Source: Mycolicibacterium holsaticum DSM 44478 = JCM 12374 (GTDB lineage Bacteria > Actinomycetota > Actinomycetes > Mycobacteriales > Mycobacteriaceae). Taken from it: a stretch of 64,000 nucleotides of DNA. Below the pieces are notes generated by a model. The model was not told the DNA's origin. It saw nothing but the letters and a program-made list of their open reading frames with translations, and did not search any database. The stretch spans positions 5,146,001 through 5,210,000 of the forward strand of contig NZ_CP080998.1 of the NCBI RefSeq assembly GCF_019645835.1. The letters run 5' to 3'. Every line of letters starts with the position of its first letter. Position 1 is the stretch's first letter. Below are positions 1-64,000 of this stretch, in pieces. The translations under genes were made by a program, and so were the position numbers.

Positions 1-314
1 CAGAAGGCCCAGTAGATGCGTTCGAGGTCGTCGATGGAGTGCTGTTCGACGGGGAATCCGCGCACGCACGCCAGGCCCTTGCCGAACATCAGGTCGCGGT
101 ACAGCCGGGCGAGATCGTCGTCGAGATCGGGATGGCGGGCGTCCTCGGGCGTGATGTCGTCGCGATCCTTGTGCGCGGTCTTGGCCAGGATGGACTCCAG
201 CGCGGCCAAGTTGCGCGACGACAGGTCGAAAGCGAAGTCCTCCTTGCTCCTGAAGTCGGCGCCGGTCCATGCCATCGGGTCGGCGACTTGCTCGGCGTAG
301 ATCGCGGTAGGCAT
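1..314 (-). CDS. TauD/TfdA-like dioxygenase, N-terminal part
   Basis: The N-terminal 104 residues of a gene that runs off the left edge. The start ATG is at 312-314 with a clear ribosome site (GGAGG) just upstream. The visible part carries GLACVRGFPVEQHS followed by LERIYWAF, which resembles the first strands of Fe(II)/2-oxoglutarate dioxygenases of the TauD/TfdA (clavaminate synthase-like) fold. The HxD metal motif would lie beyond the window edge, so the enzyme class is inferred from the N-terminus only. It lies 32 bases downstream of the aldolase on the same strand and probably shares its transcript. Likely role: oxidation of a small acid or a catabolic intermediate. Confidence 0.6.
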   Translation of the reverse strand, partial: MPTAIYAEQVADPMAWTGADFRSKEDFAFDLSSRNLAALESILAKTAHKDRDDITPEDARHPDLDDDLARLYRDLMFGKGLACVRGFPVEQHSIDDLERIYWAF

Positions 315-346
315 CAGTCCTCCTGTTGTCGTGACGAGGCTTTCGG

Positions 347-1192
347 TTATCGGCACCGCCGGTCGGCGCCGCTCGCCGGGCGACCCTCGAGCTCACGCAG
401 CGCGTGCGCGCGGGCCGTGGCGGCCTCGGTCATCATCCCGACGTCGGTTCCCGCCGAAATGAATCCAAGCCCCAGGCCCGCGTAGCGTTTCAGCAGGTCA
501 AGGGACCTTATTCCAGCCACTCCCAGCGCGACTCCGTGTGCGCGACAAGCCGCTGCGACCGATTCTACGGCACGGTGGAAATGCTCATTCTCATATTGGC
601 CGTGGATGCCCATCTCGGCGGTCAGATCGCTGGGCCCGAGCAGCAGCATGTCGATGCCGTCGACCGCTGCGATCCGATCGCACGCCGCGACCGCATCGGG
701 GGTCTCGATCATCACCGCCACCACCGTGCGACGTTCGAGCACATCTGTGAGCTCAGCCGCCGGCCGCGGCCCGTATCCGCTCACCGCGTTCGGGCCCGAG
801 ATGGACCGATGGCCGTTGGGCGGGAACCGAGCCGCATCGACGACCGCCCGCGCTTCTTCCTGCGAGTTCACATGCGGCACAATCACTCCCACTGCCCCAC
901 CGTCGAGGACACGGGCGATGACGCTGGGATCGTGTGACGGCACCCGCACCAGGCCGGAGATGCCGGCGCCGAGCGCGGCCACGCAGAGCATCTGGGCCGT
1001 CTCCAGCGAGCACGAGGTGTGTTCCAGGTCGACATACACAGCGTCGTAACCGCAGGCCGCCGCGATGGCCGGGACGTCGGGCGTGCGGGCGTTCAGCAGC
1101 GCCAGGCACAGCACCATGCGGTCGCTCGTCAAGGCGTCTCGCAGCGGTCCCGGCACGCACCCACGGTAACCGACTGAGAACGAGGATTCCAT
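347..1192 (-). CDS. HpcH/HpaI family aldolase
   Basis: A 281-residue class II (metal-dependent) aldolase of the HpcH/HpaI family, which retro-aldol cleaves 2-keto-4-hydroxy acids to pyruvate plus an aldehyde. Expected catalytic residues are visible: His58 in DLEH, Arg83 in GLVRVP, Glu163 in MIETPD and Asp189 in LLGPSDL. The frame is open further upstream to 1297, but that would overlap the divergent thiolase. The ATG at 1190-1192 fits the family N-terminus and has GAGAAG ahead of it. It heads a minus-strand unit with the TauD-like gene. A putative operator lies at 1199-1213 in the divergent promoter region. The natural substrate is unknown. Confidence 0.85.
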   Translation of the reverse strand: MESSFSVGYRGCVPGPLRDALTSDRMVLCLALLNARTPDVPAIAAACGYDAVYVDLEHTSCSLETAQMLCVAALGAGISGLVRVPSHDPSVIARVLDGGAVGVIVPHVNSQEEARAVVDAARFPPNGHRSISGPNAVSGYGPRPAAELTDVLERRTVVAVMIETPDAVAACDRIAAVDGIDMLLLGPSDLTAEMGIHGQYENEHFHRAVESVAAACRAHGVALGVAGIRSLDLLKRYAGLGLGFISAGTDVGMMTEAATARAHALRELEGRPASGADRRCR

Positions 1193-1198
1193 CTTCTC

Positions 1199-1213
1199 GT
1201 AAACGGCATTATC
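1199..1213. promoter_or_regulatory. Putative operator, family GAGAAY-N4-RTTMTC (3-base spacer variant)
   Basis: GTAAAC-GGC-ATTATC, an imperfect inverted repeat between the divergent aldolase and thiolase genes. It is one of about 15 related sites in this window, and one of the weaker matches. Confidence 0.4.
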
Positions 1214-1232
1214 GGTGTGGTACCCATTAGAT

Positions 1233-2378
1233 ATGTCCCAGAACCGGGTCGCGATCGTCGGCGCCGCGCTGTCGGATTGCGGACGGGTGCCCGACAAGAC
1301 GGCGACGGCGCTGATGGCTCAGGCCGCGCGGCGCGCGGTCGACGATGCCGGGCTGACCAAAGATGACATCGAAGGCTTCGGCGGCCACGGGACGTTGTTG
1401 CCGCCCGTCGAGGTGAGCGAGTACCTGGGCCTGCGGCCGGTGTGGGTCGACGCCACCAACGTCGGCGGCTCGTCGTGGGAGGTGATGGCGGGCCACGCCG
1501 CATCGGCGATCGCGGCAGGCGAGGTCGACGTGGTTCTGCTGACCTACGGTTCGACCGCACGCTCGGACGTCAAGCGCCGCGTGCGGGCCTCGGCAGCGGC
1601 GCTGAGCACCGGTGGTGCCATGCAGTTCGAAGCGCCCTACGGGGCAACGCTGATCGCCAAGTACGCCATGGCTGCGCGGCGTCACATGATCGAGTACGGG
1701 ACCACCGTAGCGCAGCTGGCCGAGGTCGCTGTCGCTGCGCACGAGTGGGCCGCCATGAACGAGAACGCCTTTGAGCGCGACCGCATCACCGCCGCGGACG
1801 TGGCTTCGGCGCCGATGCTCGCCGACCCGTTCACGGCCAAGCACGTGTGCCTGCGCACCGACGGCGGTGGGGCGGTCGTGCTCGCCAGCGAGCGGGTGGC
1901 GAAGAACTGCGCCAAAGAACCGGTCTGGATCCTCGGCGCCGCCGACGCGGCATCGCACGTGAGCATGAGCGAATGGGCAGACTTCACGACATCAGCAGCA
2001 GCACAGTCGGGTTCGCGCGCGTTCGCCCAGGCAGGCGTCGCCCCCGCCGACATCGACGTGTGCCAGCTCTACGACTCGTTCACCTCGACGGTGCTGCTGT
2101 CGGTGGAGGACCTCGGGTTCTGCGCCAAGGGCGAGGGCGGCCCGTTCATCGGTTCGGGAGCGCTGCGTCCCGGCGGTGCACTGCCCACCAACACCGACGG
2201 CGGCGGGCTGGCCTCGTGTCACCCGGGGATGCGCGGCATGTTCCTGATGGTCGAGGCGGTTCGGCAACTGCGGGGTGAATGCGGCGAGCGTCAAGTCGAC
2301 GGCGCCCGCCTGGCGTGTGTGCACGCGATGGGCGGCTTCTTCACCCACAGCGCGACGATGATCCTGGGGCGGCAATGA
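1233..2378 (+). CDS. Thiolase-fold protein (SCP-x/lipid-transfer type)
   Basis: A 381-residue thiolase-superfamily protein of the nonspecific lipid-transfer/SCP-x group. The usual nucleophilic Cys position lies in NVGGSSWEV and appears to be Ser, so classical thiolysis is doubtful. A C-terminal CHPGMRGM loop replaces the usual GHP motif. The QLYDSF segment carries a Tyr in a region implicated in catalysis in Ltp2-type aldolases. The stop overlaps the start of a DUF35 protein (ATGA), the same partner arrangement as Ltp2 with ChsH2, so a retro-aldol or thiolase complex of the two is likely. The ATG at 1233 (MSQNRVAIVG) fits the family; an in-frame GTG at 1215 is an alternative. Confidence 0.8.
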   Translation: MSQNRVAIVGAALSDCGRVPDKTATALMAQAARRAVDDAGLTKDDIEGFGGHGTLLPPVEVSEYLGLRPVWVDATNVGGSSWEVMAGHAASAIAAGEVDVVLLTYGSTARSDVKRRVRASAAALSTGGAMQFEAPYGATLIAKYAMAARRHMIEYGTTVAQLAEVAVAAHEWAAMNENAFERDRITAADVASAPMLADPFTAKHVCLRTDGGGAVVLASERVAKNCAKEPVWILGAADAASHVSMSEWADFTTSAAAQSGSRAFAQAGVAPADIDVCQLYDSFTSTVLLSVEDLGFCAKGEGGPFIGSGALRPGGALPTNTDGGGLASCHPGMRGMFLMVEAVRQLRGECGERQVDGARLACVHAMGGFFTHSATMILGRQ

Positions 2379-2815
2379 CGGCCTCGCCGAGCGGCCCGGA
2401 CCGGCCGACCATCGACACCGACAGCGAGACCTGGTGGGCCGCGGTTCAGGATCGCCGAATCCTGATCAACGCGTGCGGCTCGTGTGGCCGAAATTCGCTG
2501 TACGTCCGGCCTTTCTGTCCGCACTGTTGGAGCGAGGACGTGTCGCTGGTGCCCGCCAGCGGACGGGCGCGCCTCTACACGTGGAGCGTCATCCACCAGA
2601 ACGGCGCGCCCTTCGACGCATGGCTGCCCTACGTCGTCGCCATGGTGGACCTCGACGAGGGCCCCCGGCTGATGACGGTGCTCACTGACTCTCCGGCCGA
2701 AGAGCTCTGCGCCGGAATGACACTCACCATCGACTTTCGCGAAGGCGACGACGGATTCGTGGTGCCGGTCTTTCGGCCGGACCGTAACGCACCTGAAGGG
2801 AACGGGCATGCATAA
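2375..2815 (+). CDS. DUF35 OB-fold protein, partner of the preceding thiolase
   Basis: A 146-residue protein with an N-terminal zinc-ribbon (CGSCG ... CPHC, about residues 32-50) followed by an OB-fold. This is the standard DUF35 (ChsH2 C-terminal/acyl-CoA-associated) architecture. DUF35 proteins bind thiolase-like aldolases and are thought to help bind the CoA moiety. The ATG lies inside the thiolase stop (ATGA), indicating translational coupling and probably fixed stoichiometry. It overlaps the next gene by 8 bases. The frame is open upstream from 2279, but that segment is a shadow of the thiolase. Confidence 0.85.
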   Translation: MTASPSGPDRPTIDTDSETWWAAVQDRRILINACGSCGRNSLYVRPFCPHCWSEDVSLVPASGRARLYTWSVIHQNGAPFDAWLPYVVAMVDLDEGPRLMTVLTDSPAEELCAGMTLTIDFREGDDGFVVPVFRPDRNAPEGNGHA

Positions 2816-4118
2816 GGACGAGATGATCTTGGTGAGCGTGGATGATCACATCGTCGAGCCGCCGGATATGTTCAAAAATCATCTGCCTAAGAAGTATTTG
2901 GATGAGGCGCCGCGGTTGGTGCATAACGCTGATGGGTCAGATACCTGGCAGTTTCGTGATGTGGTGATCCCGAATGTGGCGTTGAACGCGGTGGCGGGCC
3001 GGCCCAAGGAGGAGTACGGGCTTGAGCCGCAGGGGCTCGATGAGATCCGGCCGGGGTGTTGGCAGGTCGATGAGCGGGTCAAGGATATGAACGCCGGCGG
3101 GATTTTGGGGTCGATGTGTTTTCCGTCGTTTCCCGGGTTCGCCGGGCGGCTGTTTGCCACCGAGGATCACGAGTTCTCGTTGGCGTTGGTGCAGGCCTAT
3201 AACGATTGGCATGTCGAGGAGTGGTGCGGGGCCTATCCGGCGCGGTTCATTCCGATGACGTTGCCGGTGATCTGGGATCCGGTGGCGTGTGCGGCGGAGA
3301 TTCGGCGTAACGCCGCGCGCGGGGTGCATTCGTTGACGTTCACCGAGAATCCCGCGGCGATGGGTTATCCGAGCTTTCATGATTTCGAGCATTGGAAGCC
3401 GATGTGGGATGCCCTGGTCGACACCGACACCGTGCTCAATGTGCACATCGGGTCCTCGGGGCGGTTGGCGATCACCGCCCCGGATGCCCCGATGGATGTG
3501 ATGATCACCTTGCAGCCGATGAACATCGTGCAGGCCGCCGCCGATCTGTTGTGGTCACGTCCGATCAAGGAGTACCCCGCGCTCAAGATCGCGTTGAGTG
3601 AGGGTGGTACGGGCTGGATCCCCTATTTTTTGGAGCGGGTGGATCGCACCTATGAGATGCACTCGACCTGGACCGGTCAGGACTTCGGCGGCAAACTGCC
3701 CTCGGAGGTGTTCCGTGAGCACTTCTTGACCTGCTTTATCGCCGATCCGGTCGGGGTGGCCACCCGCGAGCTCATCGGGGTGGACAACATCTGCTGGGAA
3801 GCCGACTACCCGCACTCAGACTCGATGTGGCCCGGCGCCCCTGAACAACTGCACGAGGTCCTGACCGCCAACCAGGTCCCCGACGACCAGATCAACAAGA
3901 TGACCTACCAAAACGCCATGCGCTGGTATCACTGGGACCCCTTCACCCACATCGGCAAAGACCAAGCCACCGTCGGCGCCCTGCGCAAAGCCGCCGAGGG
4001 CCATGACGTCTCCATCCAAGCCCTCTCCAAAAAAGAAAAAACCGGCGGATCGAACTGGCAGGACCAGATGAGGAACGTCACCGTGAACACCACGGGGTCT
4101 TCGGAGGATCACCGCTAG
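2808..4118 (+). CDS. Amidohydrolase-2 family metal-dependent hydrolase
   Basis: A 436-residue TIM-barrel amidohydrolase of the ACMSD/resorcylate-decarboxylase-like group. The N-terminal metal motif is VDDH, with Asp in place of the first His of HxH. Later come VHIG and the C-terminal ADYPHSDS, carrying the usual barrel Asp. Such enzymes decarboxylate or hydrolyse ring-derived acids; the reaction here is unknown. The start overlaps the DUF35 gene by 8 bases, so the three genes form one unit. From about 2830 to 3650 the codons end in T or G far more often than in neighbouring genes, whereas the 3' third returns to the C-ending pattern. The tail is Lys-rich. It is convergent with the ligase that ends at 4115. 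Confidence 0.85.
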   Translation: MHKDEMILVSVDDHIVEPPDMFKNHLPKKYLDEAPRLVHNADGSDTWQFRDVVIPNVALNAVAGRPKEEYGLEPQGLDEIRPGCWQVDERVKDMNAGGILGSMCFPSFPGFAGRLFATEDHEFSLALVQAYNDWHVEEWCGAYPARFIPMTLPVIWDPVACAAEIRRNAARGVHSLTFTENPAAMGYPSFHDFEHWKPMWDALVDTDTVLNVHIGSSGRLAITAPDAPMDVMITLQPMNIVQAAADLLWSRPIKEYPALKIALSEGGTGWIPYFLERVDRTYEMHSTWTGQDFGGKLPSEVFREHFLTCFIADPVGVATRELIGVDNICWEADYPHSDSMWPGAPEQLHEVLTANQVPDDQINKMTYQNAMRWYHWDPFTHIGKDQATVGALRKAAEGHDVSIQALSKKEKTGGSNWQDQMRNVTVNTTGSSEDHR

Positions 4119-5680
4119 GGCGAGGCGAGGCGGTCGGCAAGGATCCGCGGGCGCCCCGGCGAACGTGCCTCGAGCGTGTTGCGCTGCACCTTGCCGTTGT
4201 CGTTGAGCGGCAGCGGCTCGTTCCACAGCACCAGTTCCTCGGGCAGTTTGTACTTCGGCAACCCGCGGGCGACGAGCACCTCGGTGACGTCGGCGAGCGA
4301 CAACTCGACGCCCTCCTCGAGCACCATCGCCACCGCGAGCCGCTCGCCGGTGGTCGCGTCGGCGACGGAATACGCAGCGCACTCGCGCACGCCGCGGATG
4401 CCGGCCACCGCCTCCTCGACCTCGGCCGCGGGGATCTTCATGCCGTTGCGGATCACGATGTCTTTCAGCCGCCCGATGACGCGCACCCGGTTTTCACTGA
4501 CCTCCGCGACGTCGCCAGTGCGAAACCAGTCCCCGTCGAACGCGTTCACGTCGTCGTCGATGTCGGTGTAGCCGAGGAAGGTATGCGGGCCCCTGATGCA
4601 GCACTCACCCGGGTCCGCCACCGAACCCGCGCGCACCTCGACATCCTTCAGTGCCACACCGTCATCCGCGTGCCGCACCGCCCTGGGCTCTGCTCGCAGC
4701 CCCGAGGTGCTGACCGGCGCTTCGGACGATCCGTACGCCCGCATGACGACGATGCCGAAATCGTCCTCGACCCGTTCGACGATGCGCCGGTCGAGCATCG
4801 TGCCGCCCAGATACACCGCCCGCAGCGGCACCTCCTGCTCGCGGGCCACCGCTTCGTCGAGCAGCCGGTCGAGCAACCGGTCCGGCCCGCCGTACCACGT
4901 CGCCCCCGACGTCAACAGGAGATCGCAGGTGGCCGCGGGATCCCAGCGGTCCTCGAGCACAACCGGCGCAGCGAGCATCGGGCCGATGAACAGCGCCTGC
5001 AGCACACCGGTGACCGAGGCGAGCGGGCTGATGAGAAAGATGCGGTCGTCGGCGCCGAGGCCTGCTGCGGCGATGTAGTTGGCCGACGCCTTGGCCAGCG
5101 TGCTCAGCGAGTGGATGACGCCCTTGGGCCGAGAGGTGGTGCCCGAGGTGTAGAGCACGAAGGACGGTTCGTCGGCGGGCCGCATCGGCCGGGTAGGCGT
5201 CGGCGTGTTCGACGCGCGCGAGATGTCGATCCAACCGCAGACCGAATGCAACGCCGGTTCGCCTGTCAGGCCGATGTCGCCAGCCACCCCGTGCTCGGCG
5301 CCGGTGCGCGCCACGACGTCGGCGACCTGCGCTGGGCCTGCGCTGCGCGGGACGAGCAGCACGATCGCGTCGACGCGGATCACGGCGTGTACGGCGACGA
5401 CGGAGTCGATATCGTTGCCCGCCACGACAACTACGGGCGTGGCCGTGCCGACACCGGCATCCCGCAGTGCATGCGTCGCGCGATCGATCCGTTCGTCGAG
5501 GTCTGCGTAGGTGAGTTCGGCGTCTCGGGTGAGTAGCGCCGGTCGCGTCGGATACCGCTCGGCGGTGAAGCGCACGACGTCGAGCGGCCGATCCGACCAG
5601 AGATCGGCGGCGCGATACCGGGACCGCAGGCCCTCCGCTCGCTGGTGTGCACAACGCAGCAGCGCGGTAGCCCCCTCCAT
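4115..5680 (-). CDS. Acyl-CoA synthetase (FadD-like, ANL superfamily)
   Basis: A 521-residue adenylate-forming ligase that would activate a carboxylic acid to its CoA thioester. The AMP-binding loop YTSGTTSRPKG is at about residues 177-187, YGSSEAP is in the A5 position, WFRTGD and GRLKDIVIRNG follow, and the A10 lysine lies in DNGKVQRN. The ATG at 5678-5680 is chosen because AAAGGAC precedes it and because upstream residues do not look like the family N-terminus. It is divergent from the SDR at 5737, with a putative operator between them (5695-5710), and convergent with the amidohydrolase by a 4-base overlap. Substrate specificity is not evident. Confidence 0.88.
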   Translation of the reverse strand: MEGATALLRCAHQRAEGLRSRYRAADLWSDRPLDVVRFTAERYPTRPALLTRDAELTYADLDERIDRATHALRDAGVGTATPVVVVAGNDIDSVVAVHAVIRVDAIVLLVPRSAGPAQVADVVARTGAEHGVAGDIGLTGEPALHSVCGWIDISRASNTPTPTRPMRPADEPSFVLYTSGTTSRPKGVIHSLSTLAKASANYIAAAGLGADDRIFLISPLASVTGVLQALFIGPMLAAPVVLEDRWDPAATCDLLLTSGATWYGGPDRLLDRLLDEAVAREQEVPLRAVYLGGTMLDRRIVERVEDDFGIVVMRAYGSSEAPVSTSGLRAEPRAVRHADDGVALKDVEVRAGSVADPGECCIRGPHTFLGYTDIDDDVNAFDGDWFRTGDVAEVSENRVRVIGRLKDIVIRNGMKIPAAEVEEAVAGIRGVRECAAYSVADATTGERLAVAMVLEEGVELSLADVTEVLVARGLPKYKLPEELVLWNEPLPLNDNGKVQRNTLEARSPGRPRILADRLASP

Positions 5681-5694
5681 GGTGTCCTTTCGAT

Positions 5695-5710
5695 GCAAAT
5701 GCGGATTCTC
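5695..5710. promoter_or_regulatory. Putative operator, GAGAAY-N4-RTTMTC family
   Basis: GCAAAT-GCGG-ATTCTC, with one good half-site and one weaker half-site. It sits between the divergent ligase and SDR genes. Confidence 0.4.
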
Positions 5711-5723
5711 TTCAGCGTAAATG

Positions 5724-5736
5724 TAACCTCTCACGT
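5724..5736 (+). promoter_or_regulatory. Putative -10 box of a leaderless promoter
   Basis: TAACCT at 5724-5729 is followed by 7 bases and then ATG. This spacing would place the transcript start on the A of the start codon, a common actinobacterial leaderless arrangement. No ribosome site precedes this ATG. Confidence 0.45.
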
Positions 5737-6636
5737 ATGGCGTCCGATCAAAACTCTTCGCGCAAGCGCTCATCGACCATGACTTTCGACGATCAGGTAG
5801 CCGTCGTCACCGGTGCCGGCGGCGGGCTCGGGCGCTGTCACGCACTCGAACTGGCCCGCCGCGGTGCGCGCGTTGTGGTCAACGATCTCGGCAGCACCGT
5901 CGACGGGAGCGGCGCTTCGATCTCTGCTGCGCAGTCGGTGGTCGACGAGATCACCGCCGCCGGTGGCACCGCGATCGCCAACGGCGACTCCGTCGCGACC
6001 GAAGACGGCGGTGCCGCGATCGTCGCCGCGGCGGTCGACGCGTTCGGGCGCCTCGACGTCCTCGTCAACAACGCCGGCATCCTGCGCGACGCCGCGTTCA
6101 AGAACATGACCGCCGAGCAGGTCGACGCGGTGATATCGGTGCACCTGGCCGGCGCCTTCAACGTGACCCGCGCGGCGTGGCCCGTCATGCGCGCGCAGAA
6201 CTACGGGCGGATCGTCCAAACCACCTCGGGCACCGGGCTGTTCGGCAACTTCGGCCAGGCCAATTACGGCGCTGCCAAAATGGGTTTGGTCGGCATGATG
6301 CATGTCCTGGCGATCGAGGGAGCCCGCAACGGCATCGCGATCAACGCCATCGCACCGATCGCGCGGACCCGGATGACCGAGGACATCATGGGTGAAGCGG
6401 GCAAGACCATGGACCCGGAACTGGTCACGCCGGTGGTCGTCTATCTGTCCCACCGCGACTGTGACCGCACCGCGCACATCTATTCGGTGGGCGCGGGCAA
6501 GGTGTCGCGGGTGTTCATCGGTGTCACCAAGGGTATCGAGAACCGGTCGCTGACAGCTGAATCCGTCGCGGCGGCGATCGACGAGATCGACGACAGCGCG
6601 ACGTTCACGATCCGCGGCGGACCTGCCACCGGGTGA
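5737..6636 (+). CDS. SDR, multifunctional-enzyme-type 3-hydroxyacyl-CoA dehydrogenase
   Basis: A 299-residue short-chain dehydrogenase resembling the dehydrogenase domain of peroxisomal MFE-2/HSD17B4. Motifs are TGAGGGLGRCHA for nucleotide binding, NNAGILRD, Ser in TTSGTG, and the catalytic pair in NYGAAK. The C-terminal extension IYSVGAGKVSRV is typical of this group. Likely role: oxidation of 3-hydroxyacyl-CoA in beta-oxidation of a bulky acid. The start at 5737 is supported by a leaderless -10 box. A second ATG at 5779 (MTFDDQVAVVTG) matches the conserved domain start and cannot be excluded. It ends 3 bases before the convergent crotonase. Confidence 0.85.
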   Translation: MASDQNSSRKRSSTMTFDDQVAVVTGAGGGLGRCHALELARRGARVVVNDLGSTVDGSGASISAAQSVVDEITAAGGTAIANGDSVATEDGGAAIVAAAVDAFGRLDVLVNNAGILRDAAFKNMTAEQVDAVISVHLAGAFNVTRAAWPVMRAQNYGRIVQTTSGTGLFGNFGQANYGAAKMGLVGMMHVLAIEGARNGIAINAIAPIARTRMTEDIMGEAGKTMDPELVTPVVVYLSHRDCDRTAHIYSVGAGKVSRVFIGVTKGIENRSLTAESVAAAIDEIDDSATFTIRGGPATG

Positions 6637-6639
6637 TCG

Positions 6640-7458
6640 TCAGCGGCCCTGGAAGTTCGGTGGACGGCGCTGAGCGAACGCGTTCAGCCCCTCCTGCAGA
6701 TCGGCGGTGCCCGACACCACCTCCTGCGCCCAGGCCTCCTGCTCGAAGGCGCGGTCGCGGCCCGACTCCGAGGACACCGACAGCAGCCGCTTGGTCAGCG
6801 CCAACATGACGGTGGGACCCGCGGCCAGCCGCCCGGCAAGTTCCTCGGCGACCGCGTCGGTCTCGCTCAGCGCGACCACCCGGTTGACGATGCCGAGGCG
6901 CTCACAGGTCGCGGCGTCGACGGGTTCGCCGAGCATCAACAGTTCGGTGGCCTTGCGCAGCCCCACGATCCTGGTCAGCAGGTGTATCGCCCCCGAGTCC
7001 GGCAGTATGCCGCGGTGCACGAACGCCTCGACCAGCTTCGCCTCGGTGGACATGACGACCAGATCGCAGGCCAGCACCAGGCTGGCGCCGGCACCGGCGG
7101 CGGTGCCCCTGACGGCGGCGACGACCGGCTTGTCGCAATCGAGCACCGCAGAGACCAACCGTTGCCAACCCTTCTGCAGCATCCGGGCGATGTCGCCCGG
7201 GCGCTTCTCCGTCGGGGCCTGTCCAGATGGCGGCGCCAGGCCCGCACCCGAGCAGAAGTGCCGGTCGCCGGTCGCCCGCAACAACACCGCACGCACGGAC
7301 GGGTCGTCGCCGGCCGCGTTGAACGCATCGGTCAACGCGTCACGGGCCAAGGGGGACAACGCGTTTGCGGTATCGACCCGGTCGATCGTGATGCGGCAGA
7401 CACGGTCCGCTCCGACCACGACATGGATCCCCGACTGCTCTTCGATCAACTCGCTCAC
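6640..7458 (-). CDS. Crotonase-fold protein (isomerase-like), canonical Glu pair absent
   Basis: A 272-residue enoyl-CoA hydratase/isomerase family member starting at GTG 7456-7458 (VSELIEEQ). The oxyanion-hole region AAGAGASLVLACD is present. The two Glu residues of true hydratases (in GGGCELA and in PE) appear as Ser and Phe. A conserved Asp lies in LPDSGA, where PaaG-type isomerases carry theirs. This suggests isomerisation, hydrolysis or another crotonase reaction rather than hydration. The much longer open frame upstream of 7458 is antisense to the MaoC gene. It is divergent from the 7.5-15.2 kb operon, with a putative operator between. Confidence 0.82.
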   Translation of the reverse strand: MSELIEEQSGIHVVVGADRVCRITIDRVDTANALSPLARDALTDAFNAAGDDPSVRAVLLRATGDRHFCSGAGLAPPSGQAPTEKRPGDIARMLQKGWQRLVSAVLDCDKPVVAAVRGTAAGAGASLVLACDLVVMSTEAKLVEAFVHRGILPDSGAIHLLTRIVGLRKATELLMLGEPVDAATCERLGIVNRVVALSETDAVAEELAGRLAAGPTVMLALTKRLLSVSSESGRDRAFEQEAWAQEVVSGTADLQEGLNAFAQRRPPNFQGR

Positions 7459-7464
7459 CCCTGC

Positions 7465-7479
7465 GTTAACGACGTTTCC
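7465..7479. promoter_or_regulatory. Putative operator (3-base spacer variant)
   Basis: GTTAAC-GAC-GTTTCC, an imperfect inverted repeat in the divergent crotonase/MaoC region. TATCTT at 7490-7495 could be the -10 box of the rightward operon. This is one of the weaker matches to the family. Confidence 0.35.
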
Positions 7480-7548
7480 GTTTTTCGGGTATCTTAATTT
7501 CCGCCGACGTCCCCACCGATGTAATGGGCCGAACTGAGGAGGCGATGC

Positions 7549-8808
7549 GTGACCCAGTCCTCGGCTGCGGGCCAGATCACCGATGAGGGCCTGGCCAGGT
7601 TGCGCGCGACTATCGGCATCGCCGTCCCACACCCCCAACCTCCGCATTACCTGCGGCCCAACGAGGATACGTTCCGTCACGTCGCAGAAAGCTACGGTGA
7701 CGCCAACCCGCTGTGGTCCGATCCCGAGTACGCGACGAAGTCGGTGTGGGGTGAACCGATCGCGCCGCCCGCGTTGGTCGGCGGCGACACGCTGATCGGT
7801 GAGGACGAGGTCACCGAACTCTCCGAAGAGGACCGCGCCGCGACAAAGGGCGACCCGCTGCGCGGTGTGCACGCCTTCTACGCATCGTCGTCGCGGGAGT
7901 GGTGGGCGCCGCTGCGCGCCGACCGGCGCGTCTTCCGGCGCAACGCCCTGGTCGCCGCGTTGGACAAGAGAAGCGAGTTCGCCGGGCGCGCCGTGCACGA
8001 GTGGTCGGCGCAGGTGTTCCGCGACGACGAGGGCACCATCCTGGGCGGCCAGTACCGCAACATGATCCGTACCGAGCGCGCCAAGGCGCGTGGACGCAAA
8101 AAGTACGAAGACGTCGAGCTGAAGACGTGGACGGCCGACGAGATCGCCGAACTCGATGAGCGGTATGCGTGCGAGGCCCCGCGCGGCGCCGCGCCGCGGT
8201 GGTGGGAAGACGTCAGCGAGGGTGATGAGTTGGGCCGGTTGACCAAAGGGCCGCTGACGGTCACCGACATGGTGTGCTGGCACGTCGGCATGGGCACCGG
8301 GATGTACGGTGTGCGGCCGCTGAGGTTGGCCTGGCGTAACCGCCAACGCATCCCGCGGTTCTACACGCCCAACGAACACGGCGTACCCGACGTGCAGCAG
8401 CGCGTGCACTGGGAGCCGAGCGCCGCCCGGAAAGCGGGCAACCCGACGACGTTCGACTATGGACGCATGCGCGAGACGTGGCTCATCCACCTGTGCACCG
8501 ACTGGATGGGCGACGACGCCTGGTTGTGGCGGCTGGACTGCGAGTTCCGGTTGTTCAACTACGTTGGCGACCTGCACACGATTACCGGTGTCGTCACCCG
8601 CAAGTACCTCGCCGACGGGGACCGCCCGGCGGTCGACCTGGATCTGGCGGCCACCAATCACCGCGGCGAGGTCACCACGCCGGGCCACGCGACGATACTG
8701 CTGCCCAGCAGGGCCCACGGCCCCGTCCGGTTGCCCGACCCGCCCGGAGGAGCGGAGAACCTCACCGATCTGCTGGCCGCCGTGTCGGCACAGTTCCAGG
8801 AGCGTTGA
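7549..8808 (+). CDS. Double-hotdog MaoC-like acyl-CoA hydratase/dehydratase
   Basis: A 419-residue protein with two hotdog-like halves. The N-half is FAS1-type dehydratase-like (FRHVAESYGDANPLW ... GEPIAPPALVG). The C-half is MaoC-like, with WEDVSEGDELGRL and a WLIHLCTDWMGDD segment. Expected role: hydration of an enoyl-CoA too bulky for a crotonase, as for steroid side chains. The GTG start at 7549 is preceded by GAGGAGG. It is the first gene of a tightly spaced operon reaching 15216. Its frame is separated by 6 bases from the next gene. Confidence 0.8.
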   Translation: MTQSSAAGQITDEGLARLRATIGIAVPHPQPPHYLRPNEDTFRHVAESYGDANPLWSDPEYATKSVWGEPIAPPALVGGDTLIGEDEVTELSEEDRAATKGDPLRGVHAFYASSSREWWAPLRADRRVFRRNALVAALDKRSEFAGRAVHEWSAQVFRDDEGTILGGQYRNMIRTERAKARGRKKYEDVELKTWTADEIAELDERYACEAPRGAAPRWWEDVSEGDELGRLTKGPLTVTDMVCWHVGMGTGMYGVRPLRLAWRNRQRIPRFYTPNEHGVPDVQQRVHWEPSAARKAGNPTTFDYGRMRETWLIHLCTDWMGDDAWLWRLDCEFRLFNYVGDLHTITGVVTRKYLADGDRPAVDLDLAATNHRGEVTTPGHATILLPSRAHGPVRLPDPPGGAENLTDLLAAVSAQFQER

Positions 8809-8814
8809 GGCAGC

Positions 8815-9621
8815 GTGACGTACGACAGCGTTCCCGGGCTCCTGGCCGACCACCGCGGCCCGGTGCTGCATCTGACGTTGGATCGGGCTGACCGGCGTAA
8901 CGCCGTCAACGACACCATGCTCGACGCGATGATCGGCCACCTTGCCGCCGCAGGCGTCGACGAATCGGTGCGCGTCATCCGCATCGACGCCGAAGGTCCG
9001 GACTTCTGCGCGGGTTCCGATCTGATCGCCAACAACGCGAAGTCTGAACGCAAACCCCGGGTGGGCAGCACCCAGCGCCGGCTGCCCAACAAGGCCAATC
9101 GGCTGATCCCGCTACTGCTCGAGACGCAGGTGCCCGTCGTCGCGGTGGTCCGCGGCTGGGCGGCCGGGCTGGGCTTCCACCTCGCGCTGGCATCGGATTT
9201 CTGCATCGCCGCCGAAGATGCCCGGTTCTGGGAACCGTTCATGGCGCGCGGCTTCACCCCCGACAGCGGTGCGGCCTGGCTGCTGCCCCGCCTCGTCGGG
9301 ATGGTGCGGGCCCGACAGCTGCTGATGCTGGGCGAAGAGCTGCCCGGAACCACGGCCGCCGAATGGGGCATCATCCACGGTGCGCATCCCGACACCGAAC
9401 TCGATGCTGCCGCAGCGCAACTCGTCGGCCGGCTGGCCGCTGCGCCGACGGTGGCGCTCGGCCTGACCAAGTGGCTGCTGCACAGCGGCAACGGGTTGGA
9501 TCTCGACCGCCATCTGCAGAACGAGGCGATGGCGCTCGAACTGTCCAGCCGCAGCGAGGACTTCAAGGAAGGTCTGGCGGCCTTTCGCGACAAACGCGAC
9601 GCAGATTTCACAGGGCGTTGA
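8815..9621 (+). CDS. Crotonase-fold protein (isomerase-like)
   Basis: A 268-residue enoyl-CoA hydratase/isomerase family protein with a GTG start and GAGG upstream. The positions equivalent to the two catalytic Glu residues are His (GLGFHLALASD) and Phe (WEPFMARG). The TPDSGAAWLLPRLVG segment matches PaaG-like isomerases, where the Asp is catalytic. It is related to the crotonase at 6640-7458. Probable role: double-bond isomerisation or another CoA-ester reaction within the same pathway. It is followed by an acyl-CoA dehydrogenase in the operon. Confidence 0.82.
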   Translation: MTYDSVPGLLADHRGPVLHLTLDRADRRNAVNDTMLDAMIGHLAAAGVDESVRVIRIDAEGPDFCAGSDLIANNAKSERKPRVGSTQRRLPNKANRLIPLLLETQVPVVAVVRGWAAGLGFHLALASDFCIAAEDARFWEPFMARGFTPDSGAAWLLPRLVGMVRARQLLMLGEELPGTTAAEWGIIHGAHPDTELDAAAAQLVGRLAAAPTVALGLTKWLLHSGNGLDLDRHLQNEAMALELSSRSEDFKEGLAAFRDKRDADFTGR

Positions 9622-9629
9622 CGAAGACC

Positions 9630-10877
9630 ATGGGCCCGTTGCCAATTACCCCGGACACCTCCGCCTGCGACGCCGTCGGCGTGGTGGGCGAGTGGGTCGA
9701 GGCTCAGGTGCCGGCCCGCTGGCGAGCGGCCGCGGCCGAGGGGCCGGCTGCGTTGAGGTCCGTTCGCACGCCACAGGAATACCGCGACTGGTATCCGATC
9801 TTCGCGCACACGGGTCTGGTCGCGCCGACCTGGCTTCCCGAACACGGCGGCCTCGGGATCGGCAACGACGTCGCCCGCGCCATTGACTCCGTGCTCGCAC
9901 CGTTGCGGCTGACCCGGCTCAATCCGCTGGGGCTCAACAACGCCGCCGCGGCGCTGTTCAGCCACGGCACAGAAGAGCAGCGTCGGCGCTTCCTGCCACC
10001 CATCGTCCGCAACGAGGAGAAGTGGTGTCAGCTGTTCAGCGAGCCCGGCGCGGGTTCTGACCTCGCGTCGCTGGCGACCCGCGCGGTACGCGACGCGGAC
10101 CACTGGGTGATCTCCGGGCAGAAGGTGTGGACCACCTGGGCCGACGAGGCCGACTACGCGATCCTGCTCGCCCGCACCGATCCCGATCAGCCCAAACACC
10201 AAGGCATCACCTACTTCCTGCTCGACATGCACCAACCCGGCGTGGAGGTCCGGCCGCTGCGCCAGATCACCGGTGAGGCGGAGTTCAACGAGGTCTTCCT
10301 CGACGGTGCGCGGGTGCCCGATGCGCATCGGGTCGGCGAGGTCAACAATGGCTGGCGGGTCAGCGCGTCCACGTTGTCCAGTGAGCGCCAGATGGTGTCG
10401 GGTTCGGGTTCCGGTGGCATGGGCCGCCTCGGCGGATCCAGCGCGGCACGGTTGATCTCACTTGCCCAGGAAACCGGCCGGTGGGGCGACGCCGACGTGC
10501 GAAACAAGATCATGCGGCTGTGGGCCCAGGAGCAGATCCGCGGCTGGACCAACGCGCGTGTGGGTGCTGCCCTGTCGGCCGGGCAGTCTCCCGGTGCGGC
10601 GTCCTCGATCGGCAAGGTCCATCAGGCCACGCTCAACCAGCAGATCCAGGACCTGATGGTGGACCTCCTGGGCACCGCCGCGGTGGCATGGCCGGACGGC
10701 GACGATCCGGATGCGCTGCCACGCGAGGTCCAAGGGATGATGCGCAGTTTGGCCAACAGCACCGAGGGCGGCACCACCGACATCAACAAGAACATCCTCG
10801 GTGAACGGGTCCTCGGCTTGCCCAGGGAGCCCGACCCCTGGAAAGGCAAGCCGTGGAAAGATATTCCCCGCTCATGA
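9630..10877 (+). CDS. Acyl-CoA dehydrogenase
   Basis: A 415-residue FAD acyl-CoA dehydrogenase with all three domains. Visible motifs are WLPEHGG near the N-terminus, WCQLFSEPGAGSDLAS and KVWTTWADEADY in the beta domain, and the C-terminal TEGGTTDINKNILGERVLGLPR. The Glu of TEGGT is at the usual catalytic-base position, so it should be active on its own as a homotetramer. The ATG at 9630 is given; an in-frame TTG at 9618 overlapping the previous stop is equally possible. The stop overlaps the next crotonase start (ATGA). Confidence 0.87.
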   Translation: MGPLPITPDTSACDAVGVVGEWVEAQVPARWRAAAAEGPAALRSVRTPQEYRDWYPIFAHTGLVAPTWLPEHGGLGIGNDVARAIDSVLAPLRLTRLNPLGLNNAAAALFSHGTEEQRRRFLPPIVRNEEKWCQLFSEPGAGSDLASLATRAVRDADHWVISGQKVWTTWADEADYAILLARTDPDQPKHQGITYFLLDMHQPGVEVRPLRQITGEAEFNEVFLDGARVPDAHRVGEVNNGWRVSASTLSSERQMVSGSGSGGMGRLGGSSAARLISLAQETGRWGDADVRNKIMRLWAQEQIRGWTNARVGAALSAGQSPGAASSIGKVHQATLNQQIQDLMVDLLGTAAVAWPDGDDPDALPREVQGMMRSLANSTEGGTTDINKNILGERVLGLPREPDPWKGKPWKDIPRS

Positions 10878-11686
10878 GCGGATATGAGCGGTTGATCGTC
10901 GACACGTCCGACGGCATCGGATGGCTCACCTTGAACCGTCCGGAGGCCGGCAACGCCTTCGACGCGTTGATGCTCGACGAACTCGAGACCGCATGGGCGC
11001 GGTTGGACGCCGATCCCGCCGTCCGTGTCATCGTCACCACCGCCAACGGAAACGCGTTCTGCACCGGGATGGACGTCGTACAGGTGGCCAGGGACAAGCA
11101 GGCCATGCGCAAGCACTCGCGCCGCACCCGGGATGCCGAGCTGAAGATCTCATCGTGGCACTGCGACGTGTGGAAGCCGGTGATCGCGGCCGTCAACGGG
11201 GTCTGCGCGGGCGGCGGCCTGCATTTGGTCGCCGACGCCGACATCGTCATCGCCGCCGAGGAGGCGACGTTCGTCGACCCGCATGTGTCGGTCGGACAAG
11301 CCGTCGCCTACGAGGCGATCACGCTGTTGCGAAAGTCGCCGATGGAGGCGATCACCCGAATGACGTTGAGCGGCAGAGGTGAGCGCATCTCGGCCCAGCG
11401 CGCATACGAGTTGGGGATCGTCTCGCAGGTCGTCCCGGGCGATCAGCTGCGGGTGGCGGCCGGGCGGCTGGCCGCCGCCGTGGCGACCAATTCGCCCACC
11501 GCGATGCGCGCCACCAAGAAGGCGTTGTGGCACAGCTTGGAAGTCGGGCTGTCCGACGCCAGAGCCGCTGCCCACCAGGAGATCTGGCGGTTACGCGACC
11601 ACCCCGACCACGCCGAAGGGGCACGGGCGTGGCGAGAAAGGCGCCCGGCACGCTGGCACCCACTCGACACGGTGGAGGTTTCGTGA
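10874..11686 (+). CDS. Crotonase-fold protein, His/His variant (tandem copy 1)
   Basis: A 270-residue enoyl-CoA hydratase-family protein. The active-site segments read CAGGGLHLVADAD and FVDPHVSVGQ, so His occupies both positions where hydratases have Glu. It is clearly paralogous to the next gene, with the same segments and the same SGRGERISAQRAYELG region. The reaction is therefore uncertain and may be isomerisation or a hydrolytic step. The start lies inside the stop of the dehydrogenase (ATGA) and the end overlaps the next start (GTGA), indicating coupled translation. Confidence 0.82.
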   Translation: MSGYERLIVDTSDGIGWLTLNRPEAGNAFDALMLDELETAWARLDADPAVRVIVTTANGNAFCTGMDVVQVARDKQAMRKHSRRTRDAELKISSWHCDVWKPVIAAVNGVCAGGGLHLVADADIVIAAEEATFVDPHVSVGQAVAYEAITLLRKSPMEAITRMTLSGRGERISAQRAYELGIVSQVVPGDQLRVAAGRLAAAVATNSPTAMRATKKALWHSLEVGLSDARAAAHQEIWRLRDHPDHAEGARAWRERRPARWHPLDTVEVS

Positions 11687-12483
11687 CCTATCACAGATTG
11701 ATCGTCGAGCGCCGCGGCCCGGTCGGCTGGATCATCAACAACCGGCCCGACCGGCTCAACGCGTATGACGCGGTGATGCGCAATGAGTTTCCCAGGGCAT
11801 GGGCGGAACTGGACGCCGACCCTGATGTGCGCGTGATCGTGCACACCGGCAACGGCAGGGCGTTTCAGGTGGGCGCCGACGTCGACGATCTCGACGGCGA
11901 GGGCGTGCAGCAGTTCCAGGAGGCCATGCGCACGTTGGACCTGAAGTTGACGGCCTGGCACTGCAATGTCGGAAAGCCCGTGATCACCGCGGTCAACGGG
12001 GTGTGCGCAGGCGGCGGACTGCACTGGGTCGCCGACGCCGACATCGTCATCGCGTCATCGGATGCCACGTTCGTCGACCCGCACGTCTCCATCGGCCAGG
12101 TCAGCGCATTGGAGACGATCGCGCTGATGCGGAAGATGCCCGCTGAGGCGGTGTTACGGATGGCGCTCGTCGGCAGCCATGAGCGTCTCAGCGCCCAACG
12201 GGCATACCAGTTGGGCATGATCAGCCAGATCGTCGATCCGCCCGAGCGGCTGCCCCACGTCGCGCAAGAACTCGCCGAGAAGATCGCCAGGAACTCGCCC
12301 GCCGCGATGCGGGCCACCAAACGCGCACTGTGGGGCGCACTCGAGCAGGGCCTGACCGATGCCTGTCGCGAGGGCGCCAAACACCTCACGTCGATGTGGG
12401 GCCATCCCGACCAGAACGAGGGACCACAGGCGTTCGCCGACAAGCGGACCCCCAATTGGGCGCCGCTGGAGGCTGATTCGTGA
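11683..12483 (+). CDS. Crotonase-fold protein, His/His variant (tandem copy 2)
   Basis: A 266-residue paralogue of the preceding gene. CAGGGLHWVADAD and FVDPHVSIGQ again put His in place of both hydratase Glu residues. The GTG start at 11683 is preceded by GGTGGAGG and overlaps the previous stop. The side-by-side divergent pair suggests duplication, with either successive substrates or a heteromeric enzyme. The end overlaps the ligase start (GTGA). Confidence 0.82.
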   Translation: MTYHRLIVERRGPVGWIINNRPDRLNAYDAVMRNEFPRAWAELDADPDVRVIVHTGNGRAFQVGADVDDLDGEGVQQFQEAMRTLDLKLTAWHCNVGKPVITAVNGVCAGGGLHWVADADIVIASSDATFVDPHVSIGQVSALETIALMRKMPAEAVLRMALVGSHERLSAQRAYQLGMISQIVDPPERLPHVAQELAEKIARNSPAAMRATKRALWGALEQGLTDACREGAKHLTSMWGHPDQNEGPQAFADKRTPNWAPLEADS

Positions 12484-13931
12484 GCCTTGCCGACTTGCTG
12501 GCCGGTCTTCCCGACACCGCCGTGCACACGATGGCGGCTCAGGTGTCCCGTGCCGACCTCCTGGCGAGCGCAGATGAGCTGAGCGCGATCCTCACCGAAG
12601 CCGGCCTGACGACCGGCCAGGTGGTGGCGGTGATGCTGCCCAACGACGCCACCACGGTCGCGGCGTTGTTCGGCACGTGGCGCGCGGGCGGCGTGTACAC
12701 ACCGCTGAACCCCAGGGCGGCCGATGCGGAGGTGGCCGCCCAGCTCGACACCCTCAAACCAGTTGCGGTGATCACGACACCTGCACTGGCTCATAGATTT
12801 TCGACGTTCTTCTTACCCGTTGTCACCGGCTCGGGCATGGCGTGGAGGTTGACCTCGTCCTCCGAAACACGCACCGACGCGCAGCGGTACGACGCCGACG
12901 TTGCGCTGCTGCAGTTCACCTCGGGCACGACTGGCCCGCCCAAACCGGTGCCGCTGCGCCACACCACCGTGCTGGACCTGATCGACCGGCTGCTGGCGAA
13001 GCTGCGCGGGACGAAAGGTGCCGGCCCGAAGACAGACCGTGCGGCGATGCCCAATCTGGTGCCGCTGTCGTTGTCCCTGTGGGCCGGTATCTACCAGGTG
13101 CTGTTCGCGTTCCGGGCGGGCTCTGGCGTCGTGTTGATGGACAGGTTCTCGCCTGAGGATTTCGCGGCGCTGGTGAAGCGCCACCAGCTGCGGTCCACCG
13201 TGTTACCCCCGGCAGCATTGACCATGGTCCTGCACGACGAGTCGGTAACGGACCTCGACCCGCTGAAGATCGTCCGGTCCATCACCGCCCCGCTATCCCC
13301 CGTCCACGCGGCCCGGTTCCGCGACAGGTTCGGGGTACTCGTGCTGAATTCGTACGGCCAGACCGAACTCGGCGGTGAGGTTGTCGGATGGTCGGCCGCC
13401 GATGCCCGCGAATGGGGTACGACGAAGTTGGGCTCCGTCGGTCGGCCGCTCCCGGGCATCGACGTCAAGATCGCCGACGACGAAGTGCTGGTCCGCACGC
13501 CGACGACCGCTGCCCGCAAGATCGACCCCGCCTTCCTCGACCGGCTCACCGAAGACGGCTGGTTTCACACCGGGGACCTTGGCTGGTTCGACGACGACGG
13601 GTTCCTGTGGCTCGACGGGCGGGTGTCGGACATGATCAACCGCGGCGGGCTGAAGGTGTTTCCCGGCACCGTCGAGGATGTGCTGTTGGCCGCCGACGGT
13701 GTGCGAGAAGCCGCGGTGGTGGGCGTCCCCGACGACCGCCTCGGCGAGGTCCCGTGGGCCTTCGTCGCACGTGCCGACGACAAGCTGGCCGAGGAGGACC
13801 TGATCACCTGGTGTCGTGAGCGTCTGACGCCCTACCGGGTTCCGGTGCGCGTCGTCTTCGTCGAGCAGCTACCGCGCAACGACGTCGGCAAGGTCGTCAA
13901 ACGCGAACTCGCGGCGCTCGCTGCCGTATGA
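12480..13931 (+). CDS. Acyl-CoA synthetase (ANL superfamily), compact
   Basis: A 483-residue CoA ligase, shorter than typical FadD proteins because the N-terminal region is reduced. Motifs are QFTSGTTGPPKPVPL for AMP binding (about residues 145-159, with Pro after the usual Lys), NSYGQTELGGE, GWFHTGDLGWFDDDGF, and the terminal Lys in NDVGKVVKRE. It activates an acid formed or taken up in this pathway. The GTG start overlaps the upstream stop and the end overlaps the next ATG, so it is embedded in the operon. Confidence 0.86.
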   Translation: MSLADLLAGLPDTAVHTMAAQVSRADLLASADELSAILTEAGLTTGQVVAVMLPNDATTVAALFGTWRAGGVYTPLNPRAADAEVAAQLDTLKPVAVITTPALAHRFSTFFLPVVTGSGMAWRLTSSSETRTDAQRYDADVALLQFTSGTTGPPKPVPLRHTTVLDLIDRLLAKLRGTKGAGPKTDRAAMPNLVPLSLSLWAGIYQVLFAFRAGSGVVLMDRFSPEDFAALVKRHQLRSTVLPPAALTMVLHDESVTDLDPLKIVRSITAPLSPVHAARFRDRFGVLVLNSYGQTELGGEVVGWSAADAREWGTTKLGSVGRPLPGIDVKIADDEVLVRTPTTAARKIDPAFLDRLTEDGWFHTGDLGWFDDDGFLWLDGRVSDMINRGGLKVFPGTVEDVLLAADGVREAAVVGVPDDRLGEVPWAFVARADDKLAEEDLITWCRERLTPYRVPVRVVFVEQLPRNDVGKVVKRELAALAAV

Positions 13932-14461
13932 CGGCGATTGTGCTCTGGCCGGCTGCGGCGCTGGCGCAGGCACTGAGAGAAGCCGTCGACGACGTGGTCG
14001 TGATCGACGGCAACATGGACACGCGCCTCGCCGTCTCACCGGATTGGCAGGACACTGTCAACGACGTGATGTGGCGAGTGCTCGTGGCGCTCCAGAGCGC
14101 CCACGCCACGATTCCGGAACGAGGCGGCCGAATTCTTGTCGTGGTGCCCACGATCGGCATGTCCGGCGCTGCCGGGCTCAGCGCAAGCACGACGGCGCTC
14201 GAAGGCGTTCGGGCGATGGTGAAATCCGCGGCGCGGCAATGGGGTGCCGAGGGCATCGCGGTCAACATGGTCGCAGCACCCGCACGGCTGTTCACCGCCG
14301 CGCCGGAGGTGGACTCCCACCTGTCGGCGCCCGCGTACGGCGATCACCACACACTCGTGCATTCCGTCGTTGAGGCGTCGAAGTTCCTGCTGCGCGAGGA
14401 CCTTCCACATCTGACCGGCCACACCGTTGTCGTCGACGGCGGTTCGGTGATGCTGCCGTGA
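13928..14461 (+). CDS. Degenerate, N-terminally reduced SDR-fold protein
   Basis: A 177-residue protein whose C-half resembles SDR enzymes (GAEGIAVNMVAAPARLF ... LTGHTVVVDGG). The N-terminal Gly-rich nucleotide motif is missing, and the catalytic YxxxK is replaced by a segment reading SASTTALEG. It is unlikely to be a functional oxidoreductase. It may be a structural subunit for the intact SDR that immediately follows, or a decaying gene. The frame is intact, the codon use is normal, and both ends are coupled (ATGA and GTGATG), which favours a retained function. Confidence 0.7.
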   Translation: MTAIVLWPAAALAQALREAVDDVVVIDGNMDTRLAVSPDWQDTVNDVMWRVLVALQSAHATIPERGGRILVVVPTIGMSGAAGLSASTTALEGVRAMVKSAARQWGAEGIAVNMVAAPARLFTAAPEVDSHLSAPAYGDHHTLVHSVVEASKFLLREDLPHLTGHTVVVDGGSVMLP

Positions 14462-15216
14462 TGCTCGACGGCCTCACCGCACTGGTGACCGGCGCCGGCG
14501 GCGGAGTCGGGCGCGGTATCGCGATGGCCCTGGCCGCCGAGGGCGCATGCGTCGTCGTCGCGACCCGGTCTGAAACCGGACAGGACGTGGCAGCCGAGAT
14601 CACCTCACGGGGACATCGGGCGATTTGGGTGCGCTGCGATGTGACCGACGGCCAAGCGGTCACCGCGGCCGTCGACCAGGCCATCACGACGAGCGGGCGC
14701 CTCGACGCCGTGGTGCACAACGCCACCAGCAACCTGTCGAGCCGACCACACCAGCTGGCGGATGTGGATCGCGCGTTGTGGGAAAACCACTTCTCGGTGT
14801 CGCTTGGCGGTGCGCATCATTGCGCCGCCGCCGCGCTGCCGGCGCTCCAGGAGCGCGGCGGCACGTTTCTCGTCATGACCTCGCCTGCGGGTATCGAGGG
14901 CAGCGCGACGCTGCCCCTGTACGCCACGATGAAGGGCGCGCTTCGTGGCTTCGCCAAAAGCTTGGCCCGCGAGTGGGCCCCGCACCGCATCACGGTGAAC
15001 GCGGTGTCACCGTTGGCGTACTCGCCCGCGCTGACGGCGGCGATCGCCGCGGAGCCGGCGATGCAGGAGAGGTTGGCGCGACGTATCCCGCTCGGGTGGA
15101 TCGGCGACCCGGAGCGAGACATCGGCCCGGCTGTCGCGTTTCTGGTCGGCCCGAAAGCCCGTTACGTCACCGGGCAGACACTTGGTGTCGACGGCGGCCA
15201 CTTCACGAACCTGTGA
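14458..15216 (+). CDS. SDR family oxidoreductase
   Basis: A 252-residue classical SDR with TGAGGGVGRGIA, HNAT in place of NNAG, MTSPAG with the catalytic Ser, and LYATMK with Tyr and Lys. It ends in VTGQTLGVDGGHFTNL. It probably oxidises or reduces a hydroxy/keto group of a CoA intermediate, and may pair with the degenerate SDR encoded just upstream. The start GTG overlaps the previous stop; an ATG three bases later is equally possible. It is the last gene of the operon that begins at 7549. Confidence 0.86.
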   Translation: MMLDGLTALVTGAGGGVGRGIAMALAAEGACVVVATRSETGQDVAAEITSRGHRAIWVRCDVTDGQAVTAAVDQAITTSGRLDAVVHNATSNLSSRPHQLADVDRALWENHFSVSLGGAHHCAAAALPALQERGGTFLVMTSPAGIEGSATLPLYATMKGALRGFAKSLAREWAPHRITVNAVSPLAYSPALTAAIAAEPAMQERLARRIPLGWIGDPERDIGPAVAFLVGPKARYVTGQTLGVDGGHFTNL

Positions 15217-15253
15217 GACCCGGCACCCAACGGATACCGACGTTTGCTATCTT

Positions 15254-15269
15254 GAGAATCATTATTCTC
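15254..15269. promoter_or_regulatory. Operator-like perfect inverted repeat, GAGAAT-N4-ATTCTC
   Basis: GAGAATCATTATTCTC. The arms extend to 7 bases with the flanking T and A (15253-15270). TATTCT inside the right half could be the -10 box for the amidohydrolase at 15289. It is one of the best members of the site family. Confidence 0.65.
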
Positions 15270-15288
15270 ATAGCCGGTGGAGGTGCTC

Positions 15289-16464
15289 GTGGACGACAAA
15301 GCGTTCGAGGTGTGGGATGCCGACAACCACATGTACGAGACGATCGACGCCTACACGCGCTACCTGCCGGAGAAGTACTCCGAGGCGCTGAAGTTCGTCG
15401 ACATCAACGGACGAAAAAAGCTTCAGATCCTCGGCACCGTCACCGAGACCATTCCCAACCCGACCTACGAGGTGATCCCGACCCCGGGTGCCTGGTCGGA
15501 CTACTTCCGGGGGATCAATCCCGAAGGTAAGACGCTGCGTGAGCTCGCCGAGCCGATCCGCTGCCCCGACGAGTTCCGCCGCCCCGACCTGCGCCTGGCG
15601 TTGATGGACCGTCAGGGCGTCGACGGTGCGGTGATGTTCCCGACGACGGCCGGCATGCTGGAGGAGCGCACCAAATCCGACACCGAACTCACCCACGCCG
15701 TCACGCACGCGTTCAACCGGTGGCTGCTGGAGGACTGGACGTTCAACTATCAGAACCGGATCTTCCCGGTGCCCGCGATCTCGTTGAACGATCCGGCGTT
15801 GGGTGTCCGGGAGCTCGAGTGGTGCCTGGAGAACGGTGCCAGGACGGTGCTGATCCGGCCGGCGGCGGTGCCGCGCGAAGACGGCACGTCGCGCTCCCCC
15901 GCGCTGCCGGAGTTCGACGACTTCTGGCGTTTGGTGGAGTCATCGGGAATCGCGGTGCAGATGCACAATTCGGATTCCGGCTACGAACGCTACGTCGACG
16001 ACTGGGAGGATGCCGCGGAGTTCAACGGGTTCGCGTTGAGCAAGTTACGCGGTTTCATCTACGAGGAGAGCCGAAACATCTTCGATACCCTTGCGGCATT
16101 CGTCGCCCACGGTGTCTTCGAGCGCTTTCCCGGGGTGCGTATCGGTGTCATCGAGAACGGCGGCTCGTGGGCGTACCGCCTGCTGGACGTGTTCGACCGG
16201 GTGTACCGCAAGCGGCCGAAGGATTTCGACGAGCATCCGGGTGACGTTTTTCGCAGACATGTCTGGATCAACCCGTTTCACGAGGAAGACATGTCGCAAC
16301 TCGTGGAGCTGCTCGGCGCCGACCGCGTCATGTTCGGCTCGGACTACCCCCATCCCGAGGGGCTCGCCGAACCCTCGTCGTTCGTCACGGAACTCGAGAA
16401 CCTGCCTGCGGACACCACCGCACAGGTCATGGGCGGCAACCTGAAGCAGCTGATCGGGATCTAG
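15289..16464 (+). CDS. Amidohydrolase-2 family metal-dependent hydrolase
   Basis: A 391-residue TIM-barrel amidohydrolase. The N-terminal motif WDADNHMYETIDAY gives DNH instead of HxH. VQMHNSDSG comes in mid-barrel, and FGSDYPHPEGLAEP carries the C-terminal Asp. It is closely related to the protein at 24901-26094, sharing the DNHMYET start, an NGR(K/P)KL segment and IPNPTYE/TFE. The GTG at 15289 is chosen because GGTGGAGG lies 5 bases upstream; in-frame GTGs at 15277 and 15283 are less likely. A perfect operator repeat lies just upstream. Reaction unknown: decarboxylase or C-C/C-N hydrolase. Confidence 0.85.
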   Translation: MDDKAFEVWDADNHMYETIDAYTRYLPEKYSEALKFVDINGRKKLQILGTVTETIPNPTYEVIPTPGAWSDYFRGINPEGKTLRELAEPIRCPDEFRRPDLRLALMDRQGVDGAVMFPTTAGMLEERTKSDTELTHAVTHAFNRWLLEDWTFNYQNRIFPVPAISLNDPALGVRELEWCLENGARTVLIRPAAVPREDGTSRSPALPEFDDFWRLVESSGIAVQMHNSDSGYERYVDDWEDAAEFNGFALSKLRGFIYEESRNIFDTLAAFVAHGVFERFPGVRIGVIENGGSWAYRLLDVFDRVYRKRPKDFDEHPGDVFRRHVWINPFHEEDMSQLVELLGADRVMFGSDYPHPEGLAEPSSFVTELENLPADTTAQVMGGNLKQLIGI

Positions 16465-16487
16465 CTTTCCGCCGAGCACAACCTCCC

Positions 16488-16509
16488 CGCCGAGATCGAC
16501 GTTTCGGCG
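16488..16509. terminator. Weak stem-loop between convergent genes
   Basis: CGCCGA and TCGGCG form a 6-base stem with a 10-base loop in the 49-base gap between the amidohydrolase and the ligase. There is no T-tract, so terminator function is only a suggestion. Confidence 0.25.
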
Positions 16510-16513
16510 CGAT

Positions 16514-18085
16514 CTACTCGCACTTTCCCGCCCGTTTGTCCCTTTCGGCGTGAAGGAAGCGTGCGCGCAGTTCGTTCTTCAACACCTTGCCGGTCAGGTT
16601 TCGCGGCAGCGCGTCTACCAGTTCGAGACGCTCGGGCGATTTGTGACGGCTCAAGCCTTGTCCCTGACAATGTTCGGCCAGCACCGACAGCGTGATCTCG
16701 GTTTCGGGCTCCGGTACGACGACAGCACAAACCCGTTCTCCGGTACGGGGATCCGGCACCCCGATGACCGCGACGTCGGCGACGGCGGGATGGGTGGCCA
16801 ACACGCCCTCGATCTCCAGCGCCGAGATGTTCTCCGCATTGCGGATGATCGCGTCCTTGATCCGGCCGGTGACCGCGACATTGCCGTCGGCGTCGATCCG
16901 TCCCCGATCACCGCTACGGAACCAGCCGTCGGCGTCGAACGCATCGGCGTCAAGCGACGAATCGACGTAGCCCAGGAAACACTGGGGCCCCTTGAGGCGC
17001 AGTTCGCCTTCCTCACCGACCCCCACCACACGCTCGTTCTCGTCGACCACCCGTACCGACACGCCCGGCACCGGCCGCCCGACCGTGTGATCGAGGACTT
17101 CGGGTTCGCCGTCCGGCGGCGGCGAGGTCACGACCGGAAACTCGGTCAGCCCCCACGAGTTCGCGATGCCGGCGACCGAAAGCGTCTCGCGTGCCTGCCG
17201 CCCCAGTTCGGGGGTGATCGGCGCTCCCCCTCCGACACACCCGCGTAAATCCGGAAACAGTGGCTCGGCGCCGTGTTCACGCTGGGCAGCCATGTAGGCA
17301 ACGAAAAACGGCGTTGCCGATCCGAGCATCGTCGGACGGTGCGCGGCGACTGCCTTCGGCGTGACGGCGGGATCGAATGCGTCGAACAGCACCAGGCGCA
17401 TACCTGTCAGCAGGCTGGCAGCCAACATCGCCGCACCGCCGATGTGCGACACCGGAAACGCGATCGGGTTGACGTCGCTGCTCGAGGCGCCGAACATCCC
17501 CACCACCCCCGCCGAACCGGCGATCACCGAGCGGTCACAGTGCCGGATACCTTTCGGTGCTGCGGTCGTGCCCGACGAGTAGTAGACCCACCGCGCATCC
17601 TCGTCGGTGGTCGGTGGTGACGGCAGCAGCGCCGGATCGCCCCCCGGCAGCCGAAGATCCCCGGCGACCGGCGCGCCGTGGTCCACGACCACAATCGTCA
17701 TCGGCCGTTCGCGGGTCAGCTCCTCGGCGAGCGCGACGTGATCGAATCCGCGCCACATCCCGGGAACGACGAAGATCTCGGTACCGAGTTGCGCGGTCAC
17801 AAACCGGATTTCGGCTTCGCGCCAGATCGGCAGTACCGGGTTCTGGATTGCGCCGAGTCGGGTCAGCGCCACCATCACGACCATCGTCTCCAGAGTGCTC
17901 GGCAGTTGCCACGTCACCACGGTGCCTTCCGCGACCCCACGCTCGGCGAACGCGGCGGCGGCGCGCTCCGCCGCATCGCGCAACTGGCTGTTCGTCAAGC
18001 TGCGGCCGTAGTCGTCAACGAGTACGACGCGGTCGGGATGCTTCTGGGCCGCCGCGTCGACCAAGCCCCAATAGGTCTGCGCCAT
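16514..18085 (-). CDS. Acyl-CoA synthetase (FadD-like, ANL superfamily)
   Basis: A 523-residue adenylate-forming CoA ligase. Motifs are YYSSGTTAAPKG for AMP binding, NSWGLTEFP, GWFRSGDRGRID, GRIKDAIIRNAENIS and the terminal Lys in NLTGKVLKNELR. It is the last gene of a four-gene minus-strand operon (amidohydrolase, two acyl-CoA dehydrogenases, ligase) whose promoter lies near 21.48 kb. The start ATG overlaps the stop of the dehydrogenase (TGATG). The pathway role is presumably activation of the acid that the adjacent dehydrogenases desaturate. Confidence 0.88.
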   Translation of the reverse strand: MAQTYWGLVDAAAQKHPDRVVLVDDYGRSLTNSQLRDAAERAAAAFAERGVAEGTVVTWQLPSTLETMVVMVALTRLGAIQNPVLPIWREAEIRFVTAQLGTEIFVVPGMWRGFDHVALAEELTRERPMTIVVVDHGAPVAGDLRLPGGDPALLPSPPTTDEDARWVYYSSGTTAAPKGIRHCDRSVIAGSAGVVGMFGASSSDVNPIAFPVSHIGGAAMLAASLLTGMRLVLFDAFDPAVTPKAVAAHRPTMLGSATPFFVAYMAAQREHGAEPLFPDLRGCVGGGAPITPELGRQARETLSVAGIANSWGLTEFPVVTSPPPDGEPEVLDHTVGRPVPGVSVRVVDENERVVGVGEEGELRLKGPQCFLGYVDSSLDADAFDADGWFRSGDRGRIDADGNVAVTGRIKDAIIRNAENISALEIEGVLATHPAVADVAVIGVPDPRTGERVCAVVVPEPETEITLSVLAEHCQGQGLSRHKSPERLELVDALPRNLTGKVLKNELRARFLHAERDKRAGKCE

Positions 18086-19284
18086 CAGCGCGTCGGCAAT
18101 TGGAGGCGTCGTTTGGCCAGGATGTTGCGCATCATCTCAGAGCTGCCACCGGACACGGTGTATGCACGCGACCACAGCCAGCATTCTTTCAGACGCTGTT
18201 TGGCCAGTGCCACGCCCGGATCGGAGGCGACCGTGCAGACCATCGCCGACAGCTGCGCGCCGTAGGCCGAAACCCGGTGATACGTCTCGGCGAAGCTGAG
18301 CTTGGCGATCGAACCGTCCCCGGTCTGCTCGGTACCGGCCACCATGCGTTCGACGTGGTCGTCGATGAAGGCTTTGGCCACCTCGACCTCGACCGCCAAG
18401 TCGGTGACCTGATGGCGGATGTCCTCGTGCTGCAGTGCGGGCATGTCGTCGATCCGGCCGTGACGAGCCACCGTGACCAGGTCGTCGATCAGCAGTTCCA
18501 GCAGGATGACGTTGCCGCCGATGCCGAAGCGTTCGAAATCCAGTCCCGCCATGATGATCGACCAGCCCTGGCCCGGCGCGCCGATCAGGCTGTCGGCAGC
18601 GATCCTCACACCGTCAAAGAAGACCTCGTTGACCTCGATCGCCTCGTTGATCGTGCGGATCGGACGGATCTCGATGCCCGGTGCGGCCAACGGCACGCTG
18701 AACGCCGACAGGCCGTGGTGCCGTGACGACGACGGATCGGTGCGGAATAGCGCCAACCCCATGTCGGCCCAGTGCCCGTCGGTGATCCACGTCTTCTGCC
18801 CGTCGATCACCCATGATCCGTCGGGCTGCGCGGTGCCCCTGCAACGCACGGCGGCGATATCGCTGCCCGCGTCGGGCTCGCTGAGCAACTGGCACCACAC
18901 ATGCTCGCTGCTCCGGATCCGCGGCAGCAGCGCGGCTTTCTGCTCATCGGAGCCGAATTGCAGCAGTACGTGCGCCGCCAGGTTGACCTGGTCGACCGGC
19001 CGCGGAGCACGCGCCCGCAGGATCTCCTCGGAAACAATCCGGTCGTGCAGCGGATGGTGGTCGGCGCGTCCGCCGTACTCGACCGGCCAGTCCCCGCCGA
19101 CGAAACCGGCGTGGAACAGCGACGCAAACCAGGTGCGCAGCCGGGTTTCCTGCCCGGCATCCTCCGGCGCCCGATGTCCCTCGCGGGCCTCGAACGGCGG
19201 CGCATATTCGGCGACATGAGCTCTCACGCGGTCACGGAACTCGGTCAGCTCGGTGTCGGTGGGCCGGGCACTCGGGGCACTCAC
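18085..19284 (-). CDS. Acyl-CoA dehydrogenase, alpha-type subunit
   Basis: A 399-residue FAD acyl-CoA dehydrogenase. GGDWPVEYGG, WCQLLSEPDAGSDIAA, GQKTWITDGHWAD and the C-terminal YTVSGGSSEMMRNILAKRRL are visible. The usual catalytic Glu before the GGSSE-like segment is not evident. It pairs by GTGA overlap with the shorter dehydrogenase encoded upstream. That arrangement resembles the heteromeric ChsE1/ChsE2-type dehydrogenases of mycobacterial steroid degradation, so an alpha2beta2 enzyme is likely. Confidence 0.85.
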   Translation of the reverse strand: MSAPSARPTDTELTEFRDRVRAHVAEYAPPFEAREGHRAPEDAGQETRLRTWFASLFHAGFVGGDWPVEYGGRADHHPLHDRIVSEEILRARAPRPVDQVNLAAHVLLQFGSDEQKAALLPRIRSSEHVWCQLLSEPDAGSDIAAVRCRGTAQPDGSWVIDGQKTWITDGHWADMGLALFRTDPSSSRHHGLSAFSVPLAAPGIEIRPIRTINEAIEVNEVFFDGVRIAADSLIGAPGQGWSIIMAGLDFERFGIGGNVILLELLIDDLVTVARHGRIDDMPALQHEDIRHQVTDLAVEVEVAKAFIDDHVERMVAGTEQTGDGSIAKLSFAETYHRVSAYGAQLSAMVCTVASDPGVALAKQRLKECWLWSRAYTVSGGSSEMMRNILAKRRLQLPTR

Positions 19285-20261
19285 CAGCCGGCCCCCGCCG
19301 CGAAGAGCGCGCGACTCGAGCGCGCCGTGCCGAGCAGATATCCGTTGGTGAAGACCCGCCGCAGCTCATGGTGCAGCGGATACTCCCAGGTGAAACCGAT
19401 GCCGCCGGAGAGCTGCATGCACTCGTCGACGGCGGCGGCGGCGTTGGCTGCCACGAAGGCATGCGCCGCGGCGGACAACTGCACCCCCGTCGCACATTCG
19501 GCGGCCAGCGCACGGGCGGCCTTGGTGAGAACCGCGCGGGCCTTGGCCTCGAACACCAACAGCTCCACCAGACGGTGTTGCACCGCTTGGAAACTCGCGA
19601 TCGGCGCACCGAACGCCACGCGATCCCTGAGGTAGGCGACCAACCGCTCGAAGGTCGCCGACAGCGCGCCCAGCGAATCCGCGCTGAGCAAGACTCTGGC
19701 CAGTGCGAGCAGCTGCCGGGCCCGGTCGGGTCCGCCGATCTGCACACTGTCCGCGCCGGCCAGCGCTACCCGCCACACCGGCCGGTTGACGTCCAACAGC
19801 TCGTCGTCGACCTCGCGCGGCAGGGCATCGGCGGCCTCGAACAGCTGAATTCCGTTGCCGTCGAACGCGACGATGATCTCGACCGCATCGGCGCGCGCCA
19901 CCCGGGTGACCGCCCCGGTCAGCGCACACGCCGCCATGCCGGTCCCGTCGAGCATCGCGGGCAACCATCGGTCGCGCACATCGCTCGGCGCCGAACTCAG
20001 GGCCGCCGCCGCGGTGACGCAGCCCAGCCAGTGCGTCGAGTTCCCCGACCGGCCGAGTTCCTCGGCGATCACCGTGGTCTCGACCGGACGCCATCCGCTG
20101 CCGCCGAGCTCCTCGTCGACCAGCAGTCCCGTCCAGTCCATCGCCGCGAGGTCCTTGAGCGCGTCCTGCGTTCCGCATCCGGCCAGGAACTCTCGCGCCG
20201 CATCACGAACCAGTTCGATGTCGACAGCATCGTCGAGGGCGGCATCTCCCTCGGTGCCCAC
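19281..20261 (-). CDS. Acyl-CoA dehydrogenase, short beta-type subunit
   Basis: A 326-residue acyl-CoA dehydrogenase homologue, clearly shorter than the approximately 380-400 residues of single-chain enzymes. The beta domain is reduced and the substrate-loop motifs are weak. The C-terminal region FGAPIASFQAVQHRLVE and LSGGIGFTWEYPLHHELRR is conserved. Such subunits resemble the ChsE1-like partner in heterotetrameric dehydrogenases. The GTG start lies 6 bases after the amidohydrolase stop, and the stop overlaps the next dehydrogenase. Confidence 0.83.
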   Translation of the reverse strand: MGTEGDAALDDAVDIELVRDAAREFLAGCGTQDALKDLAAMDWTGLLVDEELGGSGWRPVETTVIAEELGRSGNSTHWLGCVTAAAALSSAPSDVRDRWLPAMLDGTGMAACALTGAVTRVARADAVEIIVAFDGNGIQLFEAADALPREVDDELLDVNRPVWRVALAGADSVQIGGPDRARQLLALARVLLSADSLGALSATFERLVAYLRDRVAFGAPIASFQAVQHRLVELLVFEAKARAVLTKAARALAAECATGVQLSAAAHAFVAANAAAAVDECMQLSGGIGFTWEYPLHHELRRVFTNGYLLGTARSSRALFAAGAGW

Positions 20262-20267
20262 TACCGG

Positions 20268-21461
20268 TCAGCTCCCCAGCAACAGTTGTTCGGCGTTACC
20301 GCGCATGATGCGTCGCTTCGCCGCGTCGTCGAGCGGGTCGAGCAGTTTGACGAAGTCCGCCGGTTCGGCCAGCCCTTCGGCGTGCGGGAAATCCGAACCC
20401 ATCACCAGCACGTCGTCGTAGCCGAGACTGGAAACGATGCCCGGAACGTCGTCCTCCGGGTACGGCACCACGCGGACGTGCCTGCGGAAGATCGCCGACG
20501 GCCGCTCGGTCAGCTTGCCACCGATCCACGGCCCGTTGCGGCCCATCCCCCTGCTCTTGTCCATGTGCTTGATGAAGAACGGCACCCACTCGGCGCCGTG
20601 CTCGGCCACCAGCGCGTTGAGCTTCGGGAAACGGCCGAACAGGTTGTCGAAGACCAGCGCCGACAGCGTGTCCTCGATCGGCCGCTGACCGTAGATGTTC
20701 ATCCACTGCCACGCCGACATATGCCACGACGCGGGGTCGGGGTTCTGTCCCCACGCGGGGGACATCGCGGTGAAGTACCAGAACGGCATGATGTGGTACA
20801 CCAGCACGCAACCGGCCTCTTCGAGCCGCGCGTAGATCGGGTCGAAGTAGGGATCGCCCGGCGACCGGCCGTAGGCCGGGCCGGTCGGCAGCATCACGAA
20901 CTTGGCGCCCGCGGCGATGATCGCCTCCGTCTCCGCGACCGCGGAGTCGAGGTCGCGCAGTGACAGCATCGCCACCGCGTAGATGCGGTCCTCGAAGTTG
21001 AAGCCCCACTCCTCGTCGATCCAGCGGTTGAACGACCGCAGGTTGGCATACAGCGCAGGGGTGTCGTCGACGTAGTGTTCGGCGGCCAGCGCCATCCCGC
21101 TGGGATAGATCACCATCCGCTCGACGTTCTGCTTGGCCATCACCGCCAGCCGGGCCGAACGTTCGATGTACTCCGGTTGCATGGGCTGCGGTTCGTAGGA
21201 TTCCTCGGGGTTGCCCGAACCCATCTGGCGCAGCATCTCCTTGAGCGAACCTGGGCGGTACGCCACGTCCAGGCCGAGACCGCCTTCGCTGTTGAACGTC
21301 GCCACACGGTGGCCCGCGAGGATCGCCTCCACCCCGTCAGCGCCCCGCACGGTCGTGATCGCGCGGTCCTTGAACTCTTCCGGCAGGTATCGGGTAAAGG
21401 CGTCGCGTGTCTCGTAGCAGTGCGTATCGCAGTCAATGATGCCGTAGTCGAGGGTGGTCAC
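20268..21461 (-). CDS. Amidohydrolase-2 family metal-dependent hydrolase
   Basis: A 397-residue TIM-barrel amidohydrolase. The N-terminal IDCDTHCYETRDAF shows DTH in place of HxH, and the C-terminal MGSDFPHAEGLAEP holds the barrel Asp. It is more distant from the 15.3 and 24.9 kb paralogues than those two are from each other. The GTG start at 21459-21461 has GAAGGAG upstream. It is the first gene of the minus-strand operon with two dehydrogenases and a ligase. A perfect operator repeat is 20 bases upstream. The product may release the acid that the ligase activates, but this is inference. Confidence 0.85.
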   Translation of the reverse strand: MTTLDYGIIDCDTHCYETRDAFTRYLPEEFKDRAITTVRGADGVEAILAGHRVATFNSEGGLGLDVAYRPGSLKEMLRQMGSGNPEESYEPQPMQPEYIERSARLAVMAKQNVERMVIYPSGMALAAEHYVDDTPALYANLRSFNRWIDEEWGFNFEDRIYAVAMLSLRDLDSAVAETEAIIAAGAKFVMLPTGPAYGRSPGDPYFDPIYARLEEAGCVLVYHIMPFWYFTAMSPAWGQNPDPASWHMSAWQWMNIYGQRPIEDTLSALVFDNLFGRFPKLNALVAEHGAEWVPFFIKHMDKSRGMGRNGPWIGGKLTERPSAIFRRHVRVVPYPEDDVPGIVSSLGYDDVLVMGSDFPHAEGLAEPADFVKLLDPLDDAAKRRIMRGNAEQLLLGS

Positions 21462-21480
21462 CGCGCCGCTCCTTCGTTGC

Positions 21481-21496
21481 GAGAATGCTTATTCTC
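21481..21496. promoter_or_regulatory. Operator-like perfect inverted repeat, GAGAAT-N4-ATTCTC
   Basis: GAGAATGCTTATTCTC, located between the divergent amidohydrolase operon and the acyl-CoA dehydrogenase at 21665. A palindromic site could regulate both directions. Confidence 0.65.
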
Positions 21497-21664
21497 TCTT
21501 TCAGGAAAAGATACTATCCTCCATCGGTAATGCCTATCCCGGGAAGTCTCGAATGGGTGCGGTCGCAGGACGGCTCACCACGAAGCCGGCCACCGGCGTG
21601 CCAGCGCGGAAGGAAAACATGGCTGCACCAACGGTATTGACCGCAGGTGGGGCAGGCGGTCTGC

Positions 21665-22801
21665 GTGTCCACGGCTGAACCGGTCGATCTGGGCGACCTC
21701 CGCGAGGTGGTCCGCGACTTCCTCGCCGCGCGCTCGCCCAGCAGTGCAGTACGGACCGCGATGGATTCCGGTTACGACCACGGCCTCTGGCGTGAGCTGG
21801 CCGCCGACCTCGGCCTGGCCGCGATCGCGGTGCCCGAGGAGTTCGGCGGTGCCGGGGCGGGCATGGCGGAGCTGACCGTCGTATTCGAGGAGATGGGCGC
21901 GGCACTGCTGTGCGCGCCGTACTTCGCCACGGTCGCGTTGGCGATCCCGACGCTGCTCGGCAGCGCCGATGCGGCCGCGGCGCGGGAGTACCTGCCCTCG
22001 CTTGTCGACGGCGCGAGGACCGCCACCGTGATCTTCAACGGAACCCTCGATGCCTTCGACCCCGCCGCGGTGACGTTGACGGCGCGCAGCGGCCCCGACT
22101 ATCGGCTGTACGGAGCCGCCGATCGCGTCATCGACGGATACACCGCGAATACCGTTTTGGCCGTGGCGAATACGGATGTCGGCACGACGCTGTTCGCGGT
22201 CGACACGGATGCCTCGGATGCCGCCGGACTCACCCGTGAGCCGCTGGCGACGCTGGACCGCACGCGCAAGGTGGCCCGGCTGAACTTCGACGGCGTCAGC
22301 GCCCGGCGCATCGGCGTCGACGGCGGCGCGGCCCCCGGCCTGCAGCGGGCATACCACCTCGCGGTCGTCGCGCTCGCCGCCGAACAGCTCGGCGCCGCGC
22401 AACGATGCCTGGACATGGCCGTGAACTACGCCAAGGAACGGATCCAGTTCGGGCGGGCCATCGGCAGCTTTCAGGCCGTCAAGCACCGCTGCGCGGACAT
22501 GCTCGTGGCGGTGGAAGGCGCCCGATCCGCCGTGCAGCACGCCGCCGGACTTCCCGACGGTGAGGACCTCGCTGTGGCGGCGTCGGTGGCCAAGATGGCG
22601 TGCTCAGAGGCGTTCCTGCAGGTCGCGCTGGACAACATGCGCGTCCACGGCGGCATCGGGTTCACCTGGGAGCACGACGCACACCTCTACGTCCGCCGCG
22701 CGAAGACCACCCAGCTGATCTTCGGCACCCCCGACCACCACGCCCAGGCTCTGGCGACCCTCGTCGCATCATCGGGCCACCAACCGGAAGGACCACCGTG
22801 A
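21665..22801 (+). CDS. Acyl-CoA dehydrogenase, beta-type
   Basis: A 378-residue acyl-CoA dehydrogenase of the type whose C-terminus reads MRVHGGIGFTWEHDAHLYVRR followed by LIFGTP. The usual catalytic Glu is absent at the C-terminal position. FGRAIGSFQAVKHRCADM is conserved. Such proteins often work as the partner in a heteromeric dehydrogenase. The nearest alpha-type candidate is in the divergent operon (18085-19284). GTG at 21665 is chosen over GTG at 21647 by domain position. A 19-codon frame with a good ribosome site starts at 21619 and overlaps this start. The stop overlaps the next gene (GTGA). Confidence 0.82.
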   Translation: MSTAEPVDLGDLREVVRDFLAARSPSSAVRTAMDSGYDHGLWRELAADLGLAAIAVPEEFGGAGAGMAELTVVFEEMGAALLCAPYFATVALAIPTLLGSADAAAAREYLPSLVDGARTATVIFNGTLDAFDPAAVTLTARSGPDYRLYGAADRVIDGYTANTVLAVANTDVGTTLFAVDTDASDAAGLTREPLATLDRTRKVARLNFDGVSARRIGVDGGAAPGLQRAYHLAVVALAAEQLGAAQRCLDMAVNYAKERIQFGRAIGSFQAVKHRCADMLVAVEGARSAVQHAAGLPDGEDLAVAASVAKMACSEAFLQVALDNMRVHGGIGFTWEHDAHLYVRRAKTTQLIFGTPDHHAQALATLVASSGHQPEGPP

Positions 22802-23697
22802 CCGTTTCGTACTCGCTTGAACTACCCACCCAGCGGGTGGAGGCGGCGCCCGAGTTCGTCACCGCCGAAGCGATAGCGGAGATCGCCCGCAGCGCCGAGG
22901 CCGGCGGATTCGCCGCGGTCCATGTCACCGACCACCCCGCGCCCGATGCGAAGTGGCTCGACCACGGCGGGCATCACGCCCTTGACCCGTTCGTCGCGCT
23001 TTCGTTCGCCGCCGCGGTCACCACCGACGTGAAGCTGTTGACCAACGTCTACATCGCCGCCTATCGGAACCCGTTTCTCGGCGCGAAATCGATCCAGAGC
23101 CTCGCCGTGTTGTCGGGCGGAAGGCTCATCCTCGGCACCGCCGCTGGCTACCTGAAGCCTGAATTCAAAGCACTCGGAATCGATTTCGACACCCGAGGCG
23201 CCTTACTCGACGAGGCGCTCGACGTGCTGAGCAAGCTGATGACCGGTGAGGACACCGCATACGAAGGCACGTCGTTCAACGCGCGCGGGGTCCGGCTGCG
23301 GCCGGTGCCTGCGACGCCTCCACCCATCTGGGTCGGCGGCAACAGCAAGCCCGCCGTGCGGCGCGCGGTGTCCCGCGCCCAGGGCTGGGCGCCGTTCAAC
23401 ACGTTCGGCTACGCGGCGGCCTCACGCACCGCGGAGATCTCCACGCTCGAGGATCTGGAGTCCGTGATCGCGTGGGCCAAGAGATACGCGGCAGAAGTCG
23501 GCCGCACCGCACCGTTGGACATCTGCTTTTCGGCGGGCAATCTGCTCGACGACACCAGGTCGACCGACGAACGGCACGCGACGATCGCGAAGCTGGAGTC
23601 CATGGGGGTGACCTGGCTGACCATCGCTCCCCAGGGTGCGGACCGCGCCGAGGTCATCGATCACGCGCGGGCGTTCGCCGAGGAGTTCATCGCATAA
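22798..23697 (+). CDS. LLM-class F420-dependent oxidoreductase
   Basis: A 299-residue luciferase-like TIM-barrel protein. VHVTDHPAPDAKW, VALSFAAAVTTDVKLLTNV, AVLSGGRLILGTAAGYLKPEF and PPIWVGGNSKPAVRRA are typical of the actinobacterial F420-dependent group. Expected role: hydride transfer to or from a catabolic intermediate using F420, or a monooxygenase role. The GTG start overlaps the dehydrogenase stop. Its 3' end overlaps the opposing SnoaL-like gene by 11 bases. Confidence 0.85.
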   Translation: MTVSYSLELPTQRVEAAPEFVTAEAIAEIARSAEAGGFAAVHVTDHPAPDAKWLDHGGHHALDPFVALSFAAAVTTDVKLLTNVYIAAYRNPFLGAKSIQSLAVLSGGRLILGTAAGYLKPEFKALGIDFDTRGALLDEALDVLSKLMTGEDTAYEGTSFNARGVRLRPVPATPPPIWVGGNSKPAVRRAVSRAQGWAPFNTFGYAAASRTAEISTLEDLESVIAWAKRYAAEVGRTAPLDICFSAGNLLDDTRSTDERHATIAKLESMGVTWLTIAPQGADRAEVIDHARAFAEEFIA

Positions 23698-24124
23698 GGC
23701 TGTCGGCCGCGAACCCGTCGACGCCGATGCGCCTGTGCGCGAACAGCCATCGCCCGGCGACGGGCACCAGGACGTCGCGATAGCGGCCCCAATGGTCGAG
23801 CCCGACGTCGGTGTGCACGGCAAAATAGCTGCTGACTTCGACGCGATCTCGGGCCACCTGTCCGAACCGGACGCTCGAAACGTGGTGCCGGACGTGGGAC
23901 GGCGCGCGCCGAGCGGAATCCGGCTGCCCGGCCATCGCGGCGCCCAGACCCGCTTCGATCGCCGCGGGGCCCGTCAGCGGTCCGGAGCCGCCGCTGAATT
24001 CCAGCACACCTTCGGGTGCAAAGCACTGCGCCAGCGCGTGCAGATCGAACCGGTCGGTGGCGGCGGTGTAGTCGGATAGCGTCTGGCGAACCGACTCTCG
24101 GACTTCAAGTTCCCAACCGTCCAT
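23687..24124 (-). CDS. SnoaL/NTF2-like protein
   Basis: A 145-residue alpha+beta cone protein of the SnoaL-like (nuclear transport factor 2) superfamily. It has the characteristic YTAATDRFDLHALAQCFA helix start followed by beta strands (SSYFAVHTDVGLDHWGRYRD). Such proteins include ketosteroid-isomerase-like enzymes, hydratases and non-catalytic binders, so the reaction is not assigned. The ATG at 24122-24124 is preceded by GGAGG. It is divergent from the isochorismatase-fold gene, with a putative operator in between. Confidence 0.75.
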   Translation of the reverse strand: MDGWELEVRESVRQTLSDYTAATDRFDLHALAQCFAPEGVLEFSGGSGPLTGPAAIEAGLGAAMAGQPDSARRAPSHVRHHVSSVRFGQVARDRVEVSSYFAVHTDVGLDHWGRYRDVLVPVAGRWLFAHRRIGVDGFAADSLMR

Positions 24125-24159
24125 TTGGCCTCCGCGGTAAACACAAGTTGCCGTGACAC

Positions 24160-24175
24160 GATAACGTCTGTTCTC
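24160..24175. promoter_or_regulatory. Putative operator overlapping a leaderless promoter
   Basis: GATAAC-GTCT-GTTCTC ends directly at the ATG of the gene at 24176. TAACGT (24162-24167) inside the repeat is 8 bases from the ATG and could be the -10 box, so a bound repressor would cover both -10 and transcript start. Confidence 0.55.
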
Positions 24176-24811
24176 ATGCCGCAACCACGCCTGCTCGATC
24201 TTCTCAACCCCGCCACCACCGCGCTCGTCACCCAGGAGTGTCAGGGCGGGGTCATCGGCCCGCAAGCGGGGCTGCCGATGCTCGCAGAAGAAGCGCGCCG
24301 CGAGGCGATTCCGAATATCGCCACCCTGCTCGACGCCGCCCGGGCAGCCGGGGTCACGGTGGTGCACTGCCTGATCCAGAAGCGCCAGGACCAACGGGGC
24401 TCCAACACCAACGCCCGGCTGTTCATGGCCGGTAAGTCCTTCGCCGCCGACTTGACGCCCGGCAGTCCGGGCGCCTCCGTGCTGCCCGAACTCGGCCAGG
24501 CGCCCAGTGACATCGTTCTGACCCGTCTACACGGCGTCGGCCCCATGACCGGCACCGACCTCGACTCGGTGCTGCGCAACCTGAATGTCAGAACCATTGT
24601 GGGCGTGGGTGTTTCGGTCAACATCGCGATCACGAACTTCGTGATGGACGCCGTCAACCGCAGCTACCAGTTCGTGCTGCCCCGCGACGCGGTGAGTGGC
24701 TATCCACGCGAATACGCCGAGTCGGTCATCGACAACACGTTGGCCCTGCTCGCGACGGTGACCACCACCGAAGCCGTTGTCCAAGCGTGGCGTGAGCTCG
24801 CAGCCGACTAA
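24176..24811 (+). CDS. Isochorismatase-fold protein, catalytic residues replaced
   Basis: A 211-residue cysteine-hydrolase (isochorismatase) fold protein. In active members the triad is Asp, Lys and Cys. Here the Asp position appears as Gln20 (LVTQECQ), the Lys position as Arg117 (VLTRLHG), and the Cys position as Ala151 (VGVSVNIAITNFVMDA). It may be a non-catalytic binder or use a different mechanism, for example through Cys22. The ATG at 24176 is directly preceded by a putative operator and has no ribosome site, consistent with leaderless expression. Confidence 0.75.
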   Translation: MPQPRLLDLLNPATTALVTQECQGGVIGPQAGLPMLAEEARREAIPNIATLLDAARAAGVTVVHCLIQKRQDQRGSNTNARLFMAGKSFAADLTPGSPGASVLPELGQAPSDIVLTRLHGVGPMTGTDLDSVLRNLNVRTIVGVGVSVNIAITNFVMDAVNRSYQFVLPRDAVSGYPREYAESVIDNTLALLATVTTTEAVVQAWRELAAD

Positions 24812-24837
24812 CCCGTTATGGATGTCGCCCACCCTTG

Positions 24838-24856
24838 GTGATAACGTCATTCTCAC
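24838..24856. promoter_or_regulatory. Putative operator (3-base spacer variant)
   Basis: GTGATAAC-GTC-ATTCTCAC, with 8-base arms that match except at two positions. It lies about 45 bases upstream of the amidohydrolase start at 24901. Confidence 0.55.
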
Positions 24857-24900
24857 TTACCGTAAACGGTCATATTCGCTGCTCTGAGGAGGTCGGCCAT

Positions 24901-26094
24901 ATGTCACCCCGGTCTTTGCCGTATCCGGTCTTCGACATCGACAACCATATGTACGAGACGACGGACGCTCTCACCAAGTATCTGCCGAAGCAGCACCGAG
25001 GCAAGGTCGGCTACGTCGAGGTCAACGGACGCCCGAAGCTCGTCGTCAAGGACCACATCAGCCACATGATCCCGAACCCGACATTCGAGCGGGTGGCGCG
25101 GCCGGGCAGCGCAGAGGACTACTTTCTCGGCAATAATCCTGACGGGTTGAACTTCCGTGAATTCATCGGTGAGCCAATGGATGTCATCCCGGCCTACCAG
25201 TCCCCGGCGCCCCGACTGGAGCTGATGGACGAGCTGGGTATCGACCAGTGCGTGATGTATCCGACCCTCGCCAGCCTCATCGAGGAGCGCACCACCGACG
25301 ACGTCGTCCTCACCCACGCGATCATCCACGCGCTCAACGAATGGATGCACGAACACTGGACCTTCAACTACCACGACCGCATCTTCGCCACCCCGGTGAT
25401 CTGCCTGCCCCTGGTCGACGAGGCGATCAAGGAGTTCCACTGGTGCCTCGAGCGCGGCATGAAGACGTTCCTGGTCCGTCCCGCGCCGGTGCCAAGCCGT
25501 TTCGGTGGCTCGCGGTCGATGGGCCTGCCCGAATTCGACCCGTTCTGGGAGGAAGTGGTCAAGGCAGGCGTGCCGGTGACCTTCCATGCCGCTGACAGCG
25601 GCTACCAGAAGCACCTCATGGAGTGGGAGGGTGGCGACGAGTACCTGTCGTTCAAGCCCAGTGCGCTGCGCGAGGTGGTGATGGGGTTCCGGGCCATGGA
25701 GGACACCCTGGCGGCGCTGATCTGCCACGGCGCGCTGTCCCGCTTCCCGGATCTCACGGTCTTCGTCGTGGAGAACGGCAGCGGCTGGGTACGCAACCTT
25801 CTGCGCCTCCTCGACAAGGCGTACCGGACGATGCCGAAGGAGTTCGACGAGCATCCGGTCGAGGTCTTCAAGCGCAACGTCTACATTCACCCGTTTCTCG
25901 AGGACGACATCAAGGGGATCGTCGAGATCATGGGTGAGGACCACGTGATGTTCGGGTCGGACTTCCCCCACCCCGAGGGCATCGGCGACCCGTTGAGCTT
26001 CGTGGACCGGCTCGATGGGATCTCGGACACCGCCAAGGCGAAGATCATGGGCGGCAACGCGATCGAGCAGCTGGGCCTGAAAGTTCCGGCGTGA
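24901..26094 (+). CDS. Amidohydrolase-2 family metal-dependent hydrolase
   Basis: A 397-residue amidohydrolase closely related to 15289-16464. The N-terminal FDIDNHMYETTDAL shows DNH in place of HxH, FHAADSG comes in mid-barrel, and FGSDFPHPEGIGDP carries the C-terminal Asp. The ATG at 24901 has a strong GAGGAGG site upstream, ruling out the longer upstream frame. The stop overlaps the next gene (GTGA), so it is co-translated with a MaoC-type hydratase. That pairing suggests the hydrolase acts on, or yields, a CoA-linked intermediate. Confidence 0.87.
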   Translation: MSPRSLPYPVFDIDNHMYETTDALTKYLPKQHRGKVGYVEVNGRPKLVVKDHISHMIPNPTFERVARPGSAEDYFLGNNPDGLNFREFIGEPMDVIPAYQSPAPRLELMDELGIDQCVMYPTLASLIEERTTDDVVLTHAIIHALNEWMHEHWTFNYHDRIFATPVICLPLVDEAIKEFHWCLERGMKTFLVRPAPVPSRFGGSRSMGLPEFDPFWEEVVKAGVPVTFHAADSGYQKHLMEWEGGDEYLSFKPSALREVVMGFRAMEDTLAALICHGALSRFPDLTVFVVENGSGWVRNLLRLLDKAYRTMPKEFDEHPVEVFKRNVYIHPFLEDDIKGIVEIMGEDHVMFGSDFPHPEGIGDPLSFVDRLDGISDTAKAKIMGGNAIEQLGLKVPA

Positions 26095-26564
26095 CGCAGG
26101 CCGCGGCGTCGCCGACGGAGTACGACGGCATCGCCGGATTCGAGGCGCACGTCGGTGAGCACCTCGGTCACAGCGGCTGGCTGCGGGTCACCCAGAAGGA
26201 GATCGACCTGTTCGCCGAGGCGACCGGTGATCACCAGTGGATCCACGTCGACCCCGAGAAGGCCGCCAACGGGCCGTACGGCAAGACGATCGCGCATGGT
26301 TATCTCACGCTGTCGTTGGTGCCCATCCTCGTACAGCAGATCTACCGAGTGACCGGCTTGTCGATGCAGGTGAATTACGGCGTGGACAAGCTGCGCTTCC
26401 CGGCACCCGTTCCCGTCGACTCACGGATCCGCGCGGGCGCCGAACTGGTCAAGGTGGACCGCACGAACAATGGCGCCAGGGCCACGGTGCGGGTCACCGT
26501 GGAAGTCGAGGGATCGCAGAAGCCGGCCTGTGTGGTGGAGACGATCGCCGCGATGGTCGAGTAG
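26091..26564 (+). CDS. MaoC-type (R)-specific enoyl-CoA hydratase
   Basis: A 157-residue single-hotdog hydratase with the full active-site motif FAEATGDHQWIHVD followed by GPYGKTIAHGYLTLSL. This contains the catalytic Asp and His of MaoC/(R)-hydratases. It would hydrate a trans-2-enoyl-CoA. The GTG start lies within the amidohydrolase stop. It ends 31 bases before the convergent CoA-transferase gene. Confidence 0.9.
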   Translation: MTQAAASPTEYDGIAGFEAHVGEHLGHSGWLRVTQKEIDLFAEATGDHQWIHVDPEKAANGPYGKTIAHGYLTLSLVPILVQQIYRVTGLSMQVNYGVDKLRFPAPVPVDSRIRAGAELVKVDRTNNGARATVRVTVEVEGSQKPACVVETIAAMVE

Positions 26565-26595
26565 ACGGCGACACCGAAGTTCAGTTCGGGCGCGG

Positions 26596-28983
26596 CTACG
26601 CGTTGAGCAGTCGCTCCCCGATGATCTGATCGTCGCGCAGCTTGGCCACCTCATCCGCGGCCAACCCCAGCGCACCGAGCACCTCGTCGTTGTGTTGGCC
26701 GAGGGTCGGTGACGGGCAACGGTGGTGGTGTGACGGCCCCGGCGTGATCCGAAACGGCCACCCGGGGAAACGCTGTCGGCCCGCGATCCGGTGGTTGAGG
26801 TCTTCGTAGAATCCCCGTGCCGCGAGTTGGTCGACGTCGTACATCCGGTCGGGCGTCATCAGGCGCTGCGCGGGCACCCCGTGGCCGAGCAGCGCGTCGG
26901 CGAACTCCTCAGCCGACCGCGTCGCGGCGTATTCGGCGATCACCTCGTCGAACTCGTCGTGATGCTGCAACCGTGCGTACGCCGTGACGAACCGCGGGTC
27001 ATCGCGCAGTTCCGGACGGCCGATCACCTCGGTCATGGCGACCCAATCGGTGTCACCGCGGACCGAAACGGCCACCCAGTCATCCTCGCCGTGCGCGCGG
27101 TAGACGCCCTGCGCGTACTGGCGGTGCCGGTTGCCCTCACGTTCGCGCACGCGTTTGGTCATCGAATACTCGATGACGGGTTCGGCGGTGACCGCGGCGC
27201 CGACCTCGACCTGCGCCACCTCGATCAACTGCCCCTCACCGGTCCGTCGTCGGTGTTCGAGCGCGGCCAGCAGCGCCACCGTCGCGTGCACGCCGGCGAT
27301 CGGGTCGGCCGGGCCCTGTAGATTGCACGGCGGACCGTCGGGGAAACCGGTGACCGCCGACATCCCGGACAGCTGTTCGATGTTCAGCGCCCAGCCGACG
27401 TAATCCCGCCATGGGCCGTGCAAGCCGAAACCGGGCATACGCACCATGACCACGCTCGGATTGGACTTCGCCAGCGAGTCGTAGTCCAACCCGAATTGCT
27501 CGACGACCCGCGGTGAGAAGTTCTCGATCACCACATCGGCGTCGGCCGCCAGCCGCAGTGCCAGTTCCCGCCCGGCGTCGGTGCCCAGGTCGAGCGTGAT
27601 GTCCCGCTTGTTGAGGTTCGTGCCCTGCCACAGCGGCCCGATCTCGTACCAGTCGTCGCTACCACGCAGCAGCGAGCCCGAGTACCGATGCCCGTCGGGG
27701 CGCTGGATCGACTCGACCTTGACCACGTCGGCGCCGAACGCGCCGAGGTAGCAGGTGAGGTACGCACCGGCCCAGAACGTGCTGAGATCGAAGACCTTCA
27801 AACCGGCGAACGGGTTCGCTACGTCACCGACGTGCGGCGCGTCGCGCTCCGCGCGGCTCTCCCACCGCGCGTTGTCCACGGCACCGAGAAGCGGCGCAGG
27901 CCGCGGCGCAGGCACCGGCGTCTTCGACAACCGAAACGGTGCGCCGGGCCGCCGGAAGCGTGCGGCGTCCGGGCCGCTCTCGACGAAGAAGTCCCGATCG
28001 CGGTACTGCGGACAGTCCAGGATCGACGCCCCGTCGTTGATCGGGGCCGCCGGAATCCGCATGGCCTGGCTCAACTCGACCAGGTCGGCGACGGGCATCG
28101 AGTCCAGCCACGGCTGGGCCTTGGCGAAGAACTCGTCGCGCTCGGGACCGCCCAGCATGATGGCGAGTTGGTGTTCGCCGAACTCGTCTAGCCCCATCAT
28201 CGCGCACACATCCAGCCAGTGCTGTCCGGTAAGGCAGTTGATACCGATCCAGCCGTCGGCGGCCCGCACGATACCCAGCATCGGTGCGGCCTTCGAATTC
28301 GTCGGAAGCCCCATGCTTTTCAGCCGGTCTGCCAACAGCATCGGATACGGCAGCGTGCTCAACAGCGACTCGAACGCCGAGACGTCAGCCTCCACGACCC
28401 TGCCCCGTTGCGCGTCCGCGATGCGCAGCGCGGTCAACGCCGCGAGCGCCGCGTAGCTCCCCGCGATGTATTCGGGTATGCGTCCACCGGCCTGCACCGG
28501 CGCCCGGCCGAATTCGCGGGTGTTGACCCATCCCGACGCCGCCTGCAGCGTCAGCGACGTCGACGGCTGTTCACGTCGGGGGCCGTCCTGACCGTAGTCG
28601 GAGACCCTGACCACGACGAGGTCGGGGTTGATCTGTTGCAGGGACTCGCGGTCAAGGCCCCAGTCGAACCGGTCGGCCGATCCTGCGGGCAGATCCTCGA
28701 CCAGCAGATCAGCCTGCCCGAGCAGCTCATGAGCTTGCGCCTGACCGGACGGCGTACCGAGATCGATTGTGAGCCCGCGCTTCCCGGCGTTCAGGTAGTC
28801 GAACAGCCCGCCGTGGTGCAACGCGTCGTCCCGGAAAGGTCCCCAAAAGCGCAGCGGATCCCCCGCCGGTAGCTCGATCTTGCACACGTCGGCGCCGAGG
28901 TCGGTCAGCAGCTTGGTGCAATACGGCGCCGCGATCTCGGTGCCCAGTTCGACGACGCGCAATCCGCCCAGCGCCGTGCTCAC
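26596..28983 (-). CDS. Fused tandem CaiB/BaiF CoA-transferase
   Basis: A 795-residue protein made of two consecutive class III CoA-transferase domains, about residues 1-385 (GGLRVVELGTEIAAPYCTKLL) and 400-795 (GLKVFDLSTFWAGAYLTCYL). Normal family members are about 400 residues and act as dimers, so this fusion likely folds as an internal pseudo-dimer. The position of the formyl-CoA-transferase catalytic Asp reads Glu in both halves (DVSAFESL and EVAQVEVG), by visual alignment. Role: transfer of CoA to or from an acid, or racemisation. The GTG start has GAGGGG upstream. It lies downstream of the aldehyde dehydrogenase in one minus-strand unit. Confidence 0.85.
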   Translation of the reverse strand: MSTALGGLRVVELGTEIAAPYCTKLLTDLGADVCKIELPAGDPLRFWGPFRDDALHHGGLFDYLNAGKRGLTIDLGTPSGQAQAHELLGQADLLVEDLPAGSADRFDWGLDRESLQQINPDLVVVRVSDYGQDGPRREQPSTSLTLQAASGWVNTREFGRAPVQAGGRIPEYIAGSYAALAALTALRIADAQRGRVVEADVSAFESLLSTLPYPMLLADRLKSMGLPTNSKAAPMLGIVRAADGWIGINCLTGQHWLDVCAMMGLDEFGEHQLAIMLGGPERDEFFAKAQPWLDSMPVADLVELSQAMRIPAAPINDGASILDCPQYRDRDFFVESGPDAARFRRPGAPFRLSKTPVPAPRPAPLLGAVDNARWESRAERDAPHVGDVANPFAGLKVFDLSTFWAGAYLTCYLGAFGADVVKVESIQRPDGHRYSGSLLRGSDDWYEIGPLWQGTNLNKRDITLDLGTDAGRELALRLAADADVVIENFSPRVVEQFGLDYDSLAKSNPSVVMVRMPGFGLHGPWRDYVGWALNIEQLSGMSAVTGFPDGPPCNLQGPADPIAGVHATVALLAALEHRRRTGEGQLIEVAQVEVGAAVTAEPVIEYSMTKRVREREGNRHRQYAQGVYRAHGEDDWVAVSVRGDTDWVAMTEVIGRPELRDDPRFVTAYARLQHHDEFDEVIAEYAATRSAEEFADALLGHGVPAQRLMTPDRMYDVDQLAARGFYEDLNHRIAGRQRFPGWPFRITPGPSHHHRCPSPTLGQHNDEVLGALGLAADEVAKLRDDQIIGERLLNA

Positions 28984-29044
28984 GCGATCCCCTCGCAGGC
29001 TCGGGTGCCGCGGTCCAGGTCCATGGTTCGCTCGCAAGCGTCGC

Positions 29045-30502
29045 TCACGCAGGGACCCCGATCGCCTTGGGCTCCATGTAAGAACGCAGGCCCATCACCC
29101 CGCCCTCCCGCCCGATGCCGCTCTGTTTGAAGCCGCCGAACGGCGCATCGCCGGGGATGGTGCCGTTGATCGAGACCTGGCCCGTCCTGATGCGCCGGGC
29201 GATCCCGACGGCTCGGTCGACATCGGTGCCCCACACCGCGCCACCGAGGCCGTAGGCGGAGTTGTTCGCGATCGCCACGGCCTCGTCGTCGCCGCGGTAG
29301 CTCAGCACCGTCAGCACCGGACCGAACACCTCCTCCTGCGCGATGTACGAGTCGGCGCTGGTATCGGTCAGCACCGTCGGTTCGAAATAGAATCCGCTCG
29401 AACGGTTTACGGGACGCCCTCCGCCGGTCACCACCTTCGCGCCGTCGGACTCGGCGCGCCGGACGAAACCCTCCACCCGCTCCAGATGCGGCCGGCTGAT
29501 CAGCGGGCCCATGTCCACCCCGTCATCGGCGGGGTTGCCGATGGTGACCGCGCGGGCGAGGTCGGCGAGCCGGGTCACGACCTCGTCGTGCAGGACGGCG
29601 GGCACCACGAGCCGGCTGTTGAGGATGCACGCTTGGCCGGCGTGCAGGGTGCAGCCTTCGAACAGCAGCCGCTCGAGCAGTTCATCGGTCACCTCGACGT
29701 CGTCGAGCAGCACGCAGGCCGACTTGCCGCCGCATTCCAGCAGGACCCGTTTCATCGTCCCCGCCGCTGCGGCCATCACGTCCCGGCCGACCGACGAGCT
29801 GCCGGTGAAGCTGACCATGTCCACGCGTGGGTCGAGGGTCAGGACCTTGCTTGCCTCGAGGCCGGTGGGAGTGACGACGTTGACCACGCCCGGCGGGATA
29901 TCGGTCTCCTCCTTGATGATCCGGGCAAGCGCCAGCCCGGCCAGCGGTGTCAGCGGTGACGGTTTGAGCACCAGCGTGTTGCCCGCGGCCAGCGCGGCGC
30001 CCACCTTCATCACGTTGAGCGTGTGCGGGAAGTTCCACGGTGTCATGACCGCGACAACGCCGAGGGGTTCGTACCGTAACAGCGTCGTGCCCGCGGCACC
30101 CCATGCGTCCATCGGCGCTTCAGCGGGCTCGAGGGCCAGCTCGGCGGCGTGGCCGGCCATCACCGCCGGTCCCTCGACGTGGATCAGCCGCTCGTTTGCT
30201 GTGCACCCCCACTCGGCCTGGGCCAGCGCGTAGATCTCATCGCCGTGAGCGAGCAGCGCATCGCTGAGTTGTTGCAGGCACCGGGATCGTTCCTCGGGCG
30301 TCGCCGTCGGCCAGGGTCCGGTGTCAAACGCGGTGCGGGCGGCGCCGATCGCCTGGTCGACTTGCGCGGTCCCGGCGTCCGGCGCCGACGCGATCACCGC
30401 CTCGGTGGCCGGATCGATGACGTCGTAGCGTCCGCTGTCCGGCGCCACCCATGCGCCGTTGATGTAGAGGTCATAGTCGTCGACGAGGCTGGACCCGGCC
30501 AT
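29045..30502 (-). CDS. NAD(P)-dependent aldehyde dehydrogenase
   Basis: A 485-residue aldehyde dehydrogenase with TPWNFPHTLNVMK, the Gly-rich FTGSSSVGR, the general-base Glu in LLECGGKS, the nucleophile Cys in HAGQACILNSR and the EEVFGPVL motif. It oxidises an aldehyde to the acid, probably after alcohol or P450 oxidation. The acid could then be activated by the CoA-transferase encoded 61 bases downstream. The ATG at 30500-30502 matches the family start. Expression is divergent from the P450/igr-like operon, from a shared region rich in TGTCCG half-sites. Confidence 0.88.
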   Translation of the reverse strand: MAGSSLVDDYDLYINGAWVAPDSGRYDVIDPATEAVIASAPDAGTAQVDQAIGAARTAFDTGPWPTATPEERSRCLQQLSDALLAHGDEIYALAQAEWGCTANERLIHVEGPAVMAGHAAELALEPAEAPMDAWGAAGTTLLRYEPLGVVAVMTPWNFPHTLNVMKVGAALAAGNTLVLKPSPLTPLAGLALARIIKEETDIPPGVVNVVTPTGLEASKVLTLDPRVDMVSFTGSSSVGRDVMAAAAGTMKRVLLECGGKSACVLLDDVEVTDELLERLLFEGCTLHAGQACILNSRLVVPAVLHDEVVTRLADLARAVTIGNPADDGVDMGPLISRPHLERVEGFVRRAESDGAKVVTGGGRPVNRSSGFYFEPTVLTDTSADSYIAQEEVFGPVLTVLSYRGDDEAVAIANNSAYGLGGAVWGTDVDRAVGIARRIRTGQVSINGTIPGDAPFGGFKQSGIGREGGVMGLRSYMEPKAIGVPA

Positions 30503-30524
30503 CAGATCACTTGACCTTCCTGGT

Positions 30525-30537
30525 TGTCCGACGGACA
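30525..30537. promoter_or_regulatory. Perfect inverted repeat TGTCCG-A-CGGACA
   Basis: A 13-base perfect repeat in the ALDH/P450 divergent region, close to the ALDH start. Further TGTCCG/CGGACA half-sites occur at 30569-30574, 30687-30692 and 30706-30711. Confidence 0.45.
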
Positions 30538-30648
30538 GATGCCGACCGATCCCACGTGAACCCGACGTCGGACATCTCTGTGGTGTATGTAAACCCGCCG
30601 GCGTCCGATAGTCAATACACAACGCGGCTGTGCTGCGATGATGTCGAT

Positions 30649-30662
30649 TGACAGGCCTGTCA
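30649..30662. promoter_or_regulatory. Perfect 14-base palindrome TGACAGGCCTGTCA
   Basis: A perfect dyad in the middle of the ALDH/P450 divergent region, unrelated to the GAGAAY family. It is a plausible TetR-type operator. Confidence 0.45.
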
Positions 30663-30686
30663 TACGTACGGTAGACACAACGTCAC

Positions 30687-30711
30687 CGGACAATGCGATG
30701 CTATTTGTCCG
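30687..30711. promoter_or_regulatory. Inverted repeat CGGACAA-N11-TTGTCCG
   Basis: Two 7-base arms with an 11-base spacer, immediately upstream of the P450 start region. They use the same TGTCCG half-site as the repeat at 30525-30537. Confidence 0.4.
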
Positions 30712-30738
30712 ATGGCCGATGCGTTGAGGAGAGCCGCG

Positions 30739-31953
30739 GTGCCGATTGAATCCACGTCCCGAGCCACGTCCGCACACCCACTGCACTCCCCGGACTTCTA
30801 CGCAGGCGATCCGTATCCGGCATACCGGGAACTGCGCAACACGACGCCGGTGGTGTGGAACGACGTCACGAATTTCTGGGCGCTGACCAAATACGAGGAC
30901 GTGCGCTTCGTTTCGGGTCACCCGTTGTTGTTCTCGTCGCAGTACGGCATCACGATTCCGGATCCCAGCCAGCCTGAGCCCGTCCAGGAAGGCAATCTGA
31001 TCTTCACGGATCCGCCGCGACACCGGCAGCTGCGCAAGCTCATCAACGCCGGGTTCAGCCGCCGCCAGGTGGCGTTGCTGGAGCCCACGATCCGCAAGAT
31101 CGTCGCGGGCATCGTCGACGGCATCGATCCGGCCCGGGAGTACGAGTTCGCCGAAGAGATCGCGGCGCCCCTGCCCACCCGGATGATCGCCGAGATGCTC
31201 GGCGCCGCCCCCGAGGACTGGGAGAAGTTCCGGGCTTGGTCGGATGCGGCCGTCGGAACGGCAGACCCCGACATCGAGTTGGATCACCTGGTGGCGCTCG
31301 GCGAGCTTTACGAGTACTTCACCGCGCTGATCGAAGCCCGGCGCTCAGGCAAGGTCACCGGACAAGACGATCTGTTGAGCATCCTGGCGGCCGCAGAGGT
31401 CGACGGCGAACGCCTCACCGACGCCGATCTACTCAACTTCTCGTTCCTGCTTCTGGTGGCCGGTAACGAGACCACACGCAACCTCATTGCGCTCGGCACC
31501 GTCGCGCTGCTGGAACATCCGGACCAGTTCGCGTTGCTTCGTTCGGATCCTTCTCTGCTGACGTGCGCCGTCGAGGAGATGCTGCGCTTCACCAGCCCGG
31601 TGACACACATGGCGCGACGAGCCACCGCCGACGTCGACATCCGCGGGCAGAAGATCAAGGCCGGCGACACCGTGGTGATGCTGTACGGCTCGGCCAACCG
31701 GGATGAGGACGTCTTCGGCACCAGCGGTGAAGAGTTCGACATCACCCGAAACCCCAACCCACACATTGCTTTCGGCGCAGGTGAACATGCCTGCCTCGGC
31801 GCCCAACTGGCACGTCTGGAGGCCAGGGTGATGTTCGAGGTGCTGCTGGGGGCCTATCCGAGCATCGAACTGACCGGTGACGTGACCCGGCTGCGCGCCA
31901 CGATGGTGCCCGGCGTCAAACGGATGCCGGTGCGCCTGGGGGCAAGCGTCTGA
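30739..31953 (+). CDS. Cytochrome P450, first gene of an igr-like operon
   Basis: A 404-residue soluble P450. The I-helix oxygen motif AGNETT is at about residues 241-246, ExxR is in EEML, and the heme loop FGAGEHACLG puts the ligand at Cys352. It hydroxylates or further oxidises a catabolic substrate, with electrons from ferredoxins encoded elsewhere. The GTG at 30739 is chosen because GAGGAG lies 7 bases upstream; the in-frame ATG at 30712 lies on an inverted repeat. Its position ahead of ACAD, MaoC, DUF35 and Ltp2-like genes parallels cyp125 in the cholesterol igr operon, but orthology to CYP125 is not shown. Confidence 0.88.
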   Translation: MPIESTSRATSAHPLHSPDFYAGDPYPAYRELRNTTPVVWNDVTNFWALTKYEDVRFVSGHPLLFSSQYGITIPDPSQPEPVQEGNLIFTDPPRHRQLRKLINAGFSRRQVALLEPTIRKIVAGIVDGIDPAREYEFAEEIAAPLPTRMIAEMLGAAPEDWEKFRAWSDAAVGTADPDIELDHLVALGELYEYFTALIEARRSGKVTGQDDLLSILAAAEVDGERLTDADLLNFSFLLLVAGNETTRNLIALGTVALLEHPDQFALLRSDPSLLTCAVEEMLRFTSPVTHMARRATADVDIRGQKIKAGDTVVMLYGSANRDEDVFGTSGEEFDITRNPNPHIAFGAGEHACLGAQLARLEARVMFEVLLGAYPSIELTGDVTRLRATMVPGVKRMPVRLGASV

Positions 31954-33152
31954 TGGACTTCGACTTCACCTCCGAACAGGAACAACTTCGCAACGAGTTC
32001 CGGGCGCGCCTGGAGGCCGTGATGACTCTCGAGCGGCGCGCGGCCGTCGCGGATCTGATGGAGGGCGGCGCCGCGGTCGGCGAGTGCAGGCGGGCGCTCG
32101 GTGAAGCGGGTCTGCTCGGCGTCGCTTGGCCGGTCGAATACGGCGGACGGGGTCTGACCGCGCTGGAACAGTACATCTTCAGCGAGGAGGCGCGCCGCGT
32201 GCACGCGCCGTTGCCGATGATCACGCTCAACACCGTCGGCCCCACCCTCATCCAGTACGGCACCGAGGAACAGAAGCAAAAGTTCCTTCCCGCGATACTC
32301 AAGGGCACCGTCGACTTCGCGATCGGCTACTCCGAACCCGGCGCCGGCAGCGACCTGGCATCGCTGCGCACCACTGCCGTCCGCGACGGCACCGACTACG
32401 TCATCAACGGTTCCAAGATGTTCACCAGCGGCGCCGAGTTCGCCGACTATATCTGGTTGGCAGCGCGAACCGATCCAGAAGCCAAGAAGCACAAGGGCAT
32501 CACCGTGTTCATCGTGCCCACCGATTCGCCGGGCTTCTCGTGGAAACCCCTGCACACCATGCCGGGTGTGTCGACGTACTACACGTTCTACGACGACGTG
32601 CGCGTCCCCGAGAGCGCGATCGTGCTCGGCGAGAACCAGGGCTGGACGTTGGTGACCAACCAGCTGAACCTGGAGCGCGCCGCGTTGGGCAATCTCGGTG
32701 CGCTGGAACCACTGTTCGCCAAGACCCTGGATTGGGCCAGAACCACGCCGCTGGACGACGGGTACGTGATCGACCAGCCATGGGTCCAGCAGGCGCTGGC
32801 GCGCGTCGAAGCTCAGGTCGCCGCCTACCGACTGCTCAACCTGCGGGTCAACAGCACCATGAGCTCCGGGGCACTCGGGATGGGGGAGGCTTCGGCGGCG
32901 AAGGTTTTCGGCACCGAACTCACCCAGCAGGTGGCCCGTGAACTGCTCGACGTCGTCGGGCAGGCCGGCACCCGAAAAGGCGCCACCGCGCCCCTGAAAG
33001 GTGAACTCGAGAGCGCCTACCGGCTGGCTGTCATCAACACTTTCGGTGGCGGTGCGAACGAGCTGCAACGCGACATCATCGCCATGGCCGGGCTCGGGAT
33101 GCCGCGGGCACCCCGCGACATGCGGGTGTCGGAGAAAGGAAGACAGCAGTGA
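31953..33152 (+). CDS. Acyl-CoA dehydrogenase, ChsE2-like
   Basis: A 399-residue dehydrogenase with VAWPVEYGGRG, GYSEPGAGSDLASL, NGSKMFTSGAEFADYIW and the C-terminal GGGANELQRDIIAMAGLGMPR. That last segment is characteristic of the FadE26/FadE29 (ChsE2/ChsE4-like) group of steroid side-chain dehydrogenases. The usual Glu base is Gly here (NTFGGG), as expected for a subunit of a heteromeric enzyme. The partner is probably the protein at 34134-35243. The start overlaps the P450 stop (TGATG) and the end overlaps the MaoC gene (GTGA). Confidence 0.85.
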   Translation: MDFDFTSEQEQLRNEFRARLEAVMTLERRAAVADLMEGGAAVGECRRALGEAGLLGVAWPVEYGGRGLTALEQYIFSEEARRVHAPLPMITLNTVGPTLIQYGTEEQKQKFLPAILKGTVDFAIGYSEPGAGSDLASLRTTAVRDGTDYVINGSKMFTSGAEFADYIWLAARTDPEAKKHKGITVFIVPTDSPGFSWKPLHTMPGVSTYYTFYDDVRVPESAIVLGENQGWTLVTNQLNLERAALGNLGALEPLFAKTLDWARTTPLDDGYVIDQPWVQQALARVEAQVAAYRLLNLRVNSTMSSGALGMGEASAAKVFGTELTQQVARELLDVVGQAGTRKGATAPLKGELESAYRLAVINTFGGGANELQRDIIAMAGLGMPRAPRDMRVSEKGRQQ

Positions 33153-33703
33153 CCGACACAGCCAAAGACGAGCTGCGTGAGCGTCTTGACGCGCTCATCG
33201 GCAAGCCTACCGACGGCGTCGGCAAGCCGGTACGCGCACCGGATCCGGTGAACGCCGCGATGATCCGCCACTGGGCGTACGCCCTGGGTGACATGAGCCC
33301 GGCCTACCTCGACCCCGAATTCGCGAAGAACTCGCGCTATGGCGACATCGTGTCACCGCCGGTGATGCTGCAGACCTGGACGATGCCGCCGCCGAAGCTG
33401 GAGGGCATCCACGAGCGCGGTGGTGTGCCGATCGAGATGAAAGGTGAGAACCCTCTGCAATTTCTCGCCGACGCCGGTTACACCGGCATCATCGCGACAA
33501 ACTCCGAGTTCGAGATCGAGCGCTATCCGCGGGTCGGCGACGAGATCACCTCGGAGACTGTCTTCGACTCGATCTCCGACGAGAAGAAGACAGCCATGGG
33601 CGACGGCTACTTCGTCACCTGGGTGACCACCTACCGCGACCAGAACGGCGAGGTCGTCGGACGCCAGTGGTTCCGCACCCTGCGATTCAAGACGGGAAAC
33701 TGA
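33149..33703 (+). CDS. MaoC/FAS1-type dehydratase-like subunit (ChsH2 N-domain-like)
   Basis: A 184-residue hotdog protein with the N-terminal FAS1-like pattern MIRHWAYALGDMSPAYLDPEFA and a GDIVSPPVMLQTW segment. In the cholesterol pathway ChsH2 carries such a domain fused to a DUF35 domain. Here the DUF35 is the next, separate gene. It is expected to pair with the MaoC protein at 35240-35689 to form a ChsH1-ChsH2-like enoyl-CoA hydratase for a bulky side chain. The GTG start overlaps the dehydrogenase stop, and the stop overlaps the DUF35 start (TGATG). Confidence 0.83.
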   Translation: MTDTAKDELRERLDALIGKPTDGVGKPVRAPDPVNAAMIRHWAYALGDMSPAYLDPEFAKNSRYGDIVSPPVMLQTWTMPPPKLEGIHERGGVPIEMKGENPLQFLADAGYTGIIATNSEFEIERYPRVGDEITSETVFDSISDEKKTAMGDGYFVTWVTTYRDQNGEVVGRQWFRTLRFKTGN

Positions 33704-34116
33704 TGGCCAGCCGACTCGCACCCTCCATCAGCCCCGACACCGAGTTCTTCTGGTCGGGTCTCAACGAGCACGAGCTTCGTATCCAGCGGTGTACCGACTG
33801 CAAAACCTTGCGGGTCCCGCCGAGACCCATGTGCGGTAACTGCCAATCCTTGAACTGGGACCATGTCGTTTCCACCGGGCGGGGCACCGTCTACAGCTTC
33901 GTGATGCCGCAATACCCGCCGCTGCCCTTCCTGCAATACCCCTATGTCGTTGCGCTGATCGAGCTCGACGAGGGTGTGCGCATCGTGTCGAACCTGTGCG
34001 ATATCGAGCCTGAGGCGATAACGAACGGGATGCAGGTCGAGGTCTTCTACGAGACCTTCGAGGCTCTCCCCAGCGGGGAAGAACTGGTGCTCCACCAGTT
34101 TCGGCCGGCGCGCTGA
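33703..34116 (+). CDS. DUF35 OB-fold protein (ChsH2 C-domain-like)
   Basis: A 137-residue stand-alone DUF35 protein. The zinc ribbon CTDCKTL ... CGNCQSL is at about residues 29-47 and is followed by an OB-fold. In Ltp2 systems this domain is needed for aldolase activity and is fused to the hydratase subunit. Here it is free, 1.6 kb upstream of the Ltp2-like gene. It may therefore bridge the hydratase and the aldolase non-covalently. The start overlaps the preceding gene, and it is separated by 17 bases from the next. Confidence 0.87.
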   Translation: MASRLAPSISPDTEFFWSGLNEHELRIQRCTDCKTLRVPPRPMCGNCQSLNWDHVVSTGRGTVYSFVMPQYPPLPFLQYPYVVALIELDEGVRIVSNLCDIEPEAITNGMQVEVFYETFEALPSGEELVLHQFRPAR

Positions 34117-34133
34117 ATTAGAGGAAGCGACAC

Positions 34134-35243
34134 ATGGATTTCACTTTCACCGAGGAGCAGGAGACCGTCGCCAAGGTCGCCCGACAGCTCTTCGAGCACC
34201 GCGCCACACCAGAGCATCTGACCGAGCTCGAAGCGGGTGAAGTACGGTACGACGCCGGGCTGTGGGCCGAGTTGGCGTCGGCGGATCTGCTAGGAATCGC
34301 GCTGCCCGAAGCCGTCGGGGGCACCGGCGGGGGTTTCCTGGAGCTGGGCGTGCTGCTCAGCGAGGTCGGGTACAGCGTCGCGCCGGTCCCGGTGTACGCG
34401 ACGCTCGCCCTTGGCGCCGATACTATTGCCCGGCACGGTGATTCCGACCTGCAGCAACGCTTCTTGCCCGGAGTGGTCGACGGCAGCACCCTGTTGACCG
34501 CGGCGCTGACCGAACCGGGAAGCTCCGATCCGACCGCGCCCCGGACCAGCGCGCGTCCCGACGGCGATGTCTGGCGGCTCACCGGAACCAAAGAACTGGT
34601 ACCCGCCGGACAACTCACCACGGCCATCGTCGTATCGGCCACGGCGGACGACGGACCCGGCCTGTTTGTCGTCGAAACCGGCGGCGGCGTAAACGTGACG
34701 CCGGCGACCACGACCAACGGCGAGCCTTTCGCCGATATCGAATTGACGGATGCCATCGGGTCGCGGCTCACCGAGCATGCCGACGCCGACGTGGTCCGCA
34801 CGCTGTACACCAGGGCATTGGTCGGCCTGTGCGCGATGCAGATCGGCGTCGCCGAGCGGGCGCTGAAACTGGCCGCTGCCTACACCGGCGAGCGTGAGCA
34901 GTTCGGGCGTCCTATCGGGTCTTTTCAGGCTGTGCAGCAGCGCCTGGCCGACGCCTTCATCGACACCGAAGCGATCCGCTGGACCACCTGGCATGCGGCC
35001 TGGCTGATCGCCGAGGGTCGACCGGCCGAGCGGGAAGCCGCGATCGCGAAGTTCTGGGCCGCCGAGGCCGGTGCGCGGGTCGCCGCGTCCGCTCAGCAGG
35101 TACACGGCGGCATGGGCATCGACGTGACCTACCCACTGTCCCGGTATTTCCTGTGGGCCAAGCAGATTGAACTGGCATTGGGGTCGGCGTCACAGCAGCT
35201 GGCCCGCCTCGGCAACGCGTATGCGGAAGGACTGACCACATGA
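34134..35243 (+). CDS. Acyl-CoA dehydrogenase, ChsE1-like
   Basis: A 369-residue dehydrogenase with FGRPIGSFQAVQQRLADA and a C-terminus reading VHGGMGIDVTYPLSRYF, like FadE28/ChsE1-type subunits, and lacking the canonical Glu base there. It probably forms an alpha2beta2 heterotetramer with 31953-33152 that desaturates a three-carbon side-chain thioester. An AGAGGAAG-like ribosome site precedes the ATG. The stop overlaps the MaoC start (ATGA). Confidence 0.85.
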   Translation: MDFTFTEEQETVAKVARQLFEHRATPEHLTELEAGEVRYDAGLWAELASADLLGIALPEAVGGTGGGFLELGVLLSEVGYSVAPVPVYATLALGADTIARHGDSDLQQRFLPGVVDGSTLLTAALTEPGSSDPTAPRTSARPDGDVWRLTGTKELVPAGQLTTAIVVSATADDGPGLFVVETGGGVNVTPATTTNGEPFADIELTDAIGSRLTEHADADVVRTLYTRALVGLCAMQIGVAERALKLAAAYTGEREQFGRPIGSFQAVQQRLADAFIDTEAIRWTTWHAAWLIAEGRPAEREAAIAKFWAAEAGARVAASAQQVHGGMGIDVTYPLSRYFLWAKQIELALGSASQQLARLGNAYAEGLTT

Positions 35244-35689
35244 CCTCGACCCTGAACCGCACCACCACGCTCAAGTGGAACGACATCAACGTGGGCGACA
35301 CGGTGACACCGATGAACGTCCCGGTCACCACCACGCTGATCGTCGCGGGCGCCATCGCGTCCCGCGACTACATGCCGGTGCACCACGACCGCGACTTCGC
35401 CAATTCCCAAGGCTCCAAGGACATCTTCCTCAACATCCTGACGACCAACGGGCTGTGCGTGAAGTTTCTGCACGACTGGGCAGGGCCCGAGGCGATGGTC
35501 AAGAAGCTGTCCATCCGGCTCGGGGTGCCCGCCTATCCGAACGACCCGCTGCGGTTCGAGGGCAGCGTGACCGACAAGTCCTCGGCGGACGGCGAGGGGC
35601 TCATCGAGGTCACCTTCAAAGGCACCAACAGCCTCGGCGATCACGTCAAGGGCACGGCTGTGCTGAGCCTGCTCGAGGGTGTCTCGTGA
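35240..35689 (+). CDS. MaoC-like hydratase subunit, ChsH1-like
   Basis: A 149-residue hotdog protein with VAGAIASRDYMPVHHDRDFAN, the Asp/His-containing hydratase segment, and LRFEGSVTDK later. Its size and position match ChsH1 (Rv3541c-like), which pairs with the MaoC domain of ChsH2. The start overlaps the dehydrogenase stop (ATGA) and the end overlaps the thiolase-like start (GTGA), so the whole operon is translationally coupled. Confidence 0.85.
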   Translation: MTSTLNRTTTLKWNDINVGDTVTPMNVPVTTTLIVAGAIASRDYMPVHHDRDFANSQGSKDIFLNILTTNGLCVKFLHDWAGPEAMVKKLSIRLGVPAYPNDPLRFEGSVTDKSSADGEGLIEVTFKGTNSLGDHVKGTAVLSLLEGVS

Positions 35690-36855
35690 CAGACGGCATC
35701 GGCGGCAAGGCCGCGCTCGTCGGCATCGGACAGACCGAGTTCTCGAAAGAGTCGGGCCGCACCGAGATGCAACTGGCTTGCGAGGCGGTCAAAGCCGCGA
35801 TCGACGATGCCGGGTTGCGCCCCAAGGACATCGACGGCATGGTGACCTTCACCGTCGACGAGAACGAGGAGATCGAGGTCGCCCGCAACGTCGGCATCGA
35901 GAACCTGACGTTCTTCACCCGCGTGCCGCACGGGGGCGGCGCCGCTGCGGGCACCGTGATGCAGGCCGCCATGGCGGTCGCGACGGGCGCCGCCGAGGCG
36001 GTGGTCTGCTACCGGGCATTCAACGAGCGCTCTGGGTTCCGGTTCGGCGGCGCCGGACGCCAACCCGGTGTCACCCCGCTGTGGATGGCGCCCTATGCGC
36101 CGTTCGGCTTCATGACACCAGCGGCTTGGGTGGCCCTGCACGCCCAGCGCTACATGACCACCTACGGGGTCACCAACGCCGACTTCGGCAAGATCTCTGT
36201 CATCGATCGCAAGCACGCGGCCAACAACCCCGATGCCTGGTTCTACGAGAAGCCGATCACCATCGAAGACCACCAGCAGTCGCGCTGGATCATCGAGCCG
36301 GTGCTGCGCCTGCTCGACTGCTGCCAGGAGAGTGACGGCGGCGTGGCCATGGTCGTGACCAGCGTCGAGCGGGCCCGCGACCTGGCGAAGCCGCCGGCGG
36401 TGATCACCGCGGCGGCCCAGGGCGCTGCCCACGACGGCGAGGTGATGACCAGCTATTACCGGGACGACATCACCGGGCTGCCCGAGATGGGTGTGGTCGG
36501 CAACAAACTGTGGCGCGACTCCGGGCTGGCACCCGAAGATATCTCGACCGCGTTCCTCTACGACCATTTCACCCCGTTCGTGTTCAGCCAACTCGAGGAG
36601 CTCGGGTTCTGCGGGCGGGGCGAGGCCAAGGATTTCGTGTCGGTCGACGAACTCTCGCTGGGCGGCCGAATGCCGATCAACACCAACGGTGGACTGCTGG
36701 GCGAGGCCTACATCCACGGGATGAACGGCATCACCGAGGGCGTGCGCCAGGTCCGCGGAACGTCGTACAACCAGGTCGACGACGTCGAACACGTGCTCGT
36801 CACATCGGGCACCGGCGTTCCGACCAGCGGCCTGATCCTGGCGCCCGACCACTGA
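35686..36855 (+). CDS. Ltp2-like thiolase-fold aldolase
   Basis: A 389-residue thiolase-superfamily protein of the Ltp2 type. The usual Cys nucleophile site is in a Gly/Ala-rich segment (PHGGGAAAGTVMQ), and the C-terminal loop reads INTNGGLLGEAYIHGMNG in place of a GHP motif. Tyr residues in LYDHFT and AYIHG are candidate catalytic residues. In the igr pathway Ltp2 cleaves a 17-hydroxy-steroid-CoA to release propionyl-CoA. A similar retro-aldol step on an unknown ring system is expected here. It is the last catabolic gene before the TetR gene. Confidence 0.85.
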   Translation: MTDGIGGKAALVGIGQTEFSKESGRTEMQLACEAVKAAIDDAGLRPKDIDGMVTFTVDENEEIEVARNVGIENLTFFTRVPHGGGAAAGTVMQAAMAVATGAAEAVVCYRAFNERSGFRFGGAGRQPGVTPLWMAPYAPFGFMTPAAWVALHAQRYMTTYGVTNADFGKISVIDRKHAANNPDAWFYEKPITIEDHQQSRWIIEPVLRLLDCCQESDGGVAMVVTSVERARDLAKPPAVITAAAQGAAHDGEVMTSYYRDDITGLPEMGVVGNKLWRDSGLAPEDISTAFLYDHFTPFVFSQLEELGFCGRGEAKDFVSVDELSLGGRMPINTNGGLLGEAYIHGMNGITEGVRQVRGTSYNQVDDVEHVLVTSGTGVPTSGLILAPDH

Positions 36856-36867
36856 GAAGTTAGTGTC

Positions 36868-37488
36868 GTGCGGGTGGCATCTGACGTGACGCAACCGGTG
36901 GTGGTCGACACCCGGGATGTCATCATCTCGGCGGCGTTCGCCTGTTTCCGGACCCGCGGGTTGGCCAAGACGACCATCGTCGACATCGCCAGGGCGGCCG
37001 AGGTGTCGCGCAGCACGTTCTACGAGTACTTCCGGGATAAGGAGACGATCGTCGAGGCCTGCGCGGAGGCCGCGTCGCAGCGGTTCTACCGCAACATGGC
37101 CAAGGCCATCGATCGGCACGGAGGCAGCACGCTGGAAGGCCGGCTGGTGCGCGCCGCCGTCTTCGTCACCCAGGCGCGTCAGGTCATCGAGCCCGAGGTG
37201 TACTTCGACCCCGAGGAAGTCAACCTCATGATGACCAAGAACGCCGCCACGCTGCTCAAGGAGTGCGCGGACTTCCTGGCGCCCTACGTCATGGCGGCCA
37301 GGCTGACCGGAGAGGTCCGCGCCAACCTGGATGTACCGTCGGCCACCGAATGGTTCGCACGAATGCTGTTCTCGCTGTTCACGACTCCGTCGCCGACCAT
37401 CGACATGCGCGACGACGACGCGGTCGCCGACTTCGTCCGGGCATACGCGGTGAACGGATTCGTCGACGGGAACTCCCGCCGGCGGTAG
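36868..37488 (+). CDS. TetR-family transcriptional regulator
   Basis: A 206-residue regulator with an N-terminal helix-turn-helix (about residues 15-62: VIISAAFACFRTRGLAKTT, IVDIARAAEVSRSTFYEYF) and a ligand-binding C-domain. The GTG start lies 13 bases after the Ltp2-like stop with GAGAAG upstream, so it is likely co-transcribed with the igr-like operon. It may control that operon through the TGTCCG or TGACAGGCCTGTCA repeats at 30.5-30.7 kb. The ligand would plausibly be a CoA thioester. It is convergent with the P450 gene. Confidence 0.88.
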   Translation: MRVASDVTQPVVVDTRDVIISAAFACFRTRGLAKTTIVDIARAAEVSRSTFYEYFRDKETIVEACAEAASQRFYRNMAKAIDRHGGSTLEGRLVRAAVFVTQARQVIEPEVYFDPEEVNLMMTKNAATLLKECADFLAPYVMAARLTGEVRANLDVPSATEWFARMLFSLFTTPSPTIDMRDDDAVADFVRAYAVNGFVDGNSRRR

Positions 37489-37491
37489 CCA

Positions 37492-38724
37492 TCATCGGTG
37501 CAGGCTGCGCACCGGGACGTTGGCGTAGCCGCAGACGTTCGACATCGCCACGCGCCGCAGGCCCTCGCGGTCCACCTCGTATTCGGGAATGAGGTCGAGC
37601 AGCGCGTTGAGCGCGATGCGGCTTTCCATCCGCGCGAGTGCGGCGCCCAGGCAGCTGTGTATGCCGTATCCCAAGGCGAGGTTGAAGCCCATCTTGCGTT
37701 CGCGGTCGATGTCCAGCCGGTCGGGTTCGTCGAACATCCGCTCGTCTCGGAGAGCCGCCCCGGTGACCAGCAGCACCGCAGCGCCTTCGGGAATCGTGGT
37801 GCCGTAGTACGTGACATCGCGCGTCGCGGTGCGGACCTGATACTGCGACGGCGCTTCGTACCGCAGCAGTTCCTCGACCGCGGCGGGGATCTTGCTGCGG
37901 TCCTCACGAAGTTTGCGCCACTGGTCGGGGAACTCGGCGAACGCGACCATCGCATTGCCGACCAGCTTGGTGACCGTCTCGGCGCCTGCACCGCCGAGCA
38001 TCGTCGCGAAGCCCGTGATATCGACGTCGGTGAGCTTTTCCACCACGCCGTCCCGCTCGATCTCGGTCTCGATAAGGCGGCTGATCATGTCGTCCTGCGG
38101 CACTGCGCGGCGCTGCTGTACGAGGTCGTAATAGTAGAGGCCGGTGTCCATCGAGGCCTCGTATCCCTCTTTGGGAACGGCGATCTCACCGGGCCGACGT
38201 TCGAGCAGCAGGTCCAGCCAGCGCCGAATCTGGTCGCGATCCTCCTTGGGCACGCCGAGCATGGTGGTGATGACCTCGTTCGGAAACAGCGCGGAGAAGT
38301 CGGCGACGACGTCGAAACCCTCGGGGTTCAGCGCTTCGATGCGCTCGTAGACCTTTTCGCGCACCATGTCTTCCAGCGCGGCGATCGCACGCGGGGTGAA
38401 GACATTGCTGACCAGGCGGCGCATCTTCTGGTGTTCTGGCGGATCCATCGAGATGATCACCTTGGGCACCGGGATCGCGTCGTCGTGGGCCTTGACGATA
38501 TCCAGCGTGGCACCCTTGGCCGACGAGAAGGTTTCGTGATCCTTGGTCGCAGACGCCACGTCGTCATAACGCGTCAGTGCCCAAAAGTCCCACCTCGCGC
38601 TGTAGTAGACGGGCGCCTCGTTGCGAAGGCGGCGGTAGGTGTCGTACGCACCGTCGAAGAAGTCCTGTGAGAACGGGTCGAATTCGGCGGGTACATTGTC
38701 CACTTCGGCGGACGCGGCGTTCAC
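37492..38724 (-). CDS. Cytochrome P450
   Basis: A 410-residue soluble P450 with AGAET in the I-helix (about residues 246-250), ExxR in EELLR and the heme loop LGYGIHSCLG placing the ligand at Cys358. The GTG start overlaps the stop of the CaiB-like gene (GTGA), so it is the second gene of a minus-strand pair. The sequence upstream of 38724 in this frame is antisense to that gene. Probable role: oxidation of the acyl-CoA or acid handled by the CoA-transferase. Confidence 0.88.
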   Translation of the reverse strand: MNAASAEVDNVPAEFDPFSQDFFDGAYDTYRRLRNEAPVYYSARWDFWALTRYDDVASATKDHETFSSAKGATLDIVKAHDDAIPVPKVIISMDPPEHQKMRRLVSNVFTPRAIAALEDMVREKVYERIEALNPEGFDVVADFSALFPNEVITTMLGVPKEDRDQIRRWLDLLLERRPGEIAVPKEGYEASMDTGLYYYDLVQQRRAVPQDDMISRLIETEIERDGVVEKLTDVDITGFATMLGGAGAETVTKLVGNAMVAFAEFPDQWRKLREDRSKIPAAVEELLRYEAPSQYQVRTATRDVTYYGTTIPEGAAVLLVTGAALRDERMFDEPDRLDIDRERKMGFNLALGYGIHSCLGAALARMESRIALNALLDLIPEYEVDREGLRRVAMSNVCGYANVPVRSLHR

Positions 38725-39926
38725 AGGATCGCTCCCGACTTCTTGAGTTCCTCGATGGTGTCCCAGTCGATTCCGGCGTCCATCAGGACTTCCTCGGTAT
38801 GCTGACCGTGCTCGGGTGCGCCCGGCGGAGTCACCGACCGTTCGTTGAACTGAACGGGGTTGGTGGGCAGTGAGAACGGCACGCCGTTGACGGTTTCGGT
38901 ATGCGCGACATAGCCGTTCGCGGTGACGGCCGGATCCTCGCAGAGTTCGGCAGGGGTCTGCACGATGCCCCAGGCGCCGGTCAGCACCGCCAGCGTCGTG
39001 CGCCACTGAGCCAGTGTGCGCTTGGCGAACGCCTCGTCGAGCAACGCGATCAGGGCGACCCGATTCTCGTAGCGCGAGGCAGGATCGGCGAACCGCGGAT
39101 CGTCGACCAGCTCTGGCAGGCCGATCACCCGCATCGCCTCGGCGTAGAACTTGTCCAGCTGCAGCATCATCAACTGCACGTAGCGACCGTCCTTCGTGCG
39201 ATACGTGCCGACCAACGGGTTGGGCGCGTCGGCGTGCGTGAACTTGGGAATGGCGCTGCCGCCGTGGATTTGGCTGACCGCGACGTCGGGGCTGAGGTTC
39301 CAGGCGGCCAGCCCGAGCAGCGACACGTCGACCACCGATCCCTCACCGGTCGTCGCCTTCTTGTACAGCGCCGCGGCGATACCGCCGGCGATCGTCATGC
39401 CGCCGAGGAGGTCCCCGAACGCCGGCCGGGAGCGGACGAGCTGGTCGGCGTCCTCGGTCAGAACCGTGGCGATGCCGCCGCGCGCCCAGTAGGAGACACC
39501 GTCGTATCCGGGCTTGTCCGCATCCGGCCCGTTCGGGCCGTGCCCGGATCCCCGGACGTACACGATGCTCGGATTCACCGCGCGGATGTCGTCGACGTCG
39601 ATGCCGAACTTCCTGCGGCGCTCGGGCAAATAGCTGGTCAGGAACACATCGCAGGTCTTGGCCAGTTCGTGAACCACCTGCCGACCGCCAGGTGTGCTCA
39701 GGTCCACACCGATCGACTTCTTACCGCGGTTGGGAATCTCGATCATGTAGTTGACCGCACCACCACCCTCGTCGACGATGCCCATCGTGACCAGGCCACG
39801 CTGGGGATCACCGCCGTCGCGTGGCTCGACCTTGATCACCTCGGCGCCCCACTCGGCGAGGACTGCGCCCGCCGACGGCACGAAAGTCCATGCAGCGACC
39901 TCCAGCACCCGAACCCCGTTGAGCAC
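38721..39926 (-). CDS. CaiB/BaiF family CoA-transferase
   Basis: A 401-residue class III CoA-transferase (VRVLEVAAWTFVPSAGAVLAEWGAEVIKVEP at the N-terminus, split across helix and strand). The catalytic Asp position reads Gly in DVSLLGLAAWN, so classical aspartyl-CoA chemistry is doubtful. It may be a racemase-like or partner subunit. The annotated start is GTG at 39924-39926, but the only good ribosome site (AGGAGG) fits an upstream ATT at 39939-39941. That start would add five residues (ITVDN). It is followed by a coupled P450. Confidence 0.83.
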   Translation of the reverse strand: MLNGVRVLEVAAWTFVPSAGAVLAEWGAEVIKVEPRDGGDPQRGLVTMGIVDEGGGAVNYMIEIPNRGKKSIGVDLSTPGGRQVVHELAKTCDVFLTSYLPERRRKFGIDVDDIRAVNPSIVYVRGSGHGPNGPDADKPGYDGVSYWARGGIATVLTEDADQLVRSRPAFGDLLGGMTIAGGIAAALYKKATTGEGSVVDVSLLGLAAWNLSPDVAVSQIHGGSAIPKFTHADAPNPLVGTYRTKDGRYVQLMMLQLDKFYAEAMRVIGLPELVDDPRFADPASRYENRVALIALLDEAFAKRTLAQWRTTLAVLTGAWGIVQTPAELCEDPAVTANGYVAHTETVNGVPFSLPTNPVQFNERSVTPPGAPEHGQHTEEVLMDAGIDWDTIEELKKSGAIL

Positions 39927-39981
39927 GTTGTCGACGGTAATGACGGCCTCCTACAACTGTTAACAAAGATTTCCGTTTTCC

Positions 39982-39997
39982 GAGAATCGCACTATCC
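39982..39997. promoter_or_regulatory. Putative operator (weak half-site)
   Basis: GAGAAT-CGCA-CTATCC, with one perfect half-site and one poor half-site, 41 bases upstream of the possible ATT start of the CaiB-like gene. Confidence 0.35.
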
Positions 39998-40015
39998 GAC
40001 CGGTTTGTAAACGCG

Positions 40016-40564
40016 CTAGGGACGCCGGGACAGCTGGGCGGGAACCTCCGGGTCGCCCCTGTCCCAAAACGCCCGCCAGGTCGGCATCCGATGCGGCATG
40101 GCCGCGCGCAGTGGTACGTCGGCGGGCCACCGAACGAAATCCGGTCCCGGACGTTCGGTCACATCCACCGAATACCATGGATGCTCGCGTCGTGTGACGA
40201 AGTACCAATGGCCGCCGCGTCGCTCGTAGACGTCGTCGTACCGCATCGTGATGACGTACCAGCCGTCGCCGTCCTCATGTTCGGCCCGGCAGTAGATCGA
40301 TCCGGTCGCATGGTCGTCATCGACGAAATCGACTACCTGCCCGCAGATCAGGTGGATGCTGCGATAGAACCTGCGGAGCACCACGTCATACCACCGCTTG
40401 AGGGCGTCGCGGCCGCTGCCCTGCGCGCCCGCATCGACATCATCGACGAAAAGCGCCACCAGGGCGTCGAGATCACGCGCATCGAGCGCCATCGCGTACC
40501 GGCTGGGCAGTTGAGCGATCTCCAAACCGGACTCCAGGCGATCGAGCCGATCCGAGGTTGACAT
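40016..40564 (-). CDS. SnoaL-like protein
   Basis: A 182-residue SnoaL/NTF2-like protein with IAQLPSRYAMALDARDLDALVALFVDDV as the long first helix (written here in two parts: IAQLPSRYAMALDARD, LDALVALFVDDV). Later strands carry GSIYCRAEHEDGDGWYV and WYFVTRREHPW. The longer C-terminal extension is typical of the dioxygenase-small-subunit-like branch. The substrate is unknown; it may be an isomerase, dehydratase or binding protein. It is divergent from the ligase at 40661, with a clear operator repeat between. Confidence 0.75.
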   Translation of the reverse strand: MSTSDRLDRLESGLEIAQLPSRYAMALDARDLDALVALFVDDVDAGAQGSGRDALKRWYDVVLRRFYRSIHLICGQVVDFVDDDHATGSIYCRAEHEDGDGWYVITMRYDDVYERRGGHWYFVTRREHPWYSVDVTERPGPDFVRWPADVPLRAAMPHRMPTWRAFWDRGDPEVPAQLSRRP

Positions 40565-40586
40565 GGCTGAAGTGTAATACTCTAGC

Positions 40587-40602
40587 GAGAACGCCTATTC
40601 TC
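40587..40602. promoter_or_regulatory. Operator-like inverted repeat GAGAAC-N4-ATTCTC
   Basis: GAGAACGCCTATTCTC, with one mismatch between arms, in the SnoaL/ligase divergent region. TATCCT at 40619-40624 may be the -10 box of the ligase gene. Confidence 0.6.
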
Positions 40603-40660
40603 ACCTCGGCGAGGATGGCTATCCTGTGAGGGCCAGCCTGTCCGAGAGGATGTTCAACTC

Positions 40661-42283
40661 GTGCCCTTTCCCACCGTGACGCCCACGATCCCCGCTCTGG
40701 TCAGGTCGTGCGCGGCGCGGTTCGGCGACAAGCCGTTCCTGATCGCCGGGGGTCAGACGCTCAGCTACACCGACCTCGATCTGCGGTCGGCGCGGTTGGC
40801 GACGGCGCTGCTGGCAGAGGGCTTCGGCAAGGGTGATCACGTCGGGATCCTCATGCCCAACAGCGTGGAGTGGGCCATCGCCTGGTTCGCCACGACGCGC
40901 ATCGGGGCGGTCGCGGTACCGCTGAATACGTTTTACAAAGCCGCAGAATTGGGCTGGACGGCTCGTCACGCCGATCTGCGCGCGATCATCGCCCAGCCGG
41001 AGTTCCGCGGCCACGACTTCCTCGATCGCCTCGAGGAGGCGCTGCCGGGACTGTCCGGCCAGGACAGTCCCGGCAGGCTCACCATCCGCCAGGCGCCGTA
41101 TCTGCGCACGATCGTGGTGTGGCAGGAATCTGATCGCCCATGGGCGACGCGCCTTCCCGATGACCTCGCCGCGGGACACGATGCCGATTTTCCGGCCGAC
41201 TTCCTGGTCGACGTCGAGTCCTGCGTGACGCCGGCCGACGACGCGATGATCATCTACACCTCGGGGAGCACCGGCGACCCGAAGGGACCCGTGCACACGC
41301 ACGGCACGCTGGTGCGCCACACCTACAATCTCACCTTCGACTACGGCGTCACGAACGAAACGGTGATGTTCACCTCCATGCCGTTCTTCTGGGTGGGCGG
41401 CCTGATCACCGGTATCCACGCCGTGATCCACCACGGCGCGACGCTTGTCACCCAGCCGGCGTTCGACGCGGCCGAGGCCCTCGAGTTGATCGAGCGCCAC
41501 CGCGCGACGACAACGCTGGGTTGGCCCCAGCAAGGCAAGTCACTGGCCGACCACCCGGATTTCGGCCGGCGCGACCTCAGTTCGGTGCAGCGCACCAGCC
41601 TGCCCGCGATGGTGCCGCCCGAGCGCCGCCCGAAAGGCCCCAGTGCCCTCGGGATGACCGAACTGTGCGGCAACCACATCGGCGTCGACCCGTATCCAGC
41701 GCAACCCGCCGATCGCTGCGAAACGGGCGGGTACTCGATCGAGGGGTTGGCGCATCTGGTGGTGGACCCGGCGACGGGGGAACCCGTCACACCGGGCGCC
41801 GAAGGCGAAATCTGGGTGCGCGGCTACTCGCTGATGCAGCGGCTGTACAAGCGCGAACGCGAAGACGTGTTCACGCCGGACGGCTACTACCGAACGGGCG
41901 ACCGCGGTGTCCAGTACGACGACGGATGGATCAAGTTCACCGGCCGATTGGGAGATCTGATCAAAACGAGTGGCGGCACAAACGTCACACCCGGCGAGGT
42001 CGAGTTGGCGCTGTCCGGTTGCGACGGCGTCCTCGAGGCGTATGTCGTCGGCGCCGAGGACGAGAGCAACGAAACGATCGTCGCCGCGGCGGTGGTACCG
42101 CGCGGCGACGCTCAGCTGGATGCCGCGGATCTGCAGGCGCAGGTCCGCAGGACGATGTCGGCATACAAAGTCCCGAAGTTCATTTGGGTCACAAACAAAG
42201 AGGCGCTGCCGTTCACTGCCACGGGCAAGGTCAAGAAGTCGGAACTCGCAAAGCAGCTCAGCGATCTGCTCTCAGACACGTGA
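40661..42283 (+). CDS. Acyl-CoA synthetase (FadD-like, ANL superfamily)
   Basis: A 540-residue CoA ligase with YTSGSTGDPKGPVH (about residues 205-218), SALGMTELCG, GYYRTGDRGVQYDDG, GRLGDLIKTSGGTNVTPGEVE and the terminal Lys in TATGKVKKSEL. The GTG start is preceded by GAGAGGA. It is monocistronic and divergent from the SnoaL gene. It would activate a cyclic or branched acid in this island. The ribosome site is weak. Confidence 0.87.
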   Translation: MPFPTVTPTIPALVRSCAARFGDKPFLIAGGQTLSYTDLDLRSARLATALLAEGFGKGDHVGILMPNSVEWAIAWFATTRIGAVAVPLNTFYKAAELGWTARHADLRAIIAQPEFRGHDFLDRLEEALPGLSGQDSPGRLTIRQAPYLRTIVVWQESDRPWATRLPDDLAAGHDADFPADFLVDVESCVTPADDAMIIYTSGSTGDPKGPVHTHGTLVRHTYNLTFDYGVTNETVMFTSMPFFWVGGLITGIHAVIHHGATLVTQPAFDAAEALELIERHRATTTLGWPQQGKSLADHPDFGRRDLSSVQRTSLPAMVPPERRPKGPSALGMTELCGNHIGVDPYPAQPADRCETGGYSIEGLAHLVVDPATGEPVTPGAEGEIWVRGYSLMQRLYKREREDVFTPDGYYRTGDRGVQYDDGWIKFTGRLGDLIKTSGGTNVTPGEVELALSGCDGVLEAYVVGAEDESNETIVAAAVVPRGDAQLDAADLQAQVRRTMSAYKVPKFIWVTNKEALPFTATGKVKKSELAKQLSDLLSDT

Positions 42284-42359
42284 GCGCGACAGCTTCACGG
42301 CATGGTGCCGCAGTTCGACCATGACGTCGTGGCTGACGTGAAGGCGGTTTCCTATTTTC

Positions 42360-42375
42360 GGAAACTTGCATTCTC
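42360..42375. promoter_or_regulatory. Putative operator (one weak half-site)
   Basis: GGAAAC-TTGC-ATTCTC in the 286-base region upstream of the dehydrogenase at 42570. TACATT at 42383-42388 follows as a possible -10 box. Confidence 0.45.
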
Positions 42376-42394
42376 GCTACGGTACATTCGCGAC

Positions 42395-42540
42395 GTGGCA
42401 CTGAAACCGTTCCCTCTCGCAGACAGGTGACGATCGTGACGGGGCCGAACTCAGCGTCGGCAATGGATCGTGAAAGTGTCTGCAGCAGTGGCGCAGCAGT
42501 CGTGGGCGTCGCGCGAAAATCGTTCGCAACTGCCCGTTGA
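42395..42540 (+). other. Leader region with two short open frames
   Basis: In the 286 bases between the ligase and the dehydrogenase at 42570, two small frames occur. An 11-codon frame starts at GTG 42395, 6 bases after a TACATT -10 candidate, and so could be leaderless. A 34-codon frame starts at GTG 42436 and ends at 42540. Neither product resembles a known protein. They could be upstream regulatory frames or chance. Confidence 0.25.
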
Positions 42541-42569
42541 GACGACGTGATACAGAAGGAGTGCAGCGG

Positions 42570-43649
42570 GTGACTGACAAGCCATTACGGGTCGCCGTGA
42601 TATCCACCGGTTGGATCAGCAGCCTGTCGATCCGCGCGATCGTCCGCCGACCGCACCTGGACCTTGTCGGGGTGTGGGTACACAGCCCCGAGAAGGTCGG
42701 GCGCGACGCCGGCGAAATCGTCGGGCTGGGCCCGATCGGCCTGATCACCACCGGCAATCTCGACGACATCATCGCGTCGAAGCCCGATTGTGTGGTCTAC
42801 GGTGCGGCCAGCGCGGAGATGGACTCCGCCGCGGTGCGCGACTACGTCCGCCTACTCAACGGTGGATTGAACGTGGTGACCACCAACACCCCGGGAATGA
42901 TGTTCCCCGACAGGTGGATCCCGCAACTCGCCGATCAGGTGCGTACAGCCGCATTGTCCGGAGGAGCCACGATTTACACCTCGGGCATCGAACCGGGCTT
43001 CGCCGGCGACCAGTTCGCGGTACTGCTGACCACATTGTCGAACACCATCCGATCCATACGAGCGCAAGAGATCTTCGACTACTCGACGTATCCCAACCGA
43101 GAGCTGATGATCGATGCGATGGGCTTCGGCAAGCCGCTCGATTTCACGCCCCTGTTGGAACTCGAAGGCGCACAGCAGTTTGCCTGGGGACCGCCGATCG
43201 GGCTGGTGGCCAAGGCGCTTGGGGTGGAACTCGAGAAGGTCACCGAAACCTACGAACGGGTGCTCACCCCGCGGGATCTGCACGTCGCGTGCGGAACCAT
43301 TCCCGCCGGAACGTGTGGCGCCGTCCGAGCGGAAACCACCGGTGTCGTCGACGGTCACCCGATGATCACGATCGAGCACGTCAACCGGATGGCGCCTGAC
43401 TTGGCACCGGAGTGGGCGTCGGCGCCCAACGGCACCTACCGGCTCATCATTGACGGCCAGCCCCATATTCGGTGCGACCTGAAGCTCGGCACCGAGGACA
43501 CCCCAGAGTCGGCCAACGCCAACGCGATGGAGGCGACGGCCATGCGGGTCGTCAATGCCATCCCCTACGTGGTCGCCGCGACCCCGGGAATCGCCACGTC
43601 GCTGGATCTGCCGATCACGGCGCCCCGTAACGCGCTGGACTTCGGTTAG
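42570..43649 (+). CDS. DapB-N-like NAD(P)-binding dehydrogenase (paralogue 1)
   Basis: A 359-residue protein of the family annotated as dihydrodipicolinate-reductase N-terminal-like or 2,4-diaminopentanoate-dehydrogenase-like. It has an N-terminal Rossmann domain, a large alpha/beta domain and the hallmark C-terminal VNAIPYVVAATPG. The nucleotide loop is unusual (VISTGWISSL) because the third Gly is missing. The GTG start has GAAGGAG upstream. Function unknown; related proteins act on keto or amino acids, and none is characterised in this context. It is one of five paralogues in 13 kb. The stop overlaps the convergent SDR by 4 bases. Confidence 0.8.
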   Translation: MTDKPLRVAVISTGWISSLSIRAIVRRPHLDLVGVWVHSPEKVGRDAGEIVGLGPIGLITTGNLDDIIASKPDCVVYGAASAEMDSAAVRDYVRLLNGGLNVVTTNTPGMMFPDRWIPQLADQVRTAALSGGATIYTSGIEPGFAGDQFAVLLTTLSNTIRSIRAQEIFDYSTYPNRELMIDAMGFGKPLDFTPLLELEGAQQFAWGPPIGLVAKALGVELEKVTETYERVLTPRDLHVACGTIPAGTCGAVRAETTGVVDGHPMITIEHVNRMAPDLAPEWASAPNGTYRLIIDGQPHIRCDLKLGTEDTPESANANAMEATAMRVVNAIPYVVAATPGIATSLDLPITAPRNALDFG

Positions 43650-44428
43650 ACCGTGAACATCGGTCCGCGTGGTGCGCCCCGCACCTCGTTGCCTCCGTCG
43701 ATCGCGAAGCTCTGCCCCGTCATCCAGCCGGATTCGGGTCCAGCCAGGTAGCGCACGCCGGGAGCGATGTCGTCGGCGACACCGAGCCTGCCTAGCGGTA
43801 CCCGTTCCAGGAAACTGCTTGTCAGCTCTTCGAGGTGGATGTAGCCCTGAGTGGTGGCCGCTTCCGTCAGGCCCGGGCGTACCGCGTTGACTCGGATACC
43901 GCGCGCGCCCAGTTCTGAGGCGGCGACGCGGATGAACATCTCGAGCGCGGCCTTGCCCGCCGAGTAGTGCCCCAGCCCCTCCATCGGAATCCTGGCGGAT
44001 GTCGACGAGATGAACACGATTGAACCGCCACCCGTCATCAGCGGCGCAGAATAGCGCAGCGCCAGAAAGTTCGAGCGCAGGTTACCCATCACGAAATTCG
44101 TGAAGGTTTCGAGGTCCTGTTCGACCAGCGGCCCGGTGCCGCCGCTGGCCACCGTGCCGATGACGATGTTCAGCCGATCGTGGACATCGTGGGCGGACTG
44201 TGCCGCCGCTTTCACGGTGTCTTCGTCTTCGGGGTCACCCTTTTGCAGCACAACCTCCGCGTCCGGGGCGGCCTCATGGATTCGGTCACGCGTCGCTTCC
44301 AGCCGCTTCATGGATCGCCCCAGCAAGTACAACGTGGCGCCGTCGATCGCCAGCAGCCTGGCTGAAGCCTGGGCGATGCCCGCCGACGCACCGAGGATGA
44401 ATGCTGTCTGACCGTCGAGCACACCCAT
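43646..44428 (-). CDS. SDR family oxidoreductase
   Basis: A 260-residue SDR with GASAGIAQASA, GTVA in place of NNAG, ISSTSA for the catalytic Ser, HYSAGK for Tyr and Lys, and WMTGQSFAIDGG. It oxidises a secondary alcohol or reduces a ketone. The ATG at 44426-44428 is chosen because TAGCTT lies 8 bases upstream, a possible leaderless -10. An in-frame GTG at 44446 would add six residues. It is divergent from the mycofactocin-type SDR with a putative operator between. Confidence 0.83.
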   Translation of the reverse strand: MGVLDGQTAFILGASAGIAQASARLLAIDGATLYLLGRSMKRLEATRDRIHEAAPDAEVVLQKGDPEDEDTVKAAAQSAHDVHDRLNIVIGTVASGGTGPLVEQDLETFTNFVMGNLRSNFLALRYSAPLMTGGGSIVFISSTSARIPMEGLGHYSAGKAALEMFIRVAASELGARGIRVNAVRPGLTEAATTQGYIHLEELTSSFLERVPLGRLGVADDIAPGVRYLAGPESGWMTGQSFAIDGGNEVRGAPRGPMFTV

Positions 44429-44472
44429 GATCGGAAAAGCTACCACTTCCGCAACGGACGTTCTCTAAAACT

Positions 44473-44488
44473 GGTAATCTGGATTCTC
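44473..44488. promoter_or_regulatory. Putative operator, GRKAAY-N4-ATTCTC
   Basis: GGTAAT-CTGG-ATTCTC in the divergent promoter of two SDR genes. TAGCGT at 44497-44502 is 6 bases from the GTG at 44509, suggesting a leaderless rightward promoter right next to the operator. Confidence 0.5.
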
Positions 44489-44508
44489 AGGTGCGGTAGC
44501 GTGCGCGT

Positions 44509-45330
44509 GTGCCAGACATGACCGACAAGGTCGCGCTCATTACCGGGGCTGCCCGCGGACAGGGACGCGCTCATGCCGAAAGGCTCAGCGCCGACGGCGC
44601 CGACGTCATTCTCGTTGACATCGCGGGGCCGCTCCCACCGAGCGTCCCCTACGATTCGGCCACGCCCGAGGATCTGACCGAGACGGCGGAGATGGTGGCA
44701 AGCAAGGGCCGGCGGGCAGTGACGGCGATCGTCGACACTCGAGATCACGACGGCCTTTGCACCGCTGTCGATAACGCGGTCGCCGAGCTCGGGCGGCTCG
44801 ATGTCATCGTCGCCAACGCGGGCATCTGTGTGCCCGCCGCGTGGGATCAAGTGTCGCCGCGTGACTTCCAGGACACCATCGACATCAATATCGTCGGTAC
44901 CTGGAACACGGTGATGGCGGGGGCCAAGCACATCGTCGCCGCCGGGCGGGGCGGCTCCATCATCCTCGTCAGCTCGGCAGCCGGCCTCACGGTGGAGCCG
45001 TTCATGATCGCCTACACAGCCAGTAAGCACGCCGTAACGGCCCTGGCCCGCTCATTTGCCGCCGAACTCGGCAAATACCACATTCGAGTCAACAGTTTGC
45101 ACCCTGGCTCGGTGGCGACACCGATGGGAAGCGGTCGGATGATCGAGGCGATGGCCGAGGCAGCGAAGTCGAATCCGGCGCTGCGGCCCGGTTTCACAAA
45201 GCAACTTTTGCCGGACGCGATCACCACCGCCGAGGACGTCGCCCGTGCGGTCGCGTGGTTGGCATCCGACGACGCGAGATTTGTCACGGCTGCCGCCATT
45301 CCGGTGGACGTCGGCGTGACGGGCAGTTAA
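44509..45330 (+). CDS. Mycofactocin-coupled-type SDR oxidoreductase
   Basis: A 273-residue SDR with ITGAARGQGRAHAERL and, after the second beta strand, an extended insertion (DIAGPLPPSVPYDSATPED, LTETAEMV). That insertion is characteristic of SDRs that retain NAD and use mycofactocin as redox partner. Catalytic residues lie in VSSAAG and YTASKHA. It would dehydrogenate an alcohol in the catabolic pathway, with electrons passed to mycofactocin. The GTG at 44509 fits a leaderless promoter; an ATG at 44518 is the alternative. Its stop overlaps the convergent dehydrogenase by 4 bases. Confidence 0.85.
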   Translation: MPDMTDKVALITGAARGQGRAHAERLSADGADVILVDIAGPLPPSVPYDSATPEDLTETAEMVASKGRRAVTAIVDTRDHDGLCTAVDNAVAELGRLDVIVANAGICVPAAWDQVSPRDFQDTIDINIVGTWNTVMAGAKHIVAAGRGGSIILVSSAAGLTVEPFMIAYTASKHAVTALARSFAAELGKYHIRVNSLHPGSVATPMGSGRMIEAMAEAAKSNPALRPGFTKQLLPDAITTAEDVARAVAWLASDDARFVTAAAIPVDVGVTGS

Positions 45331-46424
45331 GCGCTGGATTGTCGAGTGACGACCGACGGCCCGGAAAGAGGGCTGGCGATCACGCCACGCGGGGCTTCGA
45401 CCACGCTGGGGATGGCGTTCACCGCCGCGAGCGCCGTGGCCGCGACACCGGGATTCACTCGGTCGTCGTCCGACTGCTCGAGGTGCAGTTCGAGGTTCAT
45501 GTTGGGATTGCCGTTGACGCGGAATACCATTCCGCCTTGGCCTTCACGCGCCGGCTTGGGCCAACGACCGGGCCACGGCGTGCTGCTGACCGTCGCGAAG
45601 TACTGAACCGCGACGGTTGGGCGGCCTCTGACGATCCCGGCGAGCTGCCACCGGTGCGCACAGATCGTTCCCTGGGGGATGACGCCGAGCGCGGTCGGAA
45701 GGTCGGTCGGCGCGAGCAGAGTCTCCCAGTCCAGTTCTATTCCGTCGAGTTCGAATCCGAGGATGTCGGCGATGTAGGTCACGACCGTGCCCCAGTCCTT
45801 GTTGACCTTCCCCGACGCGATTCGAACGGGCACATGGCCGTCGGGCTTACCGAATCCCATCGACTCATGCAGGACGTCCCATATCGGGTAGGACTTGTCG
45901 AGGTCGACGGCGTACTCGTCCATCCGGTACGAGTCGACTCGACCCGCCCCGGTCAGCAGAGCGGTGGGGATGTTCAGGCTGATGAACCCCGGCTCGCTGC
46001 CGGTGGCATAGAACGTTGCATTACCCTGCTGAGCCGCATTTTCCAGGTCTTGTCGCCATGACGCGGGCGCGGCCCGGGGATAGATCATCGGGATCAGCGA
46101 GAACGTCACCACATTGATCCCCGCCTCGAGGTACGTGGCGATGTCTGCGATCACCTCGTCTTCGCGTCGAACGGCGGTCGCGCAATATGTCACGCAGTCG
46201 GGTTTCAGCGCGAGAACCGTCGAAAGGTCATCGGTCGCGGGTACGCCGACCGATGGTGCGCCGCACAGTTCTCCTGCGTCTAGCCCGGCTTTTTCCGGTG
46301 TCGACACCTTCACCCCGACGAGATCGAGCAAGGGGTCCTCGATGACCGCACGCAAGGCCTCCCTGCCGGTCAACCCGGTGCCGACGTGGACAACTCGATA
46401 GCGGCGACCGGAGAAGTCGATCAC
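45327..46424 (-). CDS. DapB-N-like NAD(P)-binding dehydrogenase (paralogue 2)
   Basis: A 365-residue member of the same family with a good nucleotide loop (VVHVGTGLTGREAL), ATGSEPGF in the central domain and VNAIPSVVEAPRG at the C-terminus. The GTG start is preceded by AAAGGG. It lies 62 bases after the AveC-like membrane gene and probably belongs to the P450, AveC-like, DapB-like operon starting at 48749. Biochemical role unknown. Confidence 0.82.
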   Translation of the reverse strand: MIDFSGRRYRVVHVGTGLTGREALRAVIEDPLLDLVGVKVSTPEKAGLDAGELCGAPSVGVPATDDLSTVLALKPDCVTYCATAVRREDEVIADIATYLEAGINVVTFSLIPMIYPRAAPASWRQDLENAAQQGNATFYATGSEPGFISLNIPTALLTGAGRVDSYRMDEYAVDLDKSYPIWDVLHESMGFGKPDGHVPVRIASGKVNKDWGTVVTYIADILGFELDGIELDWETLLAPTDLPTALGVIPQGTICAHRWQLAGIVRGRPTVAVQYFATVSSTPWPGRWPKPAREGQGGMVFRVNGNPNMNLELHLEQSDDDRVNPGVAATALAAVNAIPSVVEAPRGVIASPLSGPSVVTRQSSA

Positions 46425-46486
46425 TGTCTCTCACCCTTTCTGCGCCCTGCGGGGCAACCGTTCTCGTCGTCGTGGCATGTTCGTAG

Positions 46487-47551
46487 TTATCGGTAAAACG
46501 GTCCCGGCTTACCGGCTTCCTCGAGATGACCGTATGGGTCGTACAGGTTTACCTCCGGAAAGGGGTTTTGATCGAAGGAGGGCTGCGACAGACCTGCCTC
46601 TCGCAGCCCGGACAACACAGCCAGCGGCACAGCGAACGACACCAGGCCCACCGTCACAGATATCAGTAACTGGCGAGTCAGCGTCACCTTTGGGCGTCCC
46701 CGCCTCGCGGGCAACCAGCGCGCGAGTCGGTTGATCAACACCAACTCGCCACTCTCGTCCCGCACGCACATCACGGCGACCATGGCGAATATCGGGGCGT
46801 CGTACACCGCCATGATCAGTGGAAAGTGGATGTGGCCGATCTGCAGCACCGGACCGACTGCCTCTGTGTAGTAGAAGATTCCGGCTCTCATCCAGGTGAA
46901 CTGGATGAGCCCGTTGATCGGGACGGCGATGATCGTCGCACCGATGAACACCCGCAGTAGCCTGCGCGGTGCCAACCAGCCGGCGCGACGCATCAGCGGA
47001 TCCAAGAGGCTGTCGTGCAGCTTCAAGAAGCCCAGACCGTTCAGCAGGTAGTAAGCGGCGTAGCCCCCTAGGAACGCCAGCGCCGGTTCAAGATTCGGTG
47101 AGATGTTCACGTACGGCCAGGACAGCGGGAAGTGCAACATGCGCGGATCGAATATCGCGAACGTCGCCCAATTCGCCAATGGATCCAGCGCCCCGGTGAT
47201 CAGGCCGGCAAACGCGATGATGACCGCCCAGTGCACCTTTCGTTGCCGCCACGACAACCACGTCAGGGCGGTGATCAGACCGATCGCCAACGGGATCGAG
47301 CTGATCGAGACCGCCAGCGGCCAGTTGTCGAAGCCGAGAAACGGCGGATACGGATCGGGGCCGGGATTCGGGTTCGCTCTTTTCGGGTCCCCGTGCAGAC
47401 CTGTCTGAATGTTCGCGATCGTCACGATGGCGAAGGTCAGGTAGGCGATGAAGAACAGCGACCACCCGATCCTGGCAGACCACGGGGAAAAGTGTTCCTC
47501 GGCCGGTTCGCCGGGAGCGCAATTCGGCTCACGGTCAACGGTATTGGTCAT
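46487..47551 (-). CDS. Multi-pass membrane protein, AveC-like
   Basis: A 354-residue integral membrane protein with about seven predicted helices near residues 31-48, 77-99, 106-133, 153-175, 198-222, 240-262 and 291-313. Conserved-looking features are LDPLANWATF and YTEAVGPVLQ. It resembles the actinobacterial AveC spirocyclase-like family, whose founding member acts in avermectin spiroketal formation, but this assignment is by recall and uncertain. The gene starts 1 base after the P450 stop, so P450 and membrane protein are coupled. It could act on the P450 product or anchor or transport it. Confidence 0.6.
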   Translation of the reverse strand: MTNTVDREPNCAPGEPAEEHFSPWSARIGWSLFFIAYLTFAIVTIANIQTGLHGDPKRANPNPGPDPYPPFLGFDNWPLAVSISSIPLAIGLITALTWLSWRQRKVHWAVIIAFAGLITGALDPLANWATFAIFDPRMLHFPLSWPYVNISPNLEPALAFLGGYAAYYLLNGLGFLKLHDSLLDPLMRRAGWLAPRRLLRVFIGATIIAVPINGLIQFTWMRAGIFYYTEAVGPVLQIGHIHFPLIMAVYDAPIFAMVAVMCVRDESGELVLINRLARWLPARRGRPKVTLTRQLLISVTVGLVSFAVPLAVLSGLREAGLSQPSFDQNPFPEVNLYDPYGHLEEAGKPGPFYR

Positions 47552-47552
47552 C

Positions 47553-48749
47553 TCAGACCGTGACCGGAAGCGTTGCCCACCCTCGGACGCTGGTGGTATG
47601 AGCGCGTTTTGCCGCCGCGTAATCGACTTCCCAGTCCGGCCATCGGCGCAAAACCTCCTCGAGCGCCACGCGCGCTTGCATCCGCGCGAGCGCGGCGCCG
47701 AGGCAGAAGTGAATTCCGCGGCCGAATGACAAGTGCGTGGCCTGCCGGTGGATGTCGAACCGGTCCCCGTCCGGGTACTGTCGCTCGTCGCGGTTCGCCG
47801 AACCGTTGATCAGCAGCATCACCGAGCCCTCGGCGACCGTCTGGCCATAGAGTTCAACGTCACGAGCGACATATTGTGCCTGTACGGGCGACGGTGCCTC
47901 GTAGCGCAGCACCTCCTCGATCGCCGCGGGGATAAGACTGAAATCCGCCGCTAGTTCGCGGCGTTGGTCCGCATGGTCCGACAACAGTTGTCCGGCAAAG
48001 CCGATCAGCCGCGTCGTCGTCTCGTTTCCCGCGCCGACGAGGGTGCCGGTATAGGTCAACACCTCTTCGCGGGTCAATCGCCTGCGGCTACCGTCGCGTT
48101 CCTCGATCTCGGCGTTGACCAGTTCGGTCATCAGATCGTCTGATGGGTGGTCGTAACGCCAATCGATGAACTCTTCCAGCATCGAGCCTTGGCGTGTCAG
48201 CATGTCGGCGGCCACATCGAAGAGTTCGCCGCCTTTGAGTTCGAGAAGCCGATCGGTGTTCTGCCGGATGGCGATCTGCCTGTCCTCCGGTATGCCCAAC
48301 AGGTATCCGATGGTGCGCATCGGCATCCATGCTCCGAGGTCGGCGATGAAGTCGAACCTCTCGGCGTTCTCGAGGGGCTCCAATGCGCGCTGGCAGAACT
48401 CTCGCGCCAGCGGTTCGATGGCAGCCATGCGCCGTGGCGTGAACACACCCGACAACAGGCGACGGTGAAAGTCGTGGATCGGGGGGTCCTCGAACAGGAT
48501 GATGCCCGGCGGTACCTCGACACCGTTGAGAATGATCTCGATGGTGGTGCCCTTGCCCGAGCGGTAGTCCTCCCAGTTGGCCAGCTCGCGGGCGACGTCC
48601 GAGTACCTGCTCAACGCGTAGAAGCCGTACTTGTCGTTCCGGTAGAGCGGCGCTTCCTCGCGCAGCCTCTTCCACACGGGGTAGGGATCGTCGTCGATGT
48701 CGAAATCAAACGGGTCGTAGTACGGCCCAACCTTCACCCTGTAGGTCAC
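47553..48749 (-). CDS. Cytochrome P450
   Basis: A 398-residue soluble P450 with GAGNETT in the I-helix (about residues 239-245), ExxR in EEVLR and the heme loop FGRGIHFCLG with Cys349 as ligand. The GTG at 48747-48749 is chosen because TATTCT lies 6 bases upstream, giving a leaderless promoter embedded in the operator at 48755-48770. The in-frame ATG at 48776 would place the operator inside the coding region. It is first in an operon with the AveC-like and DapB-like genes. Confidence 0.87.
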   Translation of the reverse strand: MTYRVKVGPYYDPFDFDIDDDPYPVWKRLREEAPLYRNDKYGFYALSRYSDVARELANWEDYRSGKGTTIEIILNGVEVPPGIILFEDPPIHDFHRRLLSGVFTPRRMAAIEPLAREFCQRALEPLENAERFDFIADLGAWMPMRTIGYLLGIPEDRQIAIRQNTDRLLELKGGELFDVAADMLTRQGSMLEEFIDWRYDHPSDDLMTELVNAEIEERDGSRRRLTREEVLTYTGTLVGAGNETTTRLIGFAGQLLSDHADQRRELAADFSLIPAAIEEVLRYEAPSPVQAQYVARDVELYGQTVAEGSVMLLINGSANRDERQYPDGDRFDIHRQATHLSFGRGIHFCLGAALARMQARVALEEVLRRWPDWEVDYAAAKRAHTTSVRGWATLPVTV

Positions 48750-48754
48750 ACCGC

Positions 48755-48770
48755 GAGAATAGGCGTTATC
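48755..48770. promoter_or_regulatory. Operator-like repeat over a leaderless -10 box
   Basis: GAGAAT-AGGC-GTTATC. On the minus strand the repeat contains TATTCT, 6 bases from the P450 start. Repressor binding would directly block the promoter. Confidence 0.6.
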
Positions 48771-48866
48771 GAGCACCGTTATGGCAGGTTTCCCGCGGCC
48801 CGACCACCGGTTGCAAGCCCCGGGGCGGCCGCGACACGGTCGTCTACCGCCTCAATCTGGACGTAT

Positions 48867-48882
48867 GAGAATATGAATTCTC
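48867..48882. promoter_or_regulatory. Operator-like perfect inverted repeat GAGAAT-N4-ATTCTC
   Basis: GAGAATATGAATTCTC, a second site in the P450/SDR divergent region. It lies 55 bases upstream of the small BFD-like gene, the first rightward gene of the pair. Confidence 0.6.
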
Positions 48883-48936
48883 GTATTGCAGGACGGTCGG
48901 GTGCACCTGCGCGGAACGGTATCGAAGGAGGCGGGA

Positions 48937-49080
48937 ATGGCTTCAGGCGCCAGGACGTCGCAGCAGGTGTCCGACGCTTGCGGAGCCCGATCGGACTGCG
49001 GCAGGTGCCGACGACCGATCCGCGCGATGATCGAATCTGCGTCATCGAAAACGGAATCAGGTAGGAGAAGCACGGTATGA
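48937..49080 (+). CDS. Small BFD-like (bacterioferritin-associated ferredoxin) protein, degenerate
   Basis: A 47-residue product from an ATG with a strong AAGGAGG site. Its stop overlaps the SDR start (ATGA). The sequence GARTSQQVSDACGARSDCGR followed by CRRPIRAMI matches the second half of BFD-type [2Fe-2S] domains (CGxC plus helix). The in-frame sequence upstream to GTG 48901 continues the resemblance, but the first two cysteines of BFD read His and Arg. It therefore probably cannot hold a normal cluster as a monomer. It may be a remnant or a small accessory protein for the SDR. Confidence 0.5.
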   Translation: MASGARTSQQVSDACGARSDCGRCRRPIRAMIESASSKTESGRRSTV

Positions 49081-49835
49081 GCGATCGACACTCCAATATC
49101 GAGGGCGCGCGAATGCTCGTGATCGGCGCCTCGTCGGGCATCGGTCACGCGCTCGCGCAGGCGGCTCACACCAGGGGCGCCCGCGTCGCGCTCGCGGCAC
49201 GGCGCGCGGACCTGCTGTCCGGACTCGCCGAGCAGCTCGATGGTTCCGCCCACGAACTCGACGTCTCCGATCCGCACGCCATCGAGCAGGTCGTCGGGGA
49301 CGTGGTGTCGGGGTTCGGCCAACTCGACGCTGTCATCTTCACCAGCGCCGTGGTGCCGTTCGCGCTGATCGAAGAGACCGACGTGACGACGTGGTTGCAT
49401 GCGTACGCCGTCAACGCGGTGGGCGCGTCGCATGTGCTGCGCGCCGCGCTGCCCCACCTTGCCGACGACGCGGTCGCACTCGTGGCATCGAGCCACGACG
49501 TGGGTCGGCCCCGCGCCGGTGTCGCGGCGTATCACGCCAGTAAAGCTGCGCTGGACGAGATCCTGCGCTCCTGGCGGGCCGAACATCCGGAGCTGGCCGT
49601 CATCCGCGTCAGCGTCGGCCCGACGGAGGGCACCGAGATCCTGCGTGGCGCGGACCGAGATCTGCTCGCCGATCTGTACCGGACGTGGGCGCAGGAGGGC
49701 CAGATTCCGGCGGAGATGTCGGCAGTCAGCGACGTGGCGAACGCGATGCTGTCGTTGATCGCCATGTCTCGCGCGAACCCCACAGTGGTCAGCGAAATCG
49801 TGCATCTGGCCCCTCGATTGAGCAAAGCCCGATAG
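49077..49835 (+). CDS. SDR family oxidoreductase
   Basis: A 252-residue SDR with IGASSGIGHALA, TSAV in place of NNAG, ASSHDVG around the catalytic Ser and YHASKAALDEI with Tyr and Lys. It resembles the SDR at 57724-58512 (similar SKAALD, EAW/RSW helix and short C-terminus). It is coupled to the small BFD-like gene by an ATGA overlap. The TAG stop is followed in the same frame by the C-terminal remnant of another SDR. Confidence 0.83.
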   Translation: MSDRHSNIEGARMLVIGASSGIGHALAQAAHTRGARVALAARRADLLSGLAEQLDGSAHELDVSDPHAIEQVVGDVVSGFGQLDAVIFTSAVVPFALIEETDVTTWLHAYAVNAVGASHVLRAALPHLADDAVALVASSHDVGRPRAGVAAYHASKAALDEILRSWRAEHPELAVIRVSVGPTEGTEILRGADRDLLADLYRTWAQEGQIPAEMSAVSDVANAMLSLIAMSRANPTVVSEIVHLAPRLSKAR

Positions 49836-50138
49836 AAGAGGCTTTCGAAAAGCCTTGGGCCCGAGGGTATACTCGTCAACTGCGTGTGCACGGGAACCAT
49901 CGTGACCGCGAGCTTCACCGAGATCCTCGAGGACGTGCTGGCCGCCGCCGGGCTGAACTCCGCGGATCCGCATGATGTGATGACGTGGGTGGAGCGAACC
50001 TACGGTCATCCCGGTGACCTCCGCCGGGCCGGGCACCCGAGGGAAATCGCCTCGGCGACGGCATATCTGGCGTCGCACCGTAACGGCTACGTTACCGGTT
50101 CCCCCGTCAGCATCGACGGCGGCTCGGACTTCATCTGA
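49836..50138 (+). pseudogene. C-terminal remnant of an SDR gene
   Basis: This is in the same frame as, and directly after, the stop of the preceding SDR. The translation reads LSKSLGPEGILVNCVCTGTI and ends in NGYVTGSPVSIDGGSDFI. It is the segment of a classical SDR that follows the catalytic YxxxK, about the last 95 residues. The nucleotide-binding half and the active site are absent. A GTG at 49884 could start a short frame, but no functional enzyme is expected. It is most simply a recombination or deletion scar between two SDR genes. Confidence 0.7.
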
Positions 50139-50162
50139 GTGCGTGCGTCCTGCGGTAGCGGC

Positions 50163-51005
50163 TCAACTGTTCTTCGACATCTCGGCGGCCGCCGTGTCGG
50201 CCCACTGCGCCTGGTGCCGGCCCATCGTCATGGCGCCGTTCCAGCCACCGTCGGTCCAAAGCACCTCACCGCCGACATAACTGAAGCGCGGGCTGCCGAG
50301 GCAGACCAGGGGCCAGGCCTGCTCCTCGGGAGTCGAATACCGCCCGACGGGTCCGACGGCCTGATCGACAGTGTCCTTACCCATTAGATCCTGAAAGGCC
50401 GGCATCATCGCGGTCTCGGTGGGGCCCGGGTTGATGCAGTTGATCCGGATGCCACGCCGACCCAATTCGGGATACCACCAGCCCACCCACGCGTCGATGA
50501 TGTACTTCGAGTAGGCATAGCCACTCCACGACCACAGCTTCTCGTTGGCCGTCAGCCATTCGACGGCCGCCTCGAACCCCCTGGTCTCGAGCAGCCCGGT
50601 GATGACCTTGATGTGGTCCTGCCAGCCGATCGCGGCGGACGACGAAATCACACTGATGGCCGACCCTTCGGGCATTTTCGGCACGAGGAGCTCGGCCAGA
50701 TGACGCGCGCCGACGAAGTTGACCAGAATCGTGTCCCATTCGCTGAACGGTGGACCGGGTAGTCCCGCGCAACTGAAGAGCCCGTCGACGGGGCCGTCGA
50801 TGGACGCCGCGACCTCGTCGATGCTCTTCGAGTCGCGAAGGTCGATCTGTAGCGCGCGGGCGACGGGAACGGTGGTGGGTTTGATGTCGAGTGCGGTGAC
50901 CGCCGCACCGAGATCCGCGAGGATTTGCGCAGCCGCCTGGCCCATTCCCGACGCCGCGCCGCTTACGACCACCGACTTGCCCCGGTACCTCAGCACATCG
51001 TCCAT
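50163..51005 (-). CDS. SDR, 3-alpha-hydroxysteroid/coniferyl-alcohol dehydrogenase-like
   Basis: A 280-residue SDR with SGAASGMGQAAA, a short FSCAG segment, ISSSAAIG for Ser and an unusually long insertion before the catalytic YAYSKYIID. RINCINPGPTETAMMP follows. The layout (compressed N-half, long loop before Tyr) is that of the 3-alpha-HSD/coniferyl-alcohol dehydrogenase subgroup. This supports an alicyclic or aromatic alcohol as substrate. The ATG has GGAG upstream and is divergent from the DapB-like gene with an operator repeat between. Confidence 0.84.
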   Translation of the reverse strand: MDDVLRYRGKSVVVSGAASGMGQAAAQILADLGAAVTALDIKPTTVPVARALQIDLRDSKSIDEVAASIDGPVDGLFSCAGLPGPPFSEWDTILVNFVGARHLAELLVPKMPEGSAISVISSSAAIGWQDHIKVITGLLETRGFEAAVEWLTANEKLWSWSGYAYSKYIIDAWVGWWYPELGRRGIRINCINPGPTETAMMPAFQDLMGKDTVDQAVGPVGRYSTPEEQAWPLVCLGSPRFSYVGGEVLWTDGGWNGAMTMGRHQAQWADTAAAEMSKNS

Positions 51006-51039
51006 GGCACGCTCCTGTCGAGAATTTCATTTGCCGAAT

Positions 51040-51059
51040 GTGAGAACATACGTTATCAC
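51040..51059. promoter_or_regulatory. Operator-like repeat GTGAGAAC-N4-GTTATCAC
   Basis: GTGAGAAC-ATAC-GTTATCAC has 8-base arms with one mismatched pair. This is the longest dyad of the family, between the divergent SDR and DapB-like genes. Confidence 0.65.
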
Positions 51060-51076
51060 CGGTGTACTGTCGCACT

Positions 51077-51106
51077 GTGACGGTTTCGACGGGGGCCGCC
51101 GGATGA
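51077..51106 (+). other. Nine-codon leaderless upstream frame
   Basis: TACTGT at 51065-51070 is 6 bases from a GTG at 51077. That frame encodes nine residues (MTVSTGAAG with GTG read as Met) and stops with a TGA overlapping the ATG of the DapB-like gene (ATGA at 51103-51106). It could provide translational coupling to a gene that lacks its own good ribosome site. Confidence 0.35.
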
Positions 51107-52188
51107 GCGTCGACAGTCGCCCATTGCGGATCATTCAGTGGGCCACCGGCGCCGTCGGCTCCGAGATGATCACCACCATCCTCGATCACCGCCCCGACCT
51201 CGAGTTGGTCGGAGCCCGCGTGTATTCCGATGTCAAGAACGGGGTCGATGTCGGGACGCTCGTCAACAGAGCTCCCATCGGCGTCACCGCCACCACCGAT
51301 GCTGCCGAAATCCTCGCGCTGGACGCCGACCTCGTGTTGTACGCACCGTCGTTTACCGACCTCGACGATGTCTGTGCGCTGCTCGAGAGCGGCAAAAACG
51401 TGGCAACGCCGTCATTTCTATTTCATCCTCGGCGCATTCCCGAAGCCGACCGGGACAAACTCTTGACGGCGTGCGAGAAAGGCAACAGCACCATCCACGG
51501 CAGTGGGCTCAACCCGGGTAATTTGTCTGGGGTGCTGCCGCTGGCGCTGTCGGGAATGAGCCGCACGATCGACCGATTGACCCTGCAGGAGAGGGCCGAT
51601 TGGACGCTGTGGGAGAGCACCGAGATCACCTTCGACGGCATGTGGTTCGGCCGGCCGGTCGATGAGGTGACACCAACCGCCAACGCCTATCTCGGTTTCC
51701 TGACGAAGCTGTTCGTCGAGCAGACGTGGTTCCTCTCCGACACCCTGAATGCGGACATCGACGACGTCGCGGTGAGCCTGGAAACGGTACCGGCGACCAC
51801 GAACCTGCACGTCTTCGAACACGTGGTGCGCAAGGGCACCACCGCCGGGCAGCGCTGGAAGTTCGTCGGGCATCGCGGCGGCGAACCACTGATCGAGTTC
51901 GAGACGCTGTGGACCGTCGGCGGCGAGTACCCCCAGCACTGGCCCAAACCGCTGGACGGTTGGACCTTGACCATCGAGGGCGATCCGTCCATGCGGACAC
52001 ACTTCTTTCCCCTGGCGAGCTTCACGCGCGAGGCGTCCATCGAGGAGCATGTCCGAGCCGGTCTGGTCACGGTGGCGATGCAGGTAGTCAACGCCATCCC
52101 GGCGGTCTGCGCGGCCCTCGCAGGGTTCGCGACGATGGCGGACCTGCCCCTCATCCGCAGCTACACGGGCTTCGGCAACGGGGTCTGA
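51103..52188 (+). CDS. DapB-N-like NAD(P)-binding dehydrogenase (paralogue 3)
   Basis: A 361-residue member of the DapB-N-like family. RIIQWATGAVGSEM is the nucleotide loop, GSGLNPGNLSGV is the central motif, and VNAIPAVCAALAG is the C-terminal hallmark. The ATG at 51103 matches paralogues. No strong ribosome site precedes it, but a leaderless nine-codon frame overlaps the start. It is convergent with paralogue 4, 9 bases away. Function unknown. Confidence 0.82.
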   Translation: MSVDSRPLRIIQWATGAVGSEMITTILDHRPDLELVGARVYSDVKNGVDVGTLVNRAPIGVTATTDAAEILALDADLVLYAPSFTDLDDVCALLESGKNVATPSFLFHPRRIPEADRDKLLTACEKGNSTIHGSGLNPGNLSGVLPLALSGMSRTIDRLTLQERADWTLWESTEITFDGMWFGRPVDEVTPTANAYLGFLTKLFVEQTWFLSDTLNADIDDVAVSLETVPATTNLHVFEHVVRKGTTAGQRWKFVGHRGGEPLIEFETLWTVGGEYPQHWPKPLDGWTLTIEGDPSMRTHFFPLASFTREASIEEHVRAGLVTVAMQVVNAIPAVCAALAGFATMADLPLIRSYTGFGNGV

Positions 52189-52197
52189 CACGCGCGT

Positions 52198-53250
52198 CTA
52201 GTTGGCGCGGCTCGTCCAGTGGGCGACGAACGGCGCAATGGTGGACAGGTCGTACAGCCCCGGCTCAGCCGCGACGACGGTGGGTATGGCGTTAATCGCA
52301 TGCATCGCGGTGGCCAGGCACCCCTGTTCGGCGTGGTCCTCACGGGGAGAACCGATTTCGAAGTGGATGCGCATATTCGGCTCACCTTCGAAGGTGACCT
52401 CGTATCCGATCTCGGTCGGCCAATCCGGGGCGAGGTCGTCGGCCATGCGAGTGAGATGCTCGACCGACATCACGGTCTCGCCGCAGTCGACGACGACACC
52501 GAATCGCATGGCACCGACGGTGCCCGCCGGGATCTCGCCTGCTGCGACGGTTAAGGCGCGCGGCGTCGTCACGACTTCGCGGAAGCCCTCCACCGCACGT
52601 ATTCGCAGTCCGAGCGCCTGAGCAAGCACCGTCGCGCTGCCGATCCATGCGCTCGCCGCGTACTCGGCGTTAGTGAGCAGTGGGGTGGTGTCGTCGGGTG
52701 CATGCCCGAAACCCATGGCATTGAAGATCAGGTCGTGACTGGCGTAGGTGGAGTAGTTGAGCACCTCGCGGACGCTGATCCGGTTCGTCTGCTGTGTGAG
52801 CCGTGACAGCAGAGGCGCGATCGACTCGCCGAAGAAGCCCGGGTACAGACCTACCCCGAGGAATGATGATCGGCCTGCTTCACAGGCATTTTCGATGTCG
52901 TCGGCCAGCGATTCGTGCAGCGAGCGCGGATGGACGAACCTGCTACCCGTGGCGACAACATTCTTACCGGAAGCGAGCAGGTCACAGACATCGGCGAAGC
53001 AGCCCGGGGTGTCGGTTTCGACCTTCCCCATGTAGAGCACGACGTCGGCATCGGTGGCGATGATGGCGTCGCGGTCGTCGCTGGTGACCACTCCGGCCTC
53101 ACCGGCACCGCACAACGTGCCCGCGTCGACACCGGCTTTCGCCGGATCGTAGACCCGAACACCGACGACAGAGAGATCCGGCCGCCCGATGACGTGGCGC
53201 AGCGACATCATCCCGGTGACGCCGGTCGCCCACTGGATCACCCGTGTCAT
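52198..53250 (-). CDS. DapB-N-like NAD(P)-binding dehydrogenase (paralogue 4)
   Basis: A 350-residue family member with VIQWATGVTGMMSL, GVGLYPGFFGES and INAIPTVVAAEPG. It starts 12 bases after the stop of the P450 encoded at 53263-54501, so P450 and dehydrogenase form an operon. This is the second P450/DapB-like pairing in the window, supporting sequential action on one substrate. The reaction is unknown. Confidence 0.82.
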   Translation of the reverse strand: MTRVIQWATGVTGMMSLRHVIGRPDLSVVGVRVYDPAKAGVDAGTLCGAGEAGVVTSDDRDAIIATDADVVLYMGKVETDTPGCFADVCDLLASGKNVVATGSRFVHPRSLHESLADDIENACEAGRSSFLGVGLYPGFFGESIAPLLSRLTQQTNRISVREVLNYSTYASHDLIFNAMGFGHAPDDTTPLLTNAEYAASAWIGSATVLAQALGLRIRAVEGFREVVTTPRALTVAAGEIPAGTVGAMRFGVVVDCGETVMSVEHLTRMADDLAPDWPTEIGYEVTFEGEPNMRIHFEIGSPREDHAEQGCLATAMHAINAIPTVVAAEPGLYDLSTIAPFVAHWTSRAN

Positions 53251-53262
53251 GGCAACACTTCC

Positions 53263-54501
53263 TCAGTCCCACACCACGTCTAGACGTGGCGGTGATCGGA
53301 ACATCGTTCCGGTGATGTAGGGCGCCGGCGCATCGGGGTCGAGCCGGAGTCCGGGCAACTCGTCGAACAGCGCGTTGAAGATTTTGGTGGTCTCGAGCCG
53401 AGCCAGATGCATGCCCAGGCAGACATGGGCCCCGTGCGCGAACCCGATGTGCGGCTTACGTTCCCGGAAAATGTCGAACTTCTCCGGTTCATTCCACCGC
53501 GTTTCGTCGTGGTTCGCGCTGCCGAGACTGAGCATCATCGTCGCACCCTCGGGTACGTGAACCCCGCCGATCTCGGTGTCGCGGGTGACCTCGCGCATGA
53601 AATTGAGCAGCGGGGTTTCCCAGCGAATGCCTTCCTCGATCGCCTGCGGCAGCAGGTTGCGGTCGGCGCGCACCGCGTCGAGCTGATCACGATGGGTGAG
53701 CAATGCGTAGGCCAGGCTGGCAGTCGAGCGGGACGTGGTCTCGGCGCCCGCGGGCAGTAGGTTGCGCATGAAACCGTAAATCTGCTCGTCGGACATTTTC
53801 ACGCCGTTGACCTCTGCGGCCGCAAGGATGGAGACCATGTCGTCCTTGGGCTCCCGGCGCCGGTCGGCAAGGATCCCGACGAAATACTCCTTCATCTTCG
53901 CCGATGCCCGCATCGCGCAGTCCATGTCGCCGCGGAAGCCCAGCAGATCGATCGCCAGTCGGTGAAAGTGCAAGACATCGGAATCGGGAAGTCCCAGTAG
54001 CGCTGCGATCACCCGCACCGGAATCGGCATGAACACCGCGTCGACGAGATCGGCACGCTTGGCGTCCTTGATCTTCGCAATGGTTCGGTCCACCAGCGGG
54101 CCGACGAGTTCGGTATCCCAACGCTTCATCGATGAGCGAGCGAAGGCGAACTCGTGCAGCTTGCGGTAAATCGCGTGTTCGGGGTCCTGCATCTCGAGGA
54201 TGGTGGGGCCCTGCAGTGGCCGTACCACGTCCTCGTAACACCGGGTGCTGAAGGTGATGTTGTCGGTGAAGATCGCCTTGACGGTGTCGAACGTGTACGC
54301 CGTGAAGGTCGGCGGGCCGTCTTCCGAATTGCCGATCATGCCCATCTCAGGCCACCCGGCATGCACCGGCGCCTGTGCCCGCAGCTCCTTGAGGAAGGGG
54401 TACGGGGTGGCGTCACCGTCGGCGCCCATGCCTGCGTTGAATTTGTCTTGAGCGTCTCGAATGCTCTGCTCGAGATCTTCGACGCTCGCCGGCTCGAACA
54501 T
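53263..54501 (-). CDS. Cytochrome P450
   Basis: A 412-residue P450 with AGAETT in the I-helix (about residues 251-256), ExxR within EEGIR and the heme loop FAHGAHVCLG with Cys361 as ligand. The ATG at 54499-54501 has GAGGAG seven bases upstream; an ATG at 54543 without a ribosome site is rejected. The N-terminus is extended compared with the other P450s here. A motif shared with the TetR promoter (54529-54544) lies upstream. It is co-transcribed with DapB-like paralogue 4. Confidence 0.87.
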   Translation of the reverse strand: MFEPASVEDLEQSIRDAQDKFNAGMGADGDATPYPFLKELRAQAPVHAGWPEMGMIGNSEDGPPTFTAYTFDTVKAIFTDNITFSTRCYEDVVRPLQGPTILEMQDPEHAIYRKLHEFAFARSSMKRWDTELVGPLVDRTIAKIKDAKRADLVDAVFMPIPVRVIAALLGLPDSDVLHFHRLAIDLLGFRGDMDCAMRASAKMKEYFVGILADRRREPKDDMVSILAAAEVNGVKMSDEQIYGFMRNLLPAGAETTSRSTASLAYALLTHRDQLDAVRADRNLLPQAIEEGIRWETPLLNFMREVTRDTEIGGVHVPEGATMMLSLGSANHDETRWNEPEKFDIFRERKPHIGFAHGAHVCLGMHLARLETTKIFNALFDELPGLRLDPDAPAPYITGTMFRSPPRLDVVWD

Positions 54502-54528
54502 GCGACGACTCCTCACTGCGGATCGGCC

Positions 54529-54544
54529 GATATCAACATACACC
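54529..54544 (-). promoter_or_regulatory. Motif shared with the TetR promoter: GGTGTATGTTGATATC
   Basis: On the minus strand this reads GGTGTATGTTGATATC, identical at 14 of 16 positions to the plus-strand sequence at 56949-56964 in front of the TetR gene. It is a possible common operator. Confidence 0.4.
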
Positions 54545-54626
54545 CTGGTGGTTGCCGACCTCCATCATGTACGTTTGGCCGGAGTCAAGCCGTAGCCTCA
54601 GCGAAAAGCACACCAGGAGCGATCGA

Positions 54627-55715
54627 TTGGTAACTCGAGTCGTCCAATGGGCCACGGGCGCCGTCGGTCGCGCTGCGCTCGCCGAGCTCATTGAGAACCC
54701 TGATTTTCAATTGGCCGGCGTGCTGGTGTACGACCCGGCGAAGGCTGGACAGGACGCCGGGTCGCTGTGCGGCCTTCCGGCGACCACCGGCGTCCTCGCT
54801 ACCACGGACAAGGACGAGATCTTCGGACTCGGCGCCGACGTCGTCATACATGCCGCCAGCAAGGCCCATGCCGTTGACACCAACGCCGACGACATCTGCC
54901 GACTGCTTGCGGCGGGCACCGACGTCATCACGACGACGTCCTACAACCACCTGCCGACCTACGGCGCCGAGACCGCGACGGCTTTCGTCGAAGCATCCCG
55001 GACGGGACAGTCCCGCTTCCATGCCGCGGGAGAGAACCCGGGATTCATGTTCGAACGCCTGGTGGCGACCGTGACGGGACTGAGCAAGTCAATCGATCGA
55101 ATCGACCTCTACGAAGCGACCGATGTCTCGGCGGTCGACAGCCGACCCATGCTCGTCGACCTGATGGGTATGGGCCGAGCGCCCGAGGACGTCACGGTCG
55201 ACTCGCTGATCATCAAGAAGCTCGACATGGCGTACCGTCAGGCGCTCAACGCCACCGCCGACGTTCTCGGCGTCACGCTGTCGCACGTCGAGGTCTCCGT
55301 TGATGCCACCACGCTTCAGCACGACCTCGAGGTGACGGCTGGCACTATCGAGGCGGGAACGGTCGTCGGCCAACGGTTCTCATGGGTCGGACACTGGTCA
55401 GGCCGCCCGCTGCTGGCCATCCACGAGGAATGGGTTCTTACGCGGGATCTGCCCCAGTGGGGGCTCACGCCGCTTGCCCCGGGGGAGAAGGCGCCGCTGA
55501 TCCGCGCCGTCATCAAGGGCGAACCGAGTTTCGAGCTCGCGCTCGACGTCGGCTGGGACGGCAAGGTGCCCAACGGGCAGCACGCGCAACCGGGGCATCT
55601 GATGATCGCGATGGGCGCAGTCCGGGCGATCCCTTACGTGAGGGCCCAGCCGCCAGGGATCGTCACGGCGCCGGTGTTCGGTGCGATCCAGCTGGGCGGC
55701 CAGCGCCGAAACTGA
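54627..55715 (+). CDS. DapB-N-like NAD(P)-binding dehydrogenase (paralogue 5)
   Basis: A 362-residue family member with VVQWATGAVGRAAL, AGENPGFMFERL and VRAIPYVRAQPPG, so the hallmark Asn is Arg here. The TTG at 54627 is taken as start because AGGAG lies 7 bases upstream and the next residues align with paralogues; no ATG is suitably placed. It is divergent from the P450 of paralogue 4. A 9-base inverted repeat spans its stop and that of the convergent gene. Confidence 0.82.
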   Translation: MVTRVVQWATGAVGRAALAELIENPDFQLAGVLVYDPAKAGQDAGSLCGLPATTGVLATTDKDEIFGLGADVVIHAASKAHAVDTNADDICRLLAAGTDVITTTSYNHLPTYGAETATAFVEASRTGQSRFHAAGENPGFMFERLVATVTGLSKSIDRIDLYEATDVSAVDSRPMLVDLMGMGRAPEDVTVDSLIIKKLDMAYRQALNATADVLGVTLSHVEVSVDATTLQHDLEVTAGTIEAGTVVGQRFSWVGHWSGRPLLAIHEEWVLTRDLPQWGLTPLAPGEKAPLIRAVIKGEPSFELALDVGWDGKVPNGQHAQPGHLMIAMGAVRAIPYVRAQPPGIVTAPVFGAIQLGGQRRN

Positions 55716-55759
55716 GCTTCTGCAGACACATTCGCGCCATCGTCGCGCACAAGCTCAGT
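55711..55759. terminator. Stem-loop spanning two convergent stops
   Basis: ACTGAGCTT (55711-55719) and AAGCTCAGT (55751-55759) form a perfect 9-base stem with a 31-base loop across the ends of the convergent DapB-like and binding-protein genes. There is no T-tract; a bidirectional terminator is possible. Confidence 0.35.
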
Positions 55760-56900
55760 CTCGGCAGGCGCTCACCGCGCGTGCGATGTTGTCGCTCGGC
55801 GCCGCGTGGAATACGTGTCCGCTTCCGTCCGGTAGCACACGGCGCGCGATCAGGTAATCGGAGCCCAGCCAACCCTGCCTGATGTAGCGGCCGAACCGGA
55901 GGAACGTCCCCGGGGCTCCGCTCGCCGACGGCACGAGCTTCACCTGCTCGATTCCGTGCTTGACCCCTTCGCCGGTCAGCGGCCTCGCAGCCGCCAAGCC
56001 GCGGGCGATCACGGTCGCGACGTCGTGGCACAGGCCCGGCATCGAGTGCGCCGGTCGGCGGCCGTAGCGCGCCTCGAACCGGTCGAGGAAGGCCTGACCG
56101 ACGCGGTTGCGCTCGTCGTAGCTGTCAAGACCGATCCAGCCGCGCAGGTGATGCATCCACTCGGCGTTGATGTGCGCCATCTCGAACGCCGTCGTGGTGT
56201 AGCGCGGCGGATCCCAGTCGGCACTCTCCAAGGCGTCCGAGAAGCCCCACAACCCGTGGCCGAAACCGACGTGCACCAGCGCATCGGGGCCGGCCGCCCG
56301 CAGTTCGGCGACCACCGCCGCCTTGTCCGCTTCGACCTGAGGGATGGCCGCCGTGGCCACGACCTTCAATCCCGCTGCGGAATAAGCCTTCTCGGCGAAC
56401 GCCAGATACTCCTTGCCGATGAGAGAGGCCTCATACGCGATGGCGATACGTGACCTTCCATCGCCGAGCATCACCGCGGCGAGCATGACCGGCTCCTCGG
56501 GCATCGACCCGTTGTTGAGGGCGAACGTCCACTCACCCAGCGCCTCCTCCGATCCGGACAGGATGAGATTCGGGACCTTGGCCACCCGGTCGGCGTGCGC
56601 GGACAACGGCACCGCGTTGTCGGAGACGTACGGGCCGAAGATCATCAGACAGCCTTCGGCGACCAGTTCGTCGTATCCGCGTTCGACGGCGTGGTACGTG
56701 CCGTTGGGTAGGCCGATGACGTCGCGCCGCACCACCTCGATCGGCCGATCCACAAGCCCGGCAGAGACCGCTTCATCGAACACGAGCCGTAGCGTGTCCA
56801 GCGTGTCGTCCTCGGTGCTGGACCTGGTCGGATAGTCGTTGAGCAGGCCGACTTTCAGCGGGGCGACCGAGCCGTACGCGCGAACATCTTCGTCTGCCAC
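55755..56900 (-). CDS. Periplasmic-binding-fold (type 1, branched-chain amino-acid/amide type) protein without signal peptide
   Basis: A 381-residue protein with the ABC-transporter substrate-binding fold (VAPLKVGLLNDYPTRSS, FGPYVSDNAVPLSAHAD, GDGRSRIAIAYEASLIGKEY). There is no signal peptide or lipobox, so it is probably cytoplasmic, a ligand sensor rather than a transporter component. No permease or ATPase gene is near. The GTG at 56898-56900 fits a leaderless promoter (TATGTT seven bases upstream); the ATG at 56912 is the alternative. It is divergent from the TetR gene, so the two may share a ligand or a regulator. Confidence 0.78.
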   Translation of the reverse strand: MADEDVRAYGSVAPLKVGLLNDYPTRSSTEDDTLDTLRLVFDEAVSAGLVDRPIEVVRRDVIGLPNGTYHAVERGYDELVAEGCLMIFGPYVSDNAVPLSAHADRVAKVPNLILSGSEEALGEWTFALNNGSMPEEPVMLAAVMLGDGRSRIAIAYEASLIGKEYLAFAEKAYSAAGLKVVATAAIPQVEADKAAVVAELRAAGPDALVHVGFGHGLWGFSDALESADWDPPRYTTTAFEMAHINAEWMHHLRGWIGLDSYDERNRVGQAFLDRFEARYGRRPAHSMPGLCHDVATVIARGLAAARPLTGEGVKHGIEQVKLVPSASGAPGTFLRFGRYIRQGWLGSDYLIARRVLPDGSGHVFHAAPSDNIARAVSACRD

Positions 56901-56910
56901 ATTCAGCAAC

Positions 56911-56930
56911 ATACAACATGCAGGTTGTCT
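56911..56930. promoter_or_regulatory. Inverted repeat ATACAAC-N6-GTTGTCT
   Basis: Seven-base arms with one mismatched pair, between the divergent binding-protein and TetR genes and overlapping the -10 region of the former. It is a candidate TetR autoregulatory site. Confidence 0.4.
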
Positions 56931-56948
56931 GCCACCGCTAACCTACAC

Positions 56949-56964
56949 GGTGAATGTTGATAGC
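56949..56964 (+). promoter_or_regulatory. Motif shared with the P450 promoter: GGTGAATGTTGATAGC
   Basis: The counterpart of 54529-54544. TAGCAT (56961-56966) at its end is 7 bases from the TetR ATG, a leaderless -10 candidate. Confidence 0.4.
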
Positions 56965-56973
56965 ATGCTCGGC

Positions 56974-57606
56974 ATGGCCAAGCGTGGTGGCACAGACTCC
57001 GAACGACGCGCTCGCGGAGATCAAACCCGCCGTCATCTCATCGATGCGGGGCGCATCTTGTTCGTGGAGAAGGGCTACTTCAACACCAGCATCGGCGACT
57101 TGGTCACCACCTCGGGCGTCGGCACCCGCGGCGCCTTCTATCACCACTTCAAGGACAAGGCCGAACTCTTCCGCGCGGTGTTCGAGGAGGTCGAGCGGGA
57201 CCTCACACTGCGTTCGCTGTCCTCCCCGCCGCGCGGCGCGGACTCATGGGAGCGACTCTGCGCAGGTCTTCACGGCTTCCTCGAGTCGGCACTCGAACCC
57301 GAGGTGCAGCGCATCATGTTGGTCGACGGACCTGTCGTCTTGGGCTGGCGGACGCTGCGCGCGATCCAGGAAGACAACAGTATCGCGTTGATCGACGAGA
57401 TGGTGCGCAATGCCATCGCCGAAGGCAGCATCGACGATCTACCCGTTGCCGAGCTGACTCACATGCTCGTCGCATCGCTCGAGGAGGGTGCTCTTCTGGT
57501 GGCACACGCCAAAAGCCCCGGCCGAGCACGCGGTCGTGCGGCACGGATTCTCGACCGGCTTCTGCTCAGCTTCGCGACGGAGCCGCGCAAGGTCATCAGG
57601 CGGTAG
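56974..57606 (+). CDS. TetR-family transcriptional regulator
   Basis: A 210-residue regulator. The N-terminal HTH reads LIDAGRILFVEKGYFNTSIG, DLVTTSGVGTRGAFYHHFKD (about residues 22-62). The C-domain VQRIMLVDGPVVLGWRTLR is typical of one large actinobacterial TetR group. The ATG at 56974 fits a leaderless promoter (TAGCAT, 7-base gap); an ATG at 56965 is possible. It is divergent from the binding-fold protein, and likely regulates that gene and possibly the P450 at 53263-54501, which carries a similar upstream motif. Confidence 0.88.
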   Translation: MAKRGGTDSERRARGDQTRRHLIDAGRILFVEKGYFNTSIGDLVTTSGVGTRGAFYHHFKDKAELFRAVFEEVERDLTLRSLSSPPRGADSWERLCAGLHGFLESALEPEVQRIMLVDGPVVLGWRTLRAIQEDNSIALIDEMVRNAIAEGSIDDLPVAELTHMLVASLEEGALLVAHAKSPGRARGRAARILDRLLLSFATEPRKVIRR

Positions 57607-57642
57607 CGGTTGACTCGCGACTCAGGATGGTGACCTCCGTAT

Positions 57643-57658
57643 GAAAATGAGCATTTCC
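57643..57658. promoter_or_regulatory. Putative operator GAAAAT-N4-ATTTCC
   Basis: GAAAAT-GAGC-ATTTCC with flanking AT on both sides gives 8-base arms with one mismatch. It is a variant of the GAGAAY family upstream of the SDR-ALDH-alcohol dehydrogenase operon. Confidence 0.45.
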
Positions 57659-57723
57659 ATTTTTGATTATTGTTCTTCTACCGAACTGATAATGTTGCTT
57701 CGCCCACGTCGCAAGGAGATCTG

Positions 57724-58512
57724 ATGTCGGACGCGCCACCACTGCGAGTCGCCGTAGTCGGAGCGTCCGCGGGTCTGGGCCGGTGCATCGGCGTGGGGCT
57801 CGCGAAGAAGGGCGCCCGGGTCGCGTTCCTCGCGCGGCGTCGCGACCGCCTCGAGAACGCCGCCAAGGAAGCGGGCAGCGGTGCGGCGGCCGTCGCGTGT
57901 GACGTCACGGACGCGGATGCCTGTCAACGCGCCATGACAGCCGTCGTCGAAGAATTCGGCGGCCTGGATGCACTCGTCTACACGACTGGCGTCGGCGTCC
58001 TCGCGCCCCTCACCGACGTCACCGCCGAGCAGTGGGGAAACCTGTTCGCCACCAACGTTACCGGCGCATCGCTCATCACCGCAGCCGCCGCACCCCACCT
58101 TGCCGCCAACGCCGGTTCGGCTGTCTACCTCTCGTCGCTGAGCGCGTCATACTCCGCCCCGTGGCCGCTGCTCGGCGCTTACGCAGTGTCCAAGGCGGCG
58201 CTGGACAAATTGGTCGAGGCCTGGCGCATCGAACACCCGAACATCGGCTTCACCCGGCTGGCGGTCGGTGACTGCTTCGGCGGTGAAGGCGACTCCCAAA
58301 CGGAGTTCAGCAAGGCGTGGGATCCGCAGGCGCTCGAGAACGCCATCCGGTTCTGGATGGACAACGGCTACATGCAGGGCGGTCTGGTCGAGGCCGATCA
58401 CCTCGTCGGCGTCGTGCACAACGTACTTCGTTGCGGAAACAGCAGTTTCATCCCGTATCTGACATTGGCTCCCCGGCCATCGGGCGCAGTGGCCGAACTT
58501 CGACAGTGGTGA
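57724..58512 (+). CDS. SDR family oxidoreductase
   Basis: A 262-residue SDR with VGASAGLGRCIG, TTGV in place of NNAG, LSSLSAS for Ser and AYAVSKAALDKLVEAW for Tyr and Lys. It is a paralogue of 49077-49835. The ATG has AAGGAG upstream. It is first in a three-gene operon with an aldehyde dehydrogenase and an NDMA-type alcohol dehydrogenase. Together these could convert a secondary or primary alcohol to a carboxylic acid. Confidence 0.84.
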   Translation: MSDAPPLRVAVVGASAGLGRCIGVGLAKKGARVAFLARRRDRLENAAKEAGSGAAAVACDVTDADACQRAMTAVVEEFGGLDALVYTTGVGVLAPLTDVTAEQWGNLFATNVTGASLITAAAAPHLAANAGSAVYLSSLSASYSAPWPLLGAYAVSKAALDKLVEAWRIEHPNIGFTRLAVGDCFGGEGDSQTEFSKAWDPQALENAIRFWMDNGYMQGGLVEADHLVGVVHNVLRCGNSSFIPYLTLAPRPSGAVAELRQW

Positions 58513-58522
58513 AGGAAACGCG

Positions 58523-59995
58523 TTGACACACGAATCGCGCATGCTCATCGACGGCCAGCTCGTCGAATCCGAGACAGGCCGCCAGTTCGACAACATCAAC
58601 CCGGCAACCGAGGAGGTTCTCGGGGGCACCGTCGACGGCACCCGCGCCGACATGGAACGGGCGGTGGCTGCCGCCCGCCACGCATTCGACCACACCGACT
58701 GGTCGCGCGACGGGCAGGCCCGTGCCGCCGGGCTCCGTCAACTGCAGGCGGCGCTGGAGGCCGAACGCGAGGAGATCCGCGGGGAACTGATCGCGGAAGC
58801 GGGCTGCCCGCTGCTGAGCACTTTCGGACCGCAACTCGACGTCCCGCTCAAGGAGGCCCTGGGTTGGCCGGCGGATATGATCAGCCAGTTCCCCTGGAAG
58901 CGAACGCTTCCCGACAAGGATGCGTTCGGGATGGGCACCCTCGCTGCCCGCGAAGTCTGGAAGGAACCCGTCGGTGTCGTCGGCGTCATAACGCCGTGGA
59001 ACTTTCCGCTCGAGATCATCCTCAACAAGGTCGGCCCGATTCTGGCCATGGGCAACACGATGGTGCTCAAGCCCGCACCCGACACACCGTGGAACGCCAC
59101 CCGCATCGGCCGGATCATCGCCGAGCAGACCGACATCCCGCCAGGGGTGATCAACATCGTCACCTCATCGGATCACACTGTCGGCGAGGTGCTTTCGACT
59201 TCTCCCCTGGTCGACATGGTGGCCTTCACCGGTTCGACGGCAACCGGACGCAAAATCATGAAGGCAGCGGCTGACACTGTCAAGCCGACGTTCTTGGAAC
59301 TCGGCGGCAAATCGGTGTACCTGGTGCTCGACGACGACGGCGACATCAGTGCCTCGCTCGGCGGCAGCGCGTTCATCTCCATGCACGCCGGACAGGGCTG
59401 TGCGATGCCGACCCGCCTGCTGGTCCCGAATTCCCGCTACGCCGAGGCCGTCGAGATCGTCAAGGTCGCGATGGAGAAGAACAAGTACGGCGATCCCACC
59501 GACCCGTCGGTGCTGCAGGGCCCCCAGGTCTCGAAACGTCAACAGGATCGCGTGATGGGCTATATCGAGAAGGGCAGGCAGGAAGGCGCCCGCCTGGTCA
59601 CCGGCGGCAATATCCCAGCACATCTTCCGAAGGGCTTTTTCGTCGAACCAACGGTGTTCGCCGACGTAGACAACCGGATGACGATCGCCCAGGAGGAGAT
59701 CTTCGGTCCGGTGCTGTCCGTCATCGGGTTCGACGATGACGACGATGCCGTGCGCATCGCCAACGACTCCATCTACGGCCTGTCGGGCGTCGTATTCGCC
59801 AGGGACCTCGACCGGGCCAAAGCGGTCGCCGGCCGGATCCGCACCGGGACCCTCGGAATCAACGGCGGTCTGTGGTACGGCGCCGATGCTCCGTTCGGCG
59901 GCTACAAGCAGTCCGGGGTCGGGCGGCAGTGCGGCATCGAAGGACTCGAGATCTTCACCGAAACCAAGACCGTCGGCTGGCCGAAGGAGTCCTGA
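58523..59995 (+). CDS. NAD(P)-dependent aldehyde dehydrogenase
   Basis: A 490-residue aldehyde dehydrogenase with TPWNFPLEIILNK, FTGSTATGR, Glu in FLELGGKS, the nucleophile Cys in HAGQGCAMPTR and EEIFGPVLSV. The TTG start at 58523 has GAAGGA upstream and lies 10 bases after the SDR stop. It oxidises the aldehyde produced by the following alcohol dehydrogenase, whose start overlaps this stop (TGATG). Confidence 0.88.
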   Translation: MTHESRMLIDGQLVESETGRQFDNINPATEEVLGGTVDGTRADMERAVAAARHAFDHTDWSRDGQARAAGLRQLQAALEAEREEIRGELIAEAGCPLLSTFGPQLDVPLKEALGWPADMISQFPWKRTLPDKDAFGMGTLAAREVWKEPVGVVGVITPWNFPLEIILNKVGPILAMGNTMVLKPAPDTPWNATRIGRIIAEQTDIPPGVINIVTSSDHTVGEVLSTSPLVDMVAFTGSTATGRKIMKAAADTVKPTFLELGGKSVYLVLDDDGDISASLGGSAFISMHAGQGCAMPTRLLVPNSRYAEAVEIVKVAMEKNKYGDPTDPSVLQGPQVSKRQQDRVMGYIEKGRQEGARLVTGGNIPAHLPKGFFVEPTVFADVDNRMTIAQEEIFGPVLSVIGFDDDDDAVRIANDSIYGLSGVVFARDLDRAKAVAGRIRTGTLGINGGLWYGADAPFGGYKQSGVGRQCGIEGLEIFTETKTVGWPKES

Positions 59996-61167
59996 TGAGA
60001 ACCAGAGCGGCCGTGCTGCGCGGCGTTGGCGTCGACTGGGAAGTCACCGATGTCGAACTGGATGCACCCCACGCCGGCGAGGTGCTGGTGAAGATGGCCT
60101 ACGCGGGCATCTGCCACTCCGACGAACACTTCTACACCGGTGACAGCGTCCCCAGCGCCGAGATGGAGGACCTGATGCGTGCCGCCGGGGTCCCGGTACC
60201 CGAGTGGTTTCCGATGCTCGGCGGTCACGAGGGCGCCGGGGTCGTCGAAGAGGTCGGGCCCGAGGTGAAGACGCTCAAGCCCGGCGATCACGTCGCCGTC
60301 TCTTTCTTTCCCGCCTGCGGCAACTGCCGTTGGTGCGCGACCGGACACACCTATCTGTGCGACGTCGGCGCCGACATCTACAGCAAGGCCATGACCACCG
60401 ACGGCACCAGGCGCAGGCACGTCGTCGGGCCGAACGGTGCCGAGGATCTGATGGCGATGATGCAGGTGGGCACATTCGCAGAGTTCGTGGTGGCCTCAGA
60501 ACGGTCATTGGTGAAGATCAACGACTGGATACCACTCGAGGCAGCCTCGCTTGTATCATGCGGTGTGACAACGGGATTCGGTTCCGGATCCGTGGCCGCT
60601 GGAACTGAACCCGGCGACACCGTCGTCGTCGTGGGGGTCGGCGGAATCGGGATGAACGCGGTCCAGGGCGCCAAAGTGGCCGGCGCCAAGCACATCGTGG
60701 CGGTGGACCCGAACGAGTTCAAGCGTGAGATCGCACCGTCGTTCGGCGCGACGCACACCGCCGTCGACGCCGGGTCCGCCCTGGAACTGGTCAAGGAGAT
60801 CACCTGGGGCGTGATGGCCGACCGCGTCGTGCTGACACCGGGCGTGGTGCCGCCTGATCTGGTGATGGTGGCGATGATGCTGTTGCGCAAGGGCGGAACG
60901 TGCGTTCTGACCGGCATGGCGAAAATCAGCGACATGCAGATCCCGATCAGCCTGCCCGACATGGTGAGTGCGTGTAAGACCCTCAAAGGTGTCCTCTACG
61001 GCGAGATGAACCCCCGCGATGCCATGCCGAAACTGCTGTCGATGTACGAGGCGGGCACCATCAAACTCGACGAGCTGGTCACTCAAAAGTACAAGCTGGA
61101 CGACATCAACGAGGCGATGAAGGATTTGCGGGCCGGCAGGAACATTCGCGGAGTGATTGCCTTTTAA
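59995..61167 (+). CDS. NDMA-type (mycofactocin-associated) zinc alcohol dehydrogenase
   Basis: A 390-residue medium-chain alcohol dehydrogenase. Catalytic zinc ligands are Cys40 in GICHSDEHFYTGD and His78 in GGHEGAG. The structural zinc motif is CGNCRWCATGHTYLC (Cys108, 111, 114, 122), and the nucleotide motif is VGVGGIGMNA. The long insertion SVPSAEMEDLMRAAG after the first zinc ligand is typical of the NDMA-dependent alcohol dehydrogenases that keep NAD bound and regenerate it with mycofactocin. It oxidises an alcohol to the aldehyde used by the coupled ALDH. Confidence 0.87.
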   Translation: MRTRAAVLRGVGVDWEVTDVELDAPHAGEVLVKMAYAGICHSDEHFYTGDSVPSAEMEDLMRAAGVPVPEWFPMLGGHEGAGVVEEVGPEVKTLKPGDHVAVSFFPACGNCRWCATGHTYLCDVGADIYSKAMTTDGTRRRHVVGPNGAEDLMAMMQVGTFAEFVVASERSLVKINDWIPLEAASLVSCGVTTGFGSGSVAAGTEPGDTVVVVGVGGIGMNAVQGAKVAGAKHIVAVDPNEFKREIAPSFGATHTAVDAGSALELVKEITWGVMADRVVLTPGVVPPDLVMVAMMLLRKGGTCVLTGMAKISDMQIPISLPDMVSACKTLKGVLYGEMNPRDAMPKLLSMYEAGTIKLDELVTQKYKLDDINEAMKDLRAGRNIRGVIAF

Positions 61168-61297
61168 GGTGGCCGTCGGCGGTCCGGGGTACAGTCGGAG
61201 CGTCAGGGGCTGAGCCCACGCCTCGCAGAAAAACTTGATGTCTGCAAGGGTGCGAATTATTTCCGATACACAATCGACCACACCGCGGGACTGACGA

Positions 61298-62935
61298 TTG
61301 AGCAGTCACAGATGCGTGGAGAGTGCTTCGCCCAAGCCCGTCGGCGAGCCCGCCTGGCAGTCGGTTCCGCACCCGGTGCTGGTGGTCGACACCAGCGGTG
61401 TCATTTCCGCGGTCAGCGTTCCGGCGCAGGAGGTGCTGGCCGACGCCGAGGCCGGTGTCGCGCTGGCCGACGTCGCACCCGCATGGCTAACAGACGCACA
61501 CGATCGGCAGGCGTCGGCAGCGACCGGCCTCATCGACGGCCGCGACTTCGCAGCCAACCGCACCCCCCTGCCCGGCGGCGGGACCGCATGGTGGCTGGTC
61601 GAGGACACCGACCGCTCGCTGCAGCGCGCCCACGAGACGTTGGCTCAGGAGCGAAAACGCGCGACATTCCTCGACGAGGCGTCCGCGGTGTTGATGGCGT
61701 CGCTGAACTTGGACCGGTGCCGAGAGGCGACGGTCCAGATGGCGGCCCGCCATCTGGCGGACGCGGCGGTCATCGTCGCCCCCGTTCGAGATGAACTGAT
61801 CCCGGTCGTCTGCAGCGGACCCGACGGCGTCGCCGAACACCACACCGTCGAAGCGGACCCCGCCTCGGTATCCGGCCTCAGCGAGACCCTGCGTGGTTTC
61901 CCGCCGGTGCCGTCGCGGTGGATCGACCCCGCCACGATGCCCGAGTGGCTGATTCCCCGGCGCTTCCCGGGTCGGGTGGGATCGGTGCTGATCACGCCGT
62001 TACCGGGCCACGGTGTTCCGGCCGGCGCGTTGGTGCTGCTGCGCCGCGACTCCAAGGCCCCGTTCAGCGACGGCGAGGAACTCTTCGCCCGATTGTTCGC
62101 CACCCGCGCCGGAGCGGCGCTGTCCACTGCCCGGCTCTACGCCGAGCAGTCGGCGATCACCCGCACCCTGATGCGCGAACTCCTGCCCCCGCAGATGGAG
62201 CGGCGCGACGATTTCGAACTCGCCGGCGGCTACCGCGCGTCCGCAGACCATGAACTGGTGGGCGGCGACTTCTACGACGTCCACCCCGCCACGGGACCCG
62301 ACGGCGAGACGCTCGTCGTCCTCGGCGACGTGTGCGGCAAGGGCCTGGAGGCCGCGGTGCTCAGCGGCAAGATCCGCAACACCCTGCACGCCCTGGCGCC
62401 GCTCGCCGACAACCACGAACGCGTGCTGAACCTTCTCAACAGCGCCCTGTTGACGCCCGACAACAGCCGCTTCGCCACGTTGGTGCTGGCCTCCATCGCG
62501 AGCCGCGAAGGTCAGCTGAAGCTGCGGTTGACCTGCGCCGGGCACCCCGCCCCGCTGATCCTCCGCAACGACGGGACGGTATTGGAGGCGGACACCCGTG
62601 GCATGTTGGTCGGCGCGCTGCGACAGTTCACTGCGCGCTCTACCGAGGTATCACTCGCGCCCGGCGAGACATGCCTGCTCTATACCGACGGCCTCTCCGA
62701 AGCCCGCGGCGGGCCGCTCGGTCAGGAGATGTTCGGCGATGAGCGACTGATCGACGCGCTGGCGCAATGCGCCCAGTTGCCCGCCGAGGCGGTCGTGGAG
62801 CGGATGATGATGCTCACTTCGGAGTGGGTAACCGATCGAAAACACGACGATATGGCCGTCGTGGCCATCACGGCTCCGCGCCGGACCCATCTCAGCGCCG
62901 TCGAGGGCCACACGTCCGGCAGGTACTCAGGGTGA
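61298..62935 (+). CDS. RsbU-like PP2C serine phosphatase with PAS and GAF domains
   Basis: A 545-residue signalling phosphatase. A PAS-like N-domain (about 20-110: PHPVLVVDTSGVISAVS) is followed by a GAF-like domain (about 130-290) and a SpoIIE/PP2C catalytic domain (about 310-535). The PP2C domain carries metal-binding VGGDFYDV, GDVCGKG and the C-terminal DDMAVVAI. Such proteins dephosphorylate an anti-sigma-factor antagonist in partner-switching control of stress sigma factors. The start is TTG at 61298 (a GTG at 61316 is possible). It is coupled to a B12-binding protein by a GTGA overlap. It is not obviously part of the catabolic island. Confidence 0.87.
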   Translation: MSSHRCVESASPKPVGEPAWQSVPHPVLVVDTSGVISAVSVPAQEVLADAEAGVALADVAPAWLTDAHDRQASAATGLIDGRDFAANRTPLPGGGTAWWLVEDTDRSLQRAHETLAQERKRATFLDEASAVLMASLNLDRCREATVQMAARHLADAAVIVAPVRDELIPVVCSGPDGVAEHHTVEADPASVSGLSETLRGFPPVPSRWIDPATMPEWLIPRRFPGRVGSVLITPLPGHGVPAGALVLLRRDSKAPFSDGEELFARLFATRAGAALSTARLYAEQSAITRTLMRELLPPQMERRDDFELAGGYRASADHELVGGDFYDVHPATGPDGETLVVLGDVCGKGLEAAVLSGKIRNTLHALAPLADNHERVLNLLNSALLTPDNSRFATLVLASIASREGQLKLRLTCAGHPAPLILRNDGTVLEADTRGMLVGALRQFTARSTEVSLAPGETCLLYTDGLSEARGGPLGQEMFGDERLIDALAQCAQLPAEAVVERMMMLTSEWVTDRKHDDMAVVAITAPRRTHLSAVEGHTSGRYSG

Positions 62936-64000
62936 CCGGACCGGACGTCGGCGCGGAGACGAGCGAACCCGCGGTGGTTCGCGAGCGGCTGTGGGACGCG
63001 GTGCTCGACGGCGACGAGTCCGCCGCCGTCGGCGTCGTGTTCACCGCTGTCGACTCCGGCGTGACGCCCGAGGACGCGCTCCTCGAGGTGATCGCACCCG
63101 TGCAACGCAAGGTCGGCACGGAGTGGGCGGCCAACCGCATCACCGTGGCCCAGGAGCACGCCGCCACCGCGATCAACGACCGGGTGATCGCGGCGCTGTC
63201 GCAGCACCCCGCGGCCACGTCGGCCGCACGCGCCGGGCGCATCACGGTGGCGTGTGTGGATGGCGAATGGCACGCGCTGCCCGCCCGGTTACTCGCCGAG
63301 GTTCTGCGGCTGCGCGGCTGGCAGGTGGATTTCCTCGGCGCGCAGGTCCCGACCCCGCACCTGATCGCGCACCTACATCAGTACGCGCCCGATGCCGTCG
63401 CGTTGTCGTGCTCGATTCCGACCCGGCTGCCGGCTGCGCACGCGGCGATCACCGCATGTCAGGCCGCCGGTGTCTCCGTGCTCGTCGGCGGCGCGGCTTT
63501 CGGCGCCGACGGCCGCTACGCGCACCTCCTTGGTGCCGATGCCTGGGCACCGGACGCCCGCGCCGCCTCGCAGTGGCTGAGTGAAGGCCTGGTCCGGCTC
63601 CGTCTCACGCCGAACCGGCAGCCGCCGAACGCGCTGCCGCATCTGGCGGACCAGGAGTATTCGATGGTCAGCAGCACCAAGGCGCAACTGGTCAAAGCGA
63701 CGATGGCCGAGTTGGAGGACCACTTCCCCGCGATGGCCGACTACAGCGAGGCGCAACGCCAGCACACCACCGAGGACATCGCCCACATCGTCGATTTCCT
63801 CGCGACCGCGCTGTACACCGACGACGACGACCTGTTCACCGGCTTCATCGTCTGGACCGCCCAGGTGCTGGAAGCCCGTCGCGTACCCGCGGCCTCACTG
63901 ACTCCCGCCCTGGATCTGCTGGCGGGCCAACTGCAAGACTTTCCGCGTGCTCGGCGGCTGCTCACCGCTGCCCGTACCGCCCTGGCCACCGGACAAACCA
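62932..64000 (+). CDS. Cobalamin B12-binding domain protein, CarH-like sensor module (partial)
   Basis: At least 356 residues, continuing past the right edge. The four-helix bundle contains the Wx9EH motif (Trp65, Glu75, His76) found in adenosylcobalamin photoreceptors of the CarH/LitR type. It is followed by a Rossmann-like B12 domain (VACVDGEWHALPARLLAEVL) with a His114 ligand candidate in an ExHxxP variant of DxHxxG. A helical C-terminal region follows. No DNA-binding domain precedes it, unlike CarH. The coupling to an RsbU-like phosphatase suggests that light or B12 status feeds into sigma-factor partner switching. Confidence 0.82.
   Translation, partial: MTGPDVGAETSEPAVVRERLWDAVLDGDESAAVGVVFTAVDSGVTPEDALLEVIAPVQRKVGTEWAANRITVAQEHAATAINDRVIAALSQHPAATSAARAGRITVACVDGEWHALPARLLAEVLRLRGWQVDFLGAQVPTPHLIAHLHQYAPDAVALSCSIPTRLPAAHAAITACQAAGVSVLVGGAAFGADGRYAHLLGADAWAPDARAASQWLSEGLVRLRLTPNRQPPNALPHLADQEYSMVSSTKAQLVKATMAELEDHFPAMADYSEAQRQHTTEDIAHIVDFLATALYTDDDDLFTGFIVWTAQVLEARRVPAASLTPALDLLAGQLQDFPRARRLLTAARTALATGQT

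Follow-up and report, generated by a model that had tools for sequence, protein, structure and literature searches.

The window analysed here is a stretch of 64,000 nucleotides from the 5.62-Mb genome of M. holsaticum DSM 44478 = JCM 12374 (NZ_CP080998.1:5,146,001-5,210,000; G000 in our survey). Positions are counted from its first letter, and genes are cited by coordinate and strand as called by a simple in-house caller, whose start codons are uncertain. The window harbours an igr-type operon composed, in Pfam order, of a P450, two acyl-CoA dehydrogenases, MaoC/OB-fold hydratase parts and an Ltp2-like thiolase, an arrangement which we take to be the igr gene order. The best PDB match of the P450 at 30739 is CYP125MRCA, and those of the FadE at 31953 are 4x28 and Tcur3483. 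With this operon present, the island looks like a locus of lipid- or steroid-like degradation. TetR-type genes of the window are TetR_37 (36898..37488, +), the last gene of the igr-like operon, and TetR_57 (56965..57606, +), which contains TetR_N and TetR_C_41 domains. A further one, TetR_A (G000:C1:5141102-5141896, minus strand), is located 4.1 kb left of the window and encodes a TetR-type protein of 264 residues with a TetR_N domain (PF00440) scoring 33.1 bits against a cut-off of 24.

The promoter regions of the island carry a family of inverted repeats whose strict form is GAGAAY-N4-RTTMTC. Fractions of islands given below for individual sites refer to the best match to a matrix within roughly 440 bp of sequence preceding the orthologues, with our own genome counted in, and do not imply identity of position; the matrix was trained on the same sites that it scores, which also applies to the scans for pairs, partners and the TetR_37 operator. 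Four near-perfect repeats read GAGAAT/C-N4-ATTCTC, exactly as previously claimed. They are located upstream of the amidohydrolase 15289+ (15254..15269; 8/8 islands having the orthologue, the best match in G197 and G394 having another sequence), between the 20268- operon and 21647+ (21481..21496; 9/9), between the SnoaL gene 40016- and the acyl-CoA ligase 40661+ (40587..40602; 9/9), and between the P450 47553- and the SDR 49113+ (48867..48882). Further strict sites are GATAAC-GTCT-GTTCTC at 24160..24175, which abuts the ATG of 24176+ (isochorismatase family) upstream of the SnoaL gene 23687- (9/9), the site at 48755..48770 at the start of the P450 operon 47553-, also found in G197, G167, G311 and G432, and that at 51042..51057 between the SDR 50163- and 51103+ (7/8). 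GCAAAT-GCGG-ATTCTC at 5695..5710, between the acyl-CoA ligase 4115- and the SDR 5779+, is a weak N4 site scoring at least 9 in 7/9 islands. The N4 site GGTAAT-CTGG-ATTCTC at 44473..44488, between the SDR 43646- and the mycofactocin-type SDR 44518+, reaches at least 9 in 4/6 islands, and in alignment its left arm drifts and its right arm is conserved.

Other members of the family have a spacer of three bases. GTAAAC-GGC-ATTATC (1199..1213) lies between the HpcH aldolase 347- and the thiolase 1233+ and scores at least 9 in 9/9 islands; 23 bp to its left, a weak N4 partner, GAGAACGAGGATTCCA (1176..1191), has a matrix score of 7.9, and a partner of the main site of this promoter scores at least 6 in six islands. 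GTTAAC-GAC-GTTTCC (7465..7479), between the ECH 6640- and the 7549+ operon, likewise reaches at least 9 in 9/9 islands, within a conserved aligned block. The remaining two, each found in 9/9 islands, are GATAAC-GTC-ATTCTC (24840..24854) upstream of the amidohydrolase 24901+ and GAGAAT-CGC-ACTATC (39982..39996) upstream of the CoA-transferase/P450 operon 38721-. At the 24901 promoter, G311 has an N4 site with unchanged arms and the other eight islands have N3, and G332 also contains two N4 sites 680 bp apart, which is the distance from 24160 to 24840. Upstream of the SDR 57724+, a divergent palindrome, GAAAAT-GAGC-ATTTCC (57643..57658), was retained in all five aligned genomes and has a matrix score of only 6.0; its membership is uncertain. 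Beyond the window the family extends about 8 kb leftward, with sites at -8224, -8201, -6108, -4095 and -4031.

The earlier note had counted about 15 repeats, all with a 4-base spacer. The family proved real and conserved, but the sites at 1199, 7465, 24840 and 39982 are N3, that at 57643 is uncertain, and 42360 was discarded, being matched in our genome alone and in none of the five other islands with an orthologue. By our own gene calls, 10 of the 15 named sites, 48755 included, are located between divergent genes, in line with the note's "most". None of the named sites lies in mid-gene, again as described; 48755 overlaps the start predicted for the P450 47553-48776. A one-mismatch match at 54693 was rejected as coding sequence (frame ...AELIENPDFQLAG...). 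A two-mismatch match at 577 falls inside a gene.

All seven places in the whole genome at which the strict N4 motif occurs (15254, 21481, 24160, 40587, 48755, 48867 and 51042) are inside the window, and the reversed control pattern has no match across the genome; such strict counts leave out one-mismatch and weaker matches. With up to two mismatches, the window contains 33 matches versus 12.7 expected, a number reached by none of 100 shuffles. At exactly one mismatch, 26 places genome-wide are outside the island versus four inside, one of these four coding, and the genome-wide background thus exceeds the island signal. In nine related islands, exact N4 matches are distributed as 56 intergenic versus 4 coding (50 and 3 without our own genome), although only 10.4% of the bases are intergenic, and the four coding matches sit 14-73 bases from predicted gene starts. 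Exact N3 matches amount to eight intergenic and no coding ones, all of them the single 24901 promoter in eight of the nine genomes, and none of the remaining spacers between 0 and 10 yields more than one of each kind. With up to one mismatch, the intergenic/coding counts are 84/13 for N4 and 32/7 for N3, compared with 0-7 intergenic and 1-15 coding for other spacers. In 60 named TetR_A loci (1.19 Mb), GAGAAY-Nn-RTTCTC with up to one mismatch is found 111 times for n=4 and 1-9 times for each other n from 0 to 10. Related genomes and orthologous promoters are non-independent observations in these counts; comparison of orthologous promoters, based on a site listing which, like the count of -10 overlaps below, excludes matches well inside genes, revealed that the arms are kept and the spacer letters drift. 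The N3 spacer class is real, and the motif family as a whole is real and conserved, so that the original observation is largely confirmed with the corrections given above. The N3 class, a pairing of sites at 22.5 bp, the regulator itself and a separate candidate operator of TetR_57 are added here.

The igr-like operon had been described as lacking the site, and its promoter indeed contains none at up to one mismatch in 8/9 islands, the exception being a single one-mismatch site in G432; the promoter has other conserved elements. One of them is the inverted repeat CGGACA-N13-TGTCCG (30687..30711), a candidate TetR_37 operator. Its strict form occurs in 8/9 islands but in just two of six stretches having TetR_37 without TetR_A, and its assignment to TetR_37 therefore stays a suggestion.

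The regulator of the GAGAAY sites is most plausibly TetR_A. Orthologues with at least 72% identity are present in 58 of the 297 genomes of the genus survey, 22 of which fall outside the set of 275 with a completeness of 90% or more and a contamination of 5% or less. Three or more forward strict sites are found in 54 of the 58 carriers versus 4 of the 239 other genomes, in a table compiled manually from the survey counts, and on either strand in 55/58 versus 8/239. The four forward-strand non-carriers have scattered sites or a different doublet of 31-33 bp. Four genomes without TetR_A (G408, G409, G424 and G482) have three or more strict sites exclusively on the reverse strand. Doublets of GAGAAC-N4-GTTCTC with a distance of 31-36 bp, found in TetR_A-free genomes and other genera, look like another system. 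The strict pattern also occurs in other genera of the family, 120 of 201 sampled genomes, own genus included, containing it in a count of the pattern alone.

TetR_A also carries the sites at its own promoter, one just upstream of its start (-4095) and a second at -4031. A 246-bp stretch at the start of TetR_A contains a site with up to one mismatch in 37 of 61 named loci and with up to two in 53. The corresponding values are 0.7% and 8.9% for shuffles, and 0 and 7-16 loci for other spacer pairs. Many remoter carriers (within L103-L132) have a degenerate copy at the TetR_A start. The DNA-reading helix LSLRAFYQHF is invariant in 44 aligned sequences and in the 60 loci. The TetR_N domain, the site in the own promoter and the conserved intergenic palindromes are features of an autoregulated TetR-type repressor regulon. 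The proposal of a distinct, likely TetR-type regulator is supported by these data, which point to a protein encoded just outside the window.

We consider it quite probable, on the evidence of sequence comparison, that the sites serve as operators in a single regulon and that TetR_A is its repressor, released by a metabolite. Binding and repression by TetR_A, its ligand and its use of N3 sites are what we infer in the following scenario. A TetR_A dimer would recognise GAKAAY half-sites in inverted orientation, for the most part separated by four bases as in GAGAAY-R-NN-Y-RTTCTC and, at some promoters or partner positions, by three bases and with T in the arms as in GAKAAC-G-N-C-RTTMTC. At many promoters a second site is 21-24 bp away, and two dimers may bind there next to each other. 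While bound, TetR_A would keep the catabolic operons and its own gene from being transcribed, until it is released by a metabolite from early in the pathway, probably an acyl-CoA.

The pairing is a recurrent property of the named TetR_A loci, where 21-24 bp separate the two sites in 33 of 36 close pairs; matches up to 8 bp apart were fused in this count, and closer pairs therefore cannot show up. N4+N3, N3+N3 and N4+N4 pairs all occur, many of them combining N4 with N3. The spacers, in turn, seem to segregate among paralogues. The nearest listed TetR_A paralogue in the same genome, TetR_A3 (G000:C1:1709334-1709996; 33% identity), lies among all nine strict GAGAAY-N3-RTTCTC sites of the genome, which are confined to about 180 kb around it; one of the nine separates TetR_A3 from the divergently transcribed gene next to it. 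The 7/7 strict N4 and 9/9 strict N3 sites of this genome are each restricted to their own region, which suggests that spacer length separates paralogous regulons. Of 12 loci with relatives 54-65% identical to TetR_A, termed TetR_A2, 11 contain an exact GAGAAY-N3-RTTCTC palindrome in the vicinity; a 64%-identity relative in Williamsia (L133) is accompanied by the GAGAAY half-site, and 12 kb around the relative in G210 (L136) are free of N3 and N4 sites with up to one mismatch. Genus-wide, the strict N3 pattern is present in 263/297 genomes and TetR_A orthologues in 58. We give even chances to a joint reading in which spacer length would act as a specificity code among paralogous TetR repressors of mycobacterial catabolic mega-clusters, with TetR_A on N4 and both TetR_A2 and TetR_A3 on N3, all reading GAGAAY arms, and with the T arms of the island N3 sites perhaps keeping TetR_A3 off. 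In the same reading, operators would commonly come in twos at a distance of 22.5 bp, or about two turns of the helix, and accommodate adjacent or mixed dimers.

In Corynebacterium glutamicum, AmtR discriminates between spacers of three and four bases, and it binds its own upstream region, with three spacer bases instead of four, only after addition of one base (PMC2723105). One spacer base being decisive argues against the use of both N3 and N4 by one protein. The N4 sites might consequently belong to TetR_A and the island N3 sites to TetR_A3, and the many 22.5-bp pairs of N4 with N3 would then be composite operators for two paralogous repressors, an arrangement also compatible with the position of TetR_A3 amid the strict N3 sites. 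We regard this as a minor possibility. The arms differ, as nine of the ten exact N3 sites in the TetR_A3 region carry G in both arms, compared with none of the eight in the nine islands (one promoter) and no exact G-arm N3 site in the 60 TetR_A loci; moreover, the G311 promoter replaces N3 by N4 with the same arms, and N3+N3 and N4+N4 pairs exist as well. The putative TetR_A3 regulon, for which no paper was found in the literature searched, resembles that of TetR_A in its half-site and in largely the same enzyme classes nearby, and differs in the 3-base spacer and the G in both arms. AmtR is similarly a TetR-type regulator with spacer-dependent binding, but acts in nitrogen control on another half-site and as one regulator rather than as spacer-separated paralogues (PMC2723105, as far as covered here).

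It is rather unlikely that the regulator is encoded elsewhere, with TetR_A a mere passenger of the island, or that TetR_A activates instead of repressing. The genome contains 138 TetR-type matches in a regulator search directed at this type; however, N3 palindromes near the 54-65% relatives and around the 33% paralogue indicate that the half-site follows the TetR_A protein family, the 64% Williamsia relative included.

A role of TetR_57 or TetR_37 as the GAGAAY-binding protein appears very improbable, even though both genes are local. TetR_57 orthologues (at least 60% identity) are present in all 58 TetR_A genomes plus two more, and co-occurrence alone hardly picks between the two proteins. 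TetR_A is preferred because the own-promoter motifs differ and because those two additional genomes, G241 and G470, possess TetR_57 without TetR_A and no motif at up to one mismatch in the surrounding 20 kb. The TetR_57 promoter has a different, CAAC-type palindrome, CAACATACAACATGCAGGTTG (56907..56927), aligned in 9/9 islands with one altered right-arm base in G197 and followed by a second imperfect copy at 56939-56959; it recurs as CAACATACACCCTGGTGGTTG at 54534..54554, between the P450 53263- and a DAP_DH-like gene called as 54720+, aligned in 9/9 genomes with small changes. Both are candidate TetR_57 operators and the only exact occurrences of their pattern genome-wide; with up to two mismatches, four forward and five reverse matches are not far above the three and two of the reversed control. 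The motif, by present evidence, neither requires TetR_37 nor always accompanies it, and TetR_37 is probably not the regulator of these sites: G346 and G279 carry orthologues and no strict site, and G206, G374, G397 and G421 combine TetR_A and 3-4 forward strict sites with a best TetR_37 match of 61-63% identity, the level of a widespread paralogue. An origin of the sites from the AT-richness of promoters or from -10 boxes (TATTCT inside ATTCTC) is a negligible prospect, and for the strict sites we regard it as refuted by the shuffle, genome and spacer counts. TANNNT hexamers are present within 54% of N4 and 50% of N3 sites, counted per strand, and only modestly exceed the 43% and 41% predicted by the column composition of the sites; moreover, a second arm is not required by a -10 box. 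A strong -10 overlap, initially apparent in 116 of 194 site-gene pairs versus 8.3% of random intergenic windows, shrank against this column-wise control and is no more than noted here.

Among known systems, the closest is KstR, the TetR-type repressor of cholesterol catabolism, whose motif is TAGAAC-N2-GTTCTA (TnnAACnnGTTnnA); in the sections of that study covered here, KstR is described as autoregulated, with palindromic operators, several of them between divergent genes, one of which lies in the kstR promoter and overlaps part of the -10 region, and with a half-site, AGAAC, very near GAGAAC (PMC1995591). The island sites differ in their spacer of 4 or 3, GAKAAY arms and frequent 22.5-bp pairing. 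As the earlier note had remarked, the arms are KstR-like and the spacing is not: N2 spacing is not enriched in the nine islands or the 60 TetR_A loci, and KstR-type sites are not above chance in the window, with one two-mismatch match to TAGAACNNGTTCTA against 0.32 expected. KstR structures are present in the PDB, and no chain so named is among the 56 PDB sequence matches to TetR_A, a comparison by chain name. KstR2, according to the part of its description consulted, is likewise a local TetR repressor with few operators around its own gene, in the cholesterol cluster (PMC3068626). Its motif AnCAAGnnCTTGnT, core CAAG-N2-CTTG, is absent from the window as an exact core (CAAGNNCTTG: no match, 0.30 expected). 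In the portion of the literature covered on motif letters and related regulons or clusters, no paper naming the regulon was found, and a description elsewhere is possible; GAGAAT in the accessible part of PMC8228715 lies in primer tails at 8/8 places and was rejected as a motif report.

With TetR_A as the candidate switch, about 70 kb of degradation genes, present in 58/297 genomes of the genus, would become a defined regulon. TetR_A would further offer a direct route to the substrate of the pathway, which should be indicated by whatever releases it. Finally, the paralogues may represent a natural experiment on the insulation of duplicated repressors, in which the half-site is the same and the spacing differs by one base pair.

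In the single-contig genome of Mycolicibacterium holsaticum (5.62 Mb), the strict, mismatch-free palindrome GAGAAYNNNNRTTMTC occurs at seven distinct places, all seven in the window (5146001-5210000); the reversed control gave none in the same whole-genome search. With up to two mismatches the window contains 33 matches versus 12.7 expected, a number reached by none of 100 shuffles. Places with exactly one mismatch are commoner outside the island (26) than inside it (4) genome-wide, and weak lone sites elsewhere thus mean little. The location at promoters claimed by the earlier note is borne out by an intergenic excess in nine islands from nine genomes, M. holsaticum included (815 kb, 10.4% intergenic by our gene calls). 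Exact GAKAAY-N4-RTTMTC was found there 56 times in intergenic and four times in coding DNA, the latter matches lying 14–73 bases from a predicted gene start. The same arms around three bases (N3) gave eight intergenic and no coding matches, and every other spacer from 0 to 10 bases at most one of either kind; the eight islands remaining without M. holsaticum gave 50/3 for N4 and 7/0 for N3. Likewise, GAGAAY-Nn-RTTCTC with at most one mismatch was counted 111 times for n = 4 and 1–9 times for each other n in 60 loci of the regulator candidate TetR_A from named genomes. The four-base spacer ascribed earlier to 15 named sites held for most of them, those at 1199, 7465, 24840 and 39982 having three bases. 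We conclude with high confidence that the motif sites constitute a real regulon.

The window contains a catabolic island encoding acyl-CoA ligases, acyl-CoA dehydrogenases, enoyl-CoA hydratases, thiolases and Amidohydro_2 proteins, together with four P450s, SDRs (one of mycofactocin type) and DAP_DH_C proteins. As read from translations, the window is flanked by PE/PPE- and ESX-like genes on the left and an mce-like operon on the right, a context that, together with the names of related loci, assigns it to Mycobacterium. The island extends leftward past the window, with further motif sites at -8224, -8201, -6108, -4095 and -4031. At orthologous promoters the arms are kept and the spacer letters drift. 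A matrix match of at least 9 lies upstream of genes with a candidate site in M. holsaticum in 215 of 249 windows and upstream of other genes in 42 of 465, a comparison which is descriptive and no independent test because the matrix was trained on the same sites; the 215/249 count still takes in 42360 and 54693, and 34 windows near listed promoters, 19 with a match, were kept separate.

The candidate regulator TetR_A is encoded left of the window (5141102-5141896, minus strand), divergently from an amidohydrolase and with the -4095 site directly upstream of its start codon. Orthologues (at least 72% identity) were found in 58 of the 297 surveyed genomes of the genus. At least three forward strict sites occur in 54 of these 58 carriers versus four of the 239 others, uncorrected for kinship (55/58 versus 8/239 when either strand's count is accepted); in the four non-carriers the sites lie at scattered places or belong to a different doublet. 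Within a 246-bp stretch at the start of TetR_A, 37 of 61 named loci have a site with at most one mismatch and 53 one with at most two, compared with 0.7% and 8.9% in shuffled regions and with 0/61 and 7–16/61 for control spacers of 0–1, 6–7 and 8–9 bases. The copy at this start is degenerate in many of the more distant loci, its GTATTCT-like part persisting. A reading of the N4 sites by TetR_A is proposed with good confidence. One genome (G262, contig C2; L088 and L117) carries two TetR_A copies of 87% and 82% identity, 34 kb apart.

A reading of the N3 sites by TetR_A as well is proposed with moderate confidence from sequence comparison. Spacer class is mostly promoter-specific; the promoter at 24901 has N3 in eight of nine islands and N4 in G311, with identical arms, and in the genus survey G332 has a pair of N4 sites separated by 680 bp, just as the sites at 24160 and 24840 are. 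This switch and the N4 pair are the best evidence for one protein accepting both spacers.

Relatives of TetR_A are associated with the shorter spacer. Among twelve loci of TetR_A2 (54–65% identity to TetR_A), eleven share an exact intergenic GAGAAY-N3-RTTCTC palindrome, at one orthologous promoter as judged by surroundings and with variable spacer letters of constant length 3; the twelfth, L136, is without it. GAGAAYNNNRTTCTC is present in 263 of the 297 genomes, mostly in 6–13 copies, in some 1–3. All nine places in M. holsaticum lie within 1632397-1809709 (L160-L168) around TetR_A3, the nearest TetR_A paralogue among the matches listed in this genome (33% identity); the one at 1710128 falls in the gap separating TetR_A3 from the adjacent divergent gene. 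All nine are intergenic and none coding, and no strict N4 site occurs in the 400 kb read around TetR_A3. A scan of ten genes adjacent or close to the sites found largely the classes known from the island, with a thioesterase and a Rieske-type oxygenase in addition. The nine sites appear to form a regulon paralogous to that of the island; one half-site is thus used with a three-base spacer in one territory and a four-base spacer in the other. For the TetR-type regulator AmtR, a natural site with three instead of four spacer bases is reported to have stayed unbound until one base was inserted (PMC2723105). G stands in both arms of nine of ten exact N3 sites in the TetR_A3 region and of none of the eight in the islands, all eight representing one promoter. 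Outside Mycobacterium, an uncultured Williamsia (L133) encodes a relative of 64% identity with the same DNA-reading helix, and its neighbourhood contains both N4 (one mismatch) and T-arm N3 sites.

Sites also occur in pairs. Neighbouring intergenic matrix matches at most 80 bp apart have starts separated by 21–24 bp in 33 of 36 pairs. Around 118 strong sites, a second site (score at least 8) exceeds 5% only at offsets of +22.5 bp (10.2%) and -22.5 bp (7.6%), versus ca. 0.01% overall and at most 0.85% at any single offset in shuffled flanks; at the weaker threshold of 6, pairs cover 16 promoter labels. In all these pair counts orthologous promoters are entered repeatedly. GAGAAC-N4-GTTCTC doublets 31–36 bp apart, found in genomes of the genus lacking TetR_A (G268:C1:6450986/6451017, G431:C6:162679/162712, G437:C1:2878795/2878827) and in other genera, probably belong to another regulator with a related half-site.

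Mechanistically, the regulon would resemble that of KstR, a TetR-type repressor sitting on operators at promoters across the catabolic island, autoregulating its own gene and, by analogy to KstR, perhaps being freed by an acyl-CoA. The TANNNT hexamer is in modest excess within the sites (54% of strands for N4 and 50% for N3, versus 43% and 41% expected from their own composition). Neither the KstR nor the KstR2 motif exceeds chance in the window and by its operators the regulon is therefore neither of these, which, with the link of TetR_A to the sites, supports the earlier proposal of a distinct TetR-type regulator.

The two TetR genes inside the window are disfavoured as encoding readers of the GAGAAY sites. 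TetR_37 (36898-37488, plus strand), the last gene of the igr-like operon (30739-37488), has orthologues in G346 and G279, which possess neither TetR_A nor a strict site, and no match above 63% in G206, G374, G397 and G421, which possess TetR_A and 3–4 forward strict sites. TetR_57 (56965-57606, plus strand), present in all 58 TetR_A genomes, has its own, different palindrome (GCAACATACA...ATGTTGC), conserved in nine of nine islands with one base changed in G197. Moreover, G241 and G470, with TetR_57 and without TetR_A, have no GAGAAY site with at most one mismatch within 20 kb around TetR_57; genome-wide, strict sites number zero in G241 and two in G470, on other contigs. The TetR_57-type palindrome recurs at the 53263/54720 promoter; the exact pattern occurs in the genome only at 54534 and 56907, and with at most two mismatches four times forward and five times reverse, versus three and two for the control. 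This second operator-like family, CAACMTACANNNTGNNKGTTG (56907-56927, 56939-56959 and 54534-54554), is unrelated to the GAGAAY sites, aligned in all nine islands and a candidate operator of TetR_57 for its own gene and the divergent P450/DAP_DH promoter. Similarly, the inverted repeat CGGACA-N13-TGTCCG (30687-30711) at the igr-like promoter, where further conserved blocks are TGTGTACAC-like in relatives, is a candidate operator of TetR_37. Control other than that by the GAGAAY regulator appears to act on the igr-like operon, at the 53263/54720 promoter and on TetR_57, which implies at least two, perhaps three, local TetR switches in the island.
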